Source of the DNA: Fragilariopsis cylindrus CCMP1102
Lineage: Eukaryota; Bacillariophyta; Bacillariophyceae; Bacillariales; Bacillariaceae
Direction of reading: 5' to 3'
Assembly: GCA_900095095.1 (NCBI GenBank)
Contig: FMBT01000298.1
Span: 186,001 to 250,000, forward strand
DNA length: 64,000 nucleotides
Shown here: in pieces, positions 1-64,000 of the stretch
Numbering within the stretch: the stretch's first letter is position 1
Layout: each line of letters starts with the position of its first letter
Notes under the pieces: model-generated
What the model saw: only the letters and a program-made list of their open reading frames with translations
Database searches by the model: none
What the model was told of the DNA's origin: nothing
Program-made: the position numbers and the translations under genes

Positions 1-2084
1 CGAAACGAAGCAACATCCATATACAATCGTTTTCGTCGTCGTTCATCGAAAACAAAACATACATTCATCACATTCATATTCCTACTATTTATTATTCTTC
101 CTTTGTTCCAAAATTTAAATTTACTTTCATCATTTAATAATAATGATCCAAATATTAATTCAGATGTTTATTCAAACTTACCACAACTATCATCACAATT
201 AGTATCAAAGAATCAAGGAGTGCAGGTACAAGATCGAGACATACTTCTACAGGAATATCTTATACAAAACGACAATACTACTACTAACAAACAACGAGTT
301 CCACGAAAACAAACAAGTAATAATTCAAATACTTATTCAGACTTACCACAACTGACATCACAATTATCATCGAAGAAGAATCAAGTAGTACAGGTACAAG
401 ATCGAGACATACTTCAACAAGGGTATCCCACACATAACGACAATACTATTACTACAAAACAACGGCTTCCACGAAAAAACACAAATGTCTTTATCTTAAA
501 TTCAGATATATGTTGTGATATAATCACGACAAACACCATGACAGGAAAAAAAGAAAGTAATTGGTTGTCCAATGCAGGATGTAATCATTTATTAATAGAT
601 GGAATAGCTAGATCAGATATATTAAATCGTACGTTTGATGTCCATGAAGAAGATGCCGTATGGGTCTATATGATATTTCATGAATATCCACTGCCGGCAA
701 TCAAACAACGGATCGAAGAAAGTATAGTCGAACGAAAGAAACGAAAAAGTAATCGAGCATTAGATACTACTCCTAACCTAACATCAGACATAGATATAGA
801 TATCAATATTGATAATATATCAATACCATCATGGGAAATATATTTAATTGATGAAAGTGATAGTGGTTACGTCAATCAACCAAAACACAAAGGGAACAAT
901 CAAATAGAGTTGTTACTAGGTATTAGTTCACTGTTATCATCGTTGGATGATACTAATCATATAAATCGCAATCATAGTGGTACAACAAGTACTACTAATC
1001 ATACAGATAATGGTAATAATAATAGTGGTAAAAGTCTCTATAATCATACTCATCATCGTCGTCATATACATATGACAACACGAAAAATGGTGGAAAGAAG
1101 ATATATTCGATTTGAAGATGATGAATTTTTGAAGAGTGATTATTTTCAAAAAAATAAGAATCAAATTCTCAAAGGTATATATCCCCTGGGAAAAATACAA
1201 CTATAAATACAACATGGCCCATTGTTAATGCCACCATTCCTTTCAATCGATTAGGTACGAAAATAAATTGGACCGAACCACAACAAACCAAACATATTTA
1301 TGGTGGTAAACCACGTCAATTTAGATATTTCGTGAGAAGTGATATCATTGATTGGATAGAAACATCATTGAATGGGACATTGTATCCTGATCTTGATAAT
1401 AATCATAATCAACAACAATATCTTGATTTGGTATATGATCAAAATCGTACATTGGCAGATGTAGCTCATTTTACGTATCGTAAGGAAACAATAGAATTAC
1501 GTGGTCATGTCAATATGTATTTACAACAAATGGAAAAAGAATGGGAAATAGAGCAACAAGAAATTCAACAACAAAGAAATGACAGTAGCTATTCCAACAA
1601 CAAAAACAAGAGCAAACACAACAAGGAAATGATAACCCTAATGACATCAACCACTACCTCGACTAGTTTTACAGTAACTCCACACCAAAAATTCTTCTTA
1701 GGGATTGTGGGGGGTAAGGGACGATCCGGTCGTCGATCAGTCCAAAGTCAATATTGTTATCAACTCCTCAAAAGTAAAATTATTGTGGTCGGACAACGAT
1801 TGAAATGGGAAGATCATTGGAGATTGATGGAAGCACTTGCGTTGGGTGGATTAGTCTTTACCGATCCCTCTGTGGGTGATTTGCCATTTGGTTTGGTGGA
1901 GGGATATTCTATTATTGTGTATCATTCACTTGCCGAATTAAAAACAAAAATACAGTATTATTTACATCCCTCCAATGAAAAGGAACGATTGCAAATTGCC
2001 TATCGTGGACATCATGCAGCTATTGACTATCATAGGAGTTATCAAGTATTAGAACGAATTATATTTGAAGAATATCCAATTTGA
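1..2084 (+). CDS. Type II membrane glycosyltransferase-like protein (5' end outside window)
   Basis: Two exons, 1-1174 and 1255-2084, separated by an 80-nt GT-AG intron (AAAG/GTATAT ... GATTAG/GTACG, phase 1) that joins the two reading frames exactly. The frame is open to base 1 with no ATG, so the start lies upstream of the window. Visible residues 22-36 are a hydrophobic segment (ITFIFLLFIILPLF) after an Arg/Lys-rich stretch, the layout of a Golgi type II signal anchor. Residues about 57-166 are two copies of a 55-residue repeat. The last 120 residues carry GGKGRSGRR, a KIIVVGQ strand and EALALGGLVFTDP, which resembles the C-terminal domain of CgeB/Glyco_trans_1_2-type glycosyltransferases. 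The family call is from motif memory, not a search. The substrate is unknown. The middle of exon 1 is Asn/Thr/His-rich and probably a linker. Confidence 0.6.
169..498 (+). repeat. 165-bp tandem duplication inside the glycosyltransferase-like gene
   Basis: Copy 1 starts at 169 and copy 2 at 334, each beginning with a codon for Tyr-Ser and sharing the residues VQVQDRDIL and QR-PRK. The period of 165 bp is exactly 55 codons, so the duplication keeps the frame and lengthens the stem region between the membrane anchor and the catalytic part. Confidence 0.85.
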
Positions 2085-2861
2085 TGAGATAAAATAAAAT
2101 ACGAAAATAAAATATAGGTATTAATACTACCTAGCTAGTAGCTAGTATGAATAAAAGGAATAATACTAACACTGCTAATTACGATTGCTATATATACTAC
2201 CATACTTTCATACCATATAATACCTTACCAAACTAGAATTACAGTATATATATACATATTACTCATTAATGAACAATAAAGAAAACAAAACATATTTGCA
2301 TATGTACAGTACACTACTTCAATATACGAACACATATACTAATATTATATTATATATGGTGCATGATCTATATTATGTACAGTGTACTTGTAGACTAAGT
2401 ATGAAACGATAGTACAATTATATTGAGGCACATTACAGTATATTAGATGTAGTATTACTATTTGAATATCCACATCCTCTATTTTTAATATTAGTCGGTT
2501 AACAAATTAGTAGTGATAGTCCGCGAATTGCTCACACAATATCAAAAAAACACAACGCTGCTAACGTTAACTTACTATCTGAAAGAATCTGAAACGGAAA
2601 AGGGCATATATTATTGCTCGCGCCACTTTACGTTCAGTATGACTCATTGTAAATAATGAGAGCATATGCGTTGTACTTCACATAATTTGGCCGCGGTAAT
2701 CCGATCTGTGTATCTCATTCATTTTCTATCATCTACTAGCTTCTAGTAGCTACATCTATTCCTCTAAGATAATATTGCTTGTTATTATGCAATACATTGT
2801 AACGACGAACATGGGCATCCCTCATGTATAAGATCACAATTCTCTATCACCAACAGTAATC
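2085..2861. other. Intergenic, no gene seen
   Basis: About 780 bases of AT-rich sequence between two genes on the same strand. It has several TACAGTA or TGTACAGT words (around 2236, 2303, 2377, 2433) and no convincing ORF or RNA gene. It must hold the 3' end of the upstream gene and the promoter of the next one. Confidence 0.6.
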
Positions 2862-3887
2862 ATGACATTAAAAAGGAATGTTACGGAGATGGATACCTGT
2901 ATTGAGTTAACACTTCAAAGTATCCGTGGCCTCAGATATGGCAACGGTAACGGCAATAGCAAGGATGATATGTCAGGGATCAAAGCATACGTGTCTTTTT
3001 CTGGATCGGTGCCAAATATGAAAGTCTCATCTTTTGCAATGTGTCCAAAGCGTGAGAGCTTGGTTGTTGAATCAAATACACCTGAACTAGATGAAGAAGC
3101 CAGATCGAATCCAGCAAAGAAAAAAGTCATCAGTATTACGTTTAACAATCGTTTAGAAGAAAAGGGGACGAGTCAACGCCTGCCATCAGGTAACTCAGTT
3201 TCTTCTGAAACTTCAAGCATCTCATATCAACCACATTTACAATTCGATCTTCAAAAAGTAAATAAAGTAGATAAACAAAGAAGCGAGACCGAGGCCGAGG
3301 CCCAACACGCATCTAATTCTCGGCATAATAAAATCATAAAGTTATATATTACAATCAGATCAGTCGACGGAAGTATTCGTTCTGAAGGGATAGCAGATCT
3401 AATGGTCTCTTACAGTAACATTATAGGTCTTCCTTTGACCCTGGATCTTCCCGTCAAGAAAAAATCCTATAAGAACTCTGAACAACCACAGATTTACTTC
3501 GAAGAGGATGCATACATTCGCGTCCATCTCAATTGCATCCTGAAGCGCCTAGATGGCTTGCCTTCTATAAGCAACGCTTTGCAAGAATTAGTTTTTTCTG
3601 ATCAGGCTGACGAGATTCAACCTGAAGGTATGGTGAAAAAGATTCACGAGGAAGAAGAATTGGAAAAAGCGCGTGTCAAAGCTATCAAAGTTAACTTAAT
3701 CAAGGAGGGAAACGGCACTAAACGTTTCAGTTGCAACGGACCAGTAAATATCAAGCATTCTTTTATGGCATTCCTTGATGGAATAAGAGGATTGAGAACG
3801 AAGTGTGTGGATCCGGAGGAGGAACTACTATTCACAAGTATCACAATGACATCCACCATCGATACGAGAGATTCCTTAGGAAGGTAA
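2862..3887 (+). CDS. C2-like beta-strand protein, family member 1 of 3 in this window
   Basis: 341 residues from the ATG at 2862. I do not recognise a named family, but the protein has the same ordered blocks as the genes at 20938 and 22776: an opening strand (CIELTLQSIRGLRYGNG), a block ending in KVSSFAMC, a middle block (IKLYITIRSVDGSIRSEGIADLMVSYS) and a YIRVHLNCIL strand. The alternating hydrophobic pattern suggests a C2-like sandwich as found in many diatom-specific proteins; this is inference. A second copy of the opening motif, FLDGIRGLR, occurs near residue 305. The stop overlaps a possible splice donor (AAG/GTAAAAG at 3884), so a short final exon, as in the 20938 gene, cannot be excluded. 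Confidence 0.6.
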   Translation: MTLKRNVTEMDTCIELTLQSIRGLRYGNGNGNSKDDMSGIKAYVSFSGSVPNMKVSSFAMCPKRESLVVESNTPELDEEARSNPAKKKVISITFNNRLEEKGTSQRLPSGNSVSSETSSISYQPHLQFDLQKVNKVDKQRSETEAEAQHASNSRHNKIIKLYITIRSVDGSIRSEGIADLMVSYSNIIGLPLTLDLPVKKKSYKNSEQPQIYFEEDAYIRVHLNCILKRLDGLPSISNALQELVFSDQADEIQPEGMVKKIHEEEELEKARVKAIKVNLIKEGNGTKRFSCNGPVNIKHSFMAFLDGIRGLRTKCVDPEEELLFTSITMTSTIDTRDSLGR

Positions 3888-4276
3888 AAGATTTTGTATA
3901 TTTCTAATCTTGAGATTGCATGTTATCCAAATTATCACCAGCAATCGACAGTTATATCCTCCTCCTTCTCCCCCCGATCAAAAGATGTTGCATTGAGCAG
4001 TCAGGCTACAATCTTATAAATTGTAACACCTCTTATGCAACGATACGTCATGTGTAGATTATTTCCCATTTGTATTGAATATCCAGTATTTCTATGCCAC
4101 TAATGATAATACTGTAGTAAAAATAATGATAATGACAGCAATAATAATAATAATAATAATAATAGTAAGTAGGATTAGTAGTCCGTCCTAGTTGAACAAT
4201 CTTTAAGAAGGTATTAACACTATAGACATAATAATTGTAAACAGAAATAAATATTACAGCCATTTTGATCTATCAT
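3888..4276. other. Convergent 3' intergenic region
   Basis: Holds the 3' ends of the plus-strand C2-like gene and the minus-strand AP-3 mu gene, with an ATA microsatellite at 4141-4163. A possible small terminal exon of the upstream gene could lie near 3915-3960. Nothing else is seen. Confidence 0.5.
4141..4163. repeat. (ATA)n microsatellite
   Basis: Seven to eight uninterrupted ATA units in the convergent intergenic region. Confidence 0.9.
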
Positions 4277-5746
4277 TTAACTGTATCGTACTTGATAGAG
4301 ACCACTTTTAGTAATATTTCTGACACCCTTGTATGGTTGGTAAGATTCCCCGGTAATGCTCAAACCACTGACCGTCAAACCACTCACAGACGTTAAAGGA
4401 ATCTTCCAGTGAAGTGACAAATTAGGAGGCTGAATTTTTTCATCTTCGTCTTCATCATCGTCATGCTTGTTGTGTTTTTTGGGTGGAGTTAGTTTAAGCG
4501 TTGCCGTGAGCTGTGCACGTGGCATGTTTGGGTAGTCCGCTAGTTTGCCCAGTGTCCATTTAGCGACCTTCCCCGCTTCATCATATACGACCGATCCAAT
4601 CGATACCTGGAAGGTAGCAGTCCAGACTTGTTTGGGAAGTGGAATAGTTATGGCAACGTCTTCTACCATCATTCTTATATTACTGTTGCGCGAGGCGCTA
4701 GTAATTAGGGAAGAAAGAGATTTCGCTCGAACAGTGACTAAGAGTCGGGCTGACAAGTCAACTTCCGAGCTGTTATTGGTACCATTACTAAAATCTTCCG
4801 GCTTGGAAACGTTCCATTGGGAATGACATTCTAATGGTGGAGAAAAATTCGACTTTCGATCAGGGCTGAGAGAATACTTCATAAGTTCAAATTTGCCATC
4901 AGGAGGGACAAAGCTAACAACTTTATCTCGATCGAAACGTCCATATCGAACACACGGATGGAAGGAACAATCGTCGATCAATCCAGGGTCTTTGAAGGTC
5001 AAGAGTAGATCAGGAACGCCACTAAGGCTACATTGGCATTGAACAGATCCGGATACATCCGAATATACGATATTCCCCGTCACTGCATCAATGATTGCGT
5101 CGATTTCCTCCACGATATCCATATATATTTCATTTTGTGTATAAACAACTCCATCCGCTCTCCAGGGCATATTATTAATCATTCCAGTGGGTAGCGCATC
5201 GGAAACATTCGTGTTTGAAAATACCGCAGCAGAAATTTTTGACATAACCGTTGGTGGTCGAATCATAGCTTTTAGGGCATTCGGTTCGGTTGTGAGGGGC
5301 CAACCGTAGTCAACCATTTCTTCTAGGAGCTGGTAAACAATGGAAAAGTTTTCCTTCACGGCTGATTCATCCGCCGGACTTCCAAAATAATCAACAAATA
5401 TATCCGCAATTCGATGCAAGAATTCGATTATCATTAACGGACTGACTTCTGCTGGAATAACGGCCAGATATGATAAACCATCCCGTAGGATACTTATGAT
5501 GTATACCGTCCCATGATCACCATTAGGAACCTCCATAACGGGAAGAACGGCTAGGGGTAGCAACAATTGTTGTTCTTCGTTGCTCAGAAGCGAGGTGGTT
5601 GTCGATAAACCTCCATGGTGTGAAATTCCCTTCGATGCTTTTTCCCAAAAATAGTCACAGACTGATCGTGAAATGATGGTACCACGAAAATGCCGTTCAA
5701 TTAAAACTTCACCGGTCGGTGATAAGATAAACATTGACTGAATCAT
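4277..5746 (-). CDS. AP3M: AP-3 adaptor complex mu subunit
   Basis: 489 residues, single exon, ATG at 5746. The N-terminus (MIQSMFILSPTGEVLIERH ... RSVCDYFWE) is the longin-type domain of adaptor medium chains. The linker PWRADGVVYTQNEIYMDIVE leads into a mu-homology domain with EEIDAIID, GSVQCQCSLSGVPDLLLTF and DDCSFHPCVRYGRFD, which is the AP-3 mu pattern rather than AP-1 or AP-2. The mu subunit binds tyrosine-based sorting signals and acts in Golgi/endosome to vacuole or lysosome-related transport. It is about 70 residues longer than animal AP-3 mu, mainly through an inserted Ser/Asn stretch and a DDDEDEDE loop near residue 435. No frame breaks. It is transcribed divergently from the RNase H2A gene. 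Confidence 0.95.
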   Translation of the reverse strand: MIQSMFILSPTGEVLIERHFRGTIISRSVCDYFWEKASKGISHHGGLSTTTSLLSNEEQQLLLPLAVLPVMEVPNGDHGTVYIISILRDGLSYLAVIPAEVSPLMIIEFLHRIADIFVDYFGSPADESAVKENFSIVYQLLEEMVDYGWPLTTEPNALKAMIRPPTVMSKISAAVFSNTNVSDALPTGMINNMPWRADGVVYTQNEIYMDIVEEIDAIIDAVTGNIVYSDVSGSVQCQCSLSGVPDLLLTFKDPGLIDDCSFHPCVRYGRFDRDKVVSFVPPDGKFELMKYSLSPDRKSNFSPPLECHSQWNVSKPEDFSNGTNNSSEVDLSARLLVTVRAKSLSSLITSASRNSNIRMMVEDVAITIPLPKQVWTATFQVSIGSVVYDEAGKVAKWTLGKLADYPNMPRAQLTATLKLTPPKKHNKHDDDEDEDEKIQPPNLSLHWKIPLTSVSGLTVSGLSITGESYQPYKGVRNITKSGLYQVRYS

Positions 5747-6399
5747 GGTCCTGTTGTTGTGTTTCGTTCAAATTATACAAAGCGATCTTTTATGTAGTAT
5801 TGTGATTCCCTCTCTTCCAAAACTCATGCCAATTAAGGTTGTATCGAGCAATAAAATATTCGATGATGTTGTGTCTTCGTGTCTCAGAAAGTAGTGAGAT
5901 AAGAAAAGGTATGGATATTAGGACTAACACGCAAAGGTAGAATACAGTACAAATCATACATAACTCCTACGTCATGTTTTATGTATTTGGAGATTCTGAC
6001 AATATTAGAGGTAAAATAACTTTCTATGAAAATTTTACAAATAAAAAAACAAACTACCACACCCTCTTCAATCATTTCATTATTTTGGCGCGAATCGATT
6101 AAAGCATTGCTTTCAATGCTTTCCTTCACGAATTCGAAAATAATCGTAAAGCATTGTATTATTAATTATTATAATACTGTATAAGTTGTATACAGTACGT
6201 ATGTACAGCTACAATTAATTATACAATACATCTTTGTCTTTTGGTCTACAGTACTTGCAACTTTATATTGTATCGTCGATACAAGTTCCCAGTATTACCA
6301 CCATCCGCTACAGACTACCATAAGCCCACCCTACGAAGCTACAGAATTTGCTTTGCTACATCTATCGGAAAAAAGAGAAAAATTCCCTGCAACAAATAA
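5747..6399. other. Divergent intergenic region between AP3M and RNASEH2A
   Basis: About 650 bases holding both promoters. It contains several TACAGTA/TACTGTA words (5940, 6171, 6190, 6247). The short ORF at 5884-6129 has no protein-like features. Confidence 0.6.
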
Positions 6400-8081
6400 A
6401 TGATGGAAGACCAAAAGCATGAAGAATCAGTCGGAGAGAATAATGGATCATCTACCCCTGATCTAGAACAGAAATCAGAAACGAATAATGACGACGAAGG
6501 AGATGATGATAAAACGTCGGCAGTTGTCGTCTATTGCACGTGCCGTCATGCAACGTTGTGCAAGAAATGTGGTATTCCAATGAAATCAAAAGATGATACC
6601 AAAAGAGTTGTCAGATCATTAGTCGTTGATGAACGTCCTCCACTCGCAAGCGTATATGGAAATGGTCCTTTAATTGTATCCGACGTTCCAAATTCTGCTA
6701 TCACAAGCGAGGTTGTCCTCGGTATTGATGAAGCAGGAAGAGGTTGTGTGCTTGGTCCGATGGTGTATGGATGCGCTTATTGGAGCGTGGACGTTGACGA
6801 AACCAAAAGTATTCCCAGTGGATTCCGTGATTCCAAGACACTCAATGAGAAAGGTAAGTTAGTAGTAATACAGTATGTTCCTTGTTCTTGTTCTTGGAAA
6901 AAAAATATTCAAGTTGTCTAATTTTGATTTTATTCATTCTTATTTTATTCATTCTTATTTTATTCATTCTCTCGTTCCTCGTTCGTTGGTTGTAGATAGG
7001 GAACGTCTTTTCGAAGAATTAAGTGGTAAGTTACGTGTAGTGTAGTAAGTCTGTTGTTGTGATTATTTGTCATCAATAATTCAAACATGCTGAAATATTG
7101 CCCCTTTTTTTTCTAACTCATTCCTGCTCATTTACGATAATAATGATAATAATTAATGAAACTAAAAGAAAATGCCGACATTGGATTCGCTTTAAGGTCA
7201 ATCTTACCATCAGAAATTTCGCGAAGTATGCTTCGTAAACCAATTGATATATACAATTTGAATGAAATGAGTCACGACGCAACTATAACATTGATTCGAA
7301 AAATTGTTGAAAATGGTAAAGTTAAAGTTAAGACGGCGTTTATTGATACAGTTGGTAATCCCAACTCATATAAAAGAAAATTGGAACGAGAGTTTCCTGG
7401 TATACAGTTTGTTGTTGAAAGCAAAGCTGATGCAAACTATGCACCGTGTTCGGCGGCGTCCGTAGGTAAGACCAAAAAGAAGTACGAAGATAAAATTACA
7501 GCAACAAAATCTCGAGCATTGAAACTTGATTGTAGATTATCCTATCTCTCTCAAAATACTATCCTAATCTTTCTCTATCTATATATATATCCTATACGTA
7601 AATGATGGTGCAGTGGCCAAAGTCATGCGAGATAGAATGCTGGAAAGCTGGAAATATTCGGAATCGTCTTCTGGATTTGATTGCGATATCTCTCGCGACT
7701 TTGGGTCTGGTAAGAGTTTTGTCTCGTCTTTAATTGTCGTTGGTTTTTTTGATTTGGCGATAGACTTCTCACTCTCTTTGTTTTTTCAAACGAATTTGTT
7801 TAATAGGATATCCGAGTGATCCAAAATGTAAAACATGGATGGACAATTTGCACGGAGGGAAGGTATTTGGATACAATGATTTTTTACGATTTAGTTGGGC
7901 ACCCACTAAGCATCGATTAGAAGAACATGGTGTCCCAGTTGTATTTCGTGCAGATTTGGACGACGACGATGATGAAATTGAACAACAGAAAGGAATGCAG
8001 AATTTTCTACAAAAGAAACGCAAAAGACTGGGATATTTCGAAAAAAGAAACATTCGAGTGAATAATTCTCTTTTCGAATAG
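6400..8081 (+). CDS. RNASEH2A: Ribonuclease H2 catalytic subunit A, five exons
   Basis: Exons 6400-6853, 6996-7025, 7169-7465, 7614-7709 and 7807-8081 give about 383 residues. All four introns are GT-AG, phase 1, with GTAAG donors, and splicing restores one frame. RNase H2 cleaves the RNA strand of RNA/DNA hybrids and removes single ribonucleotides from DNA. The active-site set is visible: GIDEAGRG (Asp, Glu), IDTVGNP (Asp) and SKADANYAPCSAAS (Asp). DSKTLNEK, VAKVMRDRM and GYPSDPK...FGYNDFLRFSW complete the family pattern, with several motifs spliced across junctions. Exon 2 is a 30-nt microexon encoding RERLFEELS. The roughly 110-residue N-terminal extension holds a possible metal-binding CTCRHATLCKKC, not part of the core enzyme. 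Confidence 0.93.
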
Positions 8082-8183
8082 AGTAGCGACAAAGATCTTT
8101 GGAAAAAAATACCCTGCTTCGAACAACTTCTTAATGGAATCAAATATAGATGAACGAATCTGGCTTCCTGGGGGTGATTGAAG

Positions 8184-8215
<32 letters not shown>

Positions 8216-9189
8216 TATATAGATATATAATATATAAATATATGGTGATCCGGCATCGATGTTTAACAATAATCTTTAAGATCTACCAAGGTTTTCTTCA
8301 ATCTATCTCCCACTACCCGTAGTAACTTCACTTTTTCTAGGTTCAACCCGCAGATTTTGCGACATAGTAGGGTTGATACGATCTTTTCGTGCAAGTAAAA
8401 CTAACTTTTCACAAGAAGAGATCCCACTAGCCACATAGCCTAAACTTGTACAGTACAGTATATCATTTACTTGGGCTTAGGCTTAGGCTTACTGTAGGCT
8501 ATGTAAGTGTAGTACCTACATATCATATATATCATATTCAATATCTGTAACAACAGCACGGTCGGCGAATTTTTGATGACACTTTCTTTGGGAAAATTTT
8601 TCAGTCTGGAAATCGCTAGAAAATAATGTGCTGTACAGAACATAATAGTAATAGGTGTTATTTCTTTACACGTCTGAGTGAAACTGATTGAATCCAATCA
8701 CTGCGAGTGAGTAGAATTCAGGAAAGCGCTGATTGATTCGACGTCGTAAATTCAACGGCGTTGACGCGTAATTTTGTCCACGACTGACACATCAGCGGTT
8801 CGCTCGCTCATGTCTTCAATTGTGACATCCCCATGTGACTCCGACCGTTTGCTACCGGTTCGCTCTAATCCGTGTTTAGGAGTTCTGTCTCAAAAAGCGA
8901 CGTCAAACGGTATCCGCCGTTGATGTCTGAGAGTTTTTAAGACGATTGACGCTGGTTTCTTTATTACGTATACTCCAATTCTTACTCATTCTCGAATTCA
9001 CTACATCATCGATGTTTTTCGCACTGATCGTCTCACAATAGAATTTTCCACCTAAACTAAACAAGAATCAATACAAGCAAACCATAAAAAGCATACCAAA
9101 CTAAACAACCATAATTTACGAAACATACAAACCACAATACCGTACTACAAATAATATAAACAAAAACTTCATATACAACAACAACAACA
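8082..9189. other. Intergenic, AT microsatellite, no gene seen
   Basis: About 1.1 kb. An AT-dinucleotide tract lies at 8183-8243. The stretch 8700-8960 is more GC-rich than its surroundings and repeats the word CGGTTCGCTC at about 8796 and 8857. I find no ORF, tRNA or other RNA gene that I can support. The A/C-rich leader just before 9190 looks like a 5' UTR. Confidence 0.55.
8183..8243. repeat. (AT)n microsatellite
   Basis: Interrupted AT/TA dinucleotide tract, just downstream of the RNASEH2A stop codon. Confidence 0.9.
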
Positions 9190-9696
9190 ATGATTTCCAG
9201 AATAGTTTCAACACGAGTCGCAAGTCGTCACCTTATCAGCAGAGTCAATGGTATCAATAGTATCGCCAGTCCGATGCAATTTCAATCTCGTTCATTATCT
9301 TCACTTGATAAATTGAGGAGCGCTCTTGAGGAATACAAATCAAAAAAGTAAGTACACTTTACAATAAGAAATGTATCATGCGCTTTCTTTTTCTTCTCTT
9401 TTTTATAACTACGTACAATATACTCACTTATCCGTCTTTCTGTTCTTCTTCTATTTCTTCTTTCAATCAAAATTATTAGTTACTCACAAAGTATACCAAG
9501 TCGATTCAAGAAGGATATTGTTTGTGCTGCCAAAGAAAAGGAAACAGAACATGTCGTAATCGAAGGCCTACAAAAAGTTGTTGCTAATATCGGTGGCACT
9601 CATCAAGTGTCACGTCAGGATTTGGAAACAATATTCTCTGAAGTTGGTTCGTCTGATGGACGGATTTCATGTGAACAAATGATGAAATTACTTTAA
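9190..9696 (+). CDS. Small two-exon protein with mitochondrial-type presequence
   Basis: Exons 9190-9347 and 9480-9696, with a 132-nt GT-AG intron (GTAAGT ... TTATTAG, phase 2), give 124 residues. The N-terminus MISRIVSTRVASRHLISRV followed by QFQSRSLSS is rich in Arg and Ser with no acidic residue, as expected of a mitochondrial targeting peptide. The mature part runs from LDKLRSALEEYKSKN through EHVVIEGLQKVVANIGG to SRQDLETIFSEVGSSDGRISCEQMMKLL. The last 30 residues look like a degenerate EF-hand-type helix-loop-helix (DGRIS loop). I do not recognise the family. The gene is easy to miss because neither exon is long. It begins after a CAACAACAACA leader that fits a 5' UTR. Confidence 0.75.
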
Positions 9697-10167
9697 TCAG
9701 AAATTGTAATTTCCGCCTGAACAAAAAATAATGTACAGTAGAGCGAGGGGAGAGGGGTCCCCTCCAGTTTTTAATACGACAATGAACATAATACGCACAC
9801 GCACTATGACAAGCTAGAAAAAATAAATCAACGATACAATAGATAAAGAAGAAGTATCATTATAATATAAATATTCAATTGCTATATACATTCTTTCTTT
9901 CACTTTTCCTTCTATTAATGGTTTTCATTACATCATACAGACATACAATTAGTAATATGATTTATAGTTAGAAAACAATTGCATAGTAGTTAATGATTGT
10001 CTTGAGTTGGTTCTATCGATTTATTCATATGTTGATAGAAGTCAATCAAAAACAGGATCAGCTGTATGTGTCTTAAGCGCTTGGTACTTGTTTCTAAAAT
10101 ATTGGTTAAGTAGTTAACGCTAGTGATTAGTAGTTCATATTAGTAAGCATAAATGTTAATTAAATAA
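9697..10167. other. Convergent 3' intergenic region
   Basis: 470 bases between the small mitochondrial-type gene and the VDE-related gene, with AT-rich 3' UTR-like sequence and one TGTACAGTA word at 9731. Nothing else is seen. Confidence 0.6.
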
Positions 10168-12012
10168 TTATATATTTGACTGCATTTCCTTCTTCTTCTT
10201 CTCCTTCTTCTCAAGGATGTCCTTCCTATAGAAATCAAGGGGTGGTGAACCAGCAGCTATAGCACCAGGAGACTTATCGGTATTGTCAACAGCGAAAAGT
10301 TCAAATGGTTCAATACCGGCCGAACGTAATTTTGGATATATCGTTTCATTTCTTTCTGATTCTGAAGGTAATGATCCATCGGCTGTACATAATAACCCAC
10401 CTAAGTATCTTTGACCTACACTGGCAGCGGCACCGGCATAATGCATGATTACATAAGACAGATCATCAGCACAATCGACAAGAGTCCAAAATTCATCGGA
10501 TGTAACACCATTATCAAGGACACTAAATCGAAATGTACCAGGCACTTTGCCGTCTCTGACTCTGTAATGTCTCTTCGCCCAAACTTGACGTCCGTCAAGA
10601 GTTTCGACTCTGAAGACAGGATCATACCACATACTTTTACCACCAATGGCTTCATAGAATATTTGATTCTGGGATGGGAATTGATCATATGCGACATTCG
10701 CCCCAGCTGCTACTTTCCATGATATATCAGTATTTTCACTACCATCTAACGAACTATCGTCATCTAAGTGTCCAATCAAAATCTTTCTAGCAACTTCCTT
10801 CGTTAATGGCTTATTTCTAAATGTCTTCATTGGAGTTACTACTGGTAACGTAGGTATTTTTGCATCACAATTAAAGATATTATTCTTTTGTAGGATACAG
10901 AAACTAAAATCTCTCAATAGTTCTGATTCGTATGAAACAATTGTTCGGTAGGATGCAACTTGATCACTCGTATCGACAGCAGTCAATGCATCAAGGCATT
11001 CTTTACACTTTTCATCAGCAACACACTTTTGTACACAATCACCACATTTCGTTATCATATTATAGAATTCTTTCGCATTTGTAACTGGACCCTTCTCCCA
11101 TGTTGCATCAATAGAATGTTTCACCCAATCAATTGGAGCATAGTATTGATTAAAGAATAGCATTAATGCATAAGTGAAATCATCTGTTGTCCATCGATCG
11201 AATAGTTCTATCATCTGTTCATCCAATCGTTTGGCACTTGCAGTACGACTCCAGGCAAATACAGTACTAATCGATGGTGATTCAGGATCGTACGGGCCAC
11301 ATAGTGATAAAAGTTTACTACTTCCTCCTTTATTGCAGTCCAAAGCAAATTGACCGACCTCCTTTTCATCAATGGATGATGTCTCCTTCCTCATTTGAAA
11401 CAAGTCATTGACGTAAGATATATCAATATCTCTTTCTAAATTGAATACGACCAATACATCTGCATCTAAAGCTTTCTGTTTGATAATATTTGGAAAATCT
11501 TCTTCGTTCTCTGGCATGAGAATAATATCGGCAACAACCATGTCATCCGAAAACCATTTCGCTTTTCTCTGTAATTGTTCTGCTGCTTCTAAGATGGATG
11601 GATTCCCGTATGGTGAATTGGAACCAAATTTAGATTTGACATCATACGCATTGTGAGGGAGAATGAATAATGATTTGCCGATTACAGTCTTCGATGATGA
11701 TGATGATAATTCGTTGGACACCCCACATGTTTCTTCTGACGATGCAATGCTCATCATCTGTACTGTATTCCGAGAAATATTCGACTTTGATCTCGATACC
11801 GACCTCCTCATTTGGCTTATCCTATTCGTCCTGACATCATCGGTAAATAAAATTCGTGTACCATCGAATGCAGTGGCAGCACTTCCAGTAGTCCTCGACG
11901 ACGACGACGACGACGACGAAAAAGACAGTACAGGTGTAGGTATTACGAGTGTAACTATAGTCAGTACCGTCGCGATGACAACGATACCGTGGCGAGCTAT
12001 GATATGAATCGG
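10168..12012 (-). CDS. VDR: Violaxanthin de-epoxidase-related protein (VDR type)
   Basis: 614 residues from the ATG at 12012. An in-frame ATG at 12150 would add 46 residues, but starting at MPIHIIARHG gives a normal signal peptide (IVVIATVLTIVTLVIPTPVLSF). That peptide ends in a Ser-Phe step like the diatom plastid cleavage motif, so plastid or thylakoid-lumen import is inferred. The middle has the VDE Cys-rich block (CGDCVQKC...CKECLDAL...YESELLRDFSFCILQK). The C-terminal half is the lipocalin-like domain (MWYDPVFRVETLDGRQVW, RHYRVRDGKVPGTFRFSVLDNG). VDE proteins remove epoxide groups from xanthophylls in high light. The 300-residue region before the Cys block matches the longer VDR branch rather than true VDE, and the activity of VDR proteins is not settled. 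No frame breaks, no introns. Confidence 0.9.
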   Translation of the reverse strand, partial: PIHIIARHGIVVIATVLTIVTLVIPTPVLSFSSSSSSSSRTTGSAATAFDGTRILFTDDVRTNRISQMRRSVSRSKSNISRNTVQMMSIASSEETCGVSNELSSSSSKTVIGKSLFILPHNAYDVKSKFGSNSPYGNPSILEAAEQLQRKAKWFSDDMVVADIILMPENEEDFPNIIKQKALDADVLVVFNLERDIDISYVNDLFQMRKETSSIDEKEVGQFALDCNKGGSSKLLSLCGPYDPESPSISTVFAWSRTASAKRLDEQMIELFDRWTTDDFTYALMLFFNQYYAPIDWVKHSIDATWEKGPVTNAKEFYNMITKCGDCVQKCVADEKCKECLDALTAVDTSDQVASYRTIVSYESELLRDFSFCILQKNNIFNCDAKIPTLPVVTPMKTFRNKPLTKEVARKILIGHLDDDSSLDGSENTDISWKVAAGANVAYDQFPSQNQIFYEAIGGKSMWYDPVFRVETLDGRQVWAKRHYRVRDGKVPGTFRFSVLDNGVTSDEFWTLVDCADDLSYVIMHYAGAAASVGQRYLGGLLCTADGSLPSESERNETIYPKLRSAGIEPFELFAVDNTDKSPGAIAAGSPPLDFYRKDILEKKEKKKKEMQSNI

Positions 12013-12867
12013 CATTTTTACAAATTCTACAATGTTTTCAGAGTGAATGGCAAGTGAATTGTAAATTGTAACGGCAGTGAAACTATGGGCATGCCATAAA
12101 ATTAATAGAGTGTTGAAAAAAGATACAATTTTATCGAACTGACCCGACACATCGTGACTTACTCAGCGATTATTGATTTGATATATTCAGACATGGATAA
12201 AAAATATAGAGTTAAAATCTTATTTTAGTTGAGTATAGAGTCAAGAATGATAACTTATAGTTACCAGTAGTATGTATGTTCAATATGGTGACAAAATTGA
12301 CCACAGCATCAATGATCCTCAACAGCATCAATCAGAGAATGAATGGATCAACAATGGACTTTACGCGAATTTGTATACAGTAAAATAAAATAGATGCTGG
12401 CTGGCTGGGCAACGGAGTGGGTTGATTGAAGATGAACATGTGGCCTCTCAGAGTTGATAGAGGTAAAGAATTTTTGGTTTATTTAATGAAGATAATGCAT
12501 TCAACTTGTTGTAGTAGCGTATTCGCGGATTAGTAACATTTTACCACCAAAATGTTAGTTATGAATGGCATGGTGCCTCAAGGTTGATACTATTGGGTAC
12601 ATATTGTACAATTAATATAGGTTCGTTATTCTTTTTGCTGCTATATGTTGCTTGCGCGTCAATCAAACACGGAGAACGAGTATCCGTGTATTGCTTATGT
12701 CTTATTCGTAGCAGGGCATTCCAATACGGCATTAAAGTCAATATGCCATCGACGATGACATTGCATCCATAAAACCGGTATATTTTCCTGCTATCGTTCG
12801 GGTTTGCATTAACCCAATCCGTTTTCGTTTTTTTGATCGCGATTATTTGTCTAACTCAAATGCGTTA
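12013..12867. other. Intergenic, no gene seen
   Basis: Upstream region of the VDE-related gene (minus strand) and 3' flank of the 7TM receptor gene. A 46-codon in-frame extension of the former reaches 12150. Small ORFs at 12559-12772 on both strands overlap each other and have no protein-like features. Confidence 0.5.
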
Positions 12868-15314
12868 TCATACTTCTTCAATCTGAGAAGTCGTCTGGGA
12901 ATGATGGCCTGAACTTATTTCACTAATATTTCGAATACATTGCTGATCTGATGGTATTGTTGAAGCTTTAATGTCTCCAACCTCCTCCATCACAGCGGAA
13001 ATTGTTACTACATCAACGGCAGCATTTTCATTGTCATCTTTTCCAGCATTGACGTCATCGACATTGATAGCCCTTCCATTACCCTTGGTGTCGTCCTTAT
13101 CGTCATGTTCTGATTCTCGTCGACACAAATCAAGAATTTTTTCAAAGCAAACAAATTGTGATCGTATATATAATGAAAACTCTTGCGTACATCAGATTTA
13201 GTCATTGCCATGCCAAATGAGACGATTGCCTGTAAACTAAAAACATCAGACCAAGGTTATGCAATAAGCCCGATGAATTCTTGTCGGGCGAGTATCCCAT
13301 ATAGTACATTACCATACCAGGAAACCTGTATATGATTGCGATTGTGGGAGTGCGTGCGTGTACGTGTGCATGGTACATGGTGAATAAAGAGATAGAGTGA
13401 GAATGAGAATCAGTGTGATTTTTTCTTTTCATTGTGTGTGTGTGTGTTGTGTGTGTTTTGTGTGTGTAAAGGGACTTACCATATTAAAAAGAATACCATT
13501 ATAATCCTCAGGAAGTACATTGCCAGAATATTGAGACGACCACCTACTGTTCGATTATATGTGGCAGCTTCGACGGGTTTGTGTGGTGTTACCGTGGTGA
13601 TATCTCCATTGTCGTGGCCGTGGCTATTGTTGTTGTTGTTGGTCGCTGCGTGCTGTCTCCGTTATTACTAATGCCATTACCACCTGTAGTATTCTTACAT
13701 TGGAAGTAGCTTTGTCTCCTTTGCTCTTAGTGTTGTCAATATTACGGCTACTTGGTCCTTTTGACCAAAGTTTACGGCTGTGTTGACTATTTGTTCCTTG
13801 ACTACTCGGTACAGTAGAACTCGTTGGTATCTTTCTATTACCAATTTTAACTTGTCCAGGGGTAGTAACTTCTCTTTCCATATACAGAAACATATCCAAA
13901 GTAATGCTACGGTGGGAATAATAAATACGAATACATAAAATATCGGCACGGTAATGTGCTGCAAAGGGATTGCAACTGTTGCTCTTACGTATGTCGATGC
14001 GAAGTAATTTAATAACCAGAACCAAAGCATGGCAATTGTGATTGCGTATACAGTCACAACACCGAATTGGATAGAAGCTTTTTTGTAACTAGGTGGAGTA
14101 TATCTTTGACAATTTTTGGTTCGTCGTAGGAGAATCATAACCTCGTATGCAATAATAACATTCATATACATATTGACGGTAGCACATGCAGAAATCAAAG
14201 CATCATTTGCTGGTATCCAACCATTCTGATAGTTATCGGATACAATCCCTAACATAAATAGATTGTATATTAAATCCGGAATCGCCAAAAATACTAGATA
14301 CAGATTGTACGTCGAATAATCTGGTCCAGACGGTCGCCTGGCTCTGGAATTTTTTTTATTGGTTGGTTTATGCTTTTGATAGAGTGAAACACTAATGGTG
14401 TATATAATCACAAGGGACATCATCGATGCAATTAAGGCCAATGTAAATTGCGTCCATACTGTTGCTTTGAATGCTGATGAGTCGGTAACAAAACTTCCAT
14501 TTGATGTTGAATTATTATCTTGTTGTGTACTACAGCATTGATATTGTGCCGTATTGCCTAACACTGATGTAACTTGGGGGAATTGGTAAACGTCGTTGTA
14601 ACAATTCATTGCTTGCAAGTCTCCAAAAGTATTTTCAACAACACAATTCCCACAAAATATACTTGGATAACATTGTGGTGGTTGTTCTATTGCATCGTAT
14701 CCGCCACCACCACTACCACCAAGGAACATTGTAGGACTATGGTTATCATTGCCCATTGTATAGTTATCATCGCCCATTGCAGAGTTTGAATAATCATCAG
14801 TAAAATTACCATCATTGTTATATTCATCGCTATACGAGGACGGAGAATCTGCGTATGATGCTTGCGATCGCAGCGGTGGTGATAGATTATTATCACAACA
14901 CATATATCCTTCCGGTAAACCAGGGATGAGCGTCATGTCACGTCCGTACGGGTAAGAGGGAGTGTCAACTTCGCACATGGATGTAACATTCCAAGAATTT
15001 GATCGACTATTATCAATATCCTGTGGATTTTCACAATGACGTTCCGGTTGTATCATCGTCGACGTCGGATCTCCTTCAATAGAAGTAGTAGTGATATCAT
15101 CATCAGAAGGACAACAGGTGTAATACTTTAGCTTAGGATCGGCTGTAGTAGCAACATCATCATTCGCTACTTCTATTCCAACATAATTATCAGCACAAAT
15201 GTATGGGTATAATGTTCCCGGTCCCTGAGCATAACAATTGAATATAAGTGGATCGGTACTGGTAGGCATTAATCCCGTCGATAAGCATTTACTTTCATCA
15301 CATTGATCCGTCAT
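12868..15314 (-). CDS. Seven-transmembrane receptor-like protein with Cys-rich ectodomain (5 frame breaks)
   Basis: ATG at 15314. Exon 1 is 15314-13480 and exon 2 is 13325-12868, with a 154-nt GT-AG intron, phase 2. About 280 N-terminal residues form at least three Cys modules, each closing with a CC pair (YYTCCPS, GYMCCDN, YQCCSTQ), separated by low-complexity Asn/Asp/Ser. Then seven hydrophobic helices follow, beginning at FTLALIASMMSLVI, TYNLYLVFLAIPDL, MYMNVIIAYEVMIL, FGVVTVYAITIAML, IFYVFVFIIPTVAL, LAMYFLRIIMVFF and LQAIVSFGMAMTKSDV. The large cytoplasmic loop between TM5 and TM6 is Ser/Thr/Asn-rich. The frame must move back by one base near 13876, 13693, 13630, 13238 and 13139, each time as if one base were missing. 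GPCR-like proteins of this layout are common in diatoms; the ligand is unknown. Confidence 0.75.
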
Positions 15315-15999
15315 GGTTGTTTTATTTGTTGTGCTACTTCTTTTATTGAATGAATCTAGTTTATAGAGCGTCTAAAAATTAAATTGTTCTGGTTGGTTGT
15401 TAGACTGTCTGTATGGATGATCGAATATTGATCCTCTCTTCACTGTACTTCCTTGGCTATCGTGTTAAAGTGAGTGAATAATGATACAACATTGATAAAC
15501 ACATACATACTAGGCAGTATATTGAAGTTTGAAGTCTACAAACCGCATTCAGAGCATACTGTACAGTACTAGTAAAGGAGCAGTATGTTTGTTATGCATT
15601 TTCAGAACCCCGAACATTCTTGTCAATTGCTCACTTACATACAGGTACACAGTATCACATCGCTCATACAGTATTTTTAATGGCGTTTCTTTCAGGCAGT
15701 CGTGCATATTCAATATGATGGATCGAGTCTTGCGCGATTTAAATTGTTTTAGGGAAGGTCGAAAGGGTGAAGGGGATCATAAGAATTGTTGTGATTATTT
15801 TTAAGGGAACAATTGTAACAAAAAACATTTTCCTCTTCGGTTTTTGCTGTTTTGTCAAATAAGATTGTCAAAATTGAACAAACAAACAAATCGTGTTTAC
15901 AAAGCAATCAATAGATATGCTATTCTATTCTCTTATAGGAAGAAATTGAAGGATAGAAACATATCATCGTGCCGATCAAAGCTGACGTCATACATTGTA
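15315..15999. other. Divergent intergenic region (7TM receptor / K+ channel)
   Basis: About 685 bases holding both promoters, with CTGTACAGTACT at 15557 and related words near 15646 and 15667. The ORF at 15529-15804 lacks protein-like features. Confidence 0.55.
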
Positions 16000-18471
16000 A
16001 TGAGCGCCACCGAACAAGAAATGCCACAACAAGAAGGTTGTGGTGGAGAAAGCAATAACAATAACAATAACGATGGTGGTGGTGGTGGTGGTGATTCCTC
16101 GTCTGACAACTCAGTTATTATGCGGCCAACACCAAACACGCCAAATTCCAACACCAACAGTAACAGTAATACGCACAGTAGTATGGCCAGGAGGACAAAA
16201 CAACTATCGAACAGTGATAAATTAAGTTCAACTAGATCACTTAGAGCTGTTAATCAAGCTGCATTTGTACGTACGTGTACTAAGAATATATATTGAAAGC
16301 ATATATATATTACATATATACATATATTTGTAATCTCGTCGTATGGAGTTAGTGTTGTGTATTCTCAGTTCTTTTTTTAATGAAATTAACCTACTTGTTT
16401 TGTTCTATTTTACTTCTTATTTTTCTTCTTTAGATACGTAGTAACAATGAGGAAACTGCAATGTCACAAAGTGAACGAGCTAAGATCAAAGTGAAAAACT
16501 TTGTGAAGAAATTTACACAATCGTCGTCGGTGGCTGTTGCTGCTGCCGGTGAAATACACAATTCACGACATAATATTATCCCACCGGGACTACAACTAAA
16601 TGCGTTATCAAAAAAGAATAGTAGTAAAGGCAGTAATAATAATAATAATAATAATAAGTCAATAGGTGATGATGAACAAGATGATCCACAACAACAACAA
16701 CAACAACAACAAAAAGCACCACAATATAGATTAGAGGCATTTAAAAATTCACAAAGGAATGGATGTTTTTCATGGTGTAATATTGGTGGTGATAATGCCG
16801 GTACGAAATCAGATAACTTAACCAATCCCAATGAACAACTCGCACGGTCTTTGCACTGGATGTTTCGTTCCAGTTTTCTTGTTTTATTTGCTGTGATGTG
16901 TACTGTATTTTTTGGTTGGATTATCTTCTTTGCTGGATTGGTCCTTGCCGCGGGACGATATGATCACGAATGTGTTCGTGTCGGTAAGTTAACGTTAATT
17001 GGGGGGGGGGGGGGGGGGAGGAGGAGAAATAAAAGTTTTGTAAAACAAATAAAATCATTCTATCTATATTACTCACTTATTTCTGCTCCTTTAACTTTAT
17101 CGTGCTGTACCTACTTTTACCACTATATGATAATATTATAAAAATAACAATAAATCGAAAGGAGGTGAGCCCTTTGCGAATGCCACGAGTCAATTCGCTG
17201 ATGCATTCACACTCAGTTGGACCACCTTTTCTACGGTAAGTTTTAGTTTCATAAGACACGACAACTCACACACGCATATATATATATATATATGTATATA
17301 TATTACACACCCATAAAATGATACGAGGAGATCATACATCTCCAAACTTACAATATATATCGTTTTCTGTCTGCTCGTTTGTTTGGGACAGGTCGGATAC
17401 GGAAGTACTTACCCAGCCTTGAGTCACGAGAATGACGACCCAGCCAATTGCTTTTTCATCACTCCATCTGCTCTTTGGAATCGTTTATGGGAGTCCTCTA
17501 CGCTGGATTTTGTGGTGCTATCTTGTTTGGGAAAGTTTTGAGGATCCAGTCACACGCTCAGGTAATTTTCTCCGACCCTATCGTTGTTCGATATGGTAGT
17601 GGTATGCAGGAACACGTCGACGAAAGTGAACTCATCGGCGACAATGATGAGGATATTAACAAGAAAATTCCGTGTCCTGTTTTAGAATTTAGTATTACCA
17701 ACCGTCTATTTGGAGACCCTGGGGGTGAAATAATTGATGCAAGTCTCAATGTGGTTGCTAATGTAAATGCCCGCGATGTCGATCCAGTTTTAATTGATGC
17801 ATTGAACGTACGACGATCAAAGCATCTTCGAACGTATAGCTATGGAGGACAAGATGACAATAATACGTTAGATTCTTTATTGAATGGTTCCATTAGTGAT
17901 GATGAGGATGATGATACGGCAGGATCCGGTCGTGGATCATTAGATTCACGCAGTCACGACGACGACGAAAAATGTCGACAACGCCTACTATCTTCGATTC
18001 TCTTATTAAGCGTCAACACCTAGCAGTTGATGAAGATCCTTCTCAAGGTTGGTCAATAAAAGAATATTTTCTAAGATGACCATTGAAGCAGGAGAACATC
18101 CTTACTTCAAGCGAAGGTGGGTTGGTCGGCATATTCTCGACGAAGATTCTCCACTCGTCAAGCCAAGAGTGAAGCGAATGATCCGAAAAAACAAGGGATA
18201 TTGGCCAGAAAGCTTGAACGACTATGCGGCTGTCCGTGAAAGTATATTATTCAATCAAATTCTTGTTTCTCTAAATGGGGTCTCTAACCTAAGTGCTTCA
18301 GAGGTTTACGCTCAAAAAATCTATGACTTTGTCGATATGAATGTCGGTTATCAGTTTGTTAACACTTTATATAAGGACGATGATGGAGCTCTTAAAGTTG
18401 ACACGGATCTTATTAATGATGTACGGGAGCAACACGGAGGAGGCGGGGAACCTTTAATCCTAGGCGATTAG
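16000..18471 (+). CDS. Inward-rectifier (Kir-type) potassium channel subunit (3 frame breaks)
   Basis: Exons 16000-16266, 16434-16983, 17162-17235 and 17392-18471 give about 657 residues. After a 220-residue low-complexity N-terminus (Asn, Gln, Gly runs) come TM1 (SFLVLFAVMCTVFFGWIIFF) and a pore loop ending in TTFSTVGYGSTYP. The selectivity filter TVGYG is formed across the exon 3/exon 4 junction. TM2 (ESFMGVLYAGFCGAILFGK) and a Kir-like cytoplasmic immunoglobulin-fold domain follow (AQVIFSDPIVVRYG, CPVLEFSITNRL, HILDEDSPLVK, ILVSLNGVSNLSASEVYAQ). The frame steps back one base at the T-run 17452-17456, the A-run 17968-17972 and near 18073. Exon 3 has two possible acceptors three bases apart (17161 or 17164). 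Such channels set potassium conductance at the plasma or an internal membrane. Confidence 0.82.
17001..17018. repeat. Poly-G tract (18 bases) in K+ channel intron 2
   Basis: Eighteen consecutive G residues starting 17 bases after the GTAAG donor. Such a run can form G-quadruplex structure in the pre-mRNA and is hard to sequence. Confidence 0.9.
17275..17304. repeat. (AT)n microsatellite in K+ channel intron 3
   Basis: AT/TA dinucleotide tract between the pore-loop exon and the filter exon. Confidence 0.85.
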
Positions 18472-18969
18472 TTTTGAAATTTTATCAGTGGGTAGGTAGT
18501 ACCAGGGGTAATAACTATAGTATAATTCACAATTTCCCATTATTATATTGTCATATGGAGGAAAACCGAAACAAAAAAAAAAACGTTTTGAACTACGATT
18601 TACTAGAGTCAATACTGAATGGCTTCATGTTCTACAGATAAAAATATGTTATATTAGCATCATACATTGTTCCGATTGTCTTTTATCTTCTAAAATTGCA
18701 TTGCTGATTGATGTATAGCCATGATTTTAAAGTTTTAAAAAACTCGTAAAATTTGTTCTCGTAAAAATGCAGGATTTTTTTACTGATTGTGATAATAGCG
18801 CTCGCAACCGCACGTTTGGACGTACTTCATAATATTTATACTCTACGAGTACGCAAATAAACAGATCCCACAACATCATTATTTGAACATCACAAAACTT
18901 GTCAGTCAACGTGCTCAACATCTTTTAAAATAAGGAAGAGAAAGTTCCTTTGCTGAATAAACAGAAAAA
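18472..18969. other. Intergenic, no gene seen
   Basis: About 500 bases between two plus-strand genes, AT-rich, with a short A-run at 18571. The small minus-strand ORF at 18727-18921 has no recognisable features. Confidence 0.6.
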
Positions 18970-19719
18970 ATGAAATCGCTATCGTATAGTACCCTACTTT
19001 TGGACATGGATGGTGTCCTCGCAGAGGTGTCAGGATCGTACCGAGCCTCAATAGTCTCAACGTGTCACAAGTACGGAGCGAACTCAGTTACAGCTGACTT
19101 GATTGCCGATTGGAAAGCTAGAGGAGGTTGCAATAATGATTGGAAGCTTTCGCTTGATTTAATTAATGAGGATCCTAATGGGCAGAAGGGGTTGACTTTG
19201 GATCAAGTTACAGAGACATTTGAGGAATTTTATCAGGGGACCAAAGAGACGAGTGGCTTGTGTGAACTGGAAACTCTCATCCCTGACAAAAAAAATCTGG
19301 TGGAATTAAGAAAACGATCAAATAAAGTTGGAATTGTAACAGGGCGACCACTTAAAGATTGTGAAAAATTTCTTAAATTACACGGATTAACTGATCTTGT
19401 GGATTGTTGCGTATGTATGGAAGATGGCCCCGCCAAACCCGATCCTTTTCCTGTGTTAGAATGTTGCAGACGATTGGGAGTCGATCCATCTTCGTCTGTA
19501 GTTTTAATTGGGGATACACCCGATGATATTCGTGCCGCAGTTGCTGCAGGATGTAGTGGAGTGGGCGTTGCTACTCCAGAGGCTGTTGAAGAGCAAGTAA
19601 AGAAGGGAGAACCATTTGACAAATCGAAACTATGCCTCGCAATGCAGGACTGTGGAGTAGATACAATCCTCGAGCCTGGTTTTGATAAGCTTGTAGAATA
19701 TTTTCCGTCGAAGGTATAA
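18970..19719 (+). CDS. HAD-superfamily (subfamily IA) phosphatase-like hydrolase
   Basis: 249 residues, single exon, ATG at 18970. All four HAD motifs are present: motif I LLLDMDGVLAEV near residue 9 (nucleophile Asp and acid/base Asp two residues on), motif II IVTGR, motif III lysine in GPAKPDPF, and motif IV IGDTPDDIRAA. An alpha-helical cap of subfamily IA type lies between motifs I and II. The overall arrangement recalls the eukaryotic and plastid-linked HAD group that in some algae is fused to histidine-biosynthesis enzymes, but no fusion partner is present here. The substrate is not predictable from sequence; small sugar or organic phosphates are typical. No targeting peptide is apparent, so the cytosol is likely. 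Confidence 0.88.
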   Translation: MKSLSYSTLLLDMDGVLAEVSGSYRASIVSTCHKYGANSVTADLIADWKARGGCNNDWKLSLDLINEDPNGQKGLTLDQVTETFEEFYQGTKETSGLCELETLIPDKKNLVELRKRSNKVGIVTGRPLKDCEKFLKLHGLTDLVDCCVCMEDGPAKPDPFPVLECCRRLGVDPSSSVVLIGDTPDDIRAAVAAGCSGVGVATPEAVEEQVKKGEPFDKSKLCLAMQDCGVDTILEPGFDKLVEYFPSKV

Positions 19720-20937
19720 TAAACAAACATCATAATGGAATTCTAGTTTGTTGCTACTTCAGCGTACTAATCTTTACTTGCAAAGAATTTTATATTGCAA
19801 CCATCTGTTACTAATCCAAAAACCAACGAATACATTATTAGCAGAATAGCTGTGAATATTTCACTTGGATACAAATTAAACAACCAGCCATCTTATTTGA
19901 TGCTCGTTGGGCACAGCTCTGGGTAATAGCTTCTGTTTCATATATCTGTAAGCGGAATGGTCACTGCATAGGTGAATCTATACTGATGAGATTTGTATAA
20001 CTAAGATTGATATGATGACTGATATATGCTGCAGAAGCAATTTATTTTCAGAATATTTCTTGTTGGATCAATAGTAGCACACCCAAGTGATATATCATTG
20101 GCAATGTGAGATGAAAAAATCTGTATATGGGTGCTTAAACAACCTGCTGTGTAGCTGTGCTGTGTCAATAGCCTAGCTTTATTTTCCTGTATCTAATAAC
20201 CCTTTTTCTGTGAAACTAGACCAATTTTAACATCCTTATTTTCCTTCAACTTCAGTCATGAATCGTAGTTTGTTCATATCTCCTGTCCAACCAAGTGCTT
20301 TCCTCTTGTAATTTGCGCTTACTGTTGTGTATCACAGGACAATTAATTAGATGACACATGTGTAGCTATATAGCAGTAGCAAAGTGAATATTGAAATCCA
20401 TTTAAAAGTCTGCTTGCAACTCTACCTTGAGGTATTTTTTTCAGCATTGTTGGCGTGTTGAGCCATTCTCTTCATCTGACCCACAAAGAAAGAATTCAGA
20501 TCATTGTGATCTTTGGTTCTATCTCACTCTAAAGTGCCAAACCAAGCAGCTATTGCTTTGTTAACAACGTAATAACTTCTTGTTAGTGTTTCATAAGGGG
20601 GTTGCAATTATTTAAATATTTTGTACAAAATTTTATTCACGTATGAACGGAAGATGGTCTAGGGTATCGTCTAATAATATAAATAATGCTCTATCCATCG
20701 TCAAATGGAAATCATGCTCGCCAGACTCCCGTACAAAAAAAACCGTCACATCGCCAAATGTTTTTTAATAAAAAAACGTGTGCATTTTTTTCTCACAAAT
20801 AATGAGGTTGACGAAGCGCGGAATACTCTTTCAAAACTCAAAGTTGAATACACAAATAAAATAAGCCAAGCTTTCATATCAGATTTAAAGTTACCTACCG
20901 AATTGAAATAATATAATAAGAAGAGAGATCTCTGGGT
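19720..20937. other. Intergenic, no gene seen
   Basis: About 1.2 kb with no long ORF on either strand. The 68-codon ORF at 20705-20911 is Lys-rich and ends just before the next gene; I do not regard it as supported. No transposon terminal repeats or RNA genes were recognised. Confidence 0.55.
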
Positions 20938-22422
20938 ATGCGACATACATTCAGAACATTGCCTCCTCGAGACGCAATTGATGAAGCGGATAGCTCATTA
21001 AAAGCGACGAGGAAAAAGATCATGGAAAAAGACTTAATAAAAAAGAAAAAGACAACGGAGAAGTCACAACGATCAAGAAGTATATTTCGAACAGGGCCTC
21101 ACGATCATCCTTCTGTCGTCGATTCAAGACTACCGACTGCGACTGCTCGTTTCCCACTGAAGGAGGTTGCAGATTTACAAGGCCTACGGTATAATCCCGT
21201 GACAGCACATAGTGCAGATGTTGTATCGTCGTCAGCTAAAAGATATGACGAGAATGACAAAGATAAATTTGAACTTATGAATGTAAAAATTGTTATCTAT
21301 GGATTAACCGGTCTCTTGTGCGAAAATGGCCCGGAGAAGAAGCAAATATTTGGTGGCAAGAAGGAAGCTATTACCTCGGATGGAAGATTTGAACCTAAAG
21401 ATACCTCCGAGAAAGACTTAGGTCCAACAACTGCCGTCGTGTCATGCCAAAAAAATGGAGTCAGTAATCAGATTTCATTTGAAACGTTTTTACCAAGCGT
21501 ACCTTTACAACGTCCAACTGATTCTCGTTTAAACAAAGTTAGGTATGCTGCGAATTGGCCGTCGGAACAGTCAATCTTGAAATTACAACAAGGAGATGGA
21601 GCGATGGAAAGGTCTGCGTTCGAGATTACACGTTGTATGAAACATAACACATTTGTACCAGGAATGGGGGCAAGATCAAACTTTTGTCATGAGACTTTGG
21701 AGCTAGGAATCAACATTAGCAGAGGAACAGAACTTATTCGGTTAGGTACTGCTCTACTTGTTTTTAATGGCGAAGAAGAGGGAGAAGTCCTTATGAATAT
21801 ACCAACAACGCCTCTCGTGTTGAATAGCAAAAAATTGAAGAAGAAAAAGAACAAGTACGGATATTTTTCCAACGATACCTCGAGAAGGTACTGCTTGGAT
21901 GAAAACTCAATTCTCAAAGTTGGTGTACAGGTTATTCCTGAGGAAGCCATGCGTTTTGCTCGAGAGAAAGATATCAAAAAAACGAAGAAAGAAAATGAGA
22001 TGAATGATTTGCTTGAGCAAGAAAAGTTAAAAGACGCAATCCATAATATGGGTGATGGCAACATCGACCAAAGAGGAGGCATACAAATAAAGAGTCTCAC
22101 TGGTACTGGCGGAACATCCAACAGAGTCGTACCTATAACAAAAAAATCATCAAATTCGTTTTTTCCTGATATTTTTTGTGGAGGTATGGGGTTAACAACT
22201 TCCTGGGTACCAAACTGTTTCGGACGTAGCCAAACTGAGCCAGAGATGCCAGCTGAAATAACCACTAGCAATAATACTGACCAGATGGGAATACCAAACA
22301 TAGTTAGTTCGATTTCCGAGTCAACAGACGGATCAGGGATTCAAGGTAAGTAAAGTATAATATTATTTCTAATATTTTACCCTTTATCTATCATTAATTT
22401 TTGCCTAGAAACTTGGAGTTGA
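20938..22422 (+). CDS. C2-like beta-strand protein, family member 2 of 3 (copy A)
   Basis: Exon 1 is 20938-22345. A 63-nt intron follows (CAAG/GTAAGTAAAG ... TTTTTGCCTAG, phase 1), and a tiny terminal exon 22409-22422 ends the protein in ETWS. About 474 residues. The first 110 residues are basic. Then come the blocks shared with the 2862 and 22776 genes: VKIVIYGLTGLLCENG, TTAVVSCQKNGVSNQISF, TLELGINISRGTELIRLGTA and SILKVGVQVIP. The C-terminal part has a Cys-containing segment (DIFCGGMG...VPNCFG). I do not recognise a named domain; a C2-like fold is inferred from strand pattern. The gene faces copy B tail to tail across 350 bases. No frame breaks, unlike its neighbour. Confidence 0.65.
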
Positions 22423-22775
22423 ATCTGAACCGTTTAACTTCAAATTTTCCTTCGTTGTTATAAATTATACTAGCTTTGAGCTATGAGGGAACCGATTCTT
22501 TGTATGGAAGAGCGCAGTTGGTGAAGGGTAGACTCATTACGTACTACGTGTACTAAATTATTAACAATATAGGGACAAATAACATAATTTATATCTTGGT
22601 TTATTTACTTATACCTTCCATCATAGATAAATATGACCAGATGATTCTGTATCATTCTTATCATCTACTTGTTTTCTATCCATTAACTAACGATGAATTT
22701 TTGTGCGGAGAGGTGCCTTATAGGTCCTAAGTTGCTAGTATAGTTATCGGTTGTGTTTTTGTAGGTTTATTTGAT
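22423..22775. other. Convergent 3' region between C2-like copies A and B
   Basis: About 350 bases of AT-rich 3' flank shared by the two convergent relatives. Nothing further is seen. Confidence 0.6.
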
Positions 22776-24537
22776 CTAGTCCATCCCATCAAAGAGATCG
22801 TCCGTATCTACTCCGACCTTATCTGCATGACATTCGATAGTTCTTTGAGCAACATTGAATGTTCCTACTGGAACTTCTAATGCAACAACATCGTCATCAG
22901 TAGTTCCGTTAGTTTTTCTAGGTTTCTCTAGTCTATTTGGTGGTCTTCTTCGATACTTGTTGATCCGGATCTTGTTTCCGTTTCCTAATAATAGTTTTTT
23001 GGTTAGTACGGTCCAGCTATCTCCTTCTGTACTGCTATTATATGTTTCCAGTTCAGAATTGAAATTGTGCACTTGTATATCGTCGTCCGTCACTTGACTC
23101 GAATCAAACGAAAAGCTTCCGGGCAAGAGTCCCCGATACCGACTCTTCGAGTACATACTGTAGTCGAACTCCTCTCCACAACAGAGAGGAGCGCAAGACG
23201 AGGACCAAGAATTATCATAACCATTGTTAGTCATACCTGAAACAAATGACATCATATCATTGGATTCACTAATGGACACGTGTTCCACTGGAGCCTGATG
23301 AAGAAGTCTCTCATGTCTTCTACTAGGAGATATGTAGAAGTCTGTATCCAAAGAATGATCGATTTTGTCATTAGTCTGTGCATTCTCTTTCGGGTGTATG
23401 TGGAATCGGGAATCTACATCTCCTTCGTTTTCTGTTGCTGTTGCTGTTGGTCTTTTCCTCGCTACTTTTCGAGTTTTTGGACTAATTTGTGGCGGAGCCG
23501 CCCTCCCCGCATCAAATGTCCACTTTGTTGTATACGATGCCTCATCATTACCCCAAATTTCTGCACCATCCTGATCAGGGTATGCTGTTTAATGTCAGCC
23601 TTGACGCGTAACGTAGCATTAGATGCAAGTTTATATGTCAAGTCACCGTTGGTAAAGAACATCGTTGCTTTTTGCCGAAGATTCCCCGTTTTGTCTTTGT
23701 TCCAGTTGACGGTCCACTCACAGGATGGAGACGGAGGTCCATCTTTTGCTCATTTGTCTCCCTCCCATTAACTACTATACTGGCAATACCTAGCGGGATC
23801 CGCTCGTCTCCGCACTTTAATCCAACAAGTAATTTCACAACTTCGGGGACGTGCGTACTATTTGAACAAAGTGTGGAATCGTCGTTACTATCGTCACGTG
23901 CATCATATGTGTTACTTTCTTTTTCGAGTAGAAGAGAAAAATGTAGTCTTCTCCTCGACTTTGACTTAGATATTCCTCCCCACCTCTCTGATTCGCCCAT
24001 AAAATCTTCATCGTTTTTGCTTTTTCTTCAACATTTATAAGAAGCGGTTGGCTAAGAGCTGTGTATCTTCCAGAACTTGCAAGCTCAACGAAACCCACGG
24101 TGATTCGATTATTACTTGGCTGCTGCTTATTGCGTTTATCAATTTATCAATTTTCAGTCCAGTCATATATCCAATTGATAAACGAACATGAAAAGCAGTA
24201 CGTGAATTATATTCATGTTTCTGTCTTTGTTTTTGTTGTTGTTGCTGATGTTGGACTGGCCGTGGTACCTCTTGATAACATTTCCTTTCCCCTTCATCTA
24301 GTAGGGAATTATTTGGAGCGAGACTATCGTTGTTTCATCTACATCAAGAAATTGAACCTCGTTGAGATCTATCTGGGATTTAGACGAAAGTGTCGAATTA
24401 GAGTATTGTATCTTTTTATCAGTAGATGAGCGTAGTCTTTGCAACCTTCTTCGAATATTATCGCCGCGATATTTCCGAGACGAATCATTTGCTCTACTTT
24501 CTGTAGGGTCAGAACATACTTGCGATCCATCCACCAT
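22776..24537 (-). CDS. C2-like beta-strand protein, family member 3 of 3 (copy B, 5 frame breaks)
   Basis: ATG at 24537, stop at 22776, about 588 residues if five one-base losses are allowed for. The reading frame steps 0,1,2,0,1,2 at 24333-24335, 24135-24137, 24014-24018, 23669-23673 and 23551-23554, each a run of A or G on the coding strand that is one base too short. Across the breaks the protein keeps a natural composition and the family blocks in order: FHVRLSIGYMTGLKIDK, ITVGFVELASSGRYTALSQP, VVKLLVGLKCGDERIPLGIA and NATLRVKADIKQ. The tail holds a CAPLCCGEE segment and a basic stretch (INKYRRRPPNRLEKPRK). A pseudogene is possible but would be expected to show nonsense changes and indels of both signs. 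The function is unknown. Confidence 0.6.
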
Positions 24538-25326
24538 TGTATTATGACAAAAAATATTCTATCTACTGAGCACAAACCACAAACAAAATAATTGATCGAT
24601 CCAATCAAGCACTACTTTATACTGTGTTTGACAGTTAATTAATACAGGTTGTGTTGACGTATACTGCTGTTTGTTCCTGATACATTTTTTCAGCGCTAGG
24701 AATACTTTTCTGTGGTATAACAAAACAATGCTCGTTTCCATAAAGCTCTTTCAATACAAGAACAGAAATGCTGCAAAGATTACTCGTTCATAATGATAGT
24801 GGGATTGGAATCGAACTCAAGGAGTATCATATTCGTAAAAAGTGAGGCTGCTTTCAACGCACTGCATGACGTTGAAATTTTTCATACTTACAAATCGCGA
24901 CCAAGTCGCGACCAAGTTAGCGACTTCGGAATTCGAAACAAATATGCTTTCATAACAATAACACGTGTAGGTATTGGTTGTTAAATAAATGTTAAATGTT
25001 CGACTGTTAGAAAATGAGGGCGGATTGAACGTAAATTTATTTTTGATTATCCAATATTTAGTACCTTCTATACGTAGGCACATATAGCGTACTAGTAGGT
25101 TTGCCCGGTGCTGGCAGTTTTTTTTCGTAACATAACGTTAAAAATCAAATGCCTCAATTCAAATTACAAAAATTAACAAATCAAAAAATCATCGGAAGGA
25201 ATGAAGAATCGAAGAATCAAAAGAAAGAACTAGCTAATCGATCCCTCACCTCCAAGATTCAAGGAAGAAACGGCAGGCAGAGACGAATAATCACAGAGAC
25301 AACAAAGTTCATCATCTACCTAAAAG
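24538..25326. other. Divergent intergenic region, no gene seen
   Basis: About 790 bases between C2-like copy B and the coiled-coil gene. A short direct repeat of ATCGCGACCAAG-like sequence lies near 24896-24915. A T-loop-like word near 24805 was checked as a tRNA and rejected. The A-rich segment 25140-25326 looks like a 5' UTR. Confidence 0.55.
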
Positions 25327-27849
25327 ATGAGGAGTCCACATACTAAGGAAGTTCGCTTCTCTGATGAAACGGGGGCGACGAAACGCTCATCCGCTCATCG
25401 TTCCGTGAGAAGAAAATTTCGACCAAATGCGATGATGAGAAGATCTATAGTTGTACCGCCACCGCCACCTCCTCCTCCACCACGACGACCAACAACCGCA
25501 AGTATGAGACCTGCAACTCCGTCTGCACCTCCACCTCCACCTGCACCACTGCGTCGTGTGAGGTCAGTATCAGCACCACGGCCACCACCACCACCTCCTC
25601 CGCGTCGTGTGAGATCGGCAGCAGCAGCAGCAGTAGCAGCAGCTCCTCCTCCCCCACCTCCTCCACCGAAACAAACAGAAGAACTATCAGGTAATAATAA
25701 TGATAATATCCAAAGAACTCCTGCGAAAACTCAATTGAAAACACTAGGAGGTATTCTAACGAAGAATCAAGACCGTTACACATCTCCTTTCACTAACAAC
25801 TGTGATGATAACGGAAATGGAGATCTTCGGAACGATGAAGGAGTATTTTTAGCACAACCAGCTCTGACTATACTTAGTCCAATGTCGGGTATCACGAACA
25901 TGACCGACTTCAATAGTCCTTCCATTCGGAAACAAAGAAGTACAATTGGACTAGTCCTCGATACAACGCTATCAACACTTAACACGATTGATATGTTGAA
26001 TTTTGACTACATAGAGAGTTGTAGCTGTTTACTGGATTTGCAACGATTGATTCGTATTATGAATGAATCAAAGAAGGAATCTACACCACGGCTTCTCGAG
26101 GCAGCCAAAAAAAGGTATCGTGACATTGGTGGAAACGACGATGATGATCATAAGGGTGATAATGATTACGATAATTATAAGGAGAACGAGAACGAGAATG
26201 ATAATGTCACTCCCAGTAAAACCGACGACTTTGCTCAAAGTGTTGCCAACATATCTCGAATCACCATAGGGAACACTACACTGGATTCAATTGATCCTGT
26301 GGGCAAGGCATCGCTCAACTTTTCTTACTCACCGTCTTCGACACTAAATGGATTGAATCTTCTTGAAAGTCCTAAGGTTTCAGATTCTTATTTCTCGGGT
26401 GGTATAGGAAGGGAAGGCATTGACCGTCGTTTGCGTCCCATCGAGGAGTCTCCAGGTCGTACCTTCCGACCAGGACAAGATCTTCCACCAAGTCAGGCCC
26501 CCATAGATACGAAACAAATTCAAAAGTTACAAGAAAGTTTGAACAAAATTACACAAGAACGCGAAGAAACAAGAAAAAGTCTGAACGTGACACGTACTAT
26601 TCTTTGCAAGAAGGACGAAGAATTTCGAGCTCTAGAGGAGCGACTTGAAGCAAGAATTACAGAACTTAGTCAAGTCTTGGCATATACAGCAGAACGATCA
26701 AAACTGGTCGTCGAGGGGGAGCGTACATACCGCAAACAATGCGAAGAGGAACTAAAGAAAGAGAACAAAGAAAATAACATTCTGAAGCAGGACCTGGAGA
26801 AAACTCATACTAGCTTACTATCGTTACAGAAAAGACATTCGTCGTTTCGTATTGCTCTTTTGAAAGCTACAGGAAGTACGGAGCGGAGGAATCTCTCAGA
26901 ACAAGATTTTGTTCTATCACTGTCAAGAAAGATTAAAACCATGAAGGAACAGAACGACAACATGGCACAAACATTGAAACAATCGAAAAAGGCTATTCAG
27001 GAGAGAGACGTTATGGAGATTCGAATGAATGATGCGTTGCGCGTGAAAGAAAAACTTAGTGTGGACAATCAAAAACTCTCCAATAAAATTCAGGAACTGC
27101 GAGCTGAAGTTAAATCTTCAAGAGCCTACATTGATAAGCTCTTGAAGATTTCTCATGATACCAAGGAAGAAGATTGGGAGATTCAAGAGCAACAGTATAA
27201 ACAAGTAATTCAAAATTTACGCTATCAAATTCGAAAGCAAAGTACAGTTGTTTCGATTGATCTGTACAAGGCTGAGAAAAATAACGCACACGAAAAAGCC
27301 GCTCAGCTACGAGATGCAGTGAATACTATTGATGAACTAAACGCAAAGGTAGAGGAACTTCAACAGGTGACAGTGGTACGTGCTACGGCACAAAAATCAC
27401 CGTGTGCAACAACGAAGATGCTCACAGGACCCCAAACTCCGAAATTAAAGTCACTTAAAGATGATTTGATCGGTAGTACAATCACATTCACTAGCCCAGG
27501 ATCTAATGATGCGAAATCACCAAGATCGGGAGAACGGTTCCAGCGGCAGTTAGGAATCAAACAAACTAAAGTGACGGACAAACATCTATCGTCAAAGGGA
27601 CCAAGGAATGAAAGAAAGAAGTCCAGCGTTTTGGGAGAAATTTCAATGACGGGAACTGAAAATAATATGATGCATTATAACAACTATGTTATTCCTCAGT
27701 ATGGCAAAGAAAATTCGAAAGCAACACCAAAGAATTCGTCCAGTAGTAGGGTGAGGAAATTAGGAGGCGTATCGGCAGTGAAGAAAAGAATAAACATGCT
27801 GTCACCAAAACCAAAAATGACGCCAAGGCTTCAAGTAATTATTCATTAA
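25327..27849 (+). CDS. Proline-rich coiled-coil protein
   Basis: 840 residues, single exon, ATG at 25327. Residues 40-115 hold four poly-proline blocks of 5 to 9 prolines separated by Arg-rich linkers (RRVRS) and an Ala run, similar in appearance to formin FH1 or WH2-adjacent regions, but no FH2 domain follows. Residues 395-690 are predicted coiled coil (heptad-like Leu/Ile with QKLQESL, LEERLEARITEL, IQELRAEVK, IDELNAKVEELQQ). The C-terminal 150 residues are basic, Ser/Pro-rich (TPKLKSLK, SPKPKMTPR) with a GKENS KEN-like box. This layout suggests a cytoskeletal or cell-division scaffold with proline motifs for SH3 or profilin, and possible cell-cycle phosphorylation. That is inference. No frame breaks. 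It ends 108 bases from the convergent helicase gene. Confidence 0.7.
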   Translation: MRSPHTKEVRFSDETGATKRSSAHRSVRRKFRPNAMMRRSIVVPPPPPPPPPRRPTTASMRPATPSAPPPPPAPLRRVRSVSAPRPPPPPPPRRVRSAAAAAVAAAPPPPPPPPKQTEELSGNNNDNIQRTPAKTQLKTLGGILTKNQDRYTSPFTNNCDDNGNGDLRNDEGVFLAQPALTILSPMSGITNMTDFNSPSIRKQRSTIGLVLDTTLSTLNTIDMLNFDYIESCSCLLDLQRLIRIMNESKKESTPRLLEAAKKRYRDIGGNDDDDHKGDNDYDNYKENENENDNVTPSKTDDFAQSVANISRITIGNTTLDSIDPVGKASLNFSYSPSSTLNGLNLLESPKVSDSYFSGGIGREGIDRRLRPIEESPGRTFRPGQDLPPSQAPIDTKQIQKLQESLNKITQEREETRKSLNVTRTILCKKDEEFRALEERLEARITELSQVLAYTAERSKLVVEGERTYRKQCEEELKKENKENNILKQDLEKTHTSLLSLQKRHSSFRIALLKATGSTERRNLSEQDFVLSLSRKIKTMKEQNDNMAQTLKQSKKAIQERDVMEIRMNDALRVKEKLSVDNQKLSNKIQELRAEVKSSRAYIDKLLKISHDTKEEDWEIQEQQYKQVIQNLRYQIRKQSTVVSIDLYKAEKNNAHEKAAQLRDAVNTIDELNAKVEELQQVTVVRATAQKSPCATTKMLTGPQTPKLKSLKDDLIGSTITFTSPGSNDAKSPRSGERFQRQLGIKQTKVTDKHLSSKGPRNERKKSSVLGEISMTGTENNMMHYNNYVIPQYGKENSKATPKNSSSSRVRKLGGVSAVKKRINMLSPKPKMTPRLQVIIH

Positions 27850-27957
27850 TATATAAAAGATTCATATCTCAGTCCTGTAAAGTTAAACAAAGCTTAGACA
27901 TTGTGTTCGACAAAATTAGATTACTCTTTATAAATTTTATATTTTACAATAACAAAA

Positions 27958-30900
27958 TTAAAGGGAGATACAATCATCTGGATTTTCTGTATCATCTACG
28001 ACGCATCTAGAACTCTCACACCATTTTAAGAAGGCTGCCCAATTTTTGTCCCCATCGGCAAGCGTCTCCTTATCTCCCACGACAAGCAGTGCTGATTTCG
28101 CTCGAGTCAACGCAACGTTTAATCTTCTCCAGTCTTTTAAGAACCCTACATTCCCTTGATGATTCGACCGCACAGCAGAAAATATGATCACATCACGTTC
28201 TCTTCCTTGATAGCCATCAACTGAATTAACTTCGATTGTCGATGAAGAGGATTGAGCCAAAGAAACGATATCCGCATCGTTGGCCAGTAAACTTTTGATT
28301 AGATGAACTTGTCCATTGTATGGTGTTACGACACCAATTTTCTTTGCATCATCAGGGTTGTATTTGTGGTCAAACGACAATATTAGTTTGATAAGCGATA
28401 CAACACGCATCGCCTCGGCTTCGTTTCTATATGTTGTCGATGAATCTTGTCGAAGGGAATTAGTGTTAGAACTGAAGACAGTTTGAGTGTATTTATTGCT
28501 TTCTCCTTTCATTTCATTGCATCTCCCTCCAACATTTATCATTCTAACATTGATAGTTTGATCACCGCATGGCATTATTTCATTTAAAATAGCTGGAAAG
28601 GGTCGCTGGCTTGCGAGAAATGAAGGAGTAGATAAAAGACCATCGTAGAAAATAGCCGATGAAAATGCAGCAATAGATGGATGCATTCTGTATTGAATAC
28701 TTAACAGAAGACAGCCAGAAAATCGTTTCCGGTATGTTACTTTTCCATCATATTGAGAATCTAATGCTTTTAGCAACGACTTCGCTTGTTTCACTGGAAG
28801 ACCATCTGCAAAGATAGTATCTAACTCTGTGACATCATCTTTCATTTTGATTTTTGGTGCAGGTAACGTAGCGGCTAGTCGCTCCATTAAGGAAATGGTA
28901 AGTGGCGAATCTTGTTCACTTTTCACCGTCGCTGGAAGCTGACAGGGGTCACCTAATAGAACGAAAGAACGACAACTGTTCGATGCTGTGAGAGGTATTA
29001 ATGTCCCCGGTTCGACACTTTGACAAGCCTCGTCGACAATGACGAACGGTAAACTAATAGCGGGCAAGCCATCGGGTGCGTGCGTACGTTCTGGTGTCTT
29101 ACTATTCGCTACTTGTTTCTGATCGGTCTTACGCCGATTCCCCTTATTATGTTCATCTCCTTCTATAATTTGGTCGAGATCGACATTCAACCCACATGCC
29201 GCCATTAGTCGAGGATCTGCCGCTCCTATCGAGGTGGAAACTATTACGTCAGCCCCACGTATTGCTTTGGTTGCGGCGATGTTGCACATTTTAATCGAAT
29301 GCTTGACTGCCGCCGTTGCTATCTCCTGTGCAGCACGCTCAGTAATGACCCCATTCGAGGACTTTCCTTTCTTTTCCTTTCGAATCTTCAACAACTGAGC
29401 TGTCGCAGTAACCGCTTGATTCATTGCTTTTTTAGCCTCTGGGTCGGAATCAATAAAGGAGTCTAAAGTATAATCCCATAAACTTTCCGAAACCGCTGAT
29501 GCTTTTCCGATTCTGACCACTTTAAGACCAAGCTGTAAGAAGCCTTCGGCAAGATTATCTGATCCTACATTGGAAAAGGCACTAGCAAGTACTTTAGCAT
29601 TGGGAGAAATCGAGCGACACTGGTGGGTAAAACCAAAACCTATTACAGATGCTGTTGTAGTTTTGCCAGTTCCTTAAGTACAAATGTTAGAAAATATTAA
29701 GATAAAATGACAAAAGTGAGAATTAGAACGATCGGGATGTACATCTGAGATATTTAGACCTTGTCTTTTCTTTTTTTAACTTACCGGGAGGGCCTTGAAT
29801 TAATGTCATTTTTCTTGTCAGAGCTGCACCAATAGCAGCAAGTTGGGGCCCGTTAAGAGGTTTGAATACCTTGTTACTGTTGGCTTGTACGAAATTTAAC
29901 ACTTCATTGGCAAGCTTTAACGAAGAATGCATCGGAGGTCGTGATAGTCTTCTATCAAGAGAGACAAGATCGACGGAATCTACATCATGAAACAAAGCAC
30001 TGGCTGGATCTGTCAAGGCGTGTGTCGAAATAATTAATTCTGAAAGCAAATCATCCATGGAAATTTTGCTTTGGGGGCTGCTTCTATCATCGATTTTTTT
30101 TTCGTCTTGTTTGCCATCTTTCTTCTCGTAATCAAGTTCCTCTGACGACTCACGTTGTGGAATGCTAGATATCTTAGCTAATGCTTCTACCATTCTATCG
30201 TAGGGGATGCTAGAAAAGAAACGATCAGCTCGAAGACGGATTGCGGGGTCACCTTTACCAGACGGTCCGAAATTGTTTGGAGCCGGCCCAAAATTTGCTT
30301 CGAAGCTTCCGGCATTTATTGCAACGTCTACATATGTTGGTCCTCTATTTATAATTCGTGCTTCTACTTTTGTAGCAGTGCTGCTTGTGGGTAAATGATT
30401 CGGATCGAAAAAATCTCCACTACCCATTGGCTGTTGCGTGATTAGAATTACATCGTTGTTAGAAAATTTGTTGTTGGGAGGCAAAGATTGCTGTAGTTCG
30501 TTATCTACATTTGTGGTGGCGTCCCTCGCCTTAGTAAGTCGATAAATTTCATCGGAAAAAAGATTTCCTCGTCGTTCAGGGTACATGTCAAGCAAAGCAT
30601 GTCCAGCAAGTTCTAAGCCTAAAGGATCTTCGATGGACGACTTAATTCTTCCAGTCACCTCTTCTTCCTGCAGTAAATGACGAAAGAAAAATAGTAGAAG
30701 AAAAAGTAATAAAATAGTGAGTCACTGTCACCTTCAATCTTGTCATTGGCGACGACGAATAAACGAAGTGAAGATTCGTCTGAATGGATTTATTTCCCTC
30801 AATAGTACTGAACGACTTACTTCGGCTCGATACTCCTTCGTTAGTAGTGTTAGAAATTTGTTGTGGTAACATGATAGACTATTGTACAATATTGATCGTT

Positions 30901-31375
30901 TTCTAGACCTGCCTCGTCCCTTAGTCTTCTCTCGGATGTCACTGGCATCGATCGTGCCTACTTTCCTTTGTTTCCACACTCCTTTTTTATCCATTGGTGA
31001 ACTGGTAATAGTAATCTCCCTTTGCGTTAAGCTTTCTCGAATCATATCTTGGACAACTTCTTCGCCACCTCGTTGCATTCGCCTTGTTCTTCGATCCGAC
31101 GCCTTTTGCTTTCGCATTGTTATGGTGGCGTGAGTCGTTTTAGACGTGATGTATTGAAACTTCTTATTAGATGAACCGTCATCGGTATGCAATCGCGCTC
31201 CATGAAAACTCGAAAACGATGCGAGGGAAAATCCTTGACAATATAGTGCCTGTGATGGCTGAGAAATGTGCCGTTCTTTGATGGTAATGACGGAAATGGC
31301 CACTACTAGGAAAAACAACACGCCATTCATATTGGAATCAGTTTTATTTGTTTTGTCAATCATATGTTGTGACAT
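27958..31375 (-). CDS. SEN1/IGHMBP2-type superfamily 1B helicase with plastid-type presequence
   Basis: Exons 31375-30821, 30667-29785 and 29672-27958 give about 1050 residues. The intron between exons 2 and 3 (112 nt, phase 1) splits the Walker A motif, GPPG before it and TGKT after it. The intron between exons 1 and 2 is 153 nt, phase 0. Helicase motifs follow in order: VIVDEACQS (II), LLGDPCQLPATV (III), SIQYRMHPSI (IV), VNSVDGYQGRERDVIIFS (V) and RRLNVALTRAKSALLVVGD (VI). This is the SEN1/UPF1/IGHMBP2 class of RNA or DNA helicases. The N-terminus has a hydrophobic signal-type segment (NGVLFFLVVAISVI) and then GFSLASFSSFHG with a Ser-Phe step. That fits the two-part plastid targeting of diatoms, so it may act on plastid nucleic acid. 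The region before the motor is IGHMBP2-like in layout. Confidence 0.88.
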
Positions 31376-32692
31376 GAATCATCAGGAATCTGAAAAAGAA
31401 AAAAAAATGCAATTCTCTTCTTCATGCAAAGGCACGCTGTTCGGATCGGAAACAAGCATGACACGTCAAACATCAAGATTGATGCGCGAAACAAGATTCG
31501 ATTCATTCCAGTTGGCGCAGAACAAGATTCTTATCGAAAGAATTCTATTGATGTATGTCTGACTTGAACTTGTTGTGGACCAATTAAAAACTGTTCTGAA
31601 AATAAGAACTTCTCTTTTCTATATACACAATTAGCAAGTAGGAGCAGTCCTCCTTGTCTACAAAGTACAAAAAGTGTAGTATAAGTACACAAAGAGGTAA
31701 CATTGGCTGTCTTTGCTATATGCAAGAAAGCAAGAGAACAAATCACAATATTGTTGATGTGTGTCAATTTGTCCAATTATTGGCACATTAATAGCCAATG
31801 AAATCAATATACACATCTCTTCCTTGTTCTCTCATGTGTAGTGATATAGGGGGTGTAGGAGCTTCACTAGCTACCCCTTAGAACTAAACATTTGACAATA
31901 TCACACATAATGTAGCGTGTGTTGCATCAATCAAACAATTCCACAGGTGCATTTACACAATAAATCCAACCCATCATCATTGATCAATCAATTACATCTG
32001 GTCTTAAAATAATACAGGAGAAATAATTATAGAGGTGATAGCCGGTCCAGTGGCATAAAGATGTGGTACGTATTATGTATGAGATTGAATTATATATACT
32101 ACAACACGCACACACATCATCATTTGATTTCTGTGTGGAAAACAAGACCTCAAGCATTATATTATACCTGCACCCATCAACAATTGGAAACCTTCTGATA
32201 TACAAATAACAAAAAAAGTGCATTCTTCAATTTTTTATTAACACAAGAAAGCATGAGAAAGCATAAGAAATACATGATCTCTTTCTCTAAGATCTTTGGT
32301 GTCAAGCAAAACCCCATTCAACTGCACCATAACCTAATCACCACTGGCCATTACAAATTTCATCCTATTGTGTCTGAACTGTTCTAGTATGCGTTGCTTA
32401 TGGCAAGCATGTAGTGTGTTAACTTCTATGCTCCGCATCAAACATCACAGAAACACACACATCATGGCTGTGTTCGTTGCATAATATAATTTTATTCAAT
32501 TTGTGTTAAAAAAGTAGGAAAATATGTTTTTTTTTTAATTTCCTGGATCCCCCTCACAAAGTTACGATGACATTGTTTTATTGTGACATAAAGCACTTCC
32601 GATCACCGATCACTGTACACGTCAAAACAAATTACAAGTTACGATACCATCTAACTTCCTACAGCTTTTGTTTGCTAAAAAGAAAAATCGTC
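31376..32692. other. Divergent intergenic region, no gene seen
   Basis: About 1.3 kb between the helicase and EXO84 genes. Small ORFs on both strands lack protein-like composition. The in-frame codons from 32567 to the EXO84 ATG are probably 5' UTR. Confidence 0.55.
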
Positions 32693-35453
32693 ATGAGTGG
32701 ATCCAGAGCGAATGAATTTGTTGAGGAGCGAGTCGCGTTCATGGCTAATCCAAAACATAACGATCGGTTCTTGCCTCGCATTTCCGTTAGCAAAACAGTG
32801 GGTGCAACTGTGGGAAGTTCTGGTGTTGGGAATAGGGGGAACGTAGAAAAAAGTTATCGACCTTTTGAAACGGACGACGTGTCTCGCGTCCTTGATTTTG
32901 AAAATGTTCCAGATCCACCACCGGATGGTCCAATGATGCATTGCGAAAACGATACCGATTTTCCTAGTAGACATTTTGCATTACGAGGTGGATTCCTACT
33001 TTATTTTGGCTTAGGAGATGTAAGTGGAACGGGACGGTCAAATTACGTCACGTATCACGGTCCACCCATAGGTTGTATTCCTTTAGATAAGGTGAAGGTC
33101 GAACTCCCACCTGGTGGTCGTCGTGCGTTTCGCGAGCATTCACAAACCCAGGCACGCACGGGCTACGAAATTGCCATTTTGCATATCGACAACAATGTTG
33201 AACGGCCCCGACCACCAGCCTTCATTGTTGCTGAAAGTTTGGGACAAAGAGAAAAGTGGGCCAAAGCTATTATGGCACGATCGGAAATTGAAGATTATAC
33301 TAAACTTCGACAGGTTGCTGCATTTTCGCAAGATGCTTCTCTTGTGTCGAAACCTGCAGAACTCCTACAACAAACTATTAACGAGAAAAAGAAAGAAGCA
33401 GCAAGGAAAGATAAGTATGATGCCAATGGTAGTAGCAGAGATTTAAATCAGAATAAACATCGATCAACGAGGAAGGGCAAACGTGGGGCTGGAGGTGCCG
33501 GCAAGGACAAGAACAAAGATAGTGCGGTGGACGAAATTACAGTTCAGGATGTTCTAAAGCAATTTGGGAAGAAGAATTTTTCAGAAAAAACATGGATCGA
33601 TAATTACTTCGAGATGCATAGTGATATGGATGCTTCCACACGATGCCGGCTTATGGAGAAACAGCAGGAAGCTATAAAGCGAGGTCTGAAGGGGGCTGTG
33701 CTGGAACAATACGAATACTTTGTTGAGGCATCAGGAGAAATGACAAAAATGGGTCGCGAAGTTGTCGATTTAAAAACGTTAGTAGAAACACAAGTGGAGA
33801 CTATTAAGGAAATGAAAGAAATCGACTTTTCTGGTGCTATTTTGGACCCAGCCGAGGATGACAACGCCAGTGATGGTGGTGATTTGTTCCAAGACCAAAG
33901 AAGGAAGACCATTCGTAGCAAAAGAACAAGCAAACAGTACGGTGGTGACGATGATTCTGACTTAAGCAGTGTCAGCTCAGAAGAAGATGCCAGTTTGAGG
34001 AATAATCGGGACTTGGGAGGTCAATCATCGTCAGCGTTCGGCAGGTCCTCTATGGTTGAAAATATTACCATTGAGATCCCACCACACTTGGAAGATGTTG
34101 CTGAGGAAATATTGGCCTACGTTAAGGAGAGCAGGTACACAGATGCAACTGATGCTTGGGCAAAAACTAAGCAGGAAGTGAATGACATCATGGTGCAGGT
34201 ATGTATAGTTGGTTGATCGATCTGATTTATATCTTTAAGAAATCAAATTGCGCTCTTTTTCAAGCTGAACAAAATCTGATTGTTTACGTTCTTATATTAC
34301 TTTCTATCTTTATAATGCTATCATCGGTCGTTATTAATTATTATTTCAGCATGAAAGACCGATAGACGAGAAACTTACAAAAAAACAGCAGAATCAAGTG
34401 CAGATTTTGGTTGAAAAACTAGATGAACTGGCAGAAATGATAACCAATCGTGTTGTCGAGAATCTCCGTCGAAAGAACGAGGCTATGAAACAGTCATCCA
34501 AACGAGAACGTTCCGATCCATCTGCACACTTTGTACCATCTGTCTCACCTTGTTGCCTAAGCGACGACTCTATATCTCTCCGTCTCCTAGTTAAGCTTGG
34601 AAAGAGCCAAGAAGCAGCTACAGCATACTCGGGCCGAAGGTCTCTTTTGCTGTTAGAAAGGTACGACGGTTAGGTTCCATCGTAATGTATTGGTGATAAA
34701 GAAGATACAACAACGCGTTTAACAATAATCTGGACTGCTTTTTCTTCTTCTTCCGTTTCAAACTTGTTGTTGTTGTTAAGTCTTAACGAACGCCCCTTAA
34801 CAGGTACAGGGAACGTTGACTTGGTTATTTACGCTGCGCAGCTTAGCCAATCCTTCTTTTCCTGTCTTGCTGGTGCGGTTGAAGGTTTCCTCGACCTATT
34901 TCTGTCATCGGCACCTTTACCTGATAAGTCACCAAAGGATGAAACAAGTTTTGATGAACATTCTATTAATTCCAACGCATTAACTATGAGAAATCTACCA
35001 GCTGGTGCGTTAGCTTCTATCGTTCTTTGGTGTGATGGAGAACTAACCAAATTCGCTGCCGCATTTGGTGGAACAAGAGTACTGGGAAATCTTGCATTGT
35101 CCCCACCACCGAGAGATGCTGTAGCACCAAAGAGAGGCCCTCGTATCTTGGGACCATCGAATAGTAAAACAAACAACAGCAACGATAGTGCCAATATCGG
35201 TATTAGTAAGGATAGACAAAATGCGATTGAAGTTGCTGCACAATGTATCGGTCAAGCCTTTCAGTATGCAGCAGAGAACTTGGACGTTGTTGGTTTGCCA
35301 TTATCTCCACGTTTGGCCGAATCGTTACGGAAACGATTAAAAGGATGTGAGGCGGAGGTTGCCAAGCTACTCGAAGAACAGTGGCGTCCTATCGTTTTAG
35401 AATGGGAAGTTACCATGAACGATGACGACGTGCCATTAAACGAACGTATGTAA
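32693..35453 (+). CDS. EXO84: Exocyst complex subunit EXO84-like
   Basis: Exons 32693-34198, 34351-34660 and 34781-35453 (introns 152 and 120 nt, phases 0 and 2), about 829 residues. Residues about 90-200 form a PH domain (FALRGGFLLYFGLGD ... FIVAESLGQREKWAKAI). The EXO84 core begins at FSEKTWIDNYFEMHSD, with helical bundles and a C-terminal YAAQLSQSFFSCLAGAVEGFLDLF segment. EXO84 is part of the octameric tether that docks secretory vesicles at the plasma membrane. Early in exon 2 the frame reads IDEKLTKKQQNQ only if one A is added in the run at 34380-34385. The alternative is a downstream acceptor at 34358, which also restores the frame but gives a less natural sequence. A GTATGT just before the stop could be another donor, with no further exon seen. 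Confidence 0.85.
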
Positions 35454-35459
35454 AGATTC

Positions 35460-35486
35460 TTATATATATATATATATATATATATA
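35460..35486. repeat. (AT)n microsatellite
   Basis: AT tract just after the EXO84 stop codon. Confidence 0.9.
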
Positions 35487-35622
35487 CATTCAATGTATTA
35501 AACGTAGATTAATATTACACTATTGACATGAAAAAGTGGAAAAAGTATAACTGTAACTTTGTTTTTAAAGTAAAGACTTGATAATACTATCTTGTGATCA
35601 TTAGTATAGCATTATTTTTAAT

Positions 35623-36084
35623 TTATATCAGTTCTGAACATCAATAACAATTCAATTACAGTCACAATTAACGAAACAAGAATAAAAAAAGCAATTACAA
35701 TCAATTCAATATATATTGTTAGGCGTTTGATATGATACTTTCTATTTTGGAATATGACATTTAAGTAGAAAAAATGGAGGTCGCCGAACGATATGTACTA
35801 AGATATTATAATATTTACTTTACTCACCTGGATCGTCGTCGTTGTATTCGTATTCATCGTGTTGCGTTACCATCTAGTAAATGAAATTTAGAGTTGATCC
35901 CGGTTATATGAAAGAGACAGATATATAATTTAAAAAGAAGAAGAAGAAGAAGAAGAAGAAGGAGAATGACAGAATTGTTAGGGTCTTGATATTTTTTGCT
36001 TGTCATGTCATGTATGCAAAAACGGGACAGCGTGTTGCAGCCGTAATCTAATTGTACAATAAATATATTATATACATATACAAT

Positions 36085-36126
<42 letters not shown>

Positions 36127-36670
36127 ACAACCGTACCTGCATATCCCCAAGTACAGCATCGACTCGTGAACTTTGTAGTCGTAACATTTGTCTTTCTCTT
36201 CTTGATTTCCATCTCTTACAAAACTTCCAGGCGATACATATAATGATAATTCCAATAGTACAAGCAATTATGGTACCATAAAATGGATTCATCACAATAT
36301 TAGTATAATTAATAGATTTATCATTTGTACTATAGTCCGTAGCCGCTGTTGGCGAATACGGATCACCAGCCGGATAATCCATCGAATAGGATGGTGAACT
36401 TATTGGAAATGACGTCTTCTCGTTATCATATGCTGTAGGAGATGATGCCGGTGATGTAGCTGTAGTAGGAGATGGAATTGGTACCATAGATGGTGCCACA
36501 GTTGAATTTCCTGTTCCTTCCCCAGGAACGATATTATTAGTAGTATTAGTATTACTGGATGTAAATTCTGTTTCATTATTATTATCATCCTGCAAAAGTC
36601 TCTCTACAAATTGGAATTGTTGCTGCGAGGAATGCAAATCATCATTCATATTATTTCCGTAAGTAACCAT
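35623..36670 (-). CDS. Single-pass membrane protein with GDMQ...DDDPELI tail, three exons
   Basis: Exons 36670-36137, 35873-35828 and 35633-35623 give 196 residues. The last coding exon carries only 11 bases, ending the protein in DDDPELI. Introns are 263 nt (containing AT and AAG microsatellites) and 194 nt, phases 0 and 1. Residues 1-125 are Ser/Thr/Asn/Pro-rich with many NxT/S sites. One transmembrane helix follows (FYGTIIACTIGIIIICIAW) and then a basic cytoplasmic stretch (KFCKRWKSRRERQ) and SSRVDAVLGDMQMV. I associate this juxtamembrane tail with a diatom family of small membrane proteins of unknown role; that is from memory, not a search. The tail could be a sorting or adaptor-binding signal. 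No clear signal peptide follows this ATG. Upstream in-frame codons are translated GA repeat and were not used. Confidence 0.7.
35934..35963. repeat. (AAG)n microsatellite in intron
   Basis: AAG trinucleotide tract inside intron 1 of the small membrane-protein gene. Confidence 0.85.
36089..36122. repeat. (AT)n microsatellite in intron
   Basis: About 17 AT units, 13 bases inside the donor of intron 1 of the small membrane-protein gene. Confidence 0.9.
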
Positions 36671-36721
36671 CGTTGAATCGTATCTAGTTCGTTTCGTTTC
36701 GTTGTGTTTCGTTTCGTTGTT

Positions 36722-36761
<40 letters not shown>

Positions 36762-37877
36762 ACTTCTCTCCACAATACAATTATGAAACATAAAAAGGTG
36801 TTTTGCTTTTGTCGTAACTTACTTCGAACTTGTAACTTAAAAATTAGATTTATGCAGGTTTCATTCATTCGCGGTCATAGTTTTTCATGGATTTTCAACG
36901 TCGGTCACGGGATTGAGATTTTCTTTTGAATCGTGGACTAATGATGAATGATGCAATACAATTTTTATACAGTATATATTATTATCAAAACAACTTCACA
37001 ACACTGACAATAACTCCTTGTTATCTACACATTAGTACAGTAGGAGTCAAAGGTACAATTTATCGAATATTTGATGCCAGTACTTCTTGACATGTGTTAC
37101 ACAAAAAAATTTACTCGAGCAAGCACAATCAAACACATCATGCTTAGGAAGGAGGAGTGGAGGATGTGCGTGTAGACACGTGTGTGTGTGTGTGTTTGTG
37201 TAATGTTGCCGTCCACAGTGTTGTTGATTTATACTGACATGCCCTGAATGAATAATGTACAGATAATATTATCAATCAGTGAAAGGAAAGTATCAGTCAG
37301 TTGAGGCCTCTAGATTTACACTACTGCCACTTAAATTAAACAGTAAAATATAGTTGAAGTGAGAATTCTGAGATCAACAATACAATGACCAACTTTCAGT
37401 AGGAAAGTCAGAGAAGCAATACCAAAAATTACTTATAATGATTTAACCATTTTCCTTCCCTAGTTTGATTGGAAAGGCCATGCTCAAGATCTAATAGCAA
37501 AGAGAGAGAATTGCAATTCTAAATGATAGTACACACATTGTCCAAAAAATAATGATACATACATAATATATTTCAATTTTACAAAACTGGAAGACAATGC
37601 ACATAATGATTTTCTCTCTTTTTCAAAATTGTGAAAAGTACCTTCAGGAAGTAAAATAGCTAGTTGAAATATAATGTTACTGCTCTAATTATTTACTATT
37701 ATAACTTGTTATTTAAAAGCTGCCGCTTTGCTCCACTACATCTTGGAAAGATGTAGAGTCAACAGTCGACCCGCCTTGCTCTAATTATTTATGTAAGATT
37801 ACTTCTACTAGTTCGAACATTATAGTCATACAGTAGCATACATACTTGATCCCTTAGTTTTAAAAATCCCTTTAGTT
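36671..37877. other. Intergenic, no gene seen
   Basis: About 1.2 kb upstream of the small membrane-protein gene and downstream of DRE2. It contains a CT tract at 36725-36756, a GT tract near 37180 and TACAGTA words at 36969 and 37035. No gene-like ORF. Confidence 0.55.
36725..36756. promoter_or_regulatory. (CT)n / (GA)n tract 55 bases upstream of a start codon
   Basis: About 16 CT units, reading GA on the coding strand of the membrane-protein gene, directly in its presumed 5' UTR or promoter. GA tracts near starts often act in nucleosome exclusion in eukaryotes; a role here is only inferred. Confidence 0.4.
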
Positions 37878-38672
37878 TTAAAGGTCATCCATTAAATTCA
37901 AGACGACATGCTCTTCACCGGGTTTAAAAGCGGGCTTGCCTAAAAATGGACAACCTGCACAACGGAAAGCATCTCCCATAGGGCACTTACCACAGGCAGA
38001 GCTCGGAACTTGTGCTAACTTTGGTTGATAATCTGCAGCTCCCCCTGCTTCTCTTTCTGCCCGTCCACACGTACAATCATCACATGGCTTTCTTCCCGCG
38101 CAATCGTCACCATTTGCTTCAGACTGAGCACCCATGGCAGGTGGTGGTGCTAGTAAGTTGTTGTCATCCAACAATCCATCCTCATCAATCATGTCGGCAT
38201 CATCGTCATCATCGTCCATCATACCTAAGTCGAGACGTACAGCGATTGTATTCTTCTTCTTCTTCATCAATCTTAATGGAGCTGCACCGACAGGAGCAGA
38301 AATTCTTCGTGTTGCAGTCAGTACGCGACTTCCGTCGGCTTCGCGACGTTCACTGGCGCACTTCAAACCAGCTAAGAGGAAGGAAGTATTGATGGGTTGT
38401 AAATCAATTTTACCATTTTTTGCTCCTCGAACTTGAATGGAAATAATAGAAGTGGGAGAAAGAAGTGGTACCCAGGTTGCCAATTCCATCGGATTGTATA
38501 TTTGTGCAAGTTCGGATCCGTCTACGATCACATCAAGTTGGTCCAAGGATGATGGAGCAAGACCAATCTTAGAGGAAGTAATCTCGTCAGCATTCTTGGC
38601 GACAAATGTTTGAGAGTACGAATTTGGATTCGTACATATGGCACTACCAAGTTGGAGGCAGATAGTAGTCAT
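37878..38672 (-). CDS. DRE2: Anamorsin/DRE2, cytosolic Fe-S cluster assembly factor
   Basis: 264 residues, single exon, ATG at 38672. DRE2 receives electrons from the diflavin reductase TAH18 and feeds the cytosolic iron-sulfur assembly (CIA) pathway. The two cluster-binding motifs are clear: [16 protein letters not shown] (a C-x5-C-x2-C-x-C spacing) and [15 protein letters not shown] (CX2C-X7-CX2C, the twin motif), followed by the family ending [18 protein letters not shown]. The first 130 residues are a short methyltransferase-like domain, with an acidic linker ([14 protein letters not shown]) before the clusters. The first spacing is shorter than the usual 8 or more residues between the first and second Cys, so another ligand may take part. 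No frame breaks. Confidence 0.95.
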
Positions 38673-39208
38673 GTTCTATTAGGCTTTCTCAAGCAATTCC
38701 AAAATCAATATCTCGTTGTTGTTTAGCTTTGTTCTTTCTCTTTTATGATCAATGCTATCAGCACGACGATATAATAATCATTGTGTTCATTTCCTTATTA
38801 TATTTTCAATCGTATTGAAGAAATAAAATTATTTCTTCGTCGAGCGTAATAGACGTTTGAAGGACAGACTATCTCATCTTGTAATTTTTTTTCTATTATA
38901 TTTATGTGAAAACTACTCTATCACATAGTCTCCTCCTAGTGTAACTTTGGGTATAGCTAAATAAGTACTATTACAAGGTCTACAGTATGTGTTTTTTTTA
39001 AATGGCGAAGATCATGCTGAGTCATAAATTGTAACTATTCAATTTTATCATGGGCTAAAATCTATCTAAAGATATCAATTCTCTCTACTAATTGATAGAA
39101 AAGGGGCAGCTGATAGCGTCGTCGTTTTCAAATTTTTTTTAAAGATTATTTCAGAGTTTAAAAAAAGAAAAGAGAATAAAACGTAGTTGCGCATTTTAAA
39201 ATTATATT
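38673..39208. other. Intergenic, no gene seen
   Basis: About 540 bases between two minus-strand genes, AT-rich, with no convincing ORF. Confidence 0.6.
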
Positions 39209-41478
39209 TTAACTTGGTGTGTTCCAGGTTTCGACCTTTTCGTACATTGCCGGTCGAATAGAAATGACTCTCCATCCCGTTCGATCTGTTTGCTGCTCCC
39301 TCACCACCATCAGGGAGCTCGTTCGCTCCGCGTCATCGTCGCTACTCGTGCGTTCGTCGAGAGTATCCTCTCCGTTGCTGTCCTCAGCGGCTCGAACTTC
39401 TTGCAAAGAAATTGATTCTGTCGTAGTGGTATGGAATTGAATCAAGGGTTCGACCTCCCCAATAAGAGACTGAGGATAAATATCAAAACTCTGGTGACAT
39501 TTAATAGTAACGCTGGCTAGTCGCACGAGAATATCAATGGTCCCGGGACGCACCATTCTATCCCGGTATTCCATTGTATTAGTTGGGACGACCGCTACAT
39601 CGTCGTCTCCAAATAAGTCTTTGCTATATTGTTGAAGTTGTAATAGAATAAATGAAACGAAAATGTTAGCCAATTTTAGTAATTTGACACAGTATTCAAA
39701 TACTGTTTTTTATCAAACTTGATTCTCTATTCCAATAAATAACTCTACACTTACACAAAAAAATAGGCGTCGCCACCATTTCCGGTTCTACTCGCAGCAA
39801 TCAACAATCGTCTCGTCAAGACATCTATTGTAGACAAGTGAAACTTCCCATTACGACGCCGACGCGAAGATGAGGATGATGATAACTTTTTGATACGTGC
39901 ATTTTCGTTTGGTGAATCCATAGCCAGGGATGAATCACATTCAGAGTTGGAAAGAATGGCAGACTCGTGTTCTGATAAATCACTGACGACCTCTTTTTCG
40001 ATAGGCGAAGATGCCCCATCAGAACTTAGTTCCGAATCATTCTCTAGTGGTGGCGATTTGCGGTCACGGAAGGAACGTCCCGACGTAGCATTTTTACGAG
40101 TAGATCTTCGTCTCTTTTCCGGAGAAGGAGCTGTTAATGTCCTCGAATTGAGTGTCTGTGTCAACATTGATACCAGCTCCTTCCGACTCGTAACAGGGGG
40201 TAACACGTGGCCGTTAACAGTTATAATTTCTCTTCGCAAATCTCTCAATGCTTGTCGAACAGCGTCGGGGTTGTTACAAAGACTGCCTACATTTTCTGCC
40301 GTAGCACATACATTGGGTGGTAGCTCAATGCATTGTAATTGTTTACTATGTATATGACAAACCTCCAAGAGATGTCCGATAGATTGAAATTCAACCGTCT
40401 TGAACATCTTCCTCATAGATGGGTCGACGGCACGGATTAACATACGTTCAAGTTCACATTCCATGACAAGTCGCTCCCAATCAGCTTGCAAATGTCGGAG
40501 GAACTTGATAATGAGAGGTGTCAATACGGAATCTGCGTTGACCTCGGGCGTTGATAGAAAAGCCAAAGAAGCAAAAGAGGTTCTATGTTCGTATTCAGAT
40601 ACGACGCGATGTATGACTTTAGTAGTTTCTTCCGATACGCATTCGACCGCAAGCATCTCCATGGTGAGACAATGTAGTAGACGGGTCAGGACGGGATTGA
40701 CGTTACGTACATAATTCGCCGTTGCGATAAATGAGTTGGTTGTATATCGGGCACGTGCTCGAATTAATTTCGGCGTCTCCATAGCAATCACGCATTCTTC
40801 GTTTAGATTCCGAATTCGTTGCAGTGCTCGGATATAAAGTTCTAAACGAACGACTAGATCATCTCTAGCGATTTGATCATGTTTGACCCTATTAGGATCG
40901 GCGGATTCACCGATCATCATCCTACCCATTTTTTCGGTATTACTTGGCACTCTAAGATGTTTTGATGGTTTTGGTATTTTTTGTTCAAATCCAAAACCAG
41001 AAAGACCATCCTGAAGGGAAATCATAGAATTTTTTGTAGTCGATTTCTTCCTTTCATTAGAGATGTCTCGACCTATTGATTTCGAAGATTCATCCTCTGG
41101 ACCTGGAACTGTTAGAGAGCATCCTGCTAAAAATGCCTCCATTCTAGCCTTGGTCCTCCTCGAAAGGGATGCGTATTCCTCTTTTTTAAGAAGTATTTGT
41201 TCGTTTCCGTTGATGTCATTATTACTGACTGTTTCTTCTTGAAGATATTCTCTCCAATCACCACTCCTATCGGCTGCACATTTTTTCTCTTCACTGCTGG
41301 TGACGCTGTTGTCATTTGGAAGATCTAGTGGTCTCGTTTGAAGAGTCTTTGCGGTTAACGCAACCAAGGGTTGACGCAATATTTGGATGTTAGATTCGTT
41401 GCTCCTGTATGGATCCAAGTTAGTTAAATACCAGCGAGCCGCATCTTGTGCCATAGATCGAGGATTATTATTACTCAT
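39209..41478 (-). CDS. Unknown conserved-looking protein, about 710 residues
   Basis: Exons 41478-39755 and 39623-39209 (131-nt GT-AG intron, phase 2) join as DAYFFV/KDLFGDDD. I do not recognise the family. The first 60 residues (RSMAQDAARWYLTNLDPYR) and residues 225-440 are helical and look globular (LVVRLELYIRALQRIRNLNEE, LTRLLHCLTMEMLAVECVSEE, FLRHLQADWERLVMECELE). Residues 470-560 are Ser/Arg-rich and disordered, with a run of six Ser then RRRRNGK that may be a nuclear localisation signal. The last 150 residues hold a strand-rich segment (GTIDILVRLASVTIKCHQSFDIYP) and an acidic Ser-rich tail. A nuclear or scaffold role is a guess. No frame breaks. Confidence 0.65.
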
Positions 41479-42022
41479 GATTGTATCGATTCATTCGATC
41501 GTTCAGTCCTTCCTGGTATGTTTGTTCGTTCACTTTTAGTACATTAGAAGTATGCTGTGTTGAGAAGGTTTTTAGAATACAATACTTGAAGTAGGTTTAT
41601 ATTCAATATAGGTGTTATTGTTTTGTGTTCAAAATTCACAAAGAGCGAAATAATGCCGTTGAATTTATTATTGAATGAAAATAGGCAATTTAATAAAATG
41701 TCTATGTTTATTATAAATAGTCGAACGAGTCGAGTGAGTCGAATCGAGTCCGAGAACCATATTTAAATATCACACACATCACAATAAAAATAAAATTTAC
41801 TGATCATACAATTTTCTGATTTGATGATGCTGTCGACACACGCTTTCGACAATCTCTACATGTAGGACAGTCTTCTTGGATATTGATAGGACCTCTATCA
41901 CTGTCGATAGGAAAAGATACCAGAAAAAATTGTACGGTAACGCAGTGGATCTTTTTGTTTTTCCTAGGTTTGATTTAGAATTTTAATTGACGACAGGAAT
42001 TGGTGGATATAAGAAAAAGAAG
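41479..42022. other. Divergent intergenic region
   Basis: About 540 bases. The ATPase frame is open from 41987 but has no ATG until 42023. A possible acceptor (TTTTCCTAG at 41960-41968) could mark an upstream exon, but I found no frame-consistent one. Confidence 0.5.
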
Positions 42023-44815
42023 ATGATGATGGGACCGCCAACTTCTTTATATATCGGATCTTCTTCAATTCCTATCTTATTTGCAGAAGTCATACCCATT
42101 GTGTTGGGTACGACCAGCGCTGTTGCGCCACCACTCAGCAATTTTGGGGTGAAGCAATTCTTGCTTCGAGAAACTGAAGTAACATCAATAATAGGTGCGG
42201 CCATCATTGGGAATAAAATCTCTAATGAAAGTCAACTTTTCATCCGTTGGAAGGAAGAAAGCAATAATAAAGATGGGACTGTCACTAGTGGTTATATATT
42301 TCAAAATCAAACATTAGTATCTCCAGGCAGTAACGATCATGTCGAGTCCACTGATCAAGATACTTTCCCTCTGGTTTACATCCCTTCTGACGATCCAACC
42401 ATCATCGACCGTCAACCATGTTGTATTATTGCATATACCTACCGTGATTATCTTTCTGCTACTTCTACTACATGTAGAGGATTGCGTGATCAAGAAGATT
42501 CCTCAATGTGTTACTTTACTCGAGGTACTTTGGTCAGGATACTTCCATCTAGATTGGCAGTAAACTTACCCGGTCGACAATCATCTTTTAGACAGGGATC
42601 AGATAATACGTCACAGATTTCATCATCTCAGCTGTCTTCATTTTTCGTTCGACGAGAATCAATGTTGAATGATTTGCTTGGTGAAGAAGGTTTTACCAAC
42701 ATGATTTCATCTACTATGGAGGAGGAAGTATTACAAAATCATAATCAACAAACAATCGATGAATTGTACTTGAAACTGTCCACTACCATGATACCTATTA
42801 GAATCGGTACAACTCGTGATGCATTCAGTGTACAAAAGGAGCAAGAACGACAATTGATAAGAATAAAACGATCTATTCAAGCGTTTTGTTGCGAATCAAC
42901 GAGGGAACAGACAATACACAAAACATCCACTCTATCCAGAAACAACAAAGCAGGTTTGCAGTTGTGGCCATCACTAATTGTTCATTCTCCTAATCATGCC
43001 GATGGTAAAACCCTTTTGGTTCAAGCTCTTGCAAAAAAGCGACTGGGTGTGCCTCTATACACTTGATTCGTCCTGGTGCCCTTCTTGCAAAGTATGGTAT
43101 TCATGCAGATGCAGCCCTAGAATCACAACTCCACGCGATTATAGTAAGTGCAGCCTGTAGGAACCAGTCGATTTGTATCATTTTAGATCAACTTGACACG
43201 ATGATGCCTCCACGACTATCGGGACGGTCTAGTTCGGGAGATTCTGCTCTTCCCGTCTTAAATGCAATGTCATCATATTTACGGAAGATCACAACTTCGT
43301 TGCAACGACACCGGGAGTGGCCATTTCCTACGAAGAATCCACTTTATAATCCTACAACATGCAGTAGTTCTGGTAACGCAGTCTTCACGGCGGAAATCTG
43401 CCTAGTGGGGATCGTCACATGTCCAGACGATGGTTGGAAATCATCCCAGAAGAGTAAGAATGGTAGTATCGGTGAAGGTGGCTCAACCATTCTCGACTGC
43501 ATGGTAGGTGATCGATATCGGATCCCGCTTCTAACAGCTAAAACCGTTCTATCTGCCTTTCATGCAGCATTCACCAAAGAGGGCATAACACTGGAAGCGT
43601 CCGCGAGGACAAGACTATCAGTGATAGTAGCTTCTGCAGCATGGGCAAAAGGAAGTGTATTTCATAGGGTTGCAAGACAATTGAAACAAATCCTAATGAT
43701 GAGTTCAAAATGGGATGATAGTACAATGAGTACAGCAACCTTGCAAGATTTAGAGAAAGCTATAGCTCTGATAAAGATAAATGTTACTAACTCTGCACAA
43801 GTAAACATTCAAACTGAGACTGAAACTGAGACCGAAAATTCTTTGGAAGAGAGCGTGGATAAATCACCATTGCACTTCGCGTCGATTGGGGGAAACGAGC
43901 AAGCCAAGGTGTCGTTAGAGGACGCACTTGCTTTCGATCCTGCTAAGAGAGATATGCTGTCGAGATTTGGTCTTTCTCCACCAACCGGTGTGCTACTATA
44001 CGGGCCTCCCGGAACAGGCAAGACGCTTCTTGCTAAAGCGGTTGCACGGATGTTGAAAGATCCATCGTCAGGAGAACCAGGTGGAACATTTATGTCTCTT
44101 AGTGTCAGTGAGATTGTGAGTGCCGAGGTTGGGACCAGCGAAAAGATGATCGCCTCTAGCTTCGAATTTGCTGAAAAGAATGCTCCTTCGGTAAGTTATT
44201 TAGTGTCAACTATCTTCTTCCTTTTTTGCTGGCCTCTTTGTAATTACATTACTAAATGAGATTTAATTCGGTTCGTTGATTGCTCTTGAACAGGTAATAT
44301 TCCTTGATGAATTCCAGGCACTTTTTACTGATAGAAATCGAGGTGGTAGCGGAAAACTAACAACTACGTTATTGCAGTGCTTGGACGACATAAAGAGGTG
44401 GTACGAAACAGCTGGAGGGGGAAACCGCGTAATTGTTATCGGTGCTACAAACTCTCCTTGGATGATTGACTGTGCATTCTTACGTCCTGGTAGGTTTGAT
44501 AGAGTTGTTCATGTTGGATTACCAACTCTTTCAGAAAGACAGTCAATTTTACTAGTGCACATCAGAAAAATGAGAGTACGTGATGGGGACAACCTTAAAC
44601 ATATGAGGAAATTATGTGAAGAGCTTTCTATTCTTACAGAAGGATTTAGTGGCGCTGATATTGCTGCTCTATGTCGGGCTGCAGCTGTTCGAGCACTAGA
44701 GAAGGGCGAAGAAAGTATTGTTGAAGAAAGTCATTTCATAGAGGCGATGAAACATGATCTACAACCTAGTAGCGATGAAATCCTGGTACAAAGGCTAGAA
44801 AGATGGCGTCCTTAA
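42023..44815 (+). CDS. Tandem AAA+ ATPase (CDC48/SPATA5/PEX-like) with degenerate first ATPase domain (1 frame break)
   Basis: First in-frame ATG at 42023 (alternatives 42026 and 42029). Exon 1 is 42023-44190 and exon 2 is 44294-44815, with a 103-nt intron, phase 0, splitting the second Walker B just before VIFLDEF. About 896 residues. The C-terminal ATPase domain is complete: LYGPPGTGKTLLAKAVA (Walker A), VIFLDEFQALF (Walker B), VIGATNSPWMID (sensor 1) and FLRPGRFDRVV (arginine finger region). The first domain is degenerate, HSPNHADGKTLLVQALA for Walker A and IIILDQLDTMMPP-type Walker B, so it probably binds but may not hydrolyse ATP. The frame steps back one base at 43063-43064. The family branch and substrate are uncertain. 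The stop lies 17 bases from the MMS19 stop. Confidence 0.8.
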
Positions 44816-44832
44816 CAAACTATTTAGAAATT

Positions 44833-47800
44833 TTAGTCTACAAGGCACCACGCATTTCTCACATCTACGGCTGCACTTCTCAAGAGGCTACTTTTTTGGC
44901 TCATCGCCGAGGACAAAATAGTAATAACTGCAGGCTGCACATCCAAAATAGCAGCCTTAGCTCCATCTAAATGTGCCAATGCTTCTAAAGCTTGGAGTGT
45001 GACCAGTTTACAACCTATCTCTGTATTTGGATCAGAAACACCATACGAACGCAATAGTCCTGAGACCATGTCCAACACGAACCCATCAACGGATTTAGGA
45101 GCTATGCATAGAAGCTTCAATAGAGTGCATATAGCTAATGTCCTCGCTTTTGCGGCTTCTGCTGGAAATTTGCTACCAAATTGCGAAGAGACCTGGAAAA
45201 TATCGGATGAAAATCCTCGCACCAATATTTTTGCAAGACGACGGGTAGTGTCGAGGTCAAACCGTGATAGATCACTGGCGCACACGACATGACACACAAC
45301 CATCAGAAGACCAATACGAACTTGTTCACCCTCTTTGTTGGATACATTCTTGGTATATTTCAAGCAAATATGTGTGAGTCGTTGCTTCATCAAGGGTTTA
45401 ATGTCGTCTTCCATCAGGATTGCGCCGTACGCTGACGCAGAAACTAGCTGGAGTCCAATTTGTACATAATCTTCCTTAAACGAGGTTGAAAAATCTAATG
45501 TCTGACACTGTGAATCAGAAAGAAAGGGCAATTTTGCACACCCTTCACATGCAGATTCCATCAAGAAGCGAGCAGTCGCATCCGCGGTAGACGACGAAGA
45601 CGAACCTCGGAGTGCTGCTGCAGAACTCTATAAAAACATAACAATGGAGTTAGTACAGTTTGACAGTAGATTTTAACAGCAAATAATGATTTTCATTGAG
45701 TAGTAAAAATGATGTTGCAACTCACCAATAGTGATAGATATTTTAGACAGTTTTTAGTATCCGTGAGATCGTTAGAAGAACCGATAATGCGTTTTGTAAC
45801 GTCGACCAACAGTTGCTTCATAGGGCAGTCAAGATTCCTATTAAAACCGCTCTTGAGGAGTGCATGCACGCACAAGGCTGCAGCAGTCCTTGAATTAGAC
45901 GAGTGGTAGGCGCTTAACATATATTCCGTAAGGCCTTGGAGAAGCTGCGACATAGGCAAACCCTCGTCTGCGTCGATCTCGCTTACGACATCTTCTAGTA
46001 CAGATGGCACAGCTGACTGTAGTGCAGCACTTAGTATAGGAAGCCTCACAAGTAGATCGAATTCGTCAGCTTGTGATAAAGGAGGAATCTTCTTGGAAAT
46101 AGCTGTTAGAAGTTTCTTCAGCCGTTCCCGCGGAACCAACCTGTTATATGCTGGAAGCAGACCCCTTTCAATAGCGTTTACAACATCAATCTAAGACAGA
46201 CACAGACAAATAGTTAGATCCCAAGACTGGTAATTTTCTCGGAGTACAATCTGTCTACAGTGTGTATCAGTATTCTTACCTTTGACGCTATTATAACTTC
46301 GTTTTCGTTTGTTGCGGCGGGGAGTGCAATCTGTGAAATTGATTCTCTTAAGTTTGGCAATGCGCCTTTCTTCATATCACTGCATAGTGTATCAATAATA
46401 TCATCAACCACATCACTTTCATGGAAAGCACGAATCACATTATCACCAACACACGATCCAAGTATAGAAGAAAGCGCTTCTAGAGATGTTTGAGTAGAAG
46501 TAGAAGATATGTTTTCCTTCAATGCATCTAACAAAGCTTCTAAATGAGCGGCGACAACCGAGGAGGCCAACTTTGCACTTGAGGAACAAGCGGTGGTAAG
46601 AGCCAATCGATCATACCGATCTTCATCGTTACATTCGGCTCTAACAAATGCGGCAGCCTTAAGTTCGGGGAAAATTGTCGTTTGAATACAATACTGAACC
46701 TTCTCAGACATCAAAACTGTTTGTGCAAGTACATCATTCGGATCTTCATCGTCGCGTAAACTCAACGAAACTCCAACAATACGCCCTAGCACTTTGCTAG
46801 AAGTAAATTGGTATTTAACAAAATCTTCTTGATCTTCAGAGGATTCATTCACTGTTGTCACAACATTTCTTAGAAGACCCTTCAAAAAGTTGCAGATGCG
46901 AACTTTAAGTTCATCCGACTCTAAATCTTTTTCCGTACATGAAAGAAATAAGCATTCGAGACACGATAATGCTGCTGATTTGTGCGAAAGAGAGTCCGAA
47001 CTCTGATCTTCACTTTCTATGATATTCAACATGAGATTACATGCTTTCATTGCATACGCCTCTAATGGGTGGGGTGTAATCGCCACTCCTTCTTTCTTTA
47101 ATTTTGATAGAGCAACCTGCGACGACGAAAAAAAGGCTGCAATGCCATGAATTGCAGCGAGTGTATTATCTGCGTCTCCCAAACCCCCTGCAAGAAATTC
47201 TATCAAAGGCCCTAGACCCTTCGTCAGACAAATTCGAAGCGTTCGAGGACCACCAGATGCTGCCAGGGATGCTTCGTAAGCAATAGATGTTTTCGCATAA
47301 GCGGGAGTAAGTTTGAGTTTCTTCCCCTCCTTATCGAGTGATTCGGAGACAAATGTTTTCCACAATGCGTGCTCGTTTTTATTGGACTTCTCCAGTTCCC
47401 GTGCTACCCTTGAAGCAAAATTCCGACAAGTTTCGGCCAGTACTTTGTTCTGATCACTTATATCCCCTCCTCCGTGACTTACATTAACTGATGCTTCGTC
47501 GTGAGTTGCGATCAAGGCCGTTGATAGATTACGAGCCTCGTCAATAGTAAGATTAACGCATTCATTTGTTTCCTTTTGGTCCTCGGGAAATAACAGACTA
47601 GAAATGCATTCCATGCATTCTAATTTTTCTAATGTAGAAATATTTTCTTCGTCGGCTTGTCCAGGAAGTAGTTGGTCCAGAAATAAATTGATACTGCACC
47701 CCAACATGGTTGGTTTATGATACTGTCTACTAGCTCCGTCCATCTTGGTAAATGTTAAAACAGAAATCAATTCTGAATGCAAACCTTCACGAGTGATGCC

Positions 47801-48823
47801 ATGTATATTATTTGGTGGAGGTGTGAATTGGATAGGATAGTACGGTGCGACAGCATCGAAGAAGTCTTCGTTGGGAAATACCTGTGTAGAATTTTCTACT
47901 ACGTTTGATGTAAACCATTCGTAAAACGCAACTTGCGTAGTATGAATCAATTCAAGAAGCTGCATTAAACATCGTGGATCCGATTCTCCAGGAATACATC
48001 GAGCAATAAAATCTGCAAATTGAATATAGTGTCTTTGTATACTGGATATGATAGATTGATGGTCCTTCTTGTTCCGTATAAGTGACGCTGTTGATGTCGA
48101 CTTTGACACTTTGGATACTCCAATTACGGCGTGACGCAATAAAGTAAAACATAAGGATCGTTTTGATCTAGGTAAGGTTGATAATCCACCTCGTATATCC
48201 TTAAAGTTTGCACCACCGTCCATTTCATCATCGTCATTCATGTCATCCTCATCTGCTGCACATCTCCGTTCTACACTTCTTTTAGCAAAATCGACTCGAA
48301 TTTTCATTGCCTCCGCAGCCGCATTATCATTATCGGACATACCGGAAGAATTATTTTGGGTTGTTGTTCCTGTTCCAACCAGAGCGCTAAGACATTGTAT
48401 CGATATGTCTCTAATCATACTATCGTAATCCTCTTCATATTCGTCGTCAACAATTGGACCACATTGTAATGAAAGAAAATTTCCCAATAGTACGAGACAT
48501 GAATTGGATATGGTATTAACATCGCCATTATTATTACTATCGCTGCAGCAGCATCCTTCAATAGCACCCAATAGGACATACATGCCACGAAGACGTATAG
48601 GAAGATTTTTTGATGTAAATGCAGGGCCAAGATCACGAATCAATTCTGCCAATGACTCTTCATGAGCCGAGATTTTTTGAAAACAAATTCTAGATTCCTG
48701 TCGAAGATCGGTGTTAGTTTTCTTCGTCGTCGTCGGAAGTGGTGGTAGCCCTTCTTGAGACAACATACCATCGTCGTTATCGTCGTCCGCCGACAATACG
48801 AGATCCTTCAAGTTCTGAAACAT
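44833..48823 (-). CDS. MMS19: MMS19, cytosolic Fe-S targeting factor / HEAT-repeat protein
   Basis: Exons 48823-46280, 46190-45726 and 45627-44833 (introns 89 and 98 nt, both phase 0) give about 1267 residues. MMS19 is the substrate-binding scaffold of the CIA targeting complex that delivers Fe-S clusters to DNA repair and replication enzymes. The N-terminal domain begins with ELIRDLGPAFTSKNLPIRLRG. The family signature DAVAPYYPIQFTPPPNNIHG followed by ITREGL sits near residue 330. The C-terminal part is a series of helical HEAT-like repeats ending in SSLLRSAAVDVRNAWCLVD. It is about 230 residues longer than human MMS19, with acidic inserts (DDMNDDDEMDGG). No frame breaks in 3.8 kb of coding sequence, a useful control for the broken genes nearby. 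Confidence 0.93.
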
Positions 48824-49923
48824 CTCTTGATACTATTTGCTGTTAGATTTGATATATATGTACTGTATGATGTATTACTGTATTATATCATCAAATATTC
48901 TTCGTCTTGTAAGTACTACGATACTGACGAAACAATGTCATGGGAATGATGTTCATTGTTGTAACTACTGTAAAATTTAAATTATATTTTTATGTGATGG
49001 AAAGAGTAATGATAAAACAAATCTCACGACTGCGGGTCAAGGTTAGACGATGTGTGGAAAAATAAATAAAATTATAATAGTTAGGTCGAAGGACGGACAG
49101 AGCTGTTGCTGAGGACAATCTTACTTAATGTACTAAGGGGATCGCACTTTTTTTAATGTGTGGTTAAAGGCGTTCTCCTTTTATAGAAGCCTATGTATTT
49201 ATCATCATTGTGACACTGTGTCAGACACATTGTCTTGCTTCATCGCGTTATTCATTATTTAATTTATTTAATGTAAGTTATATATTATTTAATTACATAA
49301 AAATATTATAATCTGCAGCATACAGGTGTTACTGGACAGAGCAGTACGCGGACAAAAGTGTCACCTATTAAAATATAGTATGTCCTTGTTAGCATTGATA
49401 TTTTGTACTACTGTCCAAGTACCAGTAATAGCTGGCTTTGAACTATGGCTGTGCTACACCTTCACCACTTGGTACATTGTGATACTGTGAATGTGGTTGA
49501 ACCCGAATGCATACTAGTAGTACTGTGTATCGAATACACATGGAAGTAAACCAACAGGAATAAAAATACGAAATCGCGAATTTAAAATGATATCTTTAAC
49601 GATATACAGCAGTATATATTCTAGTAGAATAAGCGTATAGGTATAGATAGATAGTAGTATAATAATATAAATACAGTTTTAATTTGAGGTGATAATTTTG
49701 TATTTAACTTTAGATAATAGTTCGTTGTAAATATCGTCATTGTTTTGCTGATGTCAGTCAGTCATGATGTATGTTAATAAAATAATGATGGATATGTGTT
49801 TTCTTCTTTTCTCCTTCCCCTCTACGCACTCTTTTCTCTAAATTGTACGAAATGATTTTATATAAACAGTATTGTATTTGAATTCGAATTTGAATTCGAA
49901 TTCAGTATTTGAACACGATCGAT
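48824..49923. other. Intergenic, no gene seen
   Basis: About 1.1 kb, very AT-rich. It holds TACTGTA words near 48868 and 48884 and a short GATA-rich stretch near 49645. No protein-coding or RNA gene recognised. Confidence 0.6.
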
Positions 49924-51259
49924 CTATTGAATCGCGGACATACATTTTTGTGCTTGTTTCATTAGATTAGAATGTTTGGATTCACCAACTTGCTTTGCAT
50001 GATCAAATGCATCATATAATTCTGTTGTATCATGATCAACATTTACAAAGTACTGTAATGACTTAGCAGAAAGTAATGCAGTATTAGGATGTTTATTAGC
50101 ATCTTGTAAATCTTGTAATAAAGTAGGACGTAATGATTCACGAAGAAAAAGTGGAATCTCTTGTTTAGTATCATCGTATGCTCTTAATGAATTAGCAAGG
50201 ATGTTTAAACACATATTCCGTAAGATCATAGAATCATCATGTTCATCATCATCATCATCATCTTCATCATCATCAAATACACCACGAGACTTTCGTTTCT
50301 TTCCTTTACACCTGTTGTTGTTGTTGTTCACGATGCACTTGAAGACCTTGATACCAACCTCATTATCAGGTTGGAAGAGTTTCGTTGCAACAGCACGAGC
50401 TGTTGATAACGATAATTTATCAGAATTCACCAATGGTGAGAGTATCTGTAAACCAAGATATTGTGAATCAAATCCTGGTAATTTCATCATCTTGGCTACC
50501 ATCGCCAACGATGAATCAGCACTTCTTGAGGAGGAGCCGCCGCCGCTACCATATTCATCATCGTCTGAGTCTGTGTCTTCATCATCTTCATCCGTAACCT
50601 CAGGAAGTTTGTTGCTTGAAGTGAGTATTTTCTTCCCTTCTGCACTATCAAGAATAGCTTGTGTATCATTATGAAATACAAGTGATGTACCGAATCGACG
50701 TTGGACTTCAACAATAATACCATGATTGTATCGTCCACGTCCACGATATAAACGGATACGAAAATCAACACCTTCTTCAGTTGTACATTTCACCTTAGCT
50801 TTACTATCATCATATTGTGCCTCAATTGATCGTTCACGTAAAATTGAACTAATTCTTGGTGCGATATCTGATGGAATGGAATGTGGTATAAAAACAGCTG
50901 TACGTTCTAATGGATGGAATTCTGGCAATGATGGTGCAGATGATAGATTCCATACAAAACGTGTTGTTTCTACTTGCTTTTGCTTCTGTTGAACGAGACC
51001 GTATCGTTCTAACGATGGTGTTGCCTTCATGGGAGAAGTATCAATCGTAGCCGCACTTCCTCCTCCTTGATGACCCATCATCGCCGAGGGGGCATTGTTG
51101 GTAATGGTTTAATGAGGGCATGATCATAGTAGGAGCAATCTTACGAGTTACCTCCTCAACATCATCGTCCATCATATTCATTTTAGGATTCATTGGTAGA
51201 CCATTGAAGTATCCCGGTCCAGTGTGACCACCGACGTCATTGATGTTGCTGTCACTCAT
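49924..51259 (-). CDS. Unknown protein with globular N-terminal half and helical C-terminus (2 frame breaks)
   Basis: ATG at 51259, stop at 49924. About 445 residues once two one-base losses are allowed for, in the A-run opposite 51108-51110 and the C-run opposite 51088-51092. Between them the protein reads MPSLKPLPTMPPSAMMG, consistent with its flanks. Residues about 110-210 look like a small alpha/beta domain (AVFIPHSIPSDIAPRISSIL, VDFRIRLYRGRGRY, IIVEVQRRFGTSLVFH) resembling a kinase-associated KA1-like fold; this is a weak impression. An acidic Ser-rich linker, DDDEDDDDDDEHDD, and helical repeats (LRNMCLNILANSLR, TALLSAKSLQYFVN) follow. No named family recognised. Confidence 0.6.
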
Positions 51260-51288
51260 TGTTGTAAGTGTGTGTTTTAACTATTTGT

Positions 51289-51355
51289 GTTGTGTTGCGT
51301 TGCGTTGCGTTGTGTTGCGTTGTGTTGCGTTGCGTTGCGTTGCGTTGTGTTGTGT
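51289..51355. repeat. TTGCG/TTGTG pentanucleotide tandem repeat
   Basis: About 13 five-base units alternating TTGCG and TTGTG, 30 to 95 bases upstream of the ATG at 51259 (minus strand). The C/T variation within units is the only change. Confidence 0.9.
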
Positions 51356-53170
51356 GAGCTAGTGAGTGTGTGATTATTGTATGAGTTCGTTTTGTGATTG
51401 TGATCGTTTGTGTGTGTGACCAAAATATTGCATTGATGATGATAAGTTAGAGGTATGTTTAATAAAATTATGAGAGATTGCGGTATGTGTACCGGTATGT
51501 GTAATGTAGCTGTTTTGTGTTGTGCACGGTTCGCAACGGTCCTAATGTAACGGTAGGCGAAGGGTTCAAAAATTTATACGGCGTAATGTGCTTTTTAATT
51601 CTTCTTAATACCGGGTCTAGTACAATGACTCACGGGAAGCACGTAGAAGCACAAAATAATGCGCATCACGTCCAACCTTTTATAGAGAGAGATATTATAA
51701 GTAAACGTATGCAATATTTGACTTCTTTCCTCCTTCAAGCAAGACATGCCCCGAGCGATGAAAAATCAGCTGATATTGAATAGAGATGAGAACACTAAAT
51801 AAACGACCAGCATCGACACATGTTTCATATTTAAGACCTACAATAATATTACGTACAGTAATAGCTCCTATATAATTATTTTCACTTATACTTCAAACAA
51901 ATCAAAACAATTATTAATAGGGAACCGGCTGTGTCGTAGAAGAAATAGCTGTCAATAGCTAAACTACACTACGCGATTACCGGTATACTATTATTTAAAA
52001 GCTGCGGCTAGCGATTGTAATACTACGCGGCTAGTGTCATTTTTTAATGAGCGCTAGCGCTACAAACAAGAGAAGCGTACTTAGTGTACAAGTAGAGAAG
52101 AACCTTGGGTCGTGGTTACTCACCTCATACAACAATCGCGCTCAAAGGTATTGAAGAATCGTTTAACAAGCTCTACATACGTACAACCTTTCTTGCAGTA
52201 GTTCCCTCTTTTGCATGCGCGTAGTCAGTTATTAAAACTATTTCTGTACTGATTATTTCAATCACGAAGAATCGAATCTTGTTACCATCGCATTGCGTTA
52301 GAACTACGGAACTACAATGATATATGCAAAGGCCGATACTACTGTACATTGTACACAGAATGAATGACATACAATAGGAAGCATTTCCCATGGTGGTGCA
52401 GAATACCTTTTTAGTGGTGCATGTGTGCCAGCAACTACTTGCTTGTACCTGTACAAGTTCAAGGGCTAACGTTGACACGTTTTGACAGTCAGCTTAGCAC
52501 ACATTACAAAATAATAAACAACATCACTCAACAGTAATAAGAATTAACAATTTGGTTGCTGACTAATATAATGAATTTTTATGTCAGCTAGGAGAACTTT
52601 GTTTCATCAAATAGGACTTAGATGTCAGTAACACTAGCCTGACTATGACTATTGCTGGTGGTCAAGTCATGTCAATATTGACGACGGAGATTGGCCTGTA
52701 AGTAGTCCAATGTTCACAATAAACTTGGAACTTGGAACCAAGAATCAAAGTAGTAACCACTGTAATACTTCCAACAAAGACAAAAATTATGGTATTCCCT
52801 TCCATCTTGTGCCTTAACTCTCAATTGAACTGCTACTGGTGGATGGAAAGAAATTAGGTTGATTTCTATTATTTTGGTAAAAACTGATTATTTTTGAGTA
52901 GGGATGAATATTATGATGAGAATGAATGCTGCCACAAATAATCCAAAGCAGTTTTATATGATAATGATAACTATTCAAATTGATAAAGACCTATCAATTA
53001 GATAGTATAAGGTACTGTAGATTGTGTGCTTGCAACACCCAATCCAAAAGGCAACAAAATTAGCAATCATAAACTGAAGTATTGACAAGTATACTACACA
53101 TTATTATTATGTTGTGTTTTCACACCATATACCAAAAAATACTCTATACTATTTTATACTGCTGCGCGCA

Positions 53171-53312
53171 TTTTTAAGCAACCTGATATCCATCCTTGTA
53201 CATGAAATACATTTGAAAACAACAGCAACAACAATAACAATTTTAAAAGCAACCTGATATCCATACTTGTACATGAAATACATTTGAAAACAACAGCAAC
53301 AACAATAATAAC
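53171..53312. repeat. 71-bp tandem direct repeat, two copies
   Basis: Two adjacent copies with a 71-bp period share AAGCAACCTGATATCCAT, then a TTGTACATGAAATAC block and a CAACAGCAACAACAAT tail, with only a few differences. There is no coding potential. Confidence 0.85.
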
Positions 53313-53885
53313 AACACAACCAATCAAAAAAAGATCAACAACATATCTAGAATAAATCAGTGATACCAGAACCAACAATGTCGTAGGAGAAAACAAACAC
53401 AACAATAATAGGGGTTACCAATAATGCTACTGACATTACTCAGGCTCTACAGATAAAACCAACAGGCTACAGCAATAACTAAATACAATAGTAAAGGACA
53501 GTAATGCTCTATTTTTTTTTGCACCTCTTGAGTGATGAGTCAAAATTCAGCTCTGTTTTCAGTCGCACCTCAAGAGACAATTTAAATTCATTGGATCATA
53601 TAAATTCAATCAGACTATTATCACCATGTTGCTGTTGCTATTCTATTTCTAGCGCCCTATGCCAATGTTGGAGATACATGGAAAACAGTAGTTCCTCATT
53701 TTTTATTATTACTGTGGTGAAGCAATCAAATTTAATTCAATTCATGTTGTATCAGGAGTTCGCGCAATCAAAAATACATGAACAATACTTAGCTACTGGG
53801 ATTACCACACAGCTTTGTTTTCCATGCAATATTAACAGCTTGTTTTCTTATATATATAATATGTAAACTCTTGTTGTCATTGTTA

Positions 53886-53975
53886 TTGTTATTGCTGTTG
53901 CTGTTGCTGTTGCTGATGCTGATGATGCTGTTGCTGATGCTGATGCTGATGCTGTTGCTGTTGCTGATTGATGCT
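53886..53975. repeat. (TGC/TGA) trinucleotide array
   Basis: About 30 units of TGCTGT and TGCTGA. It would read as Gln/His/Ser/Ala-rich on the minus strand but lies in no gene I can support. Confidence 0.8.
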
Positions 53976-54473
53976 GTGTTTGATGGGGTACTTTATCATC
54001 AAGATATTGATCTGTGTGATACAAATATTGCATTCTTTGCTTTTGGGTTGGTATTTGAGAATTCAAACATCCTTTGTTTCATACCGATCTTTTGCTGTTG
54101 ATAATGAACATTTCTCTGGTGACTATCTCTGCTGATTATTACGTGATCTTTCTCCTCTTATTTTTCCCTCCAACATATTTCTTGTCTCTCTATCTTCTAC
54201 TTGCAAGTCTCTCTTGTTGATATCATTCCTGTCTCTCTTCTTATCCTTCTTATCTTGCATGCATATATTATTATTTTTGACAGTAGAAGTGTTTTCTTCT
54301 TTTTTTTCATCCTTCTAATCTACGACACACACGCTGCTGCCCATCTTTGCCAGTAGAGATTTGACCATTTAACTAGTCTGTTCCAACAATTTTGTTGTTG
54401 CTTTGGTTGGATTTGTAATGTCGTCATTAAATATGGTAGCTTTACATTCCAAACCTTTTGGGATCCCAATTAA

Positions 54474-54489
54474 CCCCCCCCCCCCCCCC
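54474..54489. repeat. Poly-C tract (16 bases)
   Basis: Sixteen consecutive C residues in the gene-free region. Confidence 0.9.
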
Positions 54490-55295
54490 TCTATCCTTCT
54501 TTCCTGGATGAGATTTTCTGAATGGAAACAAAGGACACAATCAAAAAGTATACTCATCATTGAAAGGATCAGATGAGATTAAAAAGAGGGGTTTCAAATC
54601 AACCACCACCAAGCATTTCTATGGATATCAAGATTTTGTCATACATTGAAATTTTCACATCAAAATAGTTAATTGTACAGTAATATATGCTGATTGGTGG
54701 TATTGAATTAACTTTACAAAGTTCCAAGAGCTTGCCAGATACCTGATACAAGTATATAACCAGAAGAAACATCTATCACCACACAATAATGAACATAATT
54801 GTTGAGTTGAAGTTGCTTCCAGTATCTAATTTTTATTGAGGAAGAAGGGAATATTATTTCACTAGACTAGCTACCCCACATCATAATGGCTAATAAGGCT
54901 GAATAAAGAACTTTTTTACTCTCCCGCAGACATAGAACTTTTACCACTCATTCATTATTGGTTGTGGATCTTACACATATTATTCCCAGATTCAATATTG
55001 CATTCCCAGTGAACCAATACACATCTAAAGTAAACAACAAACGCACAGTATGGCTTTGGTAGAGCATCAGCATTATATATTATAAGTAAAATTAACTCGT
55101 TATATTGATAGTTTTGAAAAAAGGACAGGCAAAGAATATTCACAAGAAATTTTATTATAAATTTTATTTGTTCTTATCTCGAACAAAACTACAACATGCA
55201 CCAATACCCTGGTCAATGTTTGTAGACCAATAATAGTAGTAGAAGTAGTAGTAATAACAATGACAACAACAATATCCCAGGACGGCAACAACTAT

Positions 55296-56644
55296 CTAAC
55301 CCACTAGTTCTGACGAGTGCTCTTTCCTTTCATCTTCGGTAGGACCATCAACTTCCAAGTTCATTCCACGAGGATTGAGCTGCGATTCTACCTGTCCAGT
55401 TTGAATCTGTACACTAGGAACAGGTTCAACATCGGACAAAATTTCCAAAAGCTGGTTCTTGGTCTTTTCAAGATACTCAGGCGAATTCAGATTTTCCATG
55501 TTGCTAACAGGAAGGTTGAGACGATAGTCTGGCCCAAAGTACTCAAAGTAATCGTTGAAGGGTAGCTCGTCCTTAACTTCTTCCCCCGTCAACACTGCTG
55601 TTTCGTACGTCCAACACCTTGGTACATTGCGGAGAGTATACCCCCACCTCCCAATACCAACATCGGTATACCAAAGCTGCGAACGTACCGGACGCAGTCT
55701 GCATGGCCCTTCACGGATAAATTGAAACACCCAAGACGATCTCCCGACAATGAATCTGCACCACATTGGAGGACAATTGCTCCCGGAGCAAACATTTCCA
55801 TGATTTTGCCAATCACGGGACGGAAGATACTTTTATACGACTTATCGTCCATACCATCATTCAAGGGAAAGTTGATGGAATAGTTCTTTCCATCTGCATG
55901 TCCAACATCATGAACGTCTCCAGTTCCAGGGAAGTATTCACCAAATTTATGAAATGAACACGTCATGACACGGTTTGTTGAGTAAAATGCCTCCTCGACA
56001 CCATCTCCGTGATGGATGTCGATATCGATGTAAAGAACACGTTCGTGTTTTTTAAGAAGTTCAAGAATTGCTAAAACACAATCATTGACGTAACAAAATC
56101 CAGATGCTTCTGCTTTCTTTGCATGATGTAGTCCTCCCGCCCAGTTAATGACGATATCGACCGCGTTATCATTCAACCGCGCCGCTCCACCGATCGATCC
56201 GGAAGTGTACAGTTGACAAAATTCAAATAATCCATCAAAGACGGGACAATCCTCTCCGACATTAAATCTTTGCAGTTGTCGGACATAATCTCCCATGTTG
56301 TCAGGAGTAATAACTTTCAGAAAATTGATGTAATCATCACTGTGGAAACGTGTCATTGCGGTAGGAGATACCAAACGAGGACGAAATACCTCCATCTTTC
56401 GGTACAGACCATAGTTGACAACCAAGTTGTGGGTCATACGGACACGATGAGGTTTCATTGGATGGCCTAAAAATCAGTCACATTATATCAATAAATATTC
56501 ATACGGTGTTAGAAGGATTGTAATAATTAACTATTAAAAAATTTCACTTCATTTTACTTTTGAACATGACTTACCTTGGCCATAATGGTAATTGCCAACC
56601 TCGGCATCATAAAAATACGAAACTCTTCTGTTCTCGGCGGTCAT
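55296..56644 (-). CDS. HDAC1: Class I histone deacetylase, RPD3/HDAC1 type (1 frame break)
   Basis: Exon 1 is 56644-56575 ([17 protein letters not shown]...), then a 108-nt intron, phase 1, and exon 2 is 56466-55296. About 413 residues. The catalytic core is unmistakable: [54 protein letters not shown] and [19 protein letters not shown], giving the zinc ligands and the His-His charge relay. It removes acetyl groups from histone lysines in nuclear repressor complexes. The frame breaks in the invariant loop [14 protein letters not shown]: the coding-strand G-run opposite 55641-55645 has five Gs where the protein needs six. Because this loop is nearly invariant in the family, the loss is far more likely a sequence error than a natural mutation. 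The C-terminal tail is short and acidic. Confidence 0.93.
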
Positions 56645-57306
56645 TTTGTCGCACAAAAGGAGACGCAACCAGCCGAATTATAAATAAAGGGATATAATAG
56701 ACTACTTCTCAAGCTCAGAGGATCGAATTTGAATGATACTTGTCTTCCGACGCCGAGATAATAATAATAATAATAATACTGTGCTGCAGCCAACGGCACA
56801 TCAAGCCATGGATGACACAAAATGTATCTACCGGTATGTAACGTTAGCTTTCTTGTACAGTACTTGTAGTGCGGAAAAAGTCTACGTACTATCTTGCTTG
56901 GCGCTCCCCCTTTCGCGCATAAATGTACAGTCTAAATGCTCCCTTGCGCGTATCATATGTACTAGTCATATGTACACACGATATCATCTTCATCTACGTA
57001 TGATCTTGCTACAAAGCTGCAGCATAATCATTTATTCTGATATTAGTATGATTTTCTAAAAACATTATTCTATCAGAAAAATGGAGAAAGAGATAATAGA
57101 ATGGTAAAAGTTTTAATTTTGGAGCAGACAATTCAACATTATATAATCTGTGTCATAAATCAGTTTCAATAAGTATTGAATTGTAACGGTATTATGAATA
57201 ACTAATAAAACATTAAACTAATAAAATATTAGATTGTTGCCTTCTTTTTAAAATGTACTTGCTTAGTGAAAATTCCGCCTTCTACACTGTGAATATCTTA
57301 GCTATC
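56645..57306. other. Intergenic, no gene seen
   Basis: About 660 bases upstream of HDAC and downstream of the S1 gene, with an ATA microsatellite at 56757-56777 and TGTACAGTACTTG at 56855. The ORF at 56733-57059 starts inside the microsatellite and has no recognisable features. Confidence 0.55.
56757..56777. repeat. (ATA)n microsatellite
   Basis: About seven ATA units in the HDAC upstream region. Confidence 0.85.
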
Positions 57307-59279
57307 CTAAGCTTCTGCCTTCGATCTTCTTTCAGCCCGTCGTGCAAGCTTCCGGGCTCTCTTTAGGTCAGCAGGCGCCATCATTGATGGATCTTATAAG
57401 TCTTCGTAGGTGCATATGCAGGAGCTCTGGGTGCGTATGCAGAGCTCCAATGACAACAGGCGCCTTCTTCTCAATAGAGACAACAGGATCCTTCTTCTGA
57501 ATAGATTGTTCAATATGATCAGTAGTTGTAGGTTTCGATTGAAAACGCGCCTCATTCTTCCTTGCTTTAAGCTTTCTCGAATCTGTTCTCGTTCTCCTTG
57601 CATCAATTGACTTACGTTCGTCTTCTGCTCTTGATTCAGACTGCAGACTGACAGTGATTCGTTTACGCCTTCGATCGATCTCAACGACTCGAACTGTTGC
57701 TACCTTGTCACCTTCTTTGAACATGGTTTCAGGAGATTCAACAAAGTCATCACGAAGACGAGATACATGACAGAATGCATCTGAATGACAACCAATATCA
57801 AAGAACACTCCAAATGGCTTTACGTATACAACCTCTGCAGGGTAGCTCGAACCAAGAGTATAATCCGTTACGGGCTTCCGACCAACACAATACCGTGTCT
57901 TTCCCTTTTCGGTAGTATCATCAGAAGGATTATTATTATCACTTTTGACTTTTTCTATAGCTTCTGTTTCTTCTATTTTCTTGGCTGTATCCTGTTGACC
58001 TTTCCGTCCACGTCCACGTTGACGCTTTTGTGGTTCGTCATTATCATCGTCAGAATCAGAATCGTCAGAATCATCGTCATCAGAATCATCATCGTCCTCC
58101 TTTACAGAAACATTAGCATCAGCAGCCTCTATACATTCAGGAATAGATTTTGCTTCGATGTCCTGTTCGTTATCTGTGACTGTAGAAGCAACGATTTTCT
58201 CCTTTTCTGCTCCTTTTTTCGTACTTATTTCGTCGCCTTTCTTATCAGCAATATTTTCCTTCCGTTGAAGAGATTCGCCTGCGTCATTTTTCGTATCCTC
58301 ATTATCCGATTTAGTCTTTGCTTTGTCGTTATTGTTGATCGGTTTGATCTCTACCTTTTTGGTTGATTTGATTTCTGCCTTTTTGATCGGCTTGATATCT
58401 ACCTTTTTGGTTGGTTTGATTTCTGCCTTTTTGATCGGCTTGATCTCTACCTTTTTGGTCGGTTTGATTTCTGCCTTTTTGATAGGTGTGATCTCTGCAT
58501 TATATTTCTTGTTACCATCATTAGTAATTGTTTCCTTCTGTCTATGAGATTCGCCTACATCATCCTTCCTTTCCTCGTTTGAGCTATCATCGTCGCTGCT
58601 GCTATCGACCGACGAATCAGAATCAGAATCGTCATCTGATTTAGTTTCTCCTTTGCATCTATCATGTCGATATTGTCATCCTCATCATCATCGTTGGTCG
58701 ATTTGATCTCTGCGTTATTCTTGTTGTTACTATTACACCCGGTGTGTTCGGACCAACGACGGCCATAGTAGCATCTGCATCTTCAACATCGACTTTTTTC
58801 GTTCTTGCAAATACACCTGGTGTGTCGGGCCAACGACGAACATAGCATCTGCACCGTCATCATCGGCATCGATTCTTTGCCGTTTGCTGTTATTTCTAAT
58901 TATTTCCTTCTTGTATTTAAAATCCTGCATCTCCTTTTTAATTGTTTCTACTGCCTGATCATTTTCTTTAGAAGCCTGTTCTAATTTTCTCTTAAGATGT
59001 TTCGGTTTCTTTACTTTCTTCTTTGCAGGAGTAGCATTGTTAGACTTAGTATTACTTCTTGCCTTGTTATTGTTATTATTGTTCTGTCATACTTATTGAA
59101 TCGGTTTCCAGTGGTATTACGTCCGTTTTGTTGCCGGGTAGAACTATCTTTCCGATTCGGACTAGTATATTTATTATCCCACTATTCTTGCCTTGATTCT
59201 TTTCTGGAGTGGCGTCTTTGGTAGTCTCTGCCAAACGTTTCAGTCGTCGACGTTCTTTTGCTCCTTCACCTCCTGCCAT
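57307..59279 (-). CDS. S1-domain RNA-binding protein with acidic and KKAEIKP repeats (7 frame breaks)
   Basis: ATG at 59279. About 659 residues if seven one-base losses are allowed for, near 59179, 59082, 58825, 58733, 58646, 57446 and 57393; the frames run 2,0,1,2,0,1,2,0. The C-terminal part is a clear S1 domain (LGSSYPAEVVYVKPFGVFFD ... GCHSDAFCHVSRLRDDF ... EGDKVATVRVVEIDRRRKRITVSL). Upstream are long Asp/Ser stretches, a GRGRKGQ basic patch, a six-unit eight-residue repeat (consensus I/T-KKAEIKP) and a pair of VVGPNTPGV repeats. The end reads MMAPADLKRARKLARRAERR, similar to basic tails of ribosome-associated proteins. One break is proven internally: the first VVGP-TPGV copy lacks one A that its sister copy has. 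RNA binding in the nucleus or nucleolus is inferred from the S1 domain and basic/acidic layout. Confidence 0.7.
58341..58490. repeat. 24-bp minisatellite encoding KKAEIKP / KKVEIKP units
   Basis: About six 24-base units alternating AAGGCAGAAATC and AAGGTAGAGATC types (minus strand), all in frame inside the S1-domain gene. The higher-order period is 48 bases. Confidence 0.85.
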
Positions 59280-59834
59280 GGTGCTGCTGTGTGTGGTTGC
59301 GAGTTACGAAGCAACTTAGATAAATTGGTACTCGTATTGAGGTAGTACAAGTAGTAGTAAGCTTCTAGTAGGCTTCAAATTCTCACTTCAATTGTTGCGG
59401 TAGATCTAATAACAACTTTTAAATAACATCTACAGATTTTTTTCTGTTTCATCTGTTTTGATTTTTTTGGTTTTTATTTTTTGATTGGTGGTCGTCTGGC
59501 CGTCGTCCACCTTTTCAAGAGTTACAAAACACAATTTTCTCTTTGTTTTCCTTATTTGCTTCCCTTACTGCTTGTGTGCTTGATGCATCATTCGATTTCC
59601 TTTCCAAATTTTCTTCTTCTTCTTCATTATTCATGTGATCATGTGATCATAGTTTATAGTTTTTTGCTGCTTGTTGTATTTTCTTCAGTGTGATTCGCTC
59701 ATTGTCCTTGTTTTCCTTTTTTCAGTTCATTCTTTTTCATTCTTTTCTGTTTCAGGTAAAATTTCCTTTTGATTTGTGTCCCAATTAGGGCAATTTAGTA
59801 CCTTGTCAACAGCCACTATAGCCATGCAATACCT

Positions 59835-59874
<40 letters not shown>

Positions 59875-60430
59875 CTGCACAATACTATGCAACACATCAA
59901 AGAATTGCTTGTGATTTAAGGTGCCAAGTAGAGTGGCACACAAAAACTAATTAATTTCTGTTGTCTGGGATCAGAGCGTAAAGAGAAACAAGTGTGTGTT
60001 TATTCGATATTGTAATAGTACTACCGGTAGCTAGGACTACATTTTTCTCAAAAATAATTTTATCTATCAATATTATTCATTTTATACTATTGGAAATAAG
60101 TCTTTCTTTCTTTTCCTTTCCAATTAATTTTCTTTCTTAGCCCATCGAAAAACGTGTATAGATGGGGAGGCACTATTTAATTATATATATACATTTACAA
60201 ACACAATGGATAACATAAACATATGAAATCGAAATGAGATAAAAATAAATAACGGCATCACGGTCGGGATTAATAATAACCCCTGAAGTGAAGGATGACT
60301 TGTGAGGAAGTAGGCAGTTGTATGCGCGTCATCGTTATTTCTCTCTATTCGCCGCGAACAGATAGGACATTTACTATATAGAATATAGTATATAGAAGAC
60401 AGATGACATAAATCAATTTTTGCTGGGATT
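59280..60430. other. Intergenic, no gene seen
   Basis: About 1.15 kb, T-rich on the plus strand (59440-59760), with an AT microsatellite at 59837-59870. No supported gene. Confidence 0.6.
59837..59870. repeat. (AT)n microsatellite
   Basis: About 17 AT units in the intergenic region downstream of the PH-domain gene. Confidence 0.9.
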
Positions 60431-62196
60431 TTATGAGAGAAATCTCGCATCATTATCATCGTCGTCATCATCTTCAGCGGATACTTGATTAGTAGTTGTA
60501 GTATTTTGGTTCGTCGGTGCAGATTGGTTTATGGAGACAACACCAGTATTTAATAAATCACCGGTTATGACCGTGTTCTTCAGTGAATGATTTATTGATT
60601 TACTGGTACCTGTAGATGGTTCAGTATATGGTCCATTCGAATAGTCGGGATTCATAATAACCACCTGATTTGCTGCATCAGCCGCGCAACCTAATTTGCG
60701 AATACTTCTAGCCCATCGTAGAACCTTGCTTGCAATCTGATTGATCGACGTGTTAGCTTTCTGCCAACGAGCGATCGGCGTGGATGTTGATGAGGATAGG
60801 ATGTTCATGTCCTTGTAAGGATTGTTCTCGTCCATTCCACCCTCCCAAGAATGGAATTCATCATCTTCGACAGCGTGTGTTCGTTGTCGGTTAGCTACAA
60901 CAACTACACGAGGAGTATTACTGATATCGCTATCCAATAGGTCGACAGATTGGTTTGGACGATGATTATTTTGTAAGTCTTTGGGCATAACTAGTTTCAC
61001 ATTTCCTTCTTGCATACGTGCCTCCTTGACACGATTAAGTTATAACCCAGTCCTTCATGGCAGCTTTAGAATCTGCTCGCAAATGGTACGGTCTTTTGGA
61101 AATATTGATTGTGAAACAGCATCCCTTTTCATCTCCATGATCGATAACGATCGATCCAACCTTGGAAAGATCTAGCGACGCTAACTGTTTCGTTCGTTTG
61201 CTGGATTTGAAATAGGTCAAACATTCTCCATCGGTTTCAAACCATCGAGTTTGCCATTTACCGTTGCGGTTTAGCTTTTGTAGGTACCCGTAGATCAATA
61301 CTCCTGCTATAATATCTTCTTCGTCGGCTGAATCTTTTCGGTTTGTGCCAGTACCGACAGTACGATTGTTCATAGTCTTTCCGTGGAAAAAATAAAATGG
61401 ACAACAAGTGAGATAAAATAAAATATAAGAAGAGAGAGTTGAAAGAACGAGGAACGATGTGATTTATTATAAATCAAATTTGACACTGAATTTTTCGATT
61501 CCTTTTCGATTCTACAGGTATAATTATAAAGCACTTACTTTTGTCGCATTCTTAATCAATTTACCAAAAGTTGATGTCGCAGCGGTGTTGTTATCAGATC
61601 TAGTATACCCCGTCGACACACCACCAGTAGTACTGTAGTATGATCTCGTGTATGGCCGATGAGGATGGTTCCGTTATATCATCATCAGAAATTGGATCGC
61701 TTCTCTGACGGTTTTGTTGATAGGTATTGTTAAGCGCCTGTTGTTGCAGTTGTAATTGTAGTTGCTGCTGTTGTTGCTGCTGATGTTGTTGTCGATCCGC
61801 CAATACTTGCCATTCATCTTGTCGAATTCCTGCTAACAACAAATCCCCCTGCTGTTGCTGTCCACCGTATTGAGGCATAACATCTGCTCCCATCGTGTCG
61901 ATATTTACTATTTGTTGTTGACTAGTATTATTGCTACTGGTATTGTTGGTATTGGTATTATTAGTGTGTGCGGATGCTGGAGATAAACTCAGTGGTGTAA
62001 TGGCTGTACGTACGGGAGAATGAGGATGTGTTGTCCCAGGAGTTATAGCACTTTGAACGGATTGGTTGCTGCAACTGTCTACGTTGTGTGTGTTATAGGA
62101 TGTGGAAGGTTGGACAGAGATATTATCCACTACATGTAGTACTGCCGCCACATTGCTGTTGTCCGCTGGGGCTGTCGTTGTCGCTGCTGTTTCCAT
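60431..62196 (-). CDS. Poly-Q and PH-domain protein, two exons (about 4 frame breaks)
   Basis: ATG at 62196. Exon 1 is 62196-61539 and exon 2 is 61376-60431, with a 162-nt GT-AG intron, phase 0. About 535 residues. Exon 1 is low complexity (Thr, Asn, Gln runs, including a stretch of Q about 9 long and LQLQLQQQ). Exon 2 opens with a PH domain: AGVLIYGYLQKLNRNGKWQT, then RWFETDGECLTYFKSSK, and the final helix AAMKDWVITLNRVKEARMQ. That helix is read only by adding one T and one A at 61035-61038. Near the exon 1 end the frame moves by two further same-sign steps (about 61655-61700) to reach TFGKLIKNATK before the donor. PH domains bind phosphoinositides or proteins at membranes; the rest is disordered with an acidic end (EDDDDDDNDARFLS). 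Confidence 0.7.
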
Positions 62197-64000
62197 AATT
62201 TAAGAGGGAAAAAAATACAAATTGGAAGAAACCGATTTTTCACGTCACGGTAGAATACGTAGGCAAAGTGGTGTCCGTTTTTTCTTCGTTTTTTTTTTTA
62301 GTTTCAAAAATACCCGCTTCTCCACTGGCTTAATGTCAGTTTCGTTCTACTAGTAGTACGAATGAAAGTTTTACTACTGTATTATTTTATTCAGATCAAC
62401 AACTCCCCACAGATCGATTTCCAGTCATGTACAGGGTACTCCTCTCTGCGGGCCTAGGGTAGGAACTAGTAGTATTTGATGATAGTATAACGAAGTCCTT
62501 GTTTGTATTGACAATACAAATGAGATTTTTTGGTCTTAAGTGTAGGTGATATGGATTGCTACCTTAATTTAGTATCAAAAAGTTCAATAGAATTCTCTTT
62601 TAAATAATGTACCTCAATCAATCAAGTCGTTTTGTGTGTTTGAGTGTTTTCTTTACGTGAGAGTTTCAAACAAGAGCAACGACGTTGATACTCTAGCTAC
62701 AACAGACAGTAATAATACGCGCGCTACATTTTTTCCTGACTGCATTTTTTTGTCACTGTACAGAGCCACCAATCAAATCGCTGAACTGGTAAAATGGCGC
62801 AGTTTATTAACGTACATTATTAAATGCGAGTTAAATTGCTATTTTTTGTACACGCTCGCCAGCAACAAAAATATATTATATCCATGACTGGTCACTCCGC
62901 TTTAATTAAATCGTGTTCTTGAACTATGATATTTTACAGGTGAGAGAGTCAGTCTGTACCAACATGAATGCAGGATGAATGTAGATTTTTATTACTATTA
63001 GTCTATTAGATTGAACAATAAGCAGCAGCATTTGCTTGTGACAACTTTTAGTTAATTTCTTTTGATGGCTATTGTTTCCTGTGTTAATATATCTTGTAGA
63101 TGAACCAGGTTCCCTTATCACTCTATTTTTATTTCTTCATTTTGTTTTTGTTTTTGTTGTGATGATGATGATGATGTCTTATTGTGCCCCACCATTGTAG
63201 TAATGTGTATGGTCTAATCACAGCGTCCTTTTTATTTTGTTTCAATTCTTGCATGTATCTAACTTTTGGACCAGATTTTATGGAAGACAAACATACTATA
63301 TAATATATACATGACATGATGTGAGGTGCAGTACAACATACATTCAATGCAACAAAACAATTATTAGTAATACCTGATGGTGCACCAATCTGGGTATGCA
63401 TAGTAATGGAAGGGGATGATCTGATAACACTGGTGGAGGGGCGGAAATATCTGATAAAAGGCATCTTTATTATTATTACATCCACATGCACACTCTCACA
63501 TTTCATTATTTATTCTAAGACATAATAACATGGATGGTGGTATCACATTGTTGGTATTCTTGGTTGTTGAATAGTAGCTTGAAACAATATCAATCTTGTT
63601 ACCAATAATCAATTCCATTATTCTTGCTCCCCTCTCGATATTCCCATGCTATTTTCTGGCATGGTATGGTTTCATAGGAAGGAAAAATGGTATTACAGAG
63701 TGTAAGTCATTGTGGGGATTTGATGGCATCATAAAGTCACAGTAAGATTTCCTTCAGCATATAAGAAGTCCACTGATTAGTTACTCAAGCAAGTGCTTAC
63801 ACCTTACGTGTAATTCTGACACAAATCTGCCCTAATTTAAAAGTCACACAAAAAAGATACACACAAAAACATCACACCATCATCACCATCACCATTCATC
63901 ATACTCCCTCATACATATACATTCATTGTAGAGTCGGCACAAATTTTTTAGATAGAACACCTCCACTCAGTTTTCTTCTCTGAGTTAGGTGCTTTCACAG
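62197..64000. other. Right-hand end of window, no gene supported
   Basis: About 1.8 kb. The 125-codon ORF at 63129-63506 (minus) ends in a translated CAT/CAA-type repeat and has no recognisable domain. A second short ORF at 62636-62887 also lacks features. The start of this stretch is the upstream region of the PH gene. Confidence 0.5.

Follow-up and report, generated by a model that had tools for sequence, protein, structure and literature searches.

Clustered frame breaks in a eukaryotic contig are very probably unevenly corrected consensus errors of the assembly

Introduction

In long-read assemblies, indel errors of the consensus fragment genes, as Watson and Warr reportedly set out in 2019. 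According to those parts of two studies that bear on the matter, indels predominate among long-read errors and disrupt gene predictions (PMC8445201; PMC12007338). In the table rows of the Kastor paper that we drew on, deletions outnumber insertions; the same paper associates deletions with homopolymers (PMC12007338). The frame breaks described here resemble long-read consensus errors in being dominated by indels and in disrupting the frames of otherwise conserved genes. They are also like those of the collapsed Trypanosoma brucei assembly, in which, in the sections consulted, consensus indel errors mimic broken genes (PMC8445201). In that organism, however, allelic differences contribute to the effect, whereas the two contigs compared here lack any substitution over more than 15 kb.

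The window, that is the whole stretch of 64,000 nucleotides that was analysed, corresponds to positions 186001-250000 of contig C182 in a eukaryotic assembly of 67.9 Mb. Positions below are window coordinates.

Results

A second copy of part of the window

A blastn comparison revealed that 46253-73388 is repeated end to end by a separate contig, C301, over its full length of 27,129 bases.

46253..64000, no strand assigned: doubled part of C182, equivalent to C301:1-27129; the blastn alignment continues to window coordinate 73388

Between alleles or paralogs, substitutions normally outnumber indels. Over the 27,129-base overlap, C301 and C182 are separated by 54 indel sites, 36 of which are single-base indels, and by 19 substitutions; indels thus far exceed substitutions, as expected for consensus indel error. 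Substitutions are absent from 46253-52235 and from 62835-73388, and therefore the two contigs have not diverged. Given this full-length match, with 54 indel sites against only 19 substitutions, C301 behaves much like a technical replicate, and the two contigs probably represent one locus.

The sequence-only reading had maintained that the breaks are clustered, and this is clearly the case for the differences between the copies: 32 of 54 bins of 500 bases contain none, where an even spread predicts 13.9. Its proposal that most sites lie in homopolymers was not confirmed at these differences. Among the 36 single-base differences, 20 fall in runs of at least 2 and 6 in runs of at least 3, while 45% and 17% of all bases, respectively, lie in such runs; placement is about that of chance, with no enrichment. 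In this respect the differences are unlike the deletions in the Kastor paper (PMC12007338), and the lack of enrichment in homopolymers, where such errors typically but not necessarily fall, speaks against consensus error. C10 and C35 are a further pair of near-identical contigs in the assembly (99%; 3945 versus 3914 bases), in which a histone-deacetylase profile is matched in one frame over positions 33-285 in C10, but only 33-138 in C35.

DNA searches of the assembly with smaller pieces found no second copy of 12500-20570, 22600-24900, 32000-35440 or 37860-46250, the stretches 1-12500, 20570-22600, 24900-32000 and 35440-37860 lying outside this piecewise search. With 12500-25300 and 31000-46250 as queries, DNA searches are swamped by dispersed repeats, so much so that even the window is not recovered. 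Failure of short-read polishing where an assembly is doubled, as dealt with in a portion of PMC8812927, was considered and found insufficient, given that the doubled stretches 46253-50311 (no differences) and 63878-73388 (two differences) are clean. Nor does it account for the breaks in genes at 12.9-20.5 and 22.6-24.9 kb, for which no second copy was found.

Frame breaks in the doubled part

The sites in the 51259-49924, HDAC, S1 and PH genes are the following.

51044..51108, minus strand: step in the 51259-49924 gene, common to both copies; two -1 steps adjoining AAA and CCCCC, or one +1
55641..55645, minus strand: HDAC break at a five-G run, common to C182 and C301; a single 2-nucleotide step against the C324 paralog
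56053..56054, minus strand: HDAC base present in C182 and absent from C301; second HDAC break, in C301 only
57481..57482, minus strand: S1 base absent only from C301; score difference of 2.7 to 3.6 log units in favour of the long copy
58161..58162, minus strand: S1 base absent only from C301, with a frame break in C301; long copy favoured by 6.4 log units
58653..58825, minus strand: three C182 breaks in S1, at 58655, 58733 and 58824 (the last earlier placed at 58825); missing base present in C301 at each
59079..59190, minus strand: S1 frame step common to both copies, one +1 or two -1; from the three-frame display, and an insertion call of the Viterbi model
59209..59210, minus strand: base in the 5' part of S1 absent only from C301; long copy favoured by 3.6 log units
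61035..61039, minus strand: step where the PH domain ends, common to both copies, +1 or -2; the Pfam PH match stops here
61632..61665, minus strand: block in the PH gene, 16 bases longer in C182 than in C301, where the C301 frame remains open; opposite sign
61770..61771, minus strand: base in the PH gene region absent only from C301; long copy favoured by 6.6 log units

Ten single-base differences between the copies are coding, eight of them isolated and two inside a block of opposite sign. At all eight isolated sites the longer copy keeps the frame. The attribution of the breaks to consensus deletion errors is borne out here, since the base missing at three C182 breaks is present in C301, which itself lacks bases at the five other coding places. 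At 61638 and 61646 and in the surrounding block, the shorter copy or neither is favoured. C182 has eight frame steps in the doubled part; at four of these C301 differs and its frame is kept (three missing bases and one extra block), and the remaining four, at 51.1 kb, HDAC 55645, 59.08 kb and 61.04 kb, are identical in C301, which provides no test of them because both copies agree.

Across the three C182 breaks in S1, C301 reads as a single frame of 319 amino acids, and the three sites join residue to residue with no space for an intron. The HDAC step at 55645, a missing base relative to the C324 paralog, likewise lies between adjoining residues and leaves no intron space; taken by itself, the downstream part of HDAC had no match in Pfam. 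Protein sequence is conserved across the frame steps in both the HDAC and the 7TM genes.

Frame breaks in the remainder of the window

13124..13844, minus strand: 7TM gene; -1 steps at 13844, 13243 and 13124, a step of ambiguous sign at 13603-13698, and also an intron at about 13479-13326
17436..18067, plus strand: K+ channel-like gene; -1 steps in 17436-17538, near 17997 and near 18052, two of the three also found by the Viterbi model
22779..24611, minus strand: gene taken as C2-like copy B; chain of six -1 ORF steps, two of the six found by the Viterbi model
32567..35453, plus strand: EXO84 gene; introns at about 34199-34349 and 34661-34780, weak VPS51/EXO84 Pfam match
43009..43063 (ORF overlap), plus strand: AAA+ gene; one -1 step

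Protein-to-DNA alignment showed the 7TM steps at 13844, 13243 and 13124 to be each a missing base relative to both paralogs, which are open for 1078 codons on C181 and 972 codons on C447; at 13243 the join is residue to residue, with no intron space. When the C447 protein was aligned to C181 DNA as a control, no frame step arose over 872 residues; the opposite pairing, with the C181 protein set against C447 DNA, produced eight, every one of them within the first 375 bases, upstream of the C447 frame. In the 7TM gene, alignment to the C181 paralog additionally required two missing-base steps, together with an intron at 14879-14683; alignment to C447 placed gaps there, and these steps were left uncounted. 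A paired deletion and insertion call at the edges of the 13479-13326 intron reflects a codon split by that intron and was left out of the count.

In the C2-like gene, 24026-24098 was read as an intron in one Viterbi run, and the C2A protein aligned to the copy B region over 59 residues only, spanning no step. The frame changes of EXO84 are due to its two introns, and the Viterbi model found no frame step in 32567-35453. Nine genes had been listed as broken: steps are present in the 7TM, K+ channel-like, 22779-24611, AAA+, 51259-49924, HDAC, S1 and PH genes, and EXO84 drops out. The six genes held to be intact (coiled-coil, helicase, MMS19, VDR, AP3M and DRE2) do have long open frames, with model steps in none of them, under a conservative model that in the same run also missed the HDAC, 7TM and PH steps.

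Number, sign and modelling of the steps

Twenty-two steps were counted. Seventeen are -1, four (13.6, 51.1, 59.08 and 61.04 kb) can be read as one +1 or two -1, and the one at 61632-61665 is of opposite sign, so that the single polarity previously claimed is reduced to a strong skew. The -1 steps are derived from paralogs in four cases, from C301 in three and from ORF chains in ten, five of the latter being found by the Viterbi model as well. We estimate a total of 22 to 26 steps in the broken genes; the earlier figure of about 29 was not reproduced.

For the coding model, 110 ORFs from this genome served as the training set, including those of the window, and donor and acceptor splice weights were set by hand after inspection of introns. 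A codon-usage Viterbi model with cheap introns converted nearly all steps into implausible introns; the versions that superseded it charge a cost for intron length and are conservative. Over the whole window the final model called 11 steps (9 deletions, 2 insertions), missing those in HDAC, 7TM and PH; a codon-only model called 14 (10 deletions, 4 insertions), or 11 under stricter costs (7 deletions, 4 insertions). An additional -1 Viterbi step lies near 1182, outside the range 12868..62196 of the sequence-only reading. Scoring of deletion-only against insertion-only models per gene, over 21 stretches, was informative for few. Deletions scored higher in the K+ channel, C2-like, AAA+ and S1 genes and slightly higher in the first gene and C2A; insertions scored higher at 51 kb and slightly higher at 39-41 kb; the remaining 13 stretches, HDAC, 7TM and PH among them, were ties.

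The canonical slippery heptamer X_XXY_YYZ, with Y being A or T, occurs in frame in none of the 15 step intervals scanned (15 of the 22 steps). Out of frame, in the two remaining frames, these intervals contain three in all, and chance matches are hence few.

Discussion

Based on these observations, we propose that the frame breaks are, with high probability, consensus errors of the assembly that were unevenly corrected. The assembly was probably built from error-prone long reads and corrected unevenly, which would leave noisy patches in which single bases are lost and, occasionally, extra bases retained, the genes themselves probably being intact in the cell. Read technology together with uneven correction would then be the source, low coverage being another possible reason for the patchiness, and the breaks common to both copies or situated outside the doubled part may well have the same cause. 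In the 7TM, K+ channel, C2-like and AAA+ genes the interpretation of the breaks as errors would draw on paralogs, ORF chains and analogy, because no second copy was found there.

Could C182 and C301 instead be two real alleles, or the products of a recent duplication, each having acquired its own frameshifts through pseudogene decay or as allelic variants? C301 does stand as a contig of its own, and redundancy among the contigs of a draft assembly often reflects haplotigs. However, the 54:19 ratio of indel sites to substitutions and the long substitution-free part of the overlap do not fit this scenario, which would also need both HDAC copies and both S1 copies to be broken, each at sites of its own. 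Where single coding bases differ in isolation, moreover, a base is missing from one or other copy in eight of eight cases. We consider real alleles or duplicates very improbable. The signature of a pseudogene would be nonsense changes and indels of both signs, free of constraint; the steps observed number 17 of one sign, one of the opposite sign and four ambiguous, and the protein is conserved across the HDAC and 7TM steps.

Programmed -1 ribosomal frameshifting, which would restore the frame in translation, shares with these breaks the sign of most steps, and the conserved HDAC sequence would result if ribosomes slipped by -1 at 55641-55645. Nevertheless, no in-frame canonical heptamer occurs in the 15 intervals, C301 DNA has the extra base at three S1 sites and one step is of the opposite sign, and we judge frameshifting to be exceedingly improbable. 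Insertional RNA editing, whereby the missing bases would be supplied in transcripts, likewise predicts single missing DNA bases, but it cannot account for two DNA copies that differ in which base is missing, and neither the open-frame paralogs nor the six long intact genes call for editing; we give it next to no credence. The base is present in C301 DNA at the three S1 sites and absent from both copies at HDAC 55645; that a few of the shared breaks, such as HDAC 55641-55645, are genuinely genomic, with recoding that dispenses with a canonical slippery site carrying translation past them, is exceedingly improbable. It is unlikely, if well short of negligible, that some apparent steps are unrecognised introns or misjoined ORFs, an explanation compatible with consensus error for the rest. 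This is what EXO84 and 7TM 13479-13326 turned out to be, the 11 steps of the final Viterbi model fall far below 29, and one run read 24026-24098 as an intron; against it, the joins at HDAC, at the three S1 sites and at 7TM 13243 run from one residue straight to the next, with no space for an intron.

What are the implications of unevenly corrected consensus errors for the annotation of this genome? The probable cause is an ordinary one, yet it is a warning against calling these genes broken. C301 is usable as an internal control to flag noisy patches in the assembly. The HDAC, S1, PH, 7TM and K+ channel-like genes are probably intact, and not pseudogenes, split genes or cases of recoding.

Frame steps in the genes of the window

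The assembly comprises 818 contigs and 67,884,144 bases in total, and in the window, bases 186001-250000 of contig C182, long open reading frames are separated by short, readable GT-AG introns of eukaryotic kind. Pfam matches support several genes named by the sequence-only reading: the histone deacetylase (HDAC), S1, PH, AAA, MMS19, CIAPIN1 (DRE2), adaptor medium subunit, helicase AAA and VDE domains. The VDE domain (violaxanthin de-epoxidase-type) suggests a photosynthetic organism, possibly a diatom or other stramenopile alga. Seven pieces of the 7TM, K+ channel-like and C2-like genes had no Pfam match, and these three names remain those of the sequence-only reading; 49927-51108, within the 51-kb gene (51259-49924), had no Pfam match either. 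Direct frame steps are present in eight of the genes for which they had been claimed:

HDAC gene: one step at 55645, from alignment with a paralog on contig C324
7TM gene, 12868-15371: missing-base steps at 13844, 13243 and 13124, each against both of two paralogs; intron at about 13479-13326
K+ channel-like gene: three -1 steps
22779-24611 gene: six -1 steps, from a chain of open reading frames
AAA+ gene: one -1 step
S1, PH and 51-kb genes: frame steps also present

The break placed in EXO84 (32567-35453) did not survive: zero steps were found, the frame changes being accounted for by two introns, and 32567-34216 has a VPS51/EXO84 Pfam match under its curated cut-off. The 7TM gene, which with its paralogs on C181 and C447 forms a small receptor family in the assembly (~60% identity in the longest aligned segment), shows another step at 13.6-13.7 kb, read as two missing bases against one paralog and as one extra base against the other. 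The HDAC step falls in five consecutive G, while those of the 51-kb gene adjoin AAA and CCCCC. An extra -1 step is seen near 1182 (1158-1203) in the first gene, outside the range considered previously.

The polarity had been described as uniform, but we count 17 -1 steps, one step in the opposite direction and four whose sign is ambiguous. Support for the 17 comes from paralogs in four cases, from the second copy described below in three and from chains of open reading frames in ten, five of which a Viterbi frame-step coding model also recovered. Taken alone, the model placed nine missing-base versus two extra-base steps, and its codon-only version 10 versus 4 or 7 versus 4, a sign ratio less one-sided than that of our own count. 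Frame steps are not peculiar to the window, because the same model finds small numbers of both types on other contigs of the assembly (e.g. L008, L016, L028, L030 and L050).

Tandem repeats whose unit length is divisible by three occur in the first open reading frame (149-486, two 168-base units) and in the S1 gene (58335-58498, about seven 24-base units). Two dispersed repeats were also observed. The element at 37700-37777 (~77 bases) is 80-95% identical to at least about 40 places on other contigs, with 39 of 165 candidates scored, and that at 20586-20663 (~75 bases) is 80-93% identical to at least nearly 40 places, with 39 of 81 scored. On contigs C306 and C154 two copies of the former lie in opposite orientation a few hundred bases apart, possibly as the ends of a small mobile element. 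Rfam and tRNA searches of the whole window gave no match.

A second copy of part of the window

A DNA search with 54900-59400 revealed a second copy on contig C301, whose 27,129 bases align end to end with 46253-73388, past the end of the window at 64000. Between the two contigs there are 19 substitutions but 54 indel sites; 36 of the indels are single-base, and of all 54 the longer version is that of C182 in 29 and of C301 in 25. The differences are patchy: all 19 substitutions fall within 52236-62834, 46253-50311 contains no difference at all, and 32 of 54 500-base bins are empty versus 13.9 expected. Judged on these alignments, C182 and C301 look as if one stretch of DNA had been given two consensus sequences that differ by indel-type noise, not like two diverged alleles, and we infer that they represent one locus. 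C301 lies fully inside C182 and appears redundant. Redundancy in the assembly is wider than this contig, since C54 matches C384 without a difference across 3861 bases, and a 3945-base span of C10 has 99% identity to one of 3914 bases in C35; the open histone deacetylase frame is 381 aa in C10 versus 166 aa in C35.

The coding model was used to score the longer and the shorter version of each of the 54 indel sites in both backgrounds. Ten single-base sites lie in coding sequence and eight of these are isolated; at all eight the score preferred the longer version, with margins of 2.7 to 6.6 log units, and the base was absent from C301 at five sites and from C182 at three. The remaining pair (61638 and 61646) sits inside 61632-61665, a block in which C182 exceeds C301 by 16 bases overall, the open version is that of C301 and the multi-base sites gave mixed scores. 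The longer copy was also favoured at a five-base difference at 50999 (7.1); scores were close to neutral for a three-base difference at 50312 (0.5) and neutral for a single base at 67728 (0.0), which lies near the edge of coding sequence. The model treats all other sites as non-coding, and they are hence uninformative. C301 is longer at three sites of the S1 gene, and these coincide with the three steps placed by the model from C182 alone (58655, 58737 and 58842), and C301 runs across them in a single 319-aa frame. Among them is the break singled out earlier at 58825, whose base is present in C301. HDAC has two steps in C301 versus one in C182.

Origin of the frame steps

Which process generates these steps? 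For programmed -1 frameshifting, an in-frame canonical slippery heptamer occurs in 0 of 15 step intervals; the other two frames of the same intervals hold three. Neither recoding nor RNA editing can explain two DNA copies that have lost different bases. The excess of indels over substitutions is ill-suited to allelic or pseudogene decay.

The placement in homopolymers claimed by the sequence-only reading was not upheld at the single-base differences between C182 and C301, which show no enrichment in runs. Of the eight steps that C182 carries where it is doubled, four (51.1 kb, 55645, 59.08 kb and 61.04 kb) are common to C301; the five-G run in HDAC and the AAA and CCCCC at 51 kb are what one would expect if homopolymers had been shortened in C182 and C301 alike, a bias that the single-base differences do not show. 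Beyond the doubled part, DNA searches with 12500-20570, 22600-24900, 32000-35440 and 37860-46250 found no second copy. Indels are described as the main long-read error and as harmful to gene prediction in PMC8445201 and PMC12007338, both of which cite Watson and Warr 2019. The earlier attribution to consensus errors holds at two strengths: half of the steps in the doubled part are well supported as assembly artefacts, and for all others, both the four shared steps and those outside the doubled part, the same origin is likely, by analogy.
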